In this document: positions 1 to 36,882 of the stretch, in pieces | Position numbering within the stretch: the first letter of the stretch is position 1 | Layout: every line of letters begins with the position of its first letter | Assembly: GCF_021129305.1 (NCBI RefSeq) | Contig: NZ_JAJOMB010000040.1 | Span: forward strand, 1-36,882 | Origin: Kineosporia babensis | Lineage (GTDB): Bacteria > Actinomycetota > Actinomycetes > Actinomycetales > Kineosporiaceae | DNA: 36,882 nt | Reading direction: 5' to 3' | The notes under the pieces: model-generated | What the model was told of the DNA's origin: nothing | Database searches by the model: none | What the model saw: only the letters and a program-made list of their open reading frames with translations | Translations under genes and position numbers: made by a program

Positions 1-147
1 GGTTGTGCGACTCATACGGCCGATCAAGACGTCAGCAGGGGTGCCCGATCGGAGTGGTTGAGGGATCGACGCACCCCTGTAGGCCATCTTGTCGGTGCTC
101 AGCATTAGCGTGCATCACACGGTGTAGGTGAGAGGAGAACGCGGGTC

Positions 148-3100
148 GTGGGCGGTGCGGGCAACAAGGAGATCCGGCGTGTTCTGGACGTCGTGGCCGA
201 ACAGAATGAGCGGGTCCTAGCGTCATACGCGGCCGACCCAGGGCTGATCGAGGAACATGCCAACGGCGAGCGGCGGATTGCCCAGGGCGGTTACGGCGAC
301 CGCCAGATTTTCGAGTTGGTGCAGAACGGCGCCGACGAGCTGCGCAATACCCAGCTGGGCGCCATTCACGTCGTCCTGACACCACAGAATCTTTACTGCG
401 CCAACGAGGGAGACCCGGTCACCCCCGAGGGGGCGGAGTCCATTCTCCGGCTGAGCGTCTCGCGGAAACGGGGCGGGCAGATCGGCCGCTTCGGGGTGGG
501 CGTCAAGTCCGTTCTCACGGTGACCGACGCTCCCCAGTTCTTCAGCAAGGACGCGGAGGGTTCGTTCGGTTTCGGCTTTCACCGGGCCTGGTCGCGGGAG
601 ACGATCCTGCAGATTGCCCCCGACGCGAACGAGATGCCGGTCCTGCGTATGGCGCAGATTCTCGACGTCGACGCCCGGCGGGCTCAGGACCCGGTCCTGA
701 ACGAGTTGATGTCCTGGGCCACCACGGTGGTGCGTCTGCCGCTCAAAGCGGAGGCCGTGGCCCGCCTCGCCCTCGACCTAAGGCAGTTCCCGGCGGAGTT
801 CCTGCTCTTCTCCCCTCACGTGGGATCGGTCGTCCTTGAGGACCGCAGTGGGCGCGCACCGGTGACCCGCCAGATCGATCAGAAGGTCAGCGGTGTCACG
901 ACGGATCTGCAGGAAGAGCAGGCCAACGGCGACGACACGACGCACCGCTGGAAGGTCTTCCGCCACCGGCACCGTCCCAGTCCTGATGCCATGAAGGCGG
1001 CCGGCGAGCTGCACAACCGCAACGAGGTGGAGATCGCTTGGGCCGTTCCGGCGGCACGCAGCAGAACCCGCGGTGTCTTCTGGTCCTACTTCCCCACCAA
1101 GTTCGCCACCACTCTGCGTGGAATCCTCAACGCCCCGTGGAAGACCTCGGAGGACCGTCAGGCCATCTTCGACGGCAATGCCTTCAACGAGGAGTTGCTG
1201 CAGGCTGCAGCTGATCTGGTCGTGAGTTCTCTGCCCATGCTGGCGACCGACGAGGACCCCGGTCTCTACCTGGACTACCTGCCTGGTCGTGGCCGCGAAG
1301 CGCCCCAGTTCGCCGACGAGCGGTTGACGGCCGCCATCTATGCGCGAGCGGCCCACGAACCGTCAGTGATCGACCAGGACGGCCGCTTCCGGCTGCCGGC
1401 AGAACTGCGCCAACCGCCGAAAGACCTCCTGGACGAGTATCTGAAGGCCTGGGCCGCCTACCCGGACCGTCCCCGGGACTGGACTCACCCACTTACCGAG
1501 GCGACGGACCGGCGCGCTCGGGTGACCCTGATCATGAGTCGTGCGGGCCGGGAACCTGCGACTGTCACCGAATGGCTGGAGGCCCTGGTCGCCGACGAAA
1601 ACCCCGCTTCCTCGAGCGTGGCCGTCCAGATGGTGGCGCGCATGGTGAGCACCAGCAGTCCGTTGGCCGCCGAGGCGGTGCAGGCCAAGATCGTCCTGAC
1701 CCACAGCCACGGCCTGGTCCGTCCGGTGCGAGGCAAGGTCTTCCGTCGGCAGGGCATCAGCGACGCCCTCGCCGAGGACCTGGTGTACGTGCACGACGAG
1801 ATCGCTCAGGCCTTCGGCTTGGGAAGTGCGCTGGATCTGCTGGGTATCAGGGAGGCCGACGGAGCCGGGCGCCTCGCGGCCCTGCTCGATCAGGGCACCG
1901 CGGGCTGGAGCGACGAACAGTGGGAAGCCTTCTGGAGCTTGACCCGGTCCGTAGGGGTCGAACAGCTTCAATCCTTGCTCGGACGGATCCCCTCGCCCGC
2001 GCGTGCCCGATTCAAGGTCGCCACATTGGCGGGAACGTTCCGCGAGATCGGGCAGTGTCTGCTGCCGGGAGTTGTCGTCCCAGGCTCCGGTGGCCCCGAT
2101 GCCGCGTTAACCATCGACATCAAGCACCACGTGGCCGATCGTCACGTACTCGGGCTCCTGGGTGCCTTGGCCGGGCCCGTCGATGCGCAGACACCGGACG
2201 AGGAGCCCTGGTTCGAGGACTATCGCGAGTACGCGTGGAAGGCCTACGTGGCCGGCCTCGATGCTCATGAGGCCCGGCCCCAGGTGAGCACGATGCAGGT
2301 GGAAGGGGCTGCACCGGCGGGACCGTTGCACTTCCTGACCAGCCTCTCGCCCGAGGGCCGAGCAGCCTTCCTGCGAGCGCTGCCGGAGCGCGGGCTGATC
2401 GCGCGATGGAAACGTCAGGTGGGTCGTCAGAAGGGCACGGCTGCTCCCCTGCCCTCACCGCTGGTCTGGATGGCGCGTCGGCACGGGTATCTCAAGACGG
2501 AGGAAGGGGTCCTGCGGGTGCGCGACTGTGTGTCGCCGGCTCTTTCCCGGCACTCGGCCATGCTGCCGGTCGCCGACGTCCCGACCCCGGTGGCAGAGGT
2601 TCTCTCGCTTCCGGCGCGTCTGGAGGACGTGCCTGCGCGAGTGTGGGAACACCTGCTGCGCAGAGCTGTCACCAGCACCGACGATGCTTTCGTGGGGCAG
2701 GCCTACGCGCTGACCCTGACCGGCTCTACGTACTGGCCCGAAGGTGTGGCGACCCGTTGCCGCGTCGGTGAGGACTGGAGCGACCAGTTCCCGGACGATG
2801 AGATCACGGTCACCAGCGACGCCGGTGAGTACGAGGAGTTGCGGGCCGAACGCCTGCCAGCGCTCCTGGCCCCCGACTCCGACAGCGCGGCCCGGATGAT
2901 CGAGGCCTGGGGCATGCGTAGCGCGGCTTCGGTGATCGAGAAGCGGATCCAGGCGGTGGACGAGTCCGATCCGGTCCCGATCCTGGAGATCTTCCCCTAC
3001 CTGCAGATGAAGGGATCCCTCGTCGGACGCCGAACGCTGGTGAAGTGCGAGGCCCTGCAGGAGATCAAGCGCACACCGAACGGGGAACGCTCCGAGGATC

Positions 3101-4812
3101 GCCCCTACGTCGTGCAGGGCGAGGTCGTTCGCGTCCTGAAGCCCGCGGACGACGATCATCTCCTGCAGCAGTTGGACGCCGCTCTGGGCCTGGGGCTCGG
3201 CGACAGTGGTCGTCGTACCGTGCTGGAGCGCAAGGCCCGCCAGGCCCAGTCGGACGTCAAACGTCGTGCCATGCGCGCGGAGTCACGGGAGGAGAAGATC
3301 CTTGAACTGGTCGGCGAGGAAGGACTGAAGGCTGGCCTCCCCGGCGGCCTCCTGGAATCTCACGAGCGCCGTGCAGGACGTAAGGCTCGACCGGCCGAGG
3401 TCGCCAAGCTGTCCCTGGACGCACACGGGGACGGGCTGCTCAGCCGTCACAAGAAGGAGATCGTCCAGCGCATGGGCGATGCCCCGCGCTCGTTCACCGG
3501 CCAGACCAACACCCGTCGCTTCGTGGCGGAGCTGGGACTGCCCGAGTCGTTCGCGGGCCTCGAACCACCAAAGGTGCCTGACTTCGAGGAGGTGGAAGGA
3601 CCGACGGCCTATCCCCGCCTGTACGAATACCAGGAGCTGATCGCTCAGGAGATGGCTGAGGTCCTCACCCGTAACACCCCGAGCCGGGCCATGCTGCGGT
3701 TGCCGACCGGCGCCGGCAAGACCCGCGTCGCGGTCGAGGCCGCGATCCGGGTGGCGAAACAGGAACCCCTCAGAGGGCCGATCCTGTGGATCGCCGAGTC
3801 CGAGGAATTGTGCGAACAGGCCGTGGAGAGCTGGAAGTTCGTCTGGTCCAAGGTGGGACCGCCCGAGAAACTGTCCATCGCTCGACTCTGGGGTGGGCGG
3901 GACGCCTCGCGGGTCGAGCTGAACCCCCACCTCGTCGTGGCCACCGACGCCCAGTTGGTGCGACGCCTCGAGCAGCCCGGTTACCAGTGGCTCCAGCATC
4001 CCGCTTTCGTGATTGTCGACGAGGCGCACCGGGCGATCTCGCGCACCTACACCTCAATCCTCGAGATGCTGGGAATCAGTCACCGCCACACAGCCCGGCC
4101 CCTCATCGGGCTCAGTGCCACTCCTTACCGGACGAACGACGACGAGTCCGACCCGCTACGCAAGCGTTTCGGAGATCGTCTCCTGGGTAAGGACGTCTTC
4201 GGCGGGAAGGATCCCTACGAAGCGCTGCGGGAGCAGGGCATCTTGGCGGATGTCGAGCACCGGCAGATCCGCGGTGGGACCGTAAGCCTTTCGGCCGAGC
4301 AGCTAGATCAGGCCGACACCTTCGAGATTCTGCCGGCGGAGGTCGAACGACAGCTGGGCCGTGACCAGGACCGTAACGACGCACTGATCAAGGAGATCAA
4401 GGGCCTGGACAAGGACTGGCAGATCCTGGTCTTCGCCACCTCGGTCGATCATGCCCGCTACTTGGCTGCGGAGTTGAACGGCCTCGGTATCGCCTCGGGT
4501 GTGATCGACAGCTTCACTCCGGACGGCCAGCGGCGACAGCGCATCGACGACTACCGCAAGCGACGCATCCGGGTCCTGACGAACTACGGCGTCCTGGCTC
4601 AGGGATTCGACGCTCCGGCCACCCGTGCGGTCGTGATCGCCCGACCGACTTACAGCCCGATCCGGTACCAGCAGATGATCGGTCGAGGTCTGCGCGGCCC
4701 ACGCAACGGAGGCGAGAAGGAATGCCTGATCCTCGATGTGAAGGACAACATCGAGAACTTCGGCAAAGAACTGGCCTTCAGCCAGTTCGACCACCTGTGG
4801 GGGAACAAGTGA
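148..4812 (+). CDS. GHKL (sacsin/HSP90-like) ATPase fused to SF2 DEAH helicase, copy A
   Basis: A 1554-aa two-engine protein. The N-terminus has an HSP90/sacsin-type ATP pocket: N-box ELVQNGAD near residue 55 (catalytic Glu and Asn kept), an ANEG turn near 83 where HSP90 has DxGxG, and a glycine loop GRFGVGVKS near 112. The middle 1000 residues are unassigned. The C-terminus is an SF2 helicase: Walker A PTGAGKT near 1186, DEAH near 1290, SATPYR near 1322 and motif VI QMIGRGLRG near 1509. The GTG start at 148 has an AGGAG-type ribosome site about 10 bases upstream. The stop overlaps the next gene's start (GTGA), so the two are translationally coupled. A paralogue of the same architecture lies four genes downstream. 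By analogy with neighbouring DISARM-like genes it is likely a DNA-acting anti-phage motor; that role is inference. Confidence 0.85.
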   Translation: MGGAGNKEIRRVLDVVAEQNERVLASYAADPGLIEEHANGERRIAQGGYGDRQIFELVQNGADELRNTQLGAIHVVLTPQNLYCANEGDPVTPEGAESILRLSVSRKRGGQIGRFGVGVKSVLTVTDAPQFFSKDAEGSFGFGFHRAWSRETILQIAPDANEMPVLRMAQILDVDARRAQDPVLNELMSWATTVVRLPLKAEAVARLALDLRQFPAEFLLFSPHVGSVVLEDRSGRAPVTRQIDQKVSGVTTDLQEEQANGDDTTHRWKVFRHRHRPSPDAMKAAGELHNRNEVEIAWAVPAARSRTRGVFWSYFPTKFATTLRGILNAPWKTSEDRQAIFDGNAFNEELLQAAADLVVSSLPMLATDEDPGLYLDYLPGRGREAPQFADERLTAAIYARAAHEPSVIDQDGRFRLPAELRQPPKDLLDEYLKAWAAYPDRPRDWTHPLTEATDRRARVTLIMSRAGREPATVTEWLEALVADENPASSSVAVQMVARMVSTSSPLAAEAVQAKIVLTHSHGLVRPVRGKVFRRQGISDALAEDLVYVHDEIAQAFGLGSALDLLGIREADGAGRLAALLDQGTAGWSDEQWEAFWSLTRSVGVEQLQSLLGRIPSPARARFKVATLAGTFREIGQCLLPGVVVPGSGGPDAALTIDIKHHVADRHVLGLLGALAGPVDAQTPDEEPWFEDYREYAWKAYVAGLDAHEARPQVSTMQVEGAAPAGPLHFLTSLSPEGRAAFLRALPERGLIARWKRQVGRQKGTAAPLPSPLVWMARRHGYLKTEEGVLRVRDCVSPALSRHSAMLPVADVPTPVAEVLSLPARLEDVPARVWEHLLRRAVTSTDDAFVGQAYALTLTGSTYWPEGVATRCRVGEDWSDQFPDDEITVTSDAGEYEELRAERLPALLAPDSDSAARMIEAWGMRSAASVIEKRIQAVDESDPVPILEIFPYLQMKGSLVGRRTLVKCEALQEIKRTPNGERSEDRPYVVQGEVVRVLKPADDDHLLQQLDAALGLGLGDSGRRTVLERKARQAQSDVKRRAMRAESREEKILELVGEEGLKAGLPGGLLESHERRAGRKARPAEVAKLSLDAHGDGLLSRHKKEIVQRMGDAPRSFTGQTNTRRFVAELGLPESFAGLEPPKVPDFEEVEGPTAYPRLYEYQELIAQEMAEVLTRNTPSRAMLRLPTGAGKTRVAVEAAIRVAKQEPLRGPILWIAESEELCEQAVESWKFVWSKVGPPEKLSIARLWGGRDASRVELNPHLVVATDAQLVRRLEQPGYQWLQHPAFVIVDEAHRAISRTYTSILEMLGISHRHTARPLIGLSATPYRTNDDESDPLRKRFGDRLLGKDVFGGKDPYEALREQGILADVEHRQIRGGTVSLSAEQLDQADTFEILPAEVERQLGRDQDRNDALIKEIKGLDKDWQILVFATSVDHARYLAAELNGLGIASGVIDSFTPDGQRRQRIDDYRKRRIRVLTNYGVLAQGFDAPATRAVVIARPTYSPIRYQQMIGRGLRGPRNGGEKECLILDVKDNIENFGKELAFSQFDHLWGNK

Positions 4813-6641
4813 CCGGTCACGGCGAGCAGGTCGACCTCACCGCCGAACAGACGAAGGTCGTGCAGCTACCGGCAGACGCACTGGCCGTGGTCACGGCGTG
4901 CGCGGGCGCCGGCAAGACGACGACGCTGGCCCGGCGGGTCGAGTGGCTGATCTCAGAACTGGACGTCTCACCGGGAAACATCCTGGTGCTGAGCTTCTCC
5001 CGGGCAGCAGTGGCCCGGCTGCAGAAGGCCTTCATCGGCCAGGAACGTCCGCCCCGGGCCAAGACGTTCGACAGCTGGGCCCTCGAACTGCTGGTCAACG
5101 TCGCTCCCGAGGGCGCTTGGGCCTCGTCCTCCTTCGAGGAGCGGATCACCCAGGCCACCCAGCTGATCAGCTCCGGCGAGGCGGACGACTACCTGTCCGA
5201 GATCCAGCACGTCCTCGTCGACGAGACCCAGGACCTCGTCGGCGCCCGCCGTGCTCTGGTGGAGTCGCTGTTGCACCGCATGGAGCTGGGTTTCACCGTG
5301 GTGGGTGACCTGGCCCAGTCCATATATGGCTTTCAGACCGAGCTCGCCCTGCGCGCGTCAGAGACCGGAGCCTTCCTGCGTGGCCTGCGCCAAGAGTTCG
5401 GGAGCGGCCTGCTCGAGTTGGAGCTCAGCGACAACTTCCGGGCCAGAACCACGGTCGCCAAAGCGGCGCTGCCCCTCGCACCGCAGTTGCTCTCGATGGC
5501 TGAGGGACGATCCTCGCTCACCCCGTCCCGGCTGTATGCAGACCTGCGCGACGTACTCCTGGATCGACTCGCGATCGAGTCGCTGAACGAACCGATGCTG
5601 GCGGACCTGCTGCGTCAGACGCCGGACTGCGCGGTTCTGACCAGGACGAACGGGCAGGCGCTGCAGGTCGCCGATGCTCTGCATGAGCAAGGCGTACCCC
5701 ATCAGTTGCGTGGCGACTTCCGGGACCGGGCCGTCCCGGCCTGGATCGCTCGGTTGTTCCGTTCCGGTGTCCGGGTCCTCACCCGCGAGGCCTTCGACGA
5801 TCTTGCCCCGCAGGCCGACGTAGAAACCGCGTGGCGGCTTCTGCTGCGGGCCGCGCCGGCCTCCGGTCGACGCAGCCTCGACCTGTCCAGACTCTCCGAG
5901 CTCATCGCCCAGCAACGTCTTCCGGACGAGCTGCGGGAGGACCCGGATGCCCAAGGCGTGGTCATCTCGACCATGCACCGCGCCAAGGGCCTGGAGTTCA
6001 ACCTGGTCATCGTGACGGACCCGGGAGCGGCACAGCCGGATCGACCGGACTGGGATCCTGCCGAGGAAGCCCGTCTTCTTTACGTCGGTCTGACTCGGGC
6101 CCGTGAGAACATCCTGCGTCTGGCGCTGCGTAAGCCCGGCTGGGACTTCGCGGTCAGGCAGGCACCCGGCACGAACCGATGGGGCAGAACCGGCAGGCAG
6201 AAATACTTTCGGACCGGCCTTCAGATCGGACCGGGTGACGTACATGTCGAGGACCCGGCAGGTACGTATTTGCTCGACGGCTCTGCCTCGGCTCTGCAGG
6301 AATACCTCGAGCACGAGGTGGCAGCTGGCGATGAGGTGGACCTGGACATCGTCGGGCTCGAACCGATGGGAGGGCCGGTCTACTCAATCACCCACCGTGG
6401 CCAGGGCATCGGGGTTACGTCCGAGCAGTTCGGGCGGGATATGACCCGATGGTTGGGGCTCGGCAAACGCGTTCCACGAGCCCTTCGCTGCGTGCGTATC
6501 GCCCAGGTGGAAAGCGTTGCCGGACGAGAGGCCGCCGGAAACCGAGCCGGCCTCGAAACATCGGGAATCTGGCTGGCGCCACGCCTGACCGGTCTGGCGC
6601 GCTTCACGTTCGACAAGTCCGAGGAGGACGACCGTGGCTGA
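4809..6641 (+). CDS. UvrD/Rep-type SF1 helicase, compact
   Basis: A 610-aa superfamily 1 DNA helicase. Visible motifs in order: Q-motif LTAEQTKVV, Walker A ACAGAGKTTT, motif Ia LSFSRAAVARL, motif II VLVDETQDL, motif III VVGDLAQSIYGFQ, motif IV LSDNFRA, motif V STMHRAKGLEF and motif VI LYVGLTRARENI. It is shorter than UvrD or PcrA (about 720 aa) and ends in about 150 residues after motif VI with no recognised domain and no nuclease motif seen. The frame is open upstream of 4809, but the GTG at 4809 overlapping the previous stop is preferred because it starts just before the Q-motif. The last eight bases overlap the DrmA-like gene. It probably unwinds or translocates on DNA as part of the same defence complex (inference from coupling). 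Confidence 0.88.
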   Translation: MTGHGEQVDLTAEQTKVVQLPADALAVVTACAGAGKTTTLARRVEWLISELDVSPGNILVLSFSRAAVARLQKAFIGQERPPRAKTFDSWALELLVNVAPEGAWASSSFEERITQATQLISSGEADDYLSEIQHVLVDETQDLVGARRALVESLLHRMELGFTVVGDLAQSIYGFQTELALRASETGAFLRGLRQEFGSGLLELELSDNFRARTTVAKAALPLAPQLLSMAEGRSSLTPSRLYADLRDVLLDRLAIESLNEPMLADLLRQTPDCAVLTRTNGQALQVADALHEQGVPHQLRGDFRDRAVPAWIARLFRSGVRVLTREAFDDLAPQADVETAWRLLLRAAPASGRRSLDLSRLSELIAQQRLPDELREDPDAQGVVISTMHRAKGLEFNLVIVTDPGAAQPDRPDWDPAEEARLLYVGLTRARENILRLALRKPGWDFAVRQAPGTNRWGRTGRQKYFRTGLQIGPGDVHVEDPAGTYLLDGSASALQEYLEHEVAAGDEVDLDIVGLEPMGGPVYSITHRGQGIGVTSEQFGRDMTRWLGLGKRVPRALRCVRIAQVESVAGREAAGNRAGLETSGIWLAPRLTGLARFTFDKSEEDDRG

Positions 6642-9600
6642 TCACGGCGAGCACTATCGCTTCCGCGCCCAGCTGGCCCAGCGGGTGACCGAGGACCTGG
6701 TCGGACCGGCCGGCGGCGAGTACGAAGAGATCGAGGAGGAACCCGCCAACGCCTACGTCGTCGGTGTCCTGCACCCGCAGGCCGACCTGGGCCAGGGCAT
6801 CAAGAACGCGGTCCAGGACTTCGACGAGACCGCTGGCGACGAGGCACGCGACGATGTCGTCGACGACGCGGTCCCTCTGGCCAACCGGGTTCTCCCCTCG
6901 GCGCTGGGCCTGACGTTCGCGGTCGATCTGGCCAAGGCAACCCGTGTCCTTCTCACGGTGAGCTCAGGACGCTACGAGGCCGTGAACAGCAAGGGTGAGC
7001 CGGTGGAGCCTCGACGCGCCGAGCGTAGGACCATCGAGACCTCGCAGTACCGCTGGCGCAGGCGTCCGTGGACCCCGGAGGCGTTTGCAGTCGATGTCTC
7101 GACACCGGGTGACCAGCCTTTTCCGTTCCCCGACGTGGACGCCGAGGTCCGGGTCCGGTGCCGTCCGGCACTGGACGGGATCGTCTCGGTCACCGTCTCA
7201 CTCATCAACCGGGCGAAGGTCGCCCGTGACGTCCTCATGGACGGTTCCTGCCTCTTCCAGCCTCAGATCGTGATCACGGTCGAGGGTGGCGCCCCGGCGC
7301 TGGCCGAGCGTCCACGGGTCGCCGCCACCGACGACGAGACGCGGCGCAGTGACATGTTCTACCGGCACGCACCACTTTTCGCTGTCGGTCACGCCTGCGC
7401 CGCTCGGTGGACCTGGGATCCCCCGGCGCCGGGTAAGGCAGGTGTCGGGGGAACTGCGCACTGCGCCGAGGTCTCCACAGCTCTCGTGCCGCTGCACGAA
7501 CTGATGCTGACCGACGCCAACCCCGCGGTCGACGTCCCCCGGATGCAATGGCTCGCTCGGGCCGAGAAGTCCGAGGTCCTGAACGCGCTCACCTCTCTGG
7601 TCGCCGGCTACCGCACCTGGATCGATGGAGACCTCACGGCCCAGCAACGCGACCTGGTGGGCTCTCGTTTCGCCCAGGTCGCACAGGAGCAGGTCGATGC
7701 CTGCCGGGAGACCTTGGCCCGGATGGAGACCGGCATCCAGATCCTCGGGGACGAGACCCGCCCCGAGATCTGGCAGGCCTTCCGTCTGAGTAACCAGGTC
7801 ATGGCCGAGCAACGGGCCCGGACCGTCTGGATCCGTGACGGCGGCGAAGGTCAACCTGACCTTTCCGCCCCACGCTGGCGGGCCTTCCAGATCGGCTTCT
7901 TCCTGCTGTGCCTGCGGGGCATCGTCGAACCGGAACACGAGGACCGCGAGATCGCCGACGTACTGTGGTTCCCGACCGGCGGTGGTAAGACCGAGGCCTA
8001 CCTGGGTTTGGTCGCCTTCACAACATTCCTGCGAAGGATCCGGGCATCTCGCCGTGGACAACCCCAGACCGGGGGCGGGGTCACCGTCCTAATGCGGTAC
8101 ACGCTCAGACTGCTGACCCTGCAGCAGTTCGAGCGAGCAGCAGCACTGATCTGCGCCATGGAGGACGTCCGTCGCCGAGAAACCTCATCTCTGGGCGAGG
8201 AGGAGATGTCGATCGGTATGTGGGTGGGGAAGGCCGCCACCCCCAATAAGCTCGCGCAGGCCCAGACGAGCCTGGCTGCCCTGGCCGACCGCAAGCAGCT
8301 GACCAAACTCAACCCGGTCCAGTTGCGCACATGCCCCTGGTGCGGTCACGAGATGGACCACACCGACTACCAAGTCATCAGCGAACTGAACCGGCTGTCC
8401 ATCACCTGCCCCAACCCGCGGTGCACGTTCCACGACGGGCTTCCGGTGCACGTCGTGGACGAGACGATCTATGCCGCCAGGCCGACCCTGCTGATCGCCA
8501 CGGCCGACAAGTTCGCCCAGGTCGCCTGGCGCGGAGAAGTCGCGAACCTGTTCAACCGGGCCGGCGCCCCTGAGGGGACACCGCCGCCCGAGTTGGTGAT
8601 CCAGGACGAACTGCACCTGATCTCAGGGCCTCTGGGATCTCTAGCCGGACTCTACGAAGCTGCGGTGGACATCGCGGCCGAGCGCCCCAAGATCGTGGCC
8701 TCGACCGCGACCATCCGTCGTGCCGATGAGCAGGGGCGAGCTCTGTTCGACCGTCGCGTGCGACAGTTCCCACCGGCCGGGCTCGACGCCCGTGATTCCT
8801 GGTTCGCTGTCGAAAGATCCCGCGAGGACAAGGCGACGCGCCTGTATGTCGGGGTGATGACCTCCAGCACGAGCCAGGCGACTCTGCTCATCCGCACCTA
8901 CGCGGCTCTGCTGCACCATGCCAAGGTGCTCGAAGGCCCAGACCGGGTCAGAGACGCCTACTGGACTCTGGTCGGCTACTTCAACAGTCTGCGCCTACTC
9001 TCGGCCGCCGAGCTCCAAGTCAACTCCGACGTCGATGAGCGACTGCAGCAGTTGGCTTTCCGGGACCAGGTCGACATGCGCCTGGTCCAGAACCTGTCCG
9101 AACTGACCAGCCGCAAGGACTCCAGCAAGATCCCAGAGTATCTCAAGGAACTGTTCGAGGAGTACGGCAGCGAGCGCGAGATTGACGTCCTGCTGGCAAC
9201 CAACATGATCTCGGTCGGCGTGGACGTCGAGCGGCTGGGCCTGATGGCCGTGATGGGGCAGCCGCAGGCGACAGCCGAGTACATCCAGGCGACCAGTCGG
9301 GTCGGCCGGCGCGACCCCGGCCTGGTCCTGGTGATGCTGAACTCAAACCGGTCACGTGACCGGTCGCACTACGAGAACTTCGCCGGATACCACTCCGCGC
9401 TCTACCGTCAGGTGGAGTCGACCAGTGTCACCCCGTGGGCCTCCCGAGCACGGGACCGGGCACTGCACGCTGTCCTCGTGGGCCTGCTGCGGCTACGTCA
9501 TCCCGAAGCCCGTCCCAACGCGGCCGCCGCACAGATCGCCGACTTCCTGCCCCAGGCGCAGCAGGTCGTGGACGAGATCGTGGAGCGGGTCAGGACGTCC

Positions 9601-9861
9601 TCGAACCTGAGCCAGGACGAACACATTAAGCAGTTGGCCGATGCGGTCCGCTCAGAGCTGGAGGACTTCCTACAGGACTGGGTTGATCGGGCCGATTCCG
9701 ATCCTTTGGTCTACGAAGCCGGGAACAAGAGCTGGAACGGGAAGCGCGGACCTGCCTTACTGAAGGCGTTCGGCCAGGATGACGACCTGGTCAATGCGCA
9801 GGACACGATGTGGAGCATGCGCGACGTCGACGTCGAGTGCTCCGTTTACCTGGAGCGATGA
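6634..9861 (+). CDS. drmA: DrmA-like DISARM helicase (YprA-related SF2)
   Basis: A 1075-aa SF2 helicase of the DISARM DrmA type. It shows the family's unusual motifs: Walker A WFPTGGGKTEAY near residue 447, motif II as DELHLISGPLG (DELH instead of DEAH) near 658, ASTATIRRA near 689, ISVGVDVERLG near 862 and QATSRVGRRDPG near 888. A CxxC...CxxxxC cluster (CPWCG at 567, CPNPRC about 30 residues on) is a probable zinc site between the helicase motifs. The GTG start at 6634 lies inside the end of the UvrD gene. The DUF1998 partner follows after four bases. In known DISARM systems DrmA pairs with DrmB to engage DNA ends or single-stranded DNA and block phage replication. The family call is firm; membership in a canonical DISARM class is not. 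Confidence 0.88.
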   Translation: MADHGEHYRFRAQLAQRVTEDLVGPAGGEYEEIEEEPANAYVVGVLHPQADLGQGIKNAVQDFDETAGDEARDDVVDDAVPLANRVLPSALGLTFAVDLAKATRVLLTVSSGRYEAVNSKGEPVEPRRAERRTIETSQYRWRRRPWTPEAFAVDVSTPGDQPFPFPDVDAEVRVRCRPALDGIVSVTVSLINRAKVARDVLMDGSCLFQPQIVITVEGGAPALAERPRVAATDDETRRSDMFYRHAPLFAVGHACAARWTWDPPAPGKAGVGGTAHCAEVSTALVPLHELMLTDANPAVDVPRMQWLARAEKSEVLNALTSLVAGYRTWIDGDLTAQQRDLVGSRFAQVAQEQVDACRETLARMETGIQILGDETRPEIWQAFRLSNQVMAEQRARTVWIRDGGEGQPDLSAPRWRAFQIGFFLLCLRGIVEPEHEDREIADVLWFPTGGGKTEAYLGLVAFTTFLRRIRASRRGQPQTGGGVTVLMRYTLRLLTLQQFERAAALICAMEDVRRRETSSLGEEEMSIGMWVGKAATPNKLAQAQTSLAALADRKQLTKLNPVQLRTCPWCGHEMDHTDYQVISELNRLSITCPNPRCTFHDGLPVHVVDETIYAARPTLLIATADKFAQVAWRGEVANLFNRAGAPEGTPPPELVIQDELHLISGPLGSLAGLYEAAVDIAAERPKIVASTATIRRADEQGRALFDRRVRQFPPAGLDARDSWFAVERSREDKATRLYVGVMTSSTSQATLLIRTYAALLHHAKVLEGPDRVRDAYWTLVGYFNSLRLLSAAELQVNSDVDERLQQLAFRDQVDMRLVQNLSELTSRKDSSKIPEYLKELFEEYGSEREIDVLLATNMISVGVDVERLGLMAVMGQPQATAEYIQATSRVGRRDPGLVLVMLNSNRSRDRSHYENFAGYHSALYRQVESTSVTPWASRARDRALHAVLVGLLRLRHPEARPNAAAAQIADFLPQAQQVVDEIVERVRTSSNLSQDEHIKQLADAVRSELEDFLQDWVDRADSDPLVYEAGNKSWNGKRGPALLKAFGQDDDLVNAQDTMWSMRDVDVECSVYLER

Positions 9862-9865
9862 GAAC

Positions 9866-11716
9866 ATGGCCGTGCGCAAGAAGTTTCAGACTACAGAGAA
9901 GTCATCCCGACCGATCGGGGAGGTCGGGGAGGTACGCCGCAGCCAGCTCGTCACCACCTACGGCATAGGTTCGATGCTGGCGGCCGGCGAACAGTCCTAT
10001 GTCGTCAGCGGACTGGACAGTTGGCCTCAGCCGCAGCCGGACGAGGCGTTCCTTCGGGAGTTCCGCCTGGAGACCAGGCTACGGGCGCCCCGGGGGTTCC
10101 GCCTTCCTCCCGACGGCGAGAACGGCGACGGCGTCCGAGCCCGCATCTTTCCGGAGTGGTACTCCTGCCCAGGGGGTGACTCCAAGACGGGCAAGTGCGA
10201 GAACAACCTGAGGTTACGCAAGGACTTCGCTCCGCCCGCAGGCAAGAATACGTGTTCTGCGTGCAACGAGTCCTTGACCCCGTCACGCTTCGTCGTGGCC
10301 TGCGAGAACGGGCACCTTGACGATTTCCCGTACTGGCGATGGGTGCACGCCGGGGGCCACTGCCCAGACTCTCCGAAGTCGCGGTTGAGCCTGACCACCA
10401 CTGGACGGACTTCGGCGCTTCGTTCCATCCTGATCAGCTGCTCCTGCGGCGAATCGGCTTCGATGGAAGGTGCCATGGGCCGCCAGGCCATGGTGGCGAT
10501 CCGGTACACCTGCCGCGGACGGCGACCGTGGCTGGGCAAGGACGCCAATGAGCAGGGATGCGACCGACCGGCCCGGGTGCTGCAGCGAGGCTCGTCCTCG
10601 GCCTGGCTTCCGGTGATCGCCTCTGCCTTGTCCATCCCACCGTTCTCCCAGACGTTGTACGCCGCACTGCTACCGCACTACGGCTTGTTCCAAGACACCT
10701 CGAACAGTGAGAAGGCCGTCGTTGCGAAGCAGGTCCACAAGGCCGAGCCGAAGCTCAAGCGGTACACGCCCGAGGAAATCATCGCTGCGGTCAAGGCTTA
10801 CGAGGAGTTCGAAGCCGGAAACGCCGATGACCCTTCTGCGTTGTCCGGTTTCGTGGCGTCCGACGTCCTGCGCGAACAGGAGTTCGAGCAGCTCTCACGC
10901 CCGAGCACACCTGATCCGCATGACCCCGACCAGATGTTCGAATGCGTCCACCCGGATGGGCACGAGCAGGTAACACCGCCCCCGGGGATCGAACAGGTGA
11001 TGCTCGTGAACCGTTTGCGCGAGGTGAGGGTGCTGAAGTCGTTCACGAGGATCGAGGCTCTTTCGCCTGCCGAGGACCGTTCTCGCGAGGCCAAGCTGTC
11101 CCAACAGGAACTTCCCTGGCTGCCCGGCTTCGAGGTCTCGGGTGAGGGCGTCTTCCTTCGGCTGAACAACGAACTCCTGCAGACCTGGGCCGAGCAGGTC
11201 GCTCCGACTTCGAGGGCCGGGCGCATCCGCGAGCGGCACCAGGAGCTTCTGAACCGCCGCACGCCGCGCGGTAAAGATGCGCCCCAGTCACAGGTCAGCG
11301 CACGTTTCGTGACAGTTCACACCCTCGCGCACGCCCTGATCAACGAGTGGTCCCTGGAAGCCGGATACCCGGCGTCCTCGATGAGGGAACGCCTGTTCGT
11401 CTCGGACACCATGGCAGGCCTGCTGATCTACACCGCCACCAGCGACGCGGCGGGCAGTCTGGGCGGGCTCGTGGAACTGGGCCAGCTGCGCAACATCACG
11501 CGGACCTTCGATGCCCTCCTGGAACGCCAGCGCTGGTGTTCGGCCGACCCACTGTGCATGGAGGCCGACGCCGCCGGGGCGGACAGCCTGAACCTGGCCG
11601 CCTGCCACTCCTGCCTGCTGCTGCCCGAGGTCAGTTGCGAGAACGGCAACAGTTTCCTGGACCGAGCGATGCTTGTCGGCGGAGGAAGCGAGACAGTTCC
11701 CGCCTATTTCGCCTGA
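9866..11716 (+). CDS. drmB: DrmB-like DUF1998 protein
   Basis: A 616-aa DUF1998 protein, the usual partner of DrmA. The N-terminus has the family signature RRSQLVTTYGIGSM near residue 25. Next come several cysteine pairs (CPGGD...C, CSAC, CENGHLDD at about 100-150) likely to bind zinc. The DUF1998 core HTLAHALINEWS...GYP...RERLF lies near 484-510, and the C-terminus has CHSCLLLPEVSC and NSFLDRAML. Length matches the family (about 600 aa). The frame is open upstream to 9779, but ATG 9866, four bases after the drmA stop, is the sensible start. DrmB is known to form a complex with DrmA in DISARM. No phospholipase-D gene (drmC) follows, which is unlike DISARM; instead a GHKL-helicase comes next after a 196-base gap. 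Confidence 0.88.
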   Translation: MAVRKKFQTTEKSSRPIGEVGEVRRSQLVTTYGIGSMLAAGEQSYVVSGLDSWPQPQPDEAFLREFRLETRLRAPRGFRLPPDGENGDGVRARIFPEWYSCPGGDSKTGKCENNLRLRKDFAPPAGKNTCSACNESLTPSRFVVACENGHLDDFPYWRWVHAGGHCPDSPKSRLSLTTTGRTSALRSILISCSCGESASMEGAMGRQAMVAIRYTCRGRRPWLGKDANEQGCDRPARVLQRGSSSAWLPVIASALSIPPFSQTLYAALLPHYGLFQDTSNSEKAVVAKQVHKAEPKLKRYTPEEIIAAVKAYEEFEAGNADDPSALSGFVASDVLREQEFEQLSRPSTPDPHDPDQMFECVHPDGHEQVTPPPGIEQVMLVNRLREVRVLKSFTRIEALSPAEDRSREAKLSQQELPWLPGFEVSGEGVFLRLNNELLQTWAEQVAPTSRAGRIRERHQELLNRRTPRGKDAPQSQVSARFVTVHTLAHALINEWSLEAGYPASSMRERLFVSDTMAGLLIYTATSDAAGSLGGLVELGQLRNITRTFDALLERQRWCSADPLCMEADAAGADSLNLAACHSCLLLPEVSCENGNSFLDRAMLVGGGSETVPAYFA

Positions 11717-11721
11717 TCAAT

Positions 11722-11748
11722 CCGCAGGGTGGGCGCACCGCCCTGCGG
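11722..11748 (+). terminator. Possible hairpin after drmB
   Basis: An 8-bp perfect inverted repeat (CCGCAGGG / CCCTGCGG) begins six bases after the drmB stop. There is no T-run, so it may be a weak terminator or a transcript-stabilising or attenuating stem within the operon. The remaining gap to 11912 shows no other gene; GGAGG at 11901-11905 is the ribosome site for the next gene. Confidence 0.4.
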
Positions 11749-11912
11749 ATCTGCGGGCAGCCGCCGTTACTCCGACCGGTGGTGAGCCTCGCCTGGACGG
11801 TGATGTCCGCCCCTCGGACGGCCGATACCCAAGAGCGCCGACATCGCTCGTCCAGCCGTGGTGACCTTCGTGAAGGGGATGGAGAGCGCTTCACGACGAC
11901 GGAGGAACACGT

Positions 11913-14900
11913 ATGCCCCTGGAAGGCTGGGACGGCCCGGACGGCCCGCTGGCACAGCACCTACGGGACGAGATCGAGCGGTCGCTGAAGGCCTACCGGG
12001 AGAAGCCGAAGTCCGTCACCGAGCACGCCAACATCGAGCTGGTGACGGCGCAGGGCGGCTACGGACGCAAGCAGCTCCTGGAGCTCATCCAGAACGGGGC
12101 CGACGCCCTGACCTCCGCCGGCCTTGAGGGCTCGGGACAAGGTCGGATCGAAGCTCGGCTGACCGAAGACTTCCTGTATGTCGCGAACGAAGGCACACCG
12201 CTGACACCGGCCGGCGTTGATGCGTTGACTCTCTCGAACATGTCGGACAAGGCCGACCAACAGATCGGACGCTTCGGACTCGGGTTCAAGTCGGTCGTGC
12301 AGTTGTCCGACTCGGTCGAGATCATCTCGCGCTCGCTCTCGATCCGGTTCGAGCGCGAGTCAGCTCGGCAGCAACTTGAGAGCGTGCTGGGCCCGATCGT
12401 CGGACCGTGGCCGATCCTACGGCTACCCGAGCCGTTCGACCCGAACGACATCGCAGAGCAGGACGAGCACCTGAATGAGCTGATGTCCTGGGCGACGACC
12501 GTGGTCAGACTGCGCCTGCGTGAGAGCAGCGACTGGCTCAGGAATGACTTCACGGAGTTCCCGGGCCAGTTCCTGCTCTTCAGCCCGCAGATCCAGGCCC
12601 TGGTGCTGCGTGACGTCCGCGACGGCGGCCAGGTCCGGCAGTTGGCCGTCATCTCCGATCAAGGCAGCGAGCGTGTGCTGTCCGTCGACGGAAAGTTGAG
12701 CTACTGGAGTGTGCGGATCGAGGAACACAAGCCATCCTCAGCTGCACGCTCGGACGCCGGAAAGATGGCCAAGCGGGACCACATCCGCATGGTCTGGGCG
12801 GTGCCCACGGAGGACCGCACCGGGATCGGACGGCTCTGGGCGTTCTTCCCCACGCATTCGTTCGCCACTCTGGGCGGAATCATCAACGCCCCATGGAAGC
12901 TCAGCCCGGATCGTCAGACCTTGATCGAGGGGACCTTCAACGAGGAACTACTGACAGACGTCCTGCCCAAGCTCGTAGCTTCGAGTGTGCCCGACCTAAT
13001 CGACCACAAGGATCCGGCCAGCATCCTGGACGTCTATCCGGCGCGTGGACGGGAGAGCCGTTCATGGGCGGACGATGTCCTCAACGGACCAGTGGTCAGA
13101 TCTTTGCAACGAACCGCCTGCATCCCGGATGCTTTGGGCGTACTTCGCCTCCCGCACGAGCTGAGAGTGCATCCAGAGGCTCTGAGAGACTCCTGGAAAG
13201 CGCTCTGGCTGGAGGGAGCTCCCCGCCCGGCGCAATGGGTCCACCATAGTATCGATGATCGCGGAGCAGCCGAGCGCAGAGCAAAGGTGGCACGGCTCGC
13301 TGCTTCGGACGAGACGGCCACGATCGCAGAATGGCTGCAGGCGTTGACCTCCGGGCCGGATCCTGTCGTTGGCTCAAAGAATTCACTCCGCCTGGCCAGG
13401 CGCATCATTCGCGAAGAGCCCAAACTTCTGGAGGCGTGCCGGTCGGCCGCCATCGTCCTGACCACCGACGGCAGTCTCGTCCCGCCGATCAAGGGCCGTG
13501 TGTTCCTCGGCGGAACGAGCGATTCCAGTTCCACCACATCGTTCGTCCACCCGGACCTCATCGAGGACCCGGACGTGGTCGAGCTCTTCGAGATGCTGGG
13601 CATCTCGCAGCTGGACCTGGCCGGCACTCTGCACTCGATCCTCGGTGGGATGGACCTGGACCGTCCAGATCCGAGCCAGTGGGAGAAGTTCTGGCGAGCT
13701 TCCGCCCAGATCGACAGCGATCTCGTCCAGAAAATCCTCGGCGAGCACATCGAGGACCCGTGGATGAACTGCCTCGTCAAGACGAAGACCGGTGACTGGA
13801 AATACGCCTCGCAGATCCTGCTACCGGGATCGGTCATCCCCGAAGGCAGCGCGAGCGACGGACATGGGTGCCTGGACAATCAGTTCCACCGAGGCAACCT
13901 ACGGACCCTGCGCGGGATCGGCATGTCCGACCGCCCGGAGCTGCGGGCACCTGGTCTGGACGACGAGTGGTTCGACACGTGGCGGGAACACACGGTTAAT
14001 GCCTACCGGCACGGGTTGCCCAAGGGAGTGAGCGTGCCCAAGCCCGAGAACGTGTCTGTCGACGAGCACCTGATTCCCTCGCACCTCGATCTGCTCAGCA
14101 CCCTTTCCGAATCCGGGAGGGAAGCCATGACTACCATCGTCCTGGCGTTCCTACGTCCGGCGGTCTGGAAGGTCCGGGCCGCCGGACGACCGGAACAAGC
14201 AGTCGCGGACCCCGTGATCGCACTCGTCCTCGAACACGGCCGCATCCCCACGTCCCTCGGACCGCGACAGGCCAGGCAGGCATTCGCGCCTGTCCCTGGC
14301 CTGCCGGAAGACCTCTTCCCCGTGGCGCGCGCAGCCGACCTGCTCCTGGGCGAGCTGATGCAAGGGCTCGAAGACCTGACCCCCGAGGCGTGGTCAGAAC
14401 TGCTGCTCAGCAGGGCTCAGCAAATGTCCACCGATCAGCGCGGTCGCCTGTACGCGCTGGCGGTGAAACACACTGATCCTCCAACCACTCTCTGGGCGGA
14501 GGACCTTGACGGCCAACGTGAGGTTCCTACGACCCAGGCCTGTGCCGTAGCGACCACGGAAGACTTCCACATCCTGCGCGAGCAGGGAATCGCCGTGGTG
14601 AGAGTGAGCAACGCTGCTGAGGCCGAAGAACTTCACACCGCATGGGGTCTCGAACCGGCCGCTCGTCACATCACCTCCGCGATTCACCACGTCCCGTCCC
14701 GGGATCCATTACCGCTGCTGGACCTGCTGCCGGCGCTGCGCGATCACACCAACGACCCCCTGGACCAGTACGAAGTAGTGCCCTGCGAGGAGATCGAGTT
14801 CCGCAGAGTCACACCGGGCGGACAGGAGACCCAGAGAAGGGATTTCCTCCTGCTCGAGGAGCAGATCTACACCGTCGACCTGGAACTCGGTCCGCTGCTG

Positions 14901-16550
14901 AACCGGATCAACACTGAGCTGGGACTCGGGGTCAGCGATGCCTACCAGCAGATCATCGTTCACGAGTCCAGCCGCTCGGCGAACCGCCATCGCACCAAGG
15001 GTGTCCGCGAAGCAAAGAGCGACGACGAGCGCCTCCTGCTTGCGGTCGGTGAGGACGAACTGCGTCGGGCCATACCCGCGGCTGCGATCACTTTGATCGA
15101 GCAAGACGAGGGACCCCTGCGTGGCGTGGAGCTGGCGGCTGCCGCACGGGCAGCGCTAGGCCTTGAGGTACTCACGACCCTCAAGACGGCCCTGGAACGA
15201 CGAGGACTTGAACCGCCCAGCCGGTGGGCCGGTTCCGGGCAGGCCCGCGGGTATGTGACCGACCTCGGATTTGATGCGGAACTGGCGGGCTTCAGCGGCG
15301 GCAATCGCGATGCCATGGTCGATGTCGACGGCCCTGTGCCGCTGCCGGACCTGCACGAGTACCAGGTGCGCGTGGCCGACCGGATCCGACGCGTCCTTCG
15401 CGGTGAGGACAAGTACCACCGGGGCATGGTCTCGCTGCCTACCGGCGCAGGTAAGACCAGGGTGGCGGTGGAGGCTGTCGTTCGTGCAGTGGCCTTCGAG
15501 GGCCTCAGTGGCCCCGTTCTGTGGCTGGCTCAGAGCGACGAGCTCTGCGAGCAGGCCGTGCAGACCTGGTCCCTCATCTGGCGTTCCGTGGGACCACCCG
15601 AGCGGCTACGAGTCAGCAGGCTCTGGGCAGGCAACGACGCCGAACCCTACGAGGACGGCTGCCACGTGGTGGTTGCCACGGACGACAAGATGACGAGCAT
15701 TTTCCGGCGCGATGAGTACCGCTGGCTCCGCGAGGCGAGCGTCGTCATCATCGATGAGGCTCACACGTCCATCTCGCAGTCCTACACCCCTCTTCTGGAA
15801 TGGCTGGGTCGCGGACGTTCCCGCGCATCCGGTAAACCGTTGATCGGCCTTTCCGCGACACCGTTCCGCGGGGTGAGCTCGGAGGAGACCCAGCGTCTGG
15901 TCGGCCGGTACGACAGCAATCTGCTCACGGACGACGCCTTCGAAGGAGACCCTCACGAAGAGCTCCAGGAAATGGGCGTTCTGGCTAGGGTCCGCCACGA
16001 AGTTCTGCAAGGCGCCGAGATCGACCTGAGCGCCGACGAGCTGCGCGAGCTACGGGAACGCCGGCGCGTCGCCCCCTCACTACAGGACCGGCTCGGAAAG
16101 GACGACCGACGCAACCGCACCATCGTGGAGTCCATCCTCGAACTTCCTTCCGACTGGACTGTCCTGCTCTTCGCGCCCTCGGTGGACAGCGCTCGCGCTC
16201 TTGCCGCGGTCCTGAGCCATAAAGGCGTTCCAGCAATGGCCGTCTCGGGCGAGACAGACAGGGCAGCGCGCCGCCACTACGTAGACCAGTTCCGCAAGAA
16301 GGAGCTGCGTGTCCTGACCAACTACGGGGTCTTCGCACAAGGTTTCGATGCGCCGGCTGTGCGCGCCGTCTACGTGACCCGGCCTACCTTCACTCCCAAT
16401 CTGTACCAACAGATGATCGGGCGTGGCCTGCGCGGCCCTCTGAACGGCGGTTCCGACGAGGTCCTGATCGTCAACGTCGACGACAACTTCCGCCAGTTCG
16501 GAGAACAATTGGCTTTCCATCACTTCGACTACCTCTGGCAATCCCGCTGA
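11913..16550 (+). CDS. GHKL (sacsin/HSP90-like) ATPase fused to SF2 DEAH helicase, copy B
   Basis: A 1545-aa paralogue of the protein at 148-4812, collinear over its length. GHKL part: N-box ELIQNGAD near residue 57, VANEGTPLTP near 90 and GRFGLGFKS near 119. Helicase part: Walker A PTGAGKT near 1175, IIDEAHTSIS near 1280, SATPFR near 1312 and QMIGRGLRGP near 1500. The clearest matches to copy A are in the two ATPase ends (for example SDELCEQAV against SEELCEQAV); the middle is more divergent. ATG 11913 follows GGAGG by seven bases. The DUF262 gene starts 51 bases after the stop. Retained catalytic residues in both engines argue that neither copy is a decoy. The two copies may form a heteromer or serve different steps; this is inference. 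Confidence 0.86.
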   Translation: MPLEGWDGPDGPLAQHLRDEIERSLKAYREKPKSVTEHANIELVTAQGGYGRKQLLELIQNGADALTSAGLEGSGQGRIEARLTEDFLYVANEGTPLTPAGVDALTLSNMSDKADQQIGRFGLGFKSVVQLSDSVEIISRSLSIRFERESARQQLESVLGPIVGPWPILRLPEPFDPNDIAEQDEHLNELMSWATTVVRLRLRESSDWLRNDFTEFPGQFLLFSPQIQALVLRDVRDGGQVRQLAVISDQGSERVLSVDGKLSYWSVRIEEHKPSSAARSDAGKMAKRDHIRMVWAVPTEDRTGIGRLWAFFPTHSFATLGGIINAPWKLSPDRQTLIEGTFNEELLTDVLPKLVASSVPDLIDHKDPASILDVYPARGRESRSWADDVLNGPVVRSLQRTACIPDALGVLRLPHELRVHPEALRDSWKALWLEGAPRPAQWVHHSIDDRGAAERRAKVARLAASDETATIAEWLQALTSGPDPVVGSKNSLRLARRIIREEPKLLEACRSAAIVLTTDGSLVPPIKGRVFLGGTSDSSSTTSFVHPDLIEDPDVVELFEMLGISQLDLAGTLHSILGGMDLDRPDPSQWEKFWRASAQIDSDLVQKILGEHIEDPWMNCLVKTKTGDWKYASQILLPGSVIPEGSASDGHGCLDNQFHRGNLRTLRGIGMSDRPELRAPGLDDEWFDTWREHTVNAYRHGLPKGVSVPKPENVSVDEHLIPSHLDLLSTLSESGREAMTTIVLAFLRPAVWKVRAAGRPEQAVADPVIALVLEHGRIPTSLGPRQARQAFAPVPGLPEDLFPVARAADLLLGELMQGLEDLTPEAWSELLLSRAQQMSTDQRGRLYALAVKHTDPPTTLWAEDLDGQREVPTTQACAVATTEDFHILREQGIAVVRVSNAAEAEELHTAWGLEPAARHITSAIHHVPSRDPLPLLDLLPALRDHTNDPLDQYEVVPCEEIEFRRVTPGGQETQRRDFLLLEEQIYTVDLELGPLLNRINTELGLGVSDAYQQIIVHESSRSANRHRTKGVREAKSDDERLLLAVGEDELRRAIPAAAITLIEQDEGPLRGVELAAAARAALGLEVLTTLKTALERRGLEPPSRWAGSGQARGYVTDLGFDAELAGFSGGNRDAMVDVDGPVPLPDLHEYQVRVADRIRRVLRGEDKYHRGMVSLPTGAGKTRVAVEAVVRAVAFEGLSGPVLWLAQSDELCEQAVQTWSLIWRSVGPPERLRVSRLWAGNDAEPYEDGCHVVVATDDKMTSIFRRDEYRWLREASVVIIDEAHTSISQSYTPLLEWLGRGRSRASGKPLIGLSATPFRGVSSEETQRLVGRYDSNLLTDDAFEGDPHEELQEMGVLARVRHEVLQGAEIDLSADELRELRERRRVAPSLQDRLGKDDRRNRTIVESILELPSDWTVLLFAPSVDSARALAAVLSHKGVPAMAVSGETDRAARRHYVDQFRKKELRVLTNYGVFAQGFDAPAVRAVYVTRPTFTPNLYQQMIGRGLRGPLNGGSDEVLIVNVDDNFRQFGEQLAFHHFDYLWQSR

Positions 16551-16601
16551 GTGATCCCAGAGGTGTTGACAAGGCTGCACGAACGGGAGGATGAACGCGC
16601 C

Positions 16602-18734
16602 ATGGCCTACAAGACACCGATAACGATCAAGGAGACGCTGGAACGCATCGGGAGCAACGAGTACCTGCTCCCTGCGATCCAACGCGAACTGGTCTGGGCC
16701 CAAGAACCGGAGCGGATGACCCGCCTGTTCGACAGCATCCTGCGCGGCTACCCGATCGGCACGTTCCTGTTCTGGTCAGTACCGGCCGAGCAGTCCCAGC
16801 AGTTCACCTTCTACGAGTTCATGCGCGAATGGCACGAACTCAACCACCGGCACAACGACCGGGTTTCGCTTGATCAGCCGCGTGCACTGACGGCCATCCT
16901 CGACGGCCAACAGCGGCTGAGCACCCTCAACATCGGCCTGCACGGGAGCCTGGCCCACAAACTGCCGGGGCGGCGGGCGAACTCGCTGGAGGCCTATCCC
17001 GTCAAGTACCTGTACGTCGATCTGCTCTACGAACCGGGCGAAGACGACGACGTGCAGTACTCCTTCTCCTTCCTGACCCCGGCCCAGGCTGAAGCGGCCC
17101 CAGAGACGCTTCACTGGTACCGCGTCAGTGACGTTCTCCATCTGTCGGACAACGGGCCGGAAATCTTCGCTTACATCCAGCGGCACGACCTGACGAGTCA
17201 ACGCGCCTTCCATGTGCTCAACCGGCTCTGGCGTTCCATCCACGAAGACCCGGCGATCAACTACTTCGAGGAACGCGAGCAGAGCCTGTCCCGTGTGCTG
17301 GACATCTTCGTGCGGGTCAACAGTGGCGGCGTACAGCTGACCAAGAGCGACCTGCTGCTGTCGATCGCCACCGCCCAGTTCACCGGCCGTGATGCCCGCG
17401 AGGAGATTCACGCCCTGGTGGACGAACTCAACGCCACTTGGCCAGGGTTTCGGTTCACCAAGGACCTCGTGCTCAAATCCGGCCTGGTGCTCACAGACAT
17501 CGGCAACATCAATTTCGCCGTCGGGAACTTCACCGCCAACAACATGGCCGTCCTCGACCAGAAGTGGGACGACGTCGACCGGGCTCTGCGGGTAGCCGTA
17601 AAACTCATCGCATCGTTCGGGTTCTCCGAATCGACGCTTTCGGCGGACAGCGTTCTCGTCCCCATCGCCGACTACGTCTTCACCCGCAAGCTGGACGACA
17701 CGTTCGTGCATTCGACGGACGAAAACGCACGCGCAGACCGAGCCGTCATCCGTCACTGGATGATCCGCGCGCTCCTCAAGCCCGGGATCTGGGGCAGTGC
17801 TCTGAACCAGGTCCTGCGCGCCCTGCATCAGATCATCCGGGACTCACACGGCCGCTTCCCTGTGGAGGCCATCGAGGCCGAACTCGCCCGACGCGGAAAG
17901 TCGCTGACCTTCGACACCGAGTTGATCGAAGATCTTCTGGACACCCCGCACAGAAGCAAGCGGACCTTCGCGCTGCTCACCCTGCTGTACGACTGGATCG
18001 ACGTGCGCAGCGAGTTCCACGTCAACCATATCTTCCCTCGCAGCCTGGCCACCCGGGCCAAGCAGCGTGACCAGGGCATCCCCGAAGGCCAATGGGACAA
18101 GATCACCGACCAGGTCGAACGGCTGGCTAACCTTCAGCTGCTACCCGGCGCGGACAGCGCCAAGAAGCAGGCACAGCTGCCGCTGGAATGGGTACTCACC
18201 CGGTTCTCGGACCCACAGGCTCGCGACGCCTGGCTCGCCGGACATGACCTTTACGACCTGCCTCCCACGCTCGCCGACTTCCCGACCTTCTACGAGATCC
18301 GTCGCGCCACCATGCGCGAGCGCCTACGTCATCTCCTGGGCGTTCAAGCCTCCGAGATCCGTTCCACCGCCGAAGCAGCGCCGGCCCTACCCTTCAGCGA
18401 TCCGGTCGCCCAAGCGGTCGCGCACGTCCCCCGCCCCCGGCGACCCGGAGATCCACAGACCGGCAGCCGTGCCTTCTACGGTCGAGCTGAAGTCCTGGGA
18501 GAAATGCTTGATTCAGGCCTCTTGGAAGTCGGGATGCGCCTGTACGGGGTCTATCGCGGAGACCGATACCACACAGAGATTGGCCCCGGTGGATTTCTCC
18601 GCTGGCAGGGCCGAACTTTCGACAGCCCCACGCAAGCAGCCATCAGGCTCACCGGTCAGCGGTCCGTCAATGGCTGGACCTTCTGGAAACTCCCGGACGG
18701 CACACCGATTGGCGAGCTGCGCTCGCGCGTCTGA
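16602..18734 (+). CDS. DUF262/DUF1524 GmrSD-like protein with RAMA-like C-terminus
   Basis: A 710-aa protein. The DUF262 (GmrS-like, ParB/Srx-fold NTPase) part has the signature ILDGQQRLSTL near residue 100 and FVRVNSGGVQLTKSDLLLS near 236-254. A DUF1524/HNH-type nuclease motif VNHIFPRSL near 472 is followed by LANLQLLPG, as in GmrD. The last 85 residues (GLLEVGMRLYGVYRGD, then FDSPTQAAIRLTG and NGWTFWKL) resemble the RAMA domain thought to read modified DNA bases. The frame is open from GTG 16551, but ATG 16602 behind GGGAGG (16585-16590) fits DUF262 starts. GmrSD enzymes cut modified phage DNA, so this may be the nuclease of the cluster. Domain calls for DUF262 are firm, DUF1524 good, RAMA probable. 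Confidence 0.85.
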   Translation: MAYKTPITIKETLERIGSNEYLLPAIQRELVWAQEPERMTRLFDSILRGYPIGTFLFWSVPAEQSQQFTFYEFMREWHELNHRHNDRVSLDQPRALTAILDGQQRLSTLNIGLHGSLAHKLPGRRANSLEAYPVKYLYVDLLYEPGEDDDVQYSFSFLTPAQAEAAPETLHWYRVSDVLHLSDNGPEIFAYIQRHDLTSQRAFHVLNRLWRSIHEDPAINYFEEREQSLSRVLDIFVRVNSGGVQLTKSDLLLSIATAQFTGRDAREEIHALVDELNATWPGFRFTKDLVLKSGLVLTDIGNINFAVGNFTANNMAVLDQKWDDVDRALRVAVKLIASFGFSESTLSADSVLVPIADYVFTRKLDDTFVHSTDENARADRAVIRHWMIRALLKPGIWGSALNQVLRALHQIIRDSHGRFPVEAIEAELARRGKSLTFDTELIEDLLDTPHRSKRTFALLTLLYDWIDVRSEFHVNHIFPRSLATRAKQRDQGIPEGQWDKITDQVERLANLQLLPGADSAKKQAQLPLEWVLTRFSDPQARDAWLAGHDLYDLPPTLADFPTFYEIRRATMRERLRHLLGVQASEIRSTAEAAPALPFSDPVAQAVAHVPRPRRPGDPQTGSRAFYGRAEVLGEMLDSGLLEVGMRLYGVYRGDRYHTEIGPGGFLRWQGRTFDSPTQAAIRLTGQRSVNGWTFWKLPDGTPIGELRSRV

Positions 18735-19009
18735 CCTGAGTCGTCTCACATGGCCTTCTAGAGGCGGACTCTGGCTGCTGACCTGCAGCGTTCTAGCCGA
18801 TCCGGCAGAATGTGGTTACTAACCACGGCTGCCCAAGCGCGGCGACCCAATCATCCTTCGCGTCACCGACGCCGCTTGGAAAGACCGTGCCACAGTAGAA
18901 ACGACCACTTCGACCACAAGCAGCACATCATCAATCACCTGTCTCACCCGTAAAGACGGAGCGCCTGCGGGTGGGCCGGTGGTCACTAATCAGCGAGACG
19001 ACTCAGGTC
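18733..19009. repeat. 277-bp intergenic segment bounded by a 15-bp perfect inverted repeat
   Basis: GACCTGAGTCGTCTC at 18733-18747 overlaps the stop codon of the DUF262 gene, and its exact reverse complement lies at 18995-19009. Between them are a 15-base palindrome GTGGTTACTAACCAC at 18812-18826, a related GTGGTCACTAA at about 18980, and a bulged stem CCAAGCG(C)GGCG at 18833-18844 with CGCCGCTTGG at 18870-18879. No protein frame of note is present. It could be a small non-autonomous mobile element, a structured RNA or the read-through end of the defence operon. The repeats are seen directly; the identity is unknown. Confidence 0.55.
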
Positions 19010-19044
19010 TGATGACCGTACAACTTGCGGACCACCCAACATGA

Positions 19045-19067
19045 TGGTTCGGCCCCAAACCGAACCA
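19045..19067. terminator. Hairpin between convergent genes
   Basis: TGGTTCGG and CCGAACCA form an 8-bp perfect stem with a 7-base loop, between the 3' ends of the DUF262 gene and the methyltransferase gene. It has no clear T-run on either strand, so a bidirectional terminator is only plausible. The rest of 18735-19201 beyond this and the inverted-repeat segment shows nothing identifiable. Confidence 0.35.
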
Positions 19068-19201
19068 CCAGCGCACGATCAGCGAAGTTGAACCTCTACT
19101 TTGCCGGAGAACATCGAGTCGTGCTCGAGAGGGTCATATTCGCGATCACCGGAGGCTCTCAGGTCACCCCGACTCGCCTTCAGCCCCCTGCTTCGGTCAA
19201 A

Positions 19202-20299
19202 CTAATCGGAGCCGTCCACAATATTGATGAGTCGAGATTCGTCCCAGGCCGACTTCACAGCCAGATCCAGTTGCGTCAAGTTAATATCAATCCCCAGAGC
19301 AGCTGCCAGCACGTGGGCCGCCAATCGAGGTGGAATAGCATTGCCGATCTGCTGTGCCTTGTCCATGCCGGACCATGGGTAGAACGCCGGGAATGTCTGC
19401 AGGCGACCTGCTTCCTCCAAGGTGAACCGATCTTTGAAGACTGGGACGATGTCGTCCAGAAGATTTCGGCTCACTTTTCCAGTCACGGTGAAAGCCGGTT
19501 CAGCGTGAGATCGGCGTCCACGAGCCTTCGGATCGCCACCCGTTCCGTAATTGGAAACAACAGTAAAAGGCGAACGCCACGGATCCAGAGCTTCGCCCAT
19601 CGTGGCCCATTCTTTCAACCGAGAATCTCCAGATGATCTGACCATTCCCTTATTGTAGTGACGGTGCGTAGGACTTGGGAGGAATACCTCCTCCTCACCT
19701 AGACGCGCAATCAAGATTGCACGTCGACGAGTCTGTGGAACGCCGAACTGCTCCGTCTTCAGAAGCCCTGTCGCGACCCCATATCCTTTTTTCTTCAGCA
19801 CCTCGCCCACGCCCTGCCAAACAGGTAGCACCGCAGGTACCTGCTCGAGCACGATCGTCTTGTAGGCGGCACCGTTCTTCTGAGCTTCTAAGGCCCAATG
19901 CAAAGGCTGGAGAACGAGACCGGTGCGTTCGTCGTCAAGCTGATCGACGGTCTCAGTTATGTCTTCGTTATCGCCTAAGCGACGGACCAGATCGAGGACA
20001 GTGGTTAGAGCACGGCGTCCGGCGCCCGAGCCGGCGACGGTAAAAGTCTGGCAGGGAGGTCCACCAACGAGGATCGAAGCCTCAGGAAAATCTGACGGCT
20101 TGTTGTCGCGCACGTCGCCCTCAGGGGCTGTGATCAAACCTGCAGCAGCCCGCGTTGTGCGTGCATTCCTGTCCCACTCGACCCCGGAAGCCCTCAGGCC
20201 GAGCCAGGTCGCGGCGACGTCGAGACCACCAGGGCCGGCGAACAGGTCGACCATCTGGATCGAGCCCTGCTCGTCGGTCGGCGATAGATCGGATCCCAT
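19202..20299 (-). CDS. C5-cytosine DNA methyltransferase (NaeI-type modification enzyme)
   Basis: A 365-aa m5C methyltransferase that would protect host DNA from the adjacent NaeI-like endonuclease. Motif I VDLFAGPGGL (SAM binding) is about 15 residues from the start, motif IV GGPPCQTF carries the catalytic cysteine, motif VI reads EQVP rather than the usual ENV, motif VIII is QTRRRAIL, and motif X is QQIGNAIPPRLAAHV near the end. The target-recognition stretch between VIII and IX is short. I chose ATG at 20299 because it lies close to motif I; an in-frame ATG at 20341 would add 14 residues. No good ribosome site is visible for either. It follows the NaeI gene on the same strand after about 290 bases. 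Confidence 0.9.
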   Translation of the reverse strand: MGSDLSPTDEQGSIQMVDLFAGPGGLDVAATWLGLRASGVEWDRNARTTRAAAGLITAPEGDVRDNKPSDFPEASILVGGPPCQTFTVAGSGAGRRALTTVLDLVRRLGDNEDITETVDQLDDERTGLVLQPLHWALEAQKNGAAYKTIVLEQVPAVLPVWQGVGEVLKKKGYGVATGLLKTEQFGVPQTRRRAILIARLGEEEVFLPSPTHRHYNKGMVRSSGDSRLKEWATMGEALDPWRSPFTVVSNYGTGGDPKARGRRSHAEPAFTVTGKVSRNLLDDIVPVFKDRFTLEEAGRLQTFPAFYPWSGMDKAQQIGNAIPPRLAAHVLAAALGIDINLTQLDLAVKSAWDESRLINIVDGSD

Positions 20300-20592
20300 G
20301 AGGAAGGATGGTATCTGCCCCGGAAGGGCCCTCGAACGCATGTTCGCGTCTGTGTCCGTGCGGGGCGAGTCACTGGTCGGTTCACGCCCCTGTCAGCGTG
20401 CGACAACGGACAAGACCGCATCCTGCCCGTGCTCAGCTCAATCTTCAGAGTCCACATTCATCCTCCCATGTGTTCTGGCCCACATCACAACGTACCCTTC
20501 ACGCTTCTGGCGCGGGTCGAGGCCAGCACCATTGTCGCCAAATTCCTCAGCCACACTGATCAGATCACGTTGAACATCACGCCGACGATCGT
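20300..20592. other. Gap between NaeI-like and methyltransferase genes
   Basis: About 290 bases upstream of the methyltransferase gene. I see no convincing gene, control-protein frame or clear promoter. It may hold the methyltransferase's own promoter, which R-M systems often need so that protection is made independently of the nuclease. Confidence 0.3.
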
Positions 20593-21858
20593 CTAATCCC
20601 GGTCGAGGTCCACCTGATCAACCGCCAAGACCATTTGGGCCATCGACTCGCTACCTGCCCAAGAAGCAAGCTCCTCATTCTCGACTTCCCCCGTACCACG
20701 GAACCGGATTTCTTCCGGTGTGACGTTCAAGAAGTCGAACCGCGCTTGTTTCCCTCGCGGGAGCTTGGGAATTGCCGTCTCGGGTTCATGTTCTTCTGCG
20801 ATGGCCCAGAATTTTTTCCCCATGAGCGTCTTGCGCCGCCCGTCATTCTCCTCAACGGGGGCGAGGCGAACCGCCAACCACTCACCTTTAGCGCACTGCG
20901 GCAACCCGAGACGCAGAGCAATTATAGGATCGACTTCTTGATGTCCAAGAATGAGATAACCTCTGTCCCGAAGTTGGTCACGTGCATCGCGCGCCCGTTT
21001 TGGAGCATCATCCTGCTGCCCTACCGTGAGGACAACCGGCCGGCGAATAATTTCCCCTTGCATACAGACGAACAGTTCGTTCACCCGCCGCTGCCCAGAA
21101 GTTTCGTCAGAGAATATTCTGCTTCGCGTTATTTCGTCCATGTTTAGCAGAGTATTGACCGGTAGGTCGTTCTGAATTCCACCCCAGAACCAGTAGATAT
21201 CTTTGTAAGCTCTCGGATCAATTTTTCGCTTGTTGTCCCTGTTGTAGGCACGCGCCGGCTCTTCGCCTTGCTTTTTCTTCTTCCACCTTAGGCGCTCGTC
21301 CGTAACGCTTATCAGCCCTACCGCCCACTCGGAGGAGTCGTCCGACATCCATACAAGGAGAGCTGGATAGTCTTGCTTACCCGAACGTTCTGCATGAGCC
21401 TCGCACTTGTACATCTCCATAGGAATTTCCCACCCTCCGAAATCTTTGGAGAATTTACAGTCCAGCTCTTTACCTTGAACTTTCCAGTCCAAATCGCTAC
21501 CGTCAACAATTGCAAACTCTTTGGTGAGATTAACTTCTACGGTGGTTCCTAGATGCGATTTCTCCGTCTTGGTCAGATGCCCATAACTCCATCGGCCGGT
21601 CCGCTGCCCGTCAAGGAGCTCGTCCAAAGAGTCCCGAAGTACCCAACGAAAACGCTCCCGAACGGATTCTTGAGCCATGAACCAGGAGACGAAGCCTGCG
21701 AGCTCCTCGGACGGCAGCTGCCGATACTCCTCTGGTGGACGTGAATTACTAGACATTGCCTCGGAAGGCTTTACATGCTTCTTGAAACGATTTCGTTGGC
21801 GTCGAATTTGAGCAGCAGTGAGCAGCGCTCGCTGTCCAGTACGCGAGATGGCAGTCAT
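20593..21858 (-). CDS. NaeI-family type IIE restriction endonuclease
   Basis: Homologous to NaeI (GCCGGC, two-site type IIE enzyme). The conserved part starts at LRDSLDELLDGQRTGRW, then KTEKSHLGTTVEVNL (catalytic Glu), and D-x8-DCKFS, the metal-binding Asp, Asp and Lys of NaeI. The C-terminal half has ARVNELF, VLTVGQQDD and LILGHQEVDP, matching the NaeI effector-DNA domain. It also keeps Leu at the ligase-like LxDG position that in NaeI blocks topoisomerase activity when Leu is present. The usual NaeI length is 317 aa; here 421 aa from ATG 21858 or 387 aa from ATG 21756. The start is uncertain because an IS3 element lies 20 bases upstream and the frame runs into it. Base composition is visibly richer in A+T than the flanking operon. 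Confidence 0.85.
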   Translation of the reverse strand: MTAISRTGQRALLTAAQIRRQRNRFKKHVKPSEAMSSNSRPPEEYRQLPSEELAGFVSWFMAQESVRERFRWVLRDSLDELLDGQRTGRWSYGHLTKTEKSHLGTTVEVNLTKEFAIVDGSDLDWKVQGKELDCKFSKDFGGWEIPMEMYKCEAHAERSGKQDYPALLVWMSDDSSEWAVGLISVTDERLRWKKKKQGEEPARAYNRDNKRKIDPRAYKDIYWFWGGIQNDLPVNTLLNMDEITRSRIFSDETSGQRRVNELFVCMQGEIIRRPVVLTVGQQDDAPKRARDARDQLRDRGYLILGHQEVDPIIALRLGLPQCAKGEWLAVRLAPVEENDGRRKTLMGKKFWAIAEEHEPETAIPKLPRGKQARFDFLNVTPEEIRFRGTGEVENEELASWAGSESMAQMVLAVDQVDLDRD

Positions 21859-21874
21859 GCATGAAATGATGCCA

Positions 21875-21877
21875 GCT
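21875..21877. repeat. IS3 target-site duplication, left copy
   Basis: GCT directly left of the IS3 inverted repeat; the same GCT follows the right repeat at 24577-24579. A 3-bp duplication is normal for IS3-family elements. Confidence 0.75.
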
Positions 21878-21945
21878 GGGACTGCCCCCAGCTTGGTTGA
21901 CTCCTGACTGTCAAGGACTACGGTCTTTGCTGAGAGGATGTCAAC

Positions 21946-22233
21946 GTGCCCAAACCGTTCCCCGAGGAGTTCCGCCGCGACGTGATCGCGGTTACCCGTA
22001 AGGGCGATGACACGATCGAGCAGGTCGCCAAGGACTTCGGTGTCTCGGCGTCTACGCTGCACCGCTGGCTGAAGGCCGCCGATGCGCAGGACAGCCCTCA
22101 ACCCGGGGCGAGCGGGTCTGGCGAGTCCGAGTCGATGAAGGAACTACGCAAGCGCAACCGGCTGCTGGAGCAGGAGAACGAGATCCTCAGAAAGGCGGCC
22201 GCCTACCTGGCCCAGGGCGTCCTCCCAAAATGA
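21946..22233 (+). CDS. IS3-family transposase OrfA (HTH DNA-binding protein)
   Basis: A 95-aa protein with the HTH_Tnp_1 pattern: FRRDVIAVTRKGD, then VAKDFGVSASTLHRWLK as the helix-turn-helix, followed by a leucine-zipper-like stretch RKRNRLLEQENEILRKAA that pairs OrfA and OrfAB. GTG 21946 has GAGAGGA upstream. It ends at ATGA, overlapping the start of orfB by four bases; a CCCAAAATGA stretch there could also serve a -1 frameshift making the OrfAB transposase. Confidence 0.9.
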   Translation: MPKPFPEEFRRDVIAVTRKGDDTIEQVAKDFGVSASTLHRWLKAADAQDSPQPGASGSGESESMKELRKRNRLLEQENEILRKAAAYLAQGVLPK

Positions 22234-22942
22234 TGTACCCGCTGGTCCGTGAACTGGCCGCTGACAAGAATAATCCGATTCCTGTCGCGGTGATCTGCCG
22301 GGTGCTGGGCTTCTCCAAACAGACGTACTACAAGTGGCTGAAGAACCCCATCTCTCAGCGAGACTGGGACCAAGCCCACCTGATCAACGCCGCCCTCGAC
22401 GTCCACCACGACGACCCCGAGTTCGGCTACCGGTTCATCGCTGACGAACTCGCAGACGCCGGCTGGAAGGCCAGCCCGAACCGCGTCGCCAGACTCTGCT
22501 CCGCCCAAGAGATTTGGTCGGTGTTCTCGAAGAAACGCGGCCTGAACCGCAAGGCGGGCCCGCCCGTCCACGACGATCTCGTGCGACGGAACTTCACCGC
22601 CGATCGACCCGACCAGGTCTGGCTCACGGACATCACCGAACATGCCACGAGCGAAGGCAAGCTCTACTTGTGCGCCATCAAGGACGTCTTCTCCAACCGG
22701 ATCGTGGGCTACTCCATCGACTCCCGCATGAAGGCGTCACTAGCCGTCAGAGCCCTCAAAAACGCTGTCTCCCTGAGAAACCCGTCCAAGACGATAGTCC
22801 ACTCGGACAGGGGTAGTCAGTTCCGTTCCCGGAAGTTCGTCAAGGCCCTCAAGGACGCGGACCTGCGCGGATCGATGGGCAGAGTCGGTGCCTGCGGCGA
22901 TAACGCGGCCATGGAATCTTTCTTCGCCCTGCTGCAGAAGAA

Positions 22943-22951
22943 CGTCCTGGA
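22943..22951. repeat. IS256-family target-site duplication, left copy
   Basis: CGTCCTGGA here is repeated at 24378-24386 on the other side of the nested element. IS256-family elements make 8-9-bp duplications. The copy lies in the IS3 orfB codons for V-L-D. Confidence 0.8.
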
Positions 22952-24377
22952 AGTGGAGTCCACGAGAGTGGTGTAACGATCACGAGGGTCACCTGATCCG
23001 GGGACCGTGGCGTACCCGGACGTAGGGCGGCCATCGCGTGAATCTTCGAGAGACCTACCAAATCTGCTCGTAGGAGACCACGCGATGGCCAAGAACCAGA
23101 GTACCCAGATCGACCCTGCCCAGTTCCTCAATGACCAGCTCGAGTCTGCCTCGCCGGATCTGCTACGGCAGATGCTGAGCGCGTTCATCACGACACTGAT
23201 GGGTGCCGAGGTCGATGCCCTGTGCGGCGCCGGCTACGGCATTCCCTCCTCGGAGCGGGTGAATTCCCGCAACGGATACCGTCACCGGGACTTCGACACC
23301 CGCGTCGGAACGCTCGACGTCGCGATCCCGAAAGTCCGTACTGGAACATACTTCCCGGACTGGCTCCTGGAGCGTCGCAAGCGGGCCGAAGCGGCCCTGA
23401 CCTCGGTCGTGGCCACCTGCTACCTGCTCGGCGTGAGCACGCGGCGGATGGAGAAACTGGTGGAGTCCCTCGGGATCACCCGCCTGTCGAAGTCCCAGGT
23501 CTCGGCGATGGCCGCCGACCTCGACGGTCAGGTCGAGGCGTTCCGGACCCGGCCTCTGAACGCCGGCCCGTACACGTTCGTGGCCGCCGACGCGCTCGTG
23601 CTGAAGGTCCGCGAGGACGGACGCGTGGCGAACGTCCACGCCCTGGTCGCGGTCGGGGTCAACCGGGACGGCCACCGCGAAATCCTCGGCCTACGAGTAA
23701 CATCCACCGAGGACGGCGCGGGCTGGCTGGCATTCTTCCGGGACCTGAGCGCCCGGGGCCTTTCCGGGGTCAAGCTCGTCACCAGCGACGCCCACCACGG
23801 CCTGGTTGCCGCGATCGGCGCGACCCTGCCCGGAACGTCGTGGCAGCGTTGCCGCACCCACTACGCGGCGAACCTCATGTCGGCGACCCCGAAAAGCAGC
23901 TGGCCGTGGGTGAAAACGCTGCTTCACTCGGTCTTCGACCAACCCGACGCCACCTCGGTCCATGCCCAGTTCGACCGGGTCATCGAAGCCCTGGACGAGA
24001 AACTCCCCACCGTCGCCGAGCACCTCGAGAACGCCCGCAACGAGATCCTGTCCTTCACCGCGTTCCCGAAGTCTCTCTGGCGGCAAATCTGGTCGAACAA
24101 CCCGCAGGAACGCCTCAACCGGGAGATCCGGCGCCGCACCGACGTCGTCGGGATCTTCCCCAACCGCGCCGCCCTGATCCGCCTGGTCGGCGCCGTCCTG
24201 GCCGAACAACACGACGAATGGATCGAAGGACGCCGCTACCTCGGCACCGAAATCCTCGCCCAGGCCCGCACCGCCAACACCACGAAGGAGGACACCCCCG
24301 ACATCCAGGCAATCACCGCCTGACCAGCCAAGAAGAATCACGCGACACGACCGTTACACCACCTCCATGGGCTTGAC
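22952..24377 (+). mobile_element. IS256-family insertion sequence nested in IS3 orfB
   Basis: About 1426 bp. Imperfect terminal inverted repeats at 22953-22978 and 24352-24377 match at 19 of 26 bases and share an exact GTGGTGTAACG core. They are bounded by CGTCCTGGA duplications. The single gene inside encodes a mutator-type transposase that looks intact, so this is the youngest visible event in the region. Confidence 0.9.
23085..24323 (+). CDS. IS256-family (mutator) transposase
   Basis: A 412-aa DDE transposase of the Transposase_mut family. Visible features: the N-terminal GYRHRDFDTRVGTLDVAIPK typical of the family, first catalytic Asp in VAADALVLKV, second Asp in LVTSDAHHGL, and the Glu region LNREIRRRTDVVGIFPN. 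Length is normal (about 400 aa) and no stop or frameshift is seen. The frame is open from 23007, but ATG 23085 preceded by TAGGAGA is the likely start. Confidence 0.93.
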   Translation: MAKNQSTQIDPAQFLNDQLESASPDLLRQMLSAFITTLMGAEVDALCGAGYGIPSSERVNSRNGYRHRDFDTRVGTLDVAIPKVRTGTYFPDWLLERRKRAEAALTSVVATCYLLGVSTRRMEKLVESLGITRLSKSQVSAMAADLDGQVEAFRTRPLNAGPYTFVAADALVLKVREDGRVANVHALVAVGVNRDGHREILGLRVTSTEDGAGWLAFFRDLSARGLSGVKLVTSDAHHGLVAAIGATLPGTSWQRCRTHYAANLMSATPKSSWPWVKTLLHSVFDQPDATSVHAQFDRVIEALDEKLPTVAEHLENARNEILSFTAFPKSLWRQIWSNNPQERLNREIRRRTDVVGIFPNRAALIRLVGAVLAEQHDEWIEGRRYLGTEILAQARTANTTKEDTPDIQAITA

Positions 24378-24386
24378 CGTCCTGGA
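24378..24386. repeat. IS256-family target-site duplication, right copy
   Basis: CGTCCTGGA, identical to 22943-22951; keeping one copy restores the IS3 orfB frame. Confidence 0.8.
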
Positions 24387-24576
24387 CCGCCGGATCTGGA
24401 AGACTCGCCAGGAGCTACGCCTGGCCATGATCACCTGGATCGAACGGACCTACCACCGCCGACGACGGCAGGCCGCCCTCGGCCGGCTGACCCCGATCGA
24501 GTACGAGACCGTTCTCGGCCATACACTGGCTGCCTGATCACCCAACCCGTGAGTCAACCGGCTTGGGGGCAGTCCC

Positions 24577-24579
24577 GCT
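24577..24579. repeat. IS3 target-site duplication, right copy
   Basis: GCT directly after the right IS3 inverted repeat, matching 21875-21877. Confidence 0.75.
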
Positions 24580-24797
24580 CGCTCAAGCTCTGGCGGGGCC
24601 CGCATCACTATTGCGACTTCGAGATGCAGCAGGACGCTCTTGCCGTCTGATGCCTTCTTCCGGTCCAGCGTTCCGAGGACCATCCGCATGCTGCGATGAG
24701 CGCCGAACCAGCTCGGGACCAGAATGAGGCTGTTCTCGTCCTGCTGTAGTTCAGCGTCGCTGAGCCACGATCTCGAACACGATGTCCGCCGTGGCAA
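24580..24797 (-). pseudogene. 5' fragment of the frame that ran into the NaeI-like gene before IS3 insertion
   Basis: On the minus strand a frame starting at or after a TTG at 24797 (overlapping the end of vsr) encodes about 72 residues, including LILVPSWFGAHRSMRMVLG and EVAIVMRAPPELER, before it hits the IS3. With the IS and one GCT removed, 218 plus 1285 bases give exactly 501 codons to the NaeI-like stop with no internal stop. I do not recognise the 72 residues. Either it is a lost N-terminal extension of the nuclease or an upstream small gene whose end was in the same frame. In the present sequence it reads into IS3 DNA and ends at 24450. Confidence 0.5.
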
Positions 24798-25170
24798 CGA
24801 ATGACTCGTGCTCCCACATCCTGTGGACGAACCAGCCGTTCGCCATCAGATGGTTGGTGGTTTCCGTGTCCCGTGCCTGGTTTCTCATTATCTTCGAACG
24901 CCACCACTCAGAGTTCGCGGTCGGCCAGGTGGCGTGCTCCGGGCATCCATGCCAGAAGCATCCATCCACGAAAACCGCCACAGACACCGCAGTAAAGGCA
25001 ATGTCAATCGTGCGTCGAGGCATACCTGGGACCTTCATCCCGACTCGATAGCGAAGGCCCTTCGCGTGCAGAAGCCGCCGAAGCTCCAGTTCCGGGGTGG
25101 TGTCTTGGCGCGCCTGGCGTCGCATCCTCGAGGTGACGCCCAGCGAGCTGGGGATCGGCGGCGAAGGCAT
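24751..25170 (-). CDS. vsr: Vsr-like very-short-patch repair endonuclease
   Basis: A 139-aa Vsr-family nuclease. Conserved elements: TTPELELRRLLHAKGLRYR, the catalytic Asp in RRTIDIAFT, the zinc/active-site block FVDGCFWHGCPEH, then WRSKIMRNQARD and GWFVHRMWEHE. Vsr nicks beside T:G mismatches left by deamination of 5-methylcytosine and is often encoded with C5 methyltransferases, which fits the neighbouring gene. Start ATG 25170 with AGGA upstream. The gene was probably cotranscribed with the NaeI-like gene until the IS3 insertion separated them by 2.7 kb. Confidence 0.92.
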   Translation of the reverse strand: MPSPPIPSSLGVTSRMRRQARQDTTPELELRRLLHAKGLRYRVGMKVPGMPRRTIDIAFTAVSVAVFVDGCFWHGCPEHATWPTANSEWWRSKIMRNQARDTETTNHLMANGWFVHRMWEHESFVATADIVFEIVAQRR

Positions 25171-25412
25171 CCAGACATCCTAGATTGTCCGGGTGAGATC
25201 CGTGACCGCTACGGGCCAGAGCGACACGAACCCCATCTAGCTCCGGCTCTACGCGTTCCCCCGTGATCGACCGGTGTGCCCTGGCACAGGTCCGTCAGGT
25301 ATGCGATCTCTTCGAACTAGCCTGTCGAAATCAGCTGTTCTCTCTGCCAGCTCGATCTTTCTCTGGCCGCAGTGCATCTACAGCCTTCAGAGTGCGGCAA
25401 CGGCCTGCAGTC

Positions 25413-25703
25413 CTAAGTGGGACCATTTGCATCTACCTCTGTCTCGCCCGCCCCGTCCCTGTGCACGGTCGGGGAAAGAGGCGTCGAAACCGCCAACCCA
25501 ACGGGCCTGTCGAACTCGTTGTTCCGGACACCGGCCAGGAAGGCATCCCAGTTTCGACCGCTCGTGATCACCACAGATTCAGGGATGTCGCTCTCCCTCA
25601 GCGCCACGTCACCATCCGCCAAGAACGCCACTTCGACGCACGCCCCTTGCCCATTGCTCTTGCTGCTCTTGCGCCAGGCAACGCCTTTAATGCGGTTTTT
25701 CAT
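25413..25703 (-). CDS. DUF397 protein
   Basis: A 96-aa DUF397 protein with the typical VAWRKSSKSNGQGACVEVAF opening, DVALRESD and WDAFLAGVRNNEFD. DUF397 proteins are small actinobacterial partners of the XRE/DUF5753 regulators and often behave like the toxin-like half of a pair. The start overlaps the stop of the upstream regulator (ATGA), so it is translationally coupled. The last 20 residues run past the usual end of the domain. The 240 bases between it and vsr (25171-25412) show nothing identifiable. Confidence 0.88.
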   Translation of the reverse strand: MKNRIKGVAWRKSSKSNGQGACVEVAFLADGDVALRESDIPESVVITSGRNWDAFLAGVRNNEFDRPVGLAVSTPLSPTVHRDGAGETEVDANGPT

Positions 25704-26587
25704 GTTTCGAGCTCCCTTCTTACTGTCTCGATGAGATCGACCGATGCTGTCCCATCCAGGGCTTTCTCCCAGATGTCCTGCCAGGCCTCGTCATAGCGTT
25801 CCACCTCGGCGGGGCGGTCCAGGTAGAGCGCGCCGGTGAACGACTCCACGTAGATGGTCGGCGGCTCGCTCTCCCGCCCGCTCGCGTTCACCGGAAACCG
25901 CATTGCGATGAACGGTCCGGAGTGGACTCCACTGTGCAGCTCTGCCGCGAACGGCATCACCCGCACCTGCACGTGGTCGTGTTCGCTCATCCGCGAGAGG
26001 TGCTCCAGCTGCTGGACCATCACCGCCGCGCCACCGTAAGGGGAACGCAGCGCGGTCTCTCCGACTACGGCTCGGAAGTCCGGACGCGCGGTCGGACGGG
26101 TGAGAAGACTTCCTCGACCGGTGCGGATGCTGACCAGCCGTTCGATCTCGTCAGCCTCGACACCGGGGTTGGCGTTCTCGATGAGCGCACGCGCATAGGC
26201 CTCGGTCTGCAGAAGGCCCGGGACGAGATGCGTTTCGTACCAGCAGAAGCTACTCGCGACTTCTTCCAGACCGATGTACAGGTCGAGGAACTCCGGAATG
26301 ATGTCACCGTAGCTGTGCCACCATCCGCTCGAACGAGTTTCCCTGGCCAGCGCTTTCAGCGCGCCCATGATCTCCAGGTCAGCCCCATACACCCGGCACA
26401 TCAGCTCGGCATCGTGGCTGCGCATCGACGACTGCCCCGTCTCGATCCGCCAGATCTTCCCCTCGGACCACTCCAGCTCCTGCGCAGCCGCCCGCACCGT
26501 CATCCGCGCCCGCCCCCGCAGATCGCGCATGTACCTGCCCAGCTGACGCCGCGGAACCGTGGACCCCGTGATCTCAGTCGTCTGCAC
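25700..26587 (-). CDS. XRE-family regulator with DUF5753 (Scr1-like)
   Basis: A 295-aa regulator. The N-terminal helix-turn-helix (LGRYMRDLRGRARMTVRAAA then EWSEGKIWRIETGQSS, residues about 12-55) is followed by a DUF5753 domain with FCWYETHLVPGLLQTEAYAR near 130, the middle VQVRVMPF and the end IYVESFTGALYLD. This pairing with a DUF397 gene is widespread in Streptomyces-like genomes, where such pairs control development or act as antitoxin-like modules. GTG 26587 with GGGGGATGA upstream is chosen; the frame is open to 26710 but the added 41 residues do not look like this family. Confidence 0.88.
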   Translation of the reverse strand: MQTTEITGSTVPRRQLGRYMRDLRGRARMTVRAAAQELEWSEGKIWRIETGQSSMRSHDAELMCRVYGADLEIMGALKALARETRSSGWWHSYGDIIPEFLDLYIGLEEVASSFCWYETHLVPGLLQTEAYARALIENANPGVEADEIERLVSIRTGRGSLLTRPTARPDFRAVVGETALRSPYGGAAVMVQQLEHLSRMSEHDHVQVRVMPFAAELHSGVHSGPFIAMRFPVNASGRESEPPTIYVESFTGALYLDRPAEVERYDEAWQDIWEKALDGTASVDLIETVRRELET

Positions 26588-26730
26588 CTCATCCCCCTCG
26601 GTACTGAACGGATCGTACACCCGAAATAGAAGACTCTGCCCGCCCGAACTGAACGACTTCGTGCGCCGTGAAAGAGCTTGTCCGCCGCGGATAATTAGAA
26701 TCTTGCACATTCTTCGGAGGATGACTAATC

Positions 26731-26901
26731 ATGGTCCTGGCGGTGGGCGCGAACAGTCACACCGCTGGGTGCATGCTCGGATCGTCCTCCAGGGACGGGG
26801 GTTTCGGGACATCGCGTGCACCCTCCAGACGCCGGGCCCTCCGTCACGAGAAATCCCTCCGCTCCGGCGGAGGGCCCGGCTCCACACTTTTTCGGGGGTA
26901 G
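26731..26901 (+). CDS. Possible 56-aa leader peptide
   Basis: A short frame starting MVLAVGANSHTAGC behind GGAGG at 26716-26720 (10-base spacing) and ending six bases before the next gene. Its last third overlaps the strong hairpin at 26831-26880. An overlapping frame from ATG 26721 is also open, so coding is not certain. A TAGAAT at 26696-26701 could be the -10 of a promoter for this transcript. No family recognised. Confidence 0.3.
   Translation: MVLAVGANSHTAGCMLGSSSRDGGFGTSRAPSRRRALRHEKSLRSGGGPGSTLFRG
26831..26892 (+). terminator. Attenuator-like hairpin in the leader of the 26908 gene
   Basis: GCCGGGCCCTCCG (26831-26843) pairs perfectly over 13 bases with CGGAGGGCCCGGC (26868-26880), and a run of five T follows at 26888-26892. 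A second CCCTCCG at 26855-26861 can pair with CGGAGGG (26868-26874) instead, so two mutually exclusive stems are possible. It lies 16 bases before the next start, and no plus-strand gene of note ends upstream, which points to attenuation rather than simple termination. Confidence 0.5.
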
Positions 26902-26907
26902 AGAGAA

Positions 26908-27237
26908 ATGGTCCTACGGGCGGCGAATCTTGCCGGGGTGGCGGATAAGCGCACCATCGACGAGGCGAACTTTCATCTGGCGTTGCAATCCATCCGCGAA
27001 CGCTTCCCCACCGGTATCCGAGCGACGTTCGAGTCCAGCGACCAGGGGTTTTACGGGTTTTGGCTGCGTGAGGTGCAGGACGCCGAGGGGCGCAACGTGT
27101 TCAACGCGGCCGAACCTCACGACTGGCAGGAGTACCTCGACGACCTGGACTGGGACGGGGTGATGCAGGAGGACGAGCACGGGCGGGCCGAGATCCTGCT
27201 CAGCGCGATCCGTGGGGAGGGTGACATCGATGCGTGA
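26908..27237 (+). CDS. Hypothetical acidic protein, 109 aa
   Basis: I do not recognise this protein. It is acidic, especially at the end (EYLDDLDWDGVMQEDEHG), with no membrane segment or signal peptide. ATG 26908 has GAGAGA just upstream. It overlaps the next gene by eight bases, so the two form a small operon behind the hairpin leader and divergent from the XRE/DUF397 pair, which may regulate it (inference). Confidence 0.7.
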   Translation: MVLRAANLAGVADKRTIDEANFHLALQSIRERFPTGIRATFESSDQGFYGFWLREVQDAEGRNVFNAAEPHDWQEYLDDLDWDGVMQEDEHGRAEILLSAIRGEGDIDA

Positions 27238-27559
27238 AAAGCGGCATCCGGCTGGGCATCACTGGGAGCGGACCTCGATCGTGGACGAGGAGGCCATCGA
27301 TCACGAGCGTCAGATCGGATTGGTGCGTGGAGTGGGTAACGACATCGTGCGGGTGCGGGTGGCCCAGCGCGAAGACTTCGACCTGCTCGTGGAGCCGGTG
27401 ACCAGGCGGGCCAGCGCTCCGCGGATCACGCTGGGCGAGACGTTCGAGCTGACGCCGGCCCAGGCCCGTGAGCTGGCCGCCGTGCTGGTCCAGGCCGCTC
27501 AGCACGCCGAGGATCCGACGGCGGCACCGTGGCGGCCGAGGCTGGTGTCTGAAGGGTAG
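27230..27559 (+). CDS. Hypothetical protein, 109 aa
   Basis: Not recognised. It contains WERTSIVDEEAIDHERQIGL, a middle with VRVRVAQREDFDLLVEPV and a helical C-terminus ELTPAQARELAAVLVQAAQ. ATG 27230 has GGGAGG upstream inside the end of the preceding gene; an in-frame GTG at 27212 is less likely. It is soluble and probably cytoplasmic. Convergent with the GlxA-type regulator, whose stop is only seven bases away. Confidence 0.7.
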   Translation: MREKRHPAGHHWERTSIVDEEAIDHERQIGLVRGVGNDIVRVRVAQREDFDLLVEPVTRRASAPRITLGETFELTPAQARELAAVLVQAAQHAEDPTAAPWRPRLVSEG

Positions 27560-27566
27560 CGGTCTA

Positions 27567-28580
27567 CTACTCGGCGGGCAGGAGGCGCGGGGTGGTGTCC
27601 GGGGCGAAGCGTTTCCGGTACTCCGAGGGCGCTACGCCCACATGTTTCTGGAAGAGAAGGCGAAGGTTGGCGTCGGTGCCCAGGCCTGCCTTGCGGGCGA
27701 CAAGGTTCATGCTCAGATCGCTCTGCTCGATCAGCCGGCAGGCCAGGGCAACCCGCTGCGCTGTCACCCAGGCCATGGGGGTGCTGCCGATCTCGTCGCG
27801 GAATCTGCGGTGGAGGGCTCGCGGGCTCATCTGGCCTTGTCTGGCCATCGCCTCAACGGTGAGTTTGAGCGGCAGGCGTTCGTTGGCCCACTGGAGAACG
27901 GGAGCGAGCGGGCTTTCCGTCGGCTCTGGCATCACGTGCTGGACCACCTGCTGCTGCGCACCGTCCCGGAAGGACGCGAACACCAGGCGTCGGCCAACGT
28001 GGCTGGCGATCTCCGCCCCGTGGTCGGTCCGGACGATGTGCAGGGCCAGGTCGAAGGATGCCGCTCCACCGGCTGAGGTCAGTACGTCGCCCTCGTCCAC
28101 GAAGAGAACATCGGGCGCCACGTGCACTGCCGGATACTGATTTCGCAGCTCGTCGACCAGTTGCCAGTGGACCGCGACCTTTCGTCCTTCCAGCACGCCT
28201 GCCTCGGCCAGTACGAAAGCACCGCTGCACAGCCCCACCAGACGTGCGCCGCGAGCGTGGGCGCGCCGAATTGCCTGGAGAATGGCCGGGTTCGAGGCGG
28301 TTCCTGTTTCAGGCCGGTTCGGGACGATGATGGTGTCGGCGCTGTCGATGTCGACCAGGCGGCCTGGGGCCCGAATCTGGAAGAGGCCGTCGCGCATGGT
28401 CACCGAATCGTCCGCCGCGACCACGGTGAGCCGGTACAGGTCCCGTTCCAGTTCCGGGTACGGGCGAGGCCCGAAGATCTCGCAGGCACAGCCGACTTCG
28501 AACGGGTTCGAGTTCTTGTCCAGGAGCAGCGCCACCCGGCGTACGTCTCCAGGGAAGGGATTCCGGGCCTTGGGCGTCAC
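27567..28580 (-). CDS. GlxA-family AraC-type regulator with DJ-1/PfpI domain
   Basis: A 337-aa regulator. The N-terminal DJ-1/PfpI-like domain has RVALLLDKNSNPFEVGCACE and the nucleophile-elbow Cys in GLCSGAFVLAEAG near residue 118. The C-terminus is an AraC/XylS double helix-turn-helix: MSPRALHRRFRDEIGSTP and the second helix pair LGTDANLRLLFQKHVGVAPSEYRKRF. Such proteins sense small metabolites and activate neighbouring genes. It is divergent from a DJ-1/PfpI enzyme, so that gene is the likely target. GTG start at 28580; ribosome site weak. Confidence 0.9.
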   Translation of the reverse strand: MTPKARNPFPGDVRRVALLLDKNSNPFEVGCACEIFGPRPYPELERDLYRLTVVAADDSVTMRDGLFQIRAPGRLVDIDSADTIIVPNRPETGTASNPAILQAIRRAHARGARLVGLCSGAFVLAEAGVLEGRKVAVHWQLVDELRNQYPAVHVAPDVLFVDEGDVLTSAGGAASFDLALHIVRTDHGAEIASHVGRRLVFASFRDGAQQQVVQHVMPEPTESPLAPVLQWANERLPLKLTVEAMARQGQMSPRALHRRFRDEIGSTPMAWVTAQRVALACRLIEQSDLSMNLVARKAGLGTDANLRLLFQKHVGVAPSEYRKRFAPDTTPRLLPAE

Positions 28581-28730
28581 CGGATACTTGTATCAAACGC
28601 GGTTGACCGGGCTGCGGGATCCTTGCGTTGTCTGGCACTTCTGCTGCTTCCACCGGTGCGTATCAGCCTTCAGGATCGTGGGCACGGCGTTCCTGCCGTT
28701 CTCATCTGCACCACTTCTGGAGCCTCCGCC
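28581..28730. promoter_or_regulatory. Divergent promoter region between the GlxA-type regulator and the PfpI gene
   Basis: 150 bases separate the two divergent starts and must contain both promoters and probably the operator of the AraC-type regulator. I cannot assign exact boxes. GGAGCC at 28719-28724 could serve as a ribosome site for the PfpI gene. Confidence 0.4.
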
Positions 28731-29369
28731 ATGAACATTGCTGTCGCCCTCTTCCCCCGGGTCACCGCGCTCGACGCGATCGGTCCGTACGAGACCCTGC
28801 AGCGGCTTCCCGAGACCACCGTCACCTTCGTGGGCCATCAGCGGGGAGAGGTCAGGACCGACAACGGCGAGCTCGGGCTGATCGTGGACAAGACGTTCGA
28901 CGAGGTCACTGCTCCCGACGTTGTGATCATTCCTGGCGGGATCGGTATCGTCGATCTTCTGGAGGACGAAGCGGCCCTCAACTGGGTCCGAACCACCCAC
29001 TCCACGAGCCGTTTCACCACTTCGGTATGCAGCGGTTCCCTCCTCCTGGCAGCCGCCGGTCTGCTGCCTGGGATGCTCGCCACCACCCACTACACGCTCG
29101 TGGACCGACTGGCCGCTCTCGGCGCGATCCCCACCGAGGAGCGGGTCGTCATACATCTCAAGCAGCGCATCATCACGTCGGCCGGGGTGTCGTCCGGGAT
29201 CGATATGGCCCTTCACCTGGCCGAGTTGCTCACCGACTCGGTGACCGCCCAGGCCATGCAGCTGATGGTGGAGTACGACCCGCAGCCGCCCTTCGACGCC
29301 GGCAGCACGCGCAAGGCGAGCGCTGCCGTGCAGGATCGCGCCGCTGAACTGTTCAAGATCAAAGACTGA
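28731..29369 (+). CDS. DJ-1/PfpI family protein (isonitrile hydratase-like)
   Basis: A 212-aa single-domain DJ-1/PfpI protein. It has ALFPRVTALDAIGPYETLQR at the start, the IIPGG turn near 65, the nucleophile Cys in VCSGSLLLAAAGLL near 100 and ITSAGVSSGIDMALHLAELL near 145. This pattern matches the isonitrile hydratase (InhA)-like branch rather than the glyoxalase branch. The exact substrate cannot be told. ATG 28731 is chosen because the fold begins there, although the frame is open far upstream. It is probably controlled by the divergent GlxA-type regulator. Confidence 0.88.
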   Translation: MNIAVALFPRVTALDAIGPYETLQRLPETTVTFVGHQRGEVRTDNGELGLIVDKTFDEVTAPDVVIIPGGIGIVDLLEDEAALNWVRTTHSTSRFTTSVCSGSLLLAAAGLLPGMLATTHYTLVDRLAALGAIPTEERVVIHLKQRIITSAGVSSGIDMALHLAELLTDSVTAQAMQLMVEYDPQPPFDAGSTRKASAAVQDRAAELFKIKD

Positions 29370-29479
29370 TTGAGGACGTCCGTCCGCCTCCCGCAGGACC
29401 GTCGCCGGTGCTGTAGTCACCGAGGGCTTCCCTAACGTCGGGCTTGCTTCGAATCGGCCACTGCGGGAGTGAGAAGGTC

Positions 29480-30049
29480 ATGCGACAGGTACCCAGGTCC
29501 GGTGTCCGGATGGTCCTTGGTGTGTTGCTGCTGGCGGGCTGTGCTCAGGCTGGGAGCCCTTCGGCCGAGGGGCAGTTGCTGGCCGAGCACGGCCTGTCCG
29601 GGCTGGATGCTCGCGCGGTGATCGAGCGCCTGGAGTCGCAAACTCTCAACGAACGTCCCGGTGACCTGCGAGCGTCGGTGGGCACCGACGTCCTCAAGCT
29701 CTCTGACCAGGACGGCAACGAAACGTCCCTGCCGATGCCGGAGACCGAGTTCTACCTCTCGTTGGCGCCCTACGCCGAGGAGACGCACGAGTGCTTCAAC
29801 CACAGCCTCACCACCTGCAAGGGCGAGCTGCGCAACGAGGACATCACCGTTCGCGTCGTCGCGGACGGCGAAAGCCGGCCTCTGGTCGATCAGAACGCGC
29901 GAACTGGGGACAACGGGTTCGCCGGCATCTGGTTGCCCCGGGATCTCGCGGGCACCATCGAGGTGGAGCACGACGGGCTCAGCGCCAGCGGGAAAGTGTC
30001 TACCGGCAGCCAGGATCCGACCTGCGTGACCACGCTCAAGCTGGCCTGA
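29480..30049 (+). CDS. cueP: CueP-like copper-binding lipoprotein
   Basis: A 189-aa exported protein of the CueP family, which binds copper outside the membrane. A signal peptide with lipobox LLLAGC lies in the first 22 residues, so it is likely a lipoprotein. Family hallmarks: LLAEHGLSGLDARAVIERL, FYLSLAPYAEETHECF, SLTTCKGELRNEDI, DNGFAGIWLPRDL and DPTCVTTLKL. The three copper-ligand cysteines (C-x8-C plus the C-terminal Cys) are all present. ATG 29480 follows GAGAAGG. No copper ATPase or CueR-type regulator is beside it. It is convergent with the CPBP gene six bases away. Confidence 0.88.
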   Translation: MRQVPRSGVRMVLGVLLLAGCAQAGSPSAEGQLLAEHGLSGLDARAVIERLESQTLNERPGDLRASVGTDVLKLSDQDGNETSLPMPETEFYLSLAPYAEETHECFNHSLTTCKGELRNEDITVRVVADGESRPLVDQNARTGDNGFAGIWLPRDLAGTIEVEHDGLSASGKVSTGSQDPTCVTTLKLA

Positions 30050-30055
30050 GCCGCA

Positions 30056-30745
30056 CTACCCCAGCAGCACCACGAACATGATGCTCGTAATGCCGTTGTA
30101 GACCGCGTGCACCAGGAAGCTGGGCCAGATCGAGGCGGTCTTGCGGAACAGGATCGCGCTGATCACGCCGACCACGAAGGCCACCGGCAGGATGATGTTG
30201 ATTCCGTGGGCCAGCGCGAAGAGCCCGGAACTGACCAGCACACTGATCGCGGCGCCGTAGCGGTTCAGGGCGTTGGCGATCACGCCGCGGAACATGAGTT
30301 CCTCTCCGAACGGGGTCAGCACCGCACCGGCCAGCAGAGTGACGATCAGAGCGAGCGCACCGCCGTTGGCTGCGGCCTGGTAGCCGGCCTGCGGCGTGTC
30401 GTTACCGAAGATCGCGTCGTAGGCCACCGCAACCACCACGTTCAGCAGGTACGCCAGCACGCCCGCGCCGACACCGATGGCCAGCCACTTCCGGCTCACC
30501 CGGCGGAAACCGAAGGCCGCCAGGTTACGGATCCGGATTACGAACGCGGCCGCGAACCCGGCCAGGCCGACCGCGCCGGAGACCACGAAGGCCGCGATAC
30601 CGGCATAGACCTGCTGGTCAGCGGGAATCGAGACGAGCCAGAGGCCACCGGCGACCATGGCCACCATGAAGCCTACGAAGCAGGCCGCAATCTCCGTCCA
30701 GCCAGGACGCAGGGAAGTAGACGGGCGAACCGGGGTGTCGAGCAT
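30056..30745 (-). CDS. CPBP family intramembrane metalloprotease
   Basis: A 229-aa polytopic membrane protein of the CPBP (Abi/CaaX-like) family. Catalytic motifs: FGEELMFRGVIANAL (EExxxR), FALAHGINI (FxxxH) and HAVYNGI (HxxxN). About six hydrophobic segments are visible, the first at CFVGFMVAMVAGGLWLV. ATG 30745 follows GGAAGG at about 11 bases; an in-frame ATG at 30772 would add nine residues. It is divergent from a TetR regulator with palindromic operators in the gap, so it is probably repressed by that protein. In bacteria such proteases can process signals or give self-immunity to peptides; the role here is unknown. Confidence 0.88.
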   Translation of the reverse strand: MLDTPVRPSTSLRPGWTEIAACFVGFMVAMVAGGLWLVSIPADQQVYAGIAAFVVSGAVGLAGFAAAFVIRIRNLAAFGFRRVSRKWLAIGVGAGVLAYLLNVVVAVAYDAIFGNDTPQAGYQAAANGGALALIVTLLAGAVLTPFGEELMFRGVIANALNRYGAAISVLVSSGLFALAHGINIILPVAFVVGVISAILFRKTASIWPSFLVHAVYNGITSIMFVVLLG

Positions 30746-30774
30746 GGGGACCAGCGCCTTCCGAAGGAGCATTA

Positions 30775-30814
30775 GTACGGCGTACCGGCACACCGTACCA
30801 GTACGGCGTACTGG
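30775..30814. promoter_or_regulatory. TetR operators between the divergent CPBP and TetR genes
   Basis: A perfect 17-base palindrome CCAGTACGGCGTACTGG lies at 30798-30814, 13 bases before the TetR start. Its core GTACGGCGTAC is repeated at 30775-30785, and GGTACGCCG-type half sites lie between. Two operator copies in a divergent promoter gap are typical of TetR autoregulation plus control of the neighbour. Confidence 0.75.
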
Positions 30815-30827
30815 TAGGTTCTCCTCC

Positions 30828-31412
30828 ATGGATCGACGCGAGCTGATCATCGACGCGGCCCTGCAAGTCGCCACCACAGAAGGATTCGGCGCGCTCAGCG
30901 TGCGCTCGGTCGCGGCGGCCGCCGGAATCGGCCCGACCACCCTGCGCCACTACTTCCCCACTCAGGCACTGCTGTACGAGGCCCTCAGCTCAAGGTTCGT
31001 GATGCGCGCCCTGAGCGACCTCGACATCGCCGACCAGACGCGTCCTCCAGTTGAACGCCTTCACGAATGCCTGATCCAGTTCCTCCCCGGCACGCAGGAC
31101 GTACGCCTGGAACTGTTCGGCTGGTTCGAGGTGCACCGCCACGCGGTCGGGCCGGACGCCAACGAAGGCGCCCGCGTGCTACTTCAAGCCGCGCGCCGCC
31201 AGTCCGGCGAAACAGTGCGCCGCTGGCTCGATCTCCTGGTCGAAGAGGGCCACACCCTCACTCGCGACCCCGACGTGATCATCCAGGACTTCCTGGCTCT
31301 GCTCGCAGGCCTGCACATGACCATGCTGATCGAGATCGAGCAGAACCGGCTACCGGCCGCGATCGAGACCTTGCGCTGGTTCAGTCGCCAGACGATCAAA
31401 TCCTCCACCTGA
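30828..31412 (+). CDS. TetR-family transcriptional regulator
   Basis: A 194-aa TetR regulator. The DNA-binding domain is clear: RRELIIDAALQVATTEGFGA, then VRSVAAAAGIGPTTLRHYFP as the helix-turn-helix (residues about 25-47). The helical C-terminus is a divergent ligand pocket with LFGWFEVHRHAVG. ATG 30828 directly follows CTCCTCC; the longer open frame upstream crosses the operators and is rejected. It likely represses itself and the CPBP gene through the GTACGGCGTAC sites. Confidence 0.92.
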   Translation: MDRRELIIDAALQVATTEGFGALSVRSVAAAAGIGPTTLRHYFPTQALLYEALSSRFVMRALSDLDIADQTRPPVERLHECLIQFLPGTQDVRLELFGWFEVHRHAVGPDANEGARVLLQAARRQSGETVRRWLDLLVEEGHTLTRDPDVIIQDFLALLAGLHMTMLIEIEQNRLPAAIETLRWFSRQTIKSST

Positions 31413-31759
31413 GGCAGATCACGTGGTTACGGGAACCCGGGCGGTCGTTTTATCGCGCCGCCCACAACAACCTGGCCCACCCCTCGGGACCAGCCTCATC
31501 GCTGCTTAGTCTTCTCAAGACCGTCCGAGAGAAGCTCAGTAATGAACTCAGTGTGAGAACTTCTGTCCTACCGAAGTTGCGTGCCACCCGTCACGGCGCT
31601 GCGCTATCCCCTCCAGAGCATCACCTTGTGCCTACGGTCAATCACTCCTGCGACTACGCTGCGCCACGAACCGCTGCTCGGGATGGCTCACACTCTCGAA
31701 CCTCCGAAATAAGACACAAACCGGCCAGCAAGCCAACTGTGCCGCCATGACCTATCCAG
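31413..31759. other. Intergenic region between TetR and immunity genes
   Basis: About 350 bases with convergent flanking genes. I see no convincing gene, RNA or terminator. Base composition falls from G/C-rich to mixed toward the right, marking the edge of the toxin/immunity segment. Confidence 0.4.
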
Positions 31760-32059
31760 TTACAAAAATTCCAGGACAAGACCGTCGAGCAGCGTCAGAA
31801 CCTCATCCGCGCTGGAAGCTCTCGAGTGGCGTTCCAGAAGCATTTCACCTGCCTCATAACTGCCGACCTGTACAAAAACTTCCCCGGATTCCCAGACAAT
31901 AAGTCTGGCTGAGCGGATAGGGCTGTCTATGGCGACCCACGATGACCGCCTTACCTCGGCTTGCTTGTCGTACTCCAGCTCAGCTTCAAGCCCTCGTGTA
32001 GCTAGATCATTGGTCTTTTGTTCAAGCCACGATGCGAGCATCGCACCAAATTCTGTCAT
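31760..32059 (-). CDS. Small protein, possible TriTu-like immunity protein
   Basis: A 99-aa acidic protein: MTEFGAMLASWLEQKTNDL at the start, VAIDSPIRSARLIVWESGEV in the middle and EVLTLLDGLVLEFL at the end. The WESGEV segment and length resemble the TriTu family of predicted immunity proteins; I am not certain. It is the last gene of the minus-strand toxin cluster, 28 bases after the zinc-ribbon gene, and is A+T-richer than the chromosome around it, as immunity genes often are. Confidence 0.6.
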   Translation of the reverse strand: MTEFGAMLASWLEQKTNDLATRGLEAELEYDKQAEVRRSSWVAIDSPIRSARLIVWESGEVFVQVGSYEAGEMLLERHSRASSADEVLTLLDGLVLEFL

Positions 32060-32087
32060 GATTTTCTCGACATTGACTCAATACCTA

Positions 32088-32594
32088 TCAGGGAGACGGT
32101 ACTAGGCTCAGGTCGCGGGATGCCCAGAAAAAAATATGCACGGTCCGCATGCCAAGTCTATGGCCGCAGTTGGGGCAAGAATCTCCCCCCTCTTGACCCG
32201 CGATCCATTCCAAGGATTCTGTTCTGAAAATGGAGTTGCCATCCTGCCATTTGAGGAGATCGAATTTGACAAGGCAATTCTGGCATAGCATAGACGCTCT
32301 TTCCACAGGAATGGCACCCATAAAGTCTTCGTCGCTTGCAATTCCTGCCGCTACTCTGGCATCCAGCTCGATGAGATCCTTTCCGTCTGGCCAGAACAGG
32401 TGGATAAGTATGCCTAGAGATCCCGGCCGAGGAAACGCCACCATATGGCGGGTCCGGGAGATGTCCATATTATGGATCAGTTCCAGCATATCGGGGTCGG
32501 TAAACCGTACCCCGTCCTCCACGGTAGCGCCGGGAGGAAGATAGATTATCGAGACTCCGCCCAGAGCGATCCTCTCGTTAGCCATACCGCTCAT
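32088..32594 (-). CDS. Zinc-ribbon protein, paralogue 2 (probable immunity protein)
   Basis: A 168-aa protein homologous along its whole length to the next gene upstream (32644-33147). Shared elements: YLPPGA near the start, a D-x-x-RTR segment, HLFWPDGKDL (HLFWTDDTDL in the paralogue), the run DEDFMGAIPVER, and two CxxC pairs (CQNC, CPNC) that should hold zinc, with FDLLKW after the first. No enzyme motif seen. Function unknown. The position downstream of an RHS toxin suggests immunity, either a spare or diverged copy. Confidence 0.65.
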   Translation of the reverse strand: MSGMANERIALGGVSIIYLPPGATVEDGVRFTDPDMLELIHNMDISRTRHMVAFPRPGSLGILIHLFWPDGKDLIELDARVAAGIASDEDFMGAIPVERASMLCQNCLVKFDLLKWQDGNSIFRTESLEWIAGQEGGDSCPNCGHRLGMRTVHIFFWASRDLSLVPSP

Positions 32595-32643
32595 TAGATC
32601 CCGTGACGCTCATCAGCGAGTTCTCTCAGCCCTCATAACCGCG

Positions 32644-33147
32644 TCACACCGATCCCCGGACAGTCCCGCCGTCTTCAGGAGGCGTCCACGAAAAGACGTA
32701 CACAGCCTTCGCATGGATGTCATTGCCGCAGTGCGGGCATTCCTTTAGGTAATTCTGCCGCTTATCTCTTTCTATGAAGTCACTTTTAAGTAGTGGGTTC
32801 GTCAACTGCCACTTCAGAAGGTCAATATGAGTTCCGCATCGCCTGCACTTGATATCCATCCTCTCGACCGGTATGGCGCCAAAGAAGTCGCGGTCAGTCA
32901 CCTGCCCAGCGGCAACCTTCAAGTCCAGCTGTTCAAGATCGGTATCGTCAGTCCAAAACAGATGGGCCACAATTGACGGCATAGGACGATGCCAGTGTTC
33001 AATGACTTGACGCGTTCTGGCGGGATCCATGTCGTCGATGAGCCTCAAACGTTCGCGACCATATATATTTGCACTGTCCGCTGGCTCGGCCCCAGGTGGA
33101 AGATACGTGACCGATGTTCCGTCGATCTTGATCTCATAGCCGTTCAT
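32644..33147 (-). CDS. Zinc-ribbon protein, paralogue 1 (probable cognate immunity protein)
   Basis: A 167-aa protein whose ATG overlaps the RHS toxin stop (ATGA), so it is made coupled to the toxin. It shows YLPPGAEPADS, MDPARTRQVIEHW, HLFWTDDTDLEQLDLKVAAG, FFGAIPVERMDIKCRRCG, HIDLLKWQ and ECPHCGNDIHAKAVYVFSW, giving a two-CxxC zinc ribbon. I do not recognise a named family. Coupling to the toxin makes it the best candidate for the cognate immunity protein; this is inference from gene order. Confidence 0.68.
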   Translation of the reverse strand: MNGYEIKIDGTSVTYLPPGAEPADSANIYGRERLRLIDDMDPARTRQVIEHWHRPMPSIVAHLFWTDDTDLEQLDLKVAAGQVTDRDFFGAIPVERMDIKCRRCGTHIDLLKWQLTNPLLKSDFIERDKRQNYLKECPHCGNDIHAKAVYVFSWTPPEDGGTVRGSV

Positions 33148-36100
33148 TGCGCCTCCGGATTTTGCTTCCTGTAATCGTGAATTACAGCCTCGAGCTCATC
33201 AGGACTCAATCTTTCAGCCTTGAACATGTGTGGGATCAGTACCTCGGCCTCCGTGGATGTGGTGAGCGTTTGGGGTATTCTGACCGCGGCATCATCGGTA
33301 ACACGGAAGACCGGCCCGGTGCCCTTGGCAAAATTTCCAGCAGCTAGAGTTGGATCTGTCGTTGTCGATATCAAAGACCGCCCTCCGATTATCGAATGCA
33401 TGTCGTCGCCAATCAGAGAGTGCTGTTGTACGTAGTTGTCCAGCGTTCCGAATTCTTTGAGAGCCCGTGCATGCGTCGCCTCCGAAGCGGCCAAGGCGGC
33501 TGATAGATCGCCGTTAAGGAGCGGTTCGTGCCCGGAATCGCTCAAGATCATGCCTGTTTGGTCGTGGATTAGGTGCTCGATCCATCTGGTCGTTCCTCGA
33601 TACAGAGGGATCCGGCAGTCCATCAGGCCGAGGGGGTCGATCGACTGCAGCGGTGACGTGACGTAGTGGGTGTTGTTAGGTCCGGGGCGTAGACCGAGGG
33701 GGTCGGGGCTGATGTAGGCGCCGAGGTGAGGGTCGTAGTAGCGGTGGACGTTGTAGTTGAGGCCGGTTTCCGGATCGTGGATCTGGCCGGGGAAAGCGAG
33801 CGGGCAGTCGACGTCACCCGTAGTCGTTTGGCCGCTGCCCCATAGCGAGGTCTGGCGTTGCCAAGCGATGCGGCCGTCGGTCGAGATCAGTTCGGTGGGT
33901 GTTCCGACGAGGTCGGAGATGATCGAGTAGAACTCGGCGTCGATCCAGGACTGGTCGTCGCGGTCTGTGGTTTTGGTGGAGGCGCGCTGGGTCAGGGCTC
34001 GGGGTGTGGTGGGGTCCCAGTCCCAGACCGTGGTGGTGGTTGTTTCGTCCGCGTGGTTGACGTGGGTCTGCTCGGCGAGGTCGTAGCCGTCCCAGGCGTA
34101 GGTGTACTCCTCGACGGTGTCACCGTCGCGCAGGCGCTTCTTACCGACGCGGCGGTGCAAGGCGTCGTAGCGGTATTCCCAGGTGTCGCCCTCGGGGGTG
34201 GTCACCTTGCGGAGATGATCGAGGGCGTCCCATTCGTAGGTCCACGTGTGGCGGCCGCCCGAGAGCAGGTTCTGGTGTCGGCGGATCAGGCGACCTTGAC
34301 CGTCGTAGTTATAGCGCCAGGGGCCGGCCCGGCGGACTCGGTCGCCCTGGTGCTCCCATGGGCCGTTGGCGGGGCCGGCGTTGGCCAGGCTGCACGCTGG
34401 GTCGTAGGCGTACTGCTCGAGGAGATTGCCGCCGTTGCGGACAGCTAGGACCTGGTCGAGCGGGTCGAGGTCGTAGTCGAGGCGGCCACGGATCAGGTCG
34501 GAGATCTGGGTGAGGCCGCCGCCGGGGCGGTAGTGATAGCGGCGTTCTTGGAGGAGGCGGCCTCCGCTGCTGGCATTGGAGCTGTCTGTGCTCTCGGGAA
34601 GGAGAGCGGCCAGGATCGCGGAGCCAGCGGTGAGAAGTCGCTGGGACTGGAGGTGGCCTTGGGTGCTCCAGGTTTGGAAAAGGTTTGCGCCAGGTATGTT
34701 TCGAGCAATCTCATGACGGGTGGCGTCGTATTGGAAGGTGGTGTGGTGTCCGGAGCTGTTGAGCTGGGTGGCCAGGCCGTGTGGTCCGTAGCTCCAGGTG
34801 CTGAGGGCGCCGGTAGGGGTACTGCGTTCGACCTTGTGGCCGGTGGCGTCGTAGCGGGAGGCCAGGATTCGTCCGTCGTGGATCTCCGCGATGATCTGTC
34901 CACGGGCGTCACGGGTTAGTTCCAGGTCGGTGTCAGGCGATGTGGCCCGGGTGAGTCTGCCGAAGACGTCGTAGGTGAAAACTGTAGTACCGCGCTCGGT
35001 CTGCTGGCTGACCGTGCGGCCCAGTGCATCGCGCTGGAAATTGATGGTTTCGCCTACGGCGTTGGTGCGCTGGGTCAGCTGTCCGGCAGCGTCGTAGGCA
35101 TAGGTCAGGTTGCGGTTGTCGTAGTCGCTTTCGCGGATCAGGCGGCCGGCCGCGTCGTACTCGTACTGCCAGACCAGGCCTCGGGCGTCGGTGACCGAAC
35201 TCAACCGGAGTTCGGTGTCGTAGGCCAGTCGCACGCTCGCTCCGGCGGCGTTCGTCATCACGACGGGCAGGTCGAACCCTGTGTACTCGGTTCGGGTCAC
35301 TCGTCCGGCTGTGTCCGTGTGCTCGAGGAGGTTGCCCTCGGCGTCGTACTGCCAGGACTGCAGCGAGCCGTCGGGGCCTTCGACCTGGCTGAGTTTGTTC
35401 TCCGGTGTCCACGTGTAGGAGGTCCGGAGGCCGAGCGGATCGAAGGACGCTGTCACCTGCCCCAGGGCGTTTCGTTCAATTCTGGTGGTCTCGCCTGAGT
35501 GATCGGTGACCGAGGTAGGCAGCCCACGAGCGTCTACAGTTGATCTGGTGGTCGCTCCCGATGGCTCGGTGATGCTGATTAGCGCACCGTTCTCGCTGTA
35601 TCCGAAGCGGGTGACGGCTCCCGACTGATCAGTGGTGGCAGCGAGATTTCCCTGCTCGTCATAGACCAACCGCTGAATGCCGCCGTCCGGGGCGACGGCC
35701 TGCTCCAGGCGGCCACGCTCGGTGTACTGCCATCGGGCGGAAAGTCCGTCTGGACGGACTACTTCGACGAGGAGATCGTCTTCGTACCGGAATGTGGTGC
35801 TGCGCCCGAGGGCATCGGTCTGGAGCAGTTTGCGATCGTGCTCGTCCCACTCGGTGCGGACAGTGTTCCCGAGCGGATCCGTCACTGCCGTGACCTGGTG
35901 AAGCTGGTTGTACTCGTAGCGCGTGACGTTGCCCAGGGAGTCTTCGGCCAGGGTGAAGTTCTCGGCCGGGTGGTAGTCCATTCGGCCGGAGAGCATTCCG
36001 TCTCTACCGCGCATCGCCACGACCTGCTGGGAATCAGACGCGTAGGTGTACTCGTACCAAGCACCGTTACGGTCGGTCCATCGGGTCAGTCGGCCCTGAT

Positions 36101-36882
36101 CGTCGTAGCTGAAGCGCAAAGGCTCACCGCTGGAGTTCACGACGGCCGTCAGTTGGCCGATGTTGTCGTACTCGTAGGCCAACAACGGTGATTCGCCGCT
36201 GATACCAAGTCCGGTGACCCGTCCTCCATGGGTCTGGATCTCCAGCACGACATCGCCCGGCATCAAGATTCCGGTGAGCGCCCCGTCCGGTGCATAGCTG
36301 TACGAGATGCGGTTGCCGTGCAAGTCCGTGATGGCGGCCAAGGGCAACAGCACGTTGACCCCGGCGCCGGCCGCTGAGGCGAAGGTCCGAATACGCCCGG
36401 TCGCGGGATCCAAGAGCCGGTACTCGCCCTCGTCGTTGCGTGACAACGGCCACCTGCGCGAGCCGCTGGTCGGCAGGACCGAGTCACCCGGCTCTACCGG
36501 CGGATACCGTAGGAGAACCCCTTCACCGATCGAGGCGTAGACGCCTTCTGCGTCGATCTCCAGGCGGTCGTCCAGCGGGCTCGACCAGCCCGGCCCGAAC
36601 CAGCGCCCCGCGGTGAAGCCCGAGAGATACGTCCGGTCGAGGACCAGATCCAGCACGCCAGGAAGACACAGGTCGAGCATCGGCAGGATCATCTGCCCGG
36701 TGACCACGTCGATCGGGTCGGCATGGGTGGTCCGCTCTCGGGCCGAGCGCGAAACGTCGCCGGTCTCGAGGGAACTCCGGGTTTCCAGACGATGCTCCAC
36801 CACCGTCAAAGGCGACCTGGCACGAGCACCTCCGGACCCAGACGCTGAGCCGCCTGTGTTCCCCGTCCCGGACGCGTTGCGT
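33144..36882 (-). CDS. RHS/YD-repeat polymorphic toxin with ADP-ribosyltransferase-like C-terminus (5' end outside window)
   Basis: At least 1245 aa. The frame continues to the window edge through a Gly/Ser-rich linker with no stop, so the N-terminal secretion or trafficking part is missing; the TTG at 36809 is not a trusted start. A DUF6531-like start of the shell (DPIDVVTGQMILPMLDLCLP) is followed by more than 30 YD repeats (such as RYEYNQLHQVTAVTDPLGN, YEYDAAGRL) and the core end GLNYNVHRYYDPHLGAYISPDPLGL to IDPLGLMD. The last about 157 residues are the variable toxin: LYRGTT (Arg), SLISTTTD (Ser-Thr) and STEAEVL (ExE), the R-S-E pattern of ADP-ribosyltransferases. The shell call is firm; the ART call is moderate. 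The coupled gene after it is a candidate immunity gene. Confidence 0.9.
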   Translation of the reverse strand, partial: RNASGTGNTGGSASGSGGARARSPLTVVEHRLETRSSLETGDVSRSARERTTHADPIDVVTGQMILPMLDLCLPGVLDLVLDRTYLSGFTAGRWFGPGWSSPLDDRLEIDAEGVYASIGEGVLLRYPPVEPGDSVLPTSGSRRWPLSRNDEGEYRLLDPATGRIRTFASAAGAGVNVLLPLAAITDLHGNRISYSYAPDGALTGILMPGDVVLEIQTHGGRVTGLGISGESPLLAYEYDNIGQLTAVVNSSGEPLRFSYDDQGRLTRWTDRNGAWYEYTYASDSQQVVAMRGRDGMLSGRMDYHPAENFTLAEDSLGNVTRYEYNQLHQVTAVTDPLGNTVRTEWDEHDRKLLQTDALGRSTTFRYEDDLLVEVVRPDGLSARWQYTERGRLEQAVAPDGGIQRLVYDEQGNLAATTDQSGAVTRFGYSENGALISITEPSGATTRSTVDARGLPTSVTDHSGETTRIERNALGQVTASFDPLGLRTSYTWTPENKLSQVEGPDGSLQSWQYDAEGNLLEHTDTAGRVTRTEYTGFDLPVVMTNAAGASVRLAYDTELRLSSVTDARGLVWQYEYDAAGRLIRESDYDNRNLTYAYDAAGQLTQRTNAVGETINFQRDALGRTVSQQTERGTTVFTYDVFGRLTRATSPDTDLELTRDARGQIIAEIHDGRILASRYDATGHKVERSTPTGALSTWSYGPHGLATQLNSSGHHTTFQYDATRHEIARNIPGANLFQTWSTQGHLQSQRLLTAGSAILAALLPESTDSSNASSGGRLLQERRYHYRPGGGLTQISDLIRGRLDYDLDPLDQVLAVRNGGNLLEQYAYDPACSLANAGPANGPWEHQGDRVRRAGPWRYNYDGQGRLIRRHQNLLSGGRHTWTYEWDALDHLRKVTTPEGDTWEYRYDALHRRVGKKRLRDGDTVEEYTYAWDGYDLAEQTHVNHADETTTTTVWDWDPTTPRALTQRASTKTTDRDDQSWIDAEFYSIISDLVGTPTELISTDGRIAWQRQTSLWGSGQTTTGDVDCPLAFPGQIHDPETGLNYNVHRYYDPHLGAYISPDPLGLRPGPNNTHYVTSPLQSIDPLGLMDCRIPLYRGTTRWIEHLIHDQTGMILSDSGHEPLLNGDLSAALAASEATHARALKEFGTLDNYVQQHSLIGDDMHSIIGGRSLISTTTDPTLAAGNFAKGTGPVFRVTDDAAVRIPQTLTTSTEAEVLIPHMFKAERLSPDELEAVIHDYRKQNPEAQ

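What the first reader, a model, noticed from the sequence alone, without database searches (positions are those of the whole stretch)
148..18734. Six-gene defence operon that combines a DrmA-DrmB core with two GHKL-helicases, a UvrD helicase and a GmrSD-like protein
Seen: four distinct helicase ATPases plus DUF1998 and DUF262/DUF1524 in one strand-coherent block, with overlaps of 4 and 8 bases, a 4-base gap, then gaps of 196 and 51 bases. Known: DrmA and DrmB define DISARM, which also needs DrmC and class-specific partners (DrmD/DrmMI or DrmE/DrmMII). Those partners are not here. Inference: this is a separate or hybrid system in which GHKL-SF2 proteins replace the usual partners and the DUF262 protein supplies the nuclease.
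Basis: partly seen in the sequence, partly recalled or inferred. Interest (0 to 1): 0.88.

Follow-up and report, generated by a model that had tools for sequence, protein, structure and literature searches.

The report
Four-helicase DISARM-like phage defence system
Four neighbouring genes for DNA-unwinding machines form a set that recurs in the same order, usually beside DNA-marking enzymes, in many actinobacteria; it looks like a relative of the DISARM anti-virus system in which the usual partner genes are replaced.

Summary
In detail: six same-strand genes at 148-18734 encode GHKL-SF2, UvrD, DrmA, DrmB, a second GHKL-SF2 and a GmrSD/RAMA protein. The conserved unit is four genes. GHKL-SF2 > UvrD > DrmA > DrmB recurs in 17 of 19 actinomycete loci, 75 of 79 named-genome loci (sets overlap) and one locus from another class. 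Median junction: 4-nt overlap. Their DrmAs form one clade (SH-aLRT 100) apart from class 1 DISARM. DrmC: 0 hits in these neighbourhoods, 5 of 5 canonical controls positive. Gene 5 was seen at this place only in this genus and gene 6 only here, so the DUF262 nuclease idea is not supported as a general rule. Best reading: a DISARM-branch, methylation-gated defence system with an added MutL/MORC-like GHKL-translocase and a UvrD motor. Synteny and clade are shown; defence and mechanism are inferred. New variant of a known kind.

The parts
148..4812 (+). g1: GHKL (sacsin-like ATPase + transducer, model residues ~29-366) - large central region - RadD/ResIII-like SF2 helicase; conserved core gene 1
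   Evidence: first gene of the conserved order
4809..6641 (+). g2: UvrD/Rep-type SF1 helicase with an extra C-terminal beta domain; conserved core gene 2 (GTG at 4809, 4-nt overlap with g1)
6634..9861 (+). g3: DrmA-like SF2 helicase, own clade; conserved core gene 3
9866..11716 (+). g4: DrmB (DUF1998/MZB) protein; conserved core gene 4
11913..16550 (+). g5: second GHKL-SF2, from another subfamily; accessory, seen after DrmB only in G000 and G008
16602..18734 (+). g6: GmrSD_N (DUF262) + weak GmrSD_C + RAMA protein (PADLOC HEC-05); accessory, not found in the relatives' neighbourhoods examined
19202..20341 (-). C5-cytosine DNA methyltransferase; such genes lie within 14 kb in 16 of 19 loci and in the held flanks of 76 of 79 loci
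20593..22101 (-). NaeI-type restriction endonuclease, may pair with the methyltransferase; NaeI relatives seen in 3 of 79 loci
24751..25170 (-). Vsr mismatch endonuclease; Vsr seen in 58 of 79 loci

Best explanation
A DISARM-branch anti-phage system with a four-protein core: GHKL-SF2, UvrD, DrmA, DrmB. Shown here: the core is conserved in order and tightly packed; its DrmAs form one clade apart from class 1 DISARM; no DrmC was found beside it; C5 methyltransferase and often Vsr genes lie close by; motor and GHKL motifs are intact. Inferred: (1) the linked C5 methyltransferase(s) mark host DNA; (2) DrmAB loads on unmodified 5'-tailed phage DNA, as published for Serratia DrmAB; (3) the GHKL module of g1 acts as an ATP-gated dimerising clamp or loader (as in MutL, MORC, SMCHD1) carrying its own RadD-like translocase; (4) it brings in UvrD to unwind the DNA, as MutL does in mismatch repair; (5) phage DNA is disabled by unwinding and blocked replication, and destroyed by host exonucleases or by a variable nuclease (a NERD-helicase directly follows DrmB in a distant relative). 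Steps 1-2 are moderately likely; steps 3-5 are speculative.
Against: I found no phage assay of this system. No nuclease was identified in the four core proteins; the central region of g1 (about 370-1139) and the C-terminal domain of g2 (about 450-603) were barely tested by the fold searches. The C5 methyltransferases belong to more than one subfamily, and in the window the enzyme sits beside a NaeI endonuclease, so it may be an independent R-M pair. G113 and G302b have no C5 methyltransferase within 14 kb (the one of G302 is about 20 kb away and beside its other copy of the core), L158 and L163 have none in the held flanks. G302b has a type IIG/DrmMI-like methyltransferase instead; for G113 none was shown. 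UvrD-DrmA-DrmB also occurs without GHKL-SF2 in front (Tsukamurella plasmid; G130), and in G358 GHKL-SF2 goes with a NERD-helicase in place of UvrD and with a DrmA outside the clade: modules are swapped.
Confidence: 0.55

Rival explanations
1. Ordinary DISARM (class 1 or 2) that has lost or unlinked its other genes; GHKL-SF2 and UvrD are incidental defence-island neighbours.
For: DrmA and DrmB both pass NCBI's DISARM family cut-offs. G116 and G302b have DrmD-like and IIG/DrmMI-like genes right after DrmB and L199 has DrmD. G000 holds a DrmC-like gene elsewhere.
Against: The GHKL-UvrD order is kept in 75 of 79 loci and in another class. The DrmA clade is distinct, SH-aLRT 100. The 6 strong DrmC genes in 18 genomes with GHKL-SF2 all sit next to a different DrmA of 1300+ bits.
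Confidence: 0.12
2. A DNA-repair or replication-maintenance operon (MrfA/MutL/UvrD/RadD/Vsr-like), not immunity.
For: The core motors have repair relatives: MrfA zinc domain, RadD and UvrD, GHKL; Vsr is a mismatch enzyme.
Against: Patchy presence (full length in 17 of 394 genomes; 2 of 6 genomes of the genus). Closest DrmA relatives sampled are DISARM-type (no repair YprA/MrfA row was included). Neighbours are methyltransferases, NaeI, phage-defence candidate families and transposases.
Confidence: 0.12
3. A modification-dependent restriction cassette in which the linked restriction enzyme or nuclease (NaeI here, NERD-helicase or UvrD694 elsewhere) is the effector and the four motors only process its cuts.
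For: NaeI next to the methyltransferase in the window and NaeI relatives in 3 of 79 loci. NERD-helicase directly after DrmB in G568 and in Rhizobium and Azospirillum plasmids. UvrD694 in 8 of 79.
Against: Of the gene families that I screened for, no nuclease but Vsr recurs in most loci, and Vsr is not seen in 21 of 79. Only about 3 kb after DrmB is held for the 79, so downstream nucleases may be undercounted.
Confidence: 0.15
4. The six genes of the window work as one unit with the GmrSD/RAMA protein as nuclease.
For: Same strand and short spacing.
Against: g6 not found in the other neighbourhoods examined; second GHKL-SF2 after DrmB only in this genus; the 196-nt gap before g5 differs from the coupled core.
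Confidence: 0.05

Closest known systems
DISARM class 1 (DrmD-DrmMI-DrmA-DrmB-DrmC)
   Same: DrmA and DrmB in two adjacent genes; methylation link; G116, G302b, L199 and the Tsukamurella plasmid keep DrmD and/or DrmMI-like genes after DrmB.
   Different: No DrmC found; GHKL-SF2 and UvrD directly before DrmA; DrmA in a separate clade.
DISARM class 2 (DrmE/DrmMII type)
   Same: C5-cytosine methyltransferase nearby.
   Different: No DrmE hit among the window genes scanned with PADLOC; the C5 enzymes scanned match generic MTase_II or DruM2 profiles better than DrmMII.
ARMADA type II (Bell et al. 2025 preprint, PMC12458937; abstract, passages and sections 5, 7, 8 seen)
   Same: YprA-family helicase plus a GajB/UvrD-like helicase in one multi-motor operon.
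   Different: No BrxHII or PglX among the window genes scanned; the DrmB part is a separate gene; no Vsr domain in DrmA by Pfam. The main text has no occurrence of GHKL or sacsin.
[not shown]
   Same: GHKL ATPase + SF2 helicase + C5 methylase + Vsr; the p2MP GHKL protein matches g1 residues 16-974 at 30%.
   Different: Here GHKL and SF2 are fused, UvrD, DrmA and DrmB are present, and no dedicated endonuclease was found to be constant.
Sacsin/Hsp90/SMCHD1 ATPase modules
   Same: GHKL ATPase fold plus transducer.
   Different: Fused to a RadD-like helicase in a bacterial operon.

Membership tests
DISARM (any class) | DrmA helicase over the NCBIfam cut-off | tested here: met
   983 bits against 950, narrowly; the 17 places of this group score 963-1028, canonical DrmA about 1300-1450
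[quoted passage not shown]
   489 bits against 240; adjacent in 75 of 79 loci
DISARM (any class) | DrmC (PLD nuclease) after DrmB | tested here: not met
   five DrmC queries: 0 hits at E<=1e-3 in 22 + 79 neighbourhoods, 5 of 5 canonical loci positive; strong DrmC in 6 of 18 genomes, all at another locus. DrmC is reported dispensable in DISARM, so this alone does not exclude it
DISARM class 1 | DrmD and DrmMI in the operon | tested here: not met
   not among the window genes scanned, but upstream is cut by the contig end; present in relatives G116, G302b and in part L199
DISARM class 1 | DrmA within the canonical class 1 clade | tested here: not met
   28 GHKL-UvrD DrmAs fall in their own clade of 30, SH-aLRT 100, quick tree, rows chosen by me
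DISARM class 2 | DrmE and DrmMII | tested here: not met
   no DrmE hit in the window genes scanned; methyltransferase matches MTase_II at 302 bits, DrmMII at 66
[quoted passage not shown]
   none among the window genes scanned with Pfam and PADLOC
paraMORC/MORC R-M operon | GHKL ATPase + SF2 helicase + DNA methylase in one neighbourhood | tested here: met
paraMORC/MORC R-M operon | a restriction-fold endonuclease as a constant partner | tested here: inconclusive
   Vsr in 58 of 79, NaeI in 3 of 79; other endonucleases were not searched systematically
GmrSD type IV restriction | GmrSD_N plus GmrSD_C nuclease domain | tested here: inconclusive
   GmrSD_N 90 bits, GmrSD_C 13 bits against 23
Anti-phage defence | protects cells against phages | not testable with these tools
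   needs an assay

The most novel reading that the evidence does not exclude
The GHKL-RadD-like fusion plus UvrD rebuilds a MutL-UvrD-type loader and motor on top of DrmAB: a mismatch-repair-like immune machine that reads missing 5-methylcytosine, clamps phage DNA and destroys its replication by directed unwinding without a nuclease of its own, present in two subtypes (with or without DrmD/DrmMI).
Probability: 0.25. Interest if true: 0.82.

Novelty: new variant of a known kind. Interest (0 to 1): 0.62.

Why it matters
It extends the DISARM branch with a conserved, widespread actinobacterial core that swaps the usual partners for a sacsin/MORC-like GHKL-translocase and a UvrD motor. That ties two lines of immune theory (DISARM and GHKL-based R-M) together and gives a clean test of how DISARM-type systems work without DrmC.

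Tried and rejected
Rejected: six-gene unit and DUF262 nuclease; g5 as a tandem duplicate of g1 (the tree places g5 with the g1 proteins of G116, L199, G293 and G302b, 100/100); canonical DISARM with DrmC elsewhere. The DrmC-like gene of G000 lies at its own DrmA-DrmB locus, C1 about 100.2-106.5 kb.

Led nowhere: literature searches for TmtA, HEC-05, PDC-M33; a RadD-MutL paper (listing only); finding the missing upstream contig by DNA similarity to G008 (it revealed the window's Vsr instead). The fold searches listed no nuclease match that I could assign to the g1 N-part or g2 outside helicase-nuclease enzymes matched through their helicase parts, but one domain filled each list, so the central part of g1 and the C-terminus of g2 remain untested.

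Limits: only the best two candidates per genome were scored. For the 79 loci about 10 kb upstream (less in a few) and about 3 kb (2.1-3.3) after DrmB are held; for the 19 class loci 4-29 kb after DrmB, none for G130. The 19-locus and 79-locus sets overlap (at least 5 contigs have the same length and position). In one search the start codon nearest the preceding stop was taken, which favours short overlaps. Genes were called by a simple codon-usage script, which missed UvrD in 3 loci, DrmB in 1 and a methyltransferase in 1; tblastn and Pfam found them. The DrmA and GHKL trees use rows that I chose; the DrmA tree is a quick one without bootstrap and has long branches. Rows dropped: L187 and L192 from A3 (no Walker-A pattern match), L191 from the GHKL set (its frame breaks; it is still counted among the 75), G130's GHKL protein from A1. 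Four helicase-only matches (G069, G270, G245, G300) were not counted as loci. G130 was not in the methyltransferase count.
Full report
WHAT IS THERE. The window is one whole contig (G000:C35, 36,882 bases), so nothing upstream of base 1 is visible in this assembly. Six same-strand genes fill 148-18734. g1 and g5 are GHKL-SF2 proteins of about 1,550 aa, 37% identical. g2 is a UvrD/Rep helicase, g3 DrmA, g4 DrmB, g6 a GmrSD_N protein ending in a RAMA domain. Next, on the minus strand, come a C5-cytosine methyltransferase (19202-20341), a NaeI-type endonuclease (20593-22101) and, behind an rve integrase (22230-22976, +) and a Mutator transposase (23007-24323, +), a Vsr endonuclease (24751-25170).

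THE CONSERVED UNIT IS FOUR GENES. P0005 was searched in 394 genomes of the class; 21 had a match at E<=1e-30, 17 of them full length. With same-genus G008 I examined 19 full-length GHKL-SF2 loci in 18 genomes. In 17 of 19 the order GHKL-SF2 > UvrD > DrmA > DrmB is exact. The exceptions are G358, where a NERD-helicase fills the UvrD slot, and G130, where GHKL-SF2 lies at a contig end and UvrD-DrmA-DrmB about 30 kb away. Among 79 loci from named genomes (the best of 354 relatives), 75 show the same order; two more are cut by contig ends (L137, L161); L175 (the contig of G130 by length) and L184 (a second GHKL-SF2 beside the complete system L163 of Actinoplanes) do not. Of 396 genomes of the phylum, 4 matched P0001 at E<=1e-100, own genome included; one, G568, is from another class and reads C5 methyltransferase (-), Vsr, GHKL-SF2, UvrD, DrmA, DrmB, NERD-helicase. 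Median junctions in the 75 loci are -4 nt at all three joints (exact 4-nt overlap in 65, 58 and 48 of 75; start-codon caveat under Tried and rejected).

AN INDEPENDENT LOOK BY DrmA. NF038325 was searched in 388 class genomes; 64 matched at E<=1e-20. Scores fall into bands: canonical about 1300-1450 bits; a second of 17 places at 963-1028 bits; and lower ones. Sixteen of the 17 have GHKL-SF2 and UvrD directly upstream; the other is G130. In a 58-row DrmA tree the 28 rows labelled GHKL-UvrD fall in one clade of 30, SH-aLRT 100; the two extra rows are G130 and the Tsukamurella plasmid, both with UvrD upstream. The 8 class 1 rows group elsewhere (91). G358's DrmA falls outside the clade, so GHKL-SF2 has been joined to a different DrmA at least once.

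PARTNERS. DrmC follows DrmB at canonical loci. Five DrmC queries gave 0 hits at E<=1e-3 in 22 + 79 neighbourhoods and hits in 5 of 5 canonical loci. Across 18 genomes with GHKL-SF2, one DrmC profile gives strong matches (over 100 bits) in 6, all six next to canonical DrmA genes; 5 have only weak matches, 7 none. The weak match of G000 on C1 belongs to a separate DrmA-DrmB-DrmC-like locus. C5 methyltransferases lie within 14 kb in 16 of 19 loci (15 by clustering, plus G293), while 63 match pieces in 127 Mb of 17 genomes predict about 0.014 per 28 kb. In the held flanks of the 79 loci: C5 methyltransferase 76, Vsr 58, HTH protein of about 709 aa 69, DUF6339 68, UvrD694 8, NaeI 3, DrmD 1, DrmMI 1 (only families that I used as queries). 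The divergent block HTH709-p397-DUF6339 stands complete upstream in 67 of 79. A smaller subgroup (G116, G302b, L199, Tsukamurella plasmid) carries DrmD and/or DrmMI-like genes after DrmB. So there are probably two subtypes, one with DrmD/DrmMI, one without. The window is the second kind; its extra g5 belongs to the GHKL-SF2 subfamily that includes the first (100/100), and this is the truly hybrid feature of the window.

HOW IT LIKELY WORKS. Bravo et al. 2022 (PMC9142583, passages seen) report that DrmAB binds 5'-tailed DNA, that its ATPase is reduced by 5-methylcytosine, and that DrmC appears non-essential. Iyer et al. 2008 (PMC2292703, passages seen) predicted R-M operons with GHKL ATPases, SF2 helicases, C5 methylases and Vsr, and drew the parallel to MutL, which interacts with UvrD. 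The present core combines both sets. The best reading is self-marking by C5 methylation, DrmAB loading on unmarked phage DNA, and a GHKL clamp-translocase plus UvrD that unwind it. No nuclease is known in the core; NERD-helicase genes after DrmB in G568 and in Rhizobium and Azospirillum plasmids suggest that a nuclease may be supplied differently in different lineages. All of this beyond the genetics is inference.

NOVELTY. Ten literature searches in the held open-access library showed no title or abstract start that describes this combination; of the papers listed I opened passages or sections of five (PMC12458937, PMC9142583, PMC2292703, PMC3710099, PMC8565338). The most relevant, Bell et al. 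2025 (PMC12458937), has no occurrence of GHKL or sacsin in its main text; its supplements were not seen. Subscription papers and most preprints are not held, so an existing description cannot be excluded. Automatic annotation would probably call g3 and g4 DISARM parts (inference). I rate it a new variant of a known kind.

Noticed in passing
relatives: e.g. L048:11087-15014 (-) and 67 of the 79 loci, upstream of GHKL-SF2: A divergent three-gene block (HTH protein of about 709 aa, 397-aa orphan, DUF6339) stands upstream of the core in 67 of 79 loci; two of the three match PADLOC candidates PDC-M33A and PDC-M33C. The window cannot show it because its contig ends; in G008 a homologue of the HTH protein lies 7.3 kb upstream.
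   Followed up: partly
window 22230-24323: An rve integrase and a Mutator-family transposase sit between the NaeI and Vsr genes, which suggests that a methyltransferase-NaeI-Vsr block was interrupted.
   Followed up: no
window 33144-36881 (-): A 1,245-aa RHS/YD-repeat protein open at the contig end.
   Followed up: no
L031:1011-2747 (+), G008 just upstream of g1: A 578-aa GHKL ATPase with a C-terminal Ymh domain diverges from the core in G008; paraMORC-Ymh fusions in R-M neighbourhoods are described in PMC3710099 (passage seen).
   Followed up: no
L118:14747-16141 (Tsukamurella plasmid NZ_LR134452.1): In place of GHKL-SF2, before UvrD-DrmA-DrmB-DrmD-DrmMI, there is a 464-aa protein with a RelA/SpoT domain.
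   Followed up: partly
L204, L205 (Rhizobium and Azospirillum plasmids): UvrD-DrmA-DrmB-NERD-helicase operons in Alphaproteobacteria, a further DISARM-like arrangement.
   Followed up: partly
L098-L107, L109: A third DrmA group of actinomycetes without GHKL-SF2 beside it, some with UvrD694, C5 methyltransferases or a small SF1 helicase after DrmB.
   Followed up: partly
[not shown]
   Followed up: partly
L210 (Oscillatoria plasmid pOSC7112.01): Genes annotated as dnaN, dnaX and holA directly follow a class 1 DrmA-DrmB pair.
   Followed up: no
L040, G302a DrmB: DrmB of G302a matches in two overlapping pieces in different frames, so it may be frameshifted.
   Followed up: no
L212:4890-7955 (-), G000 contig C78: Another GHKL protein of 1,021 aa in the same genome, matching PADLOC TmtA.
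   Followed up: no
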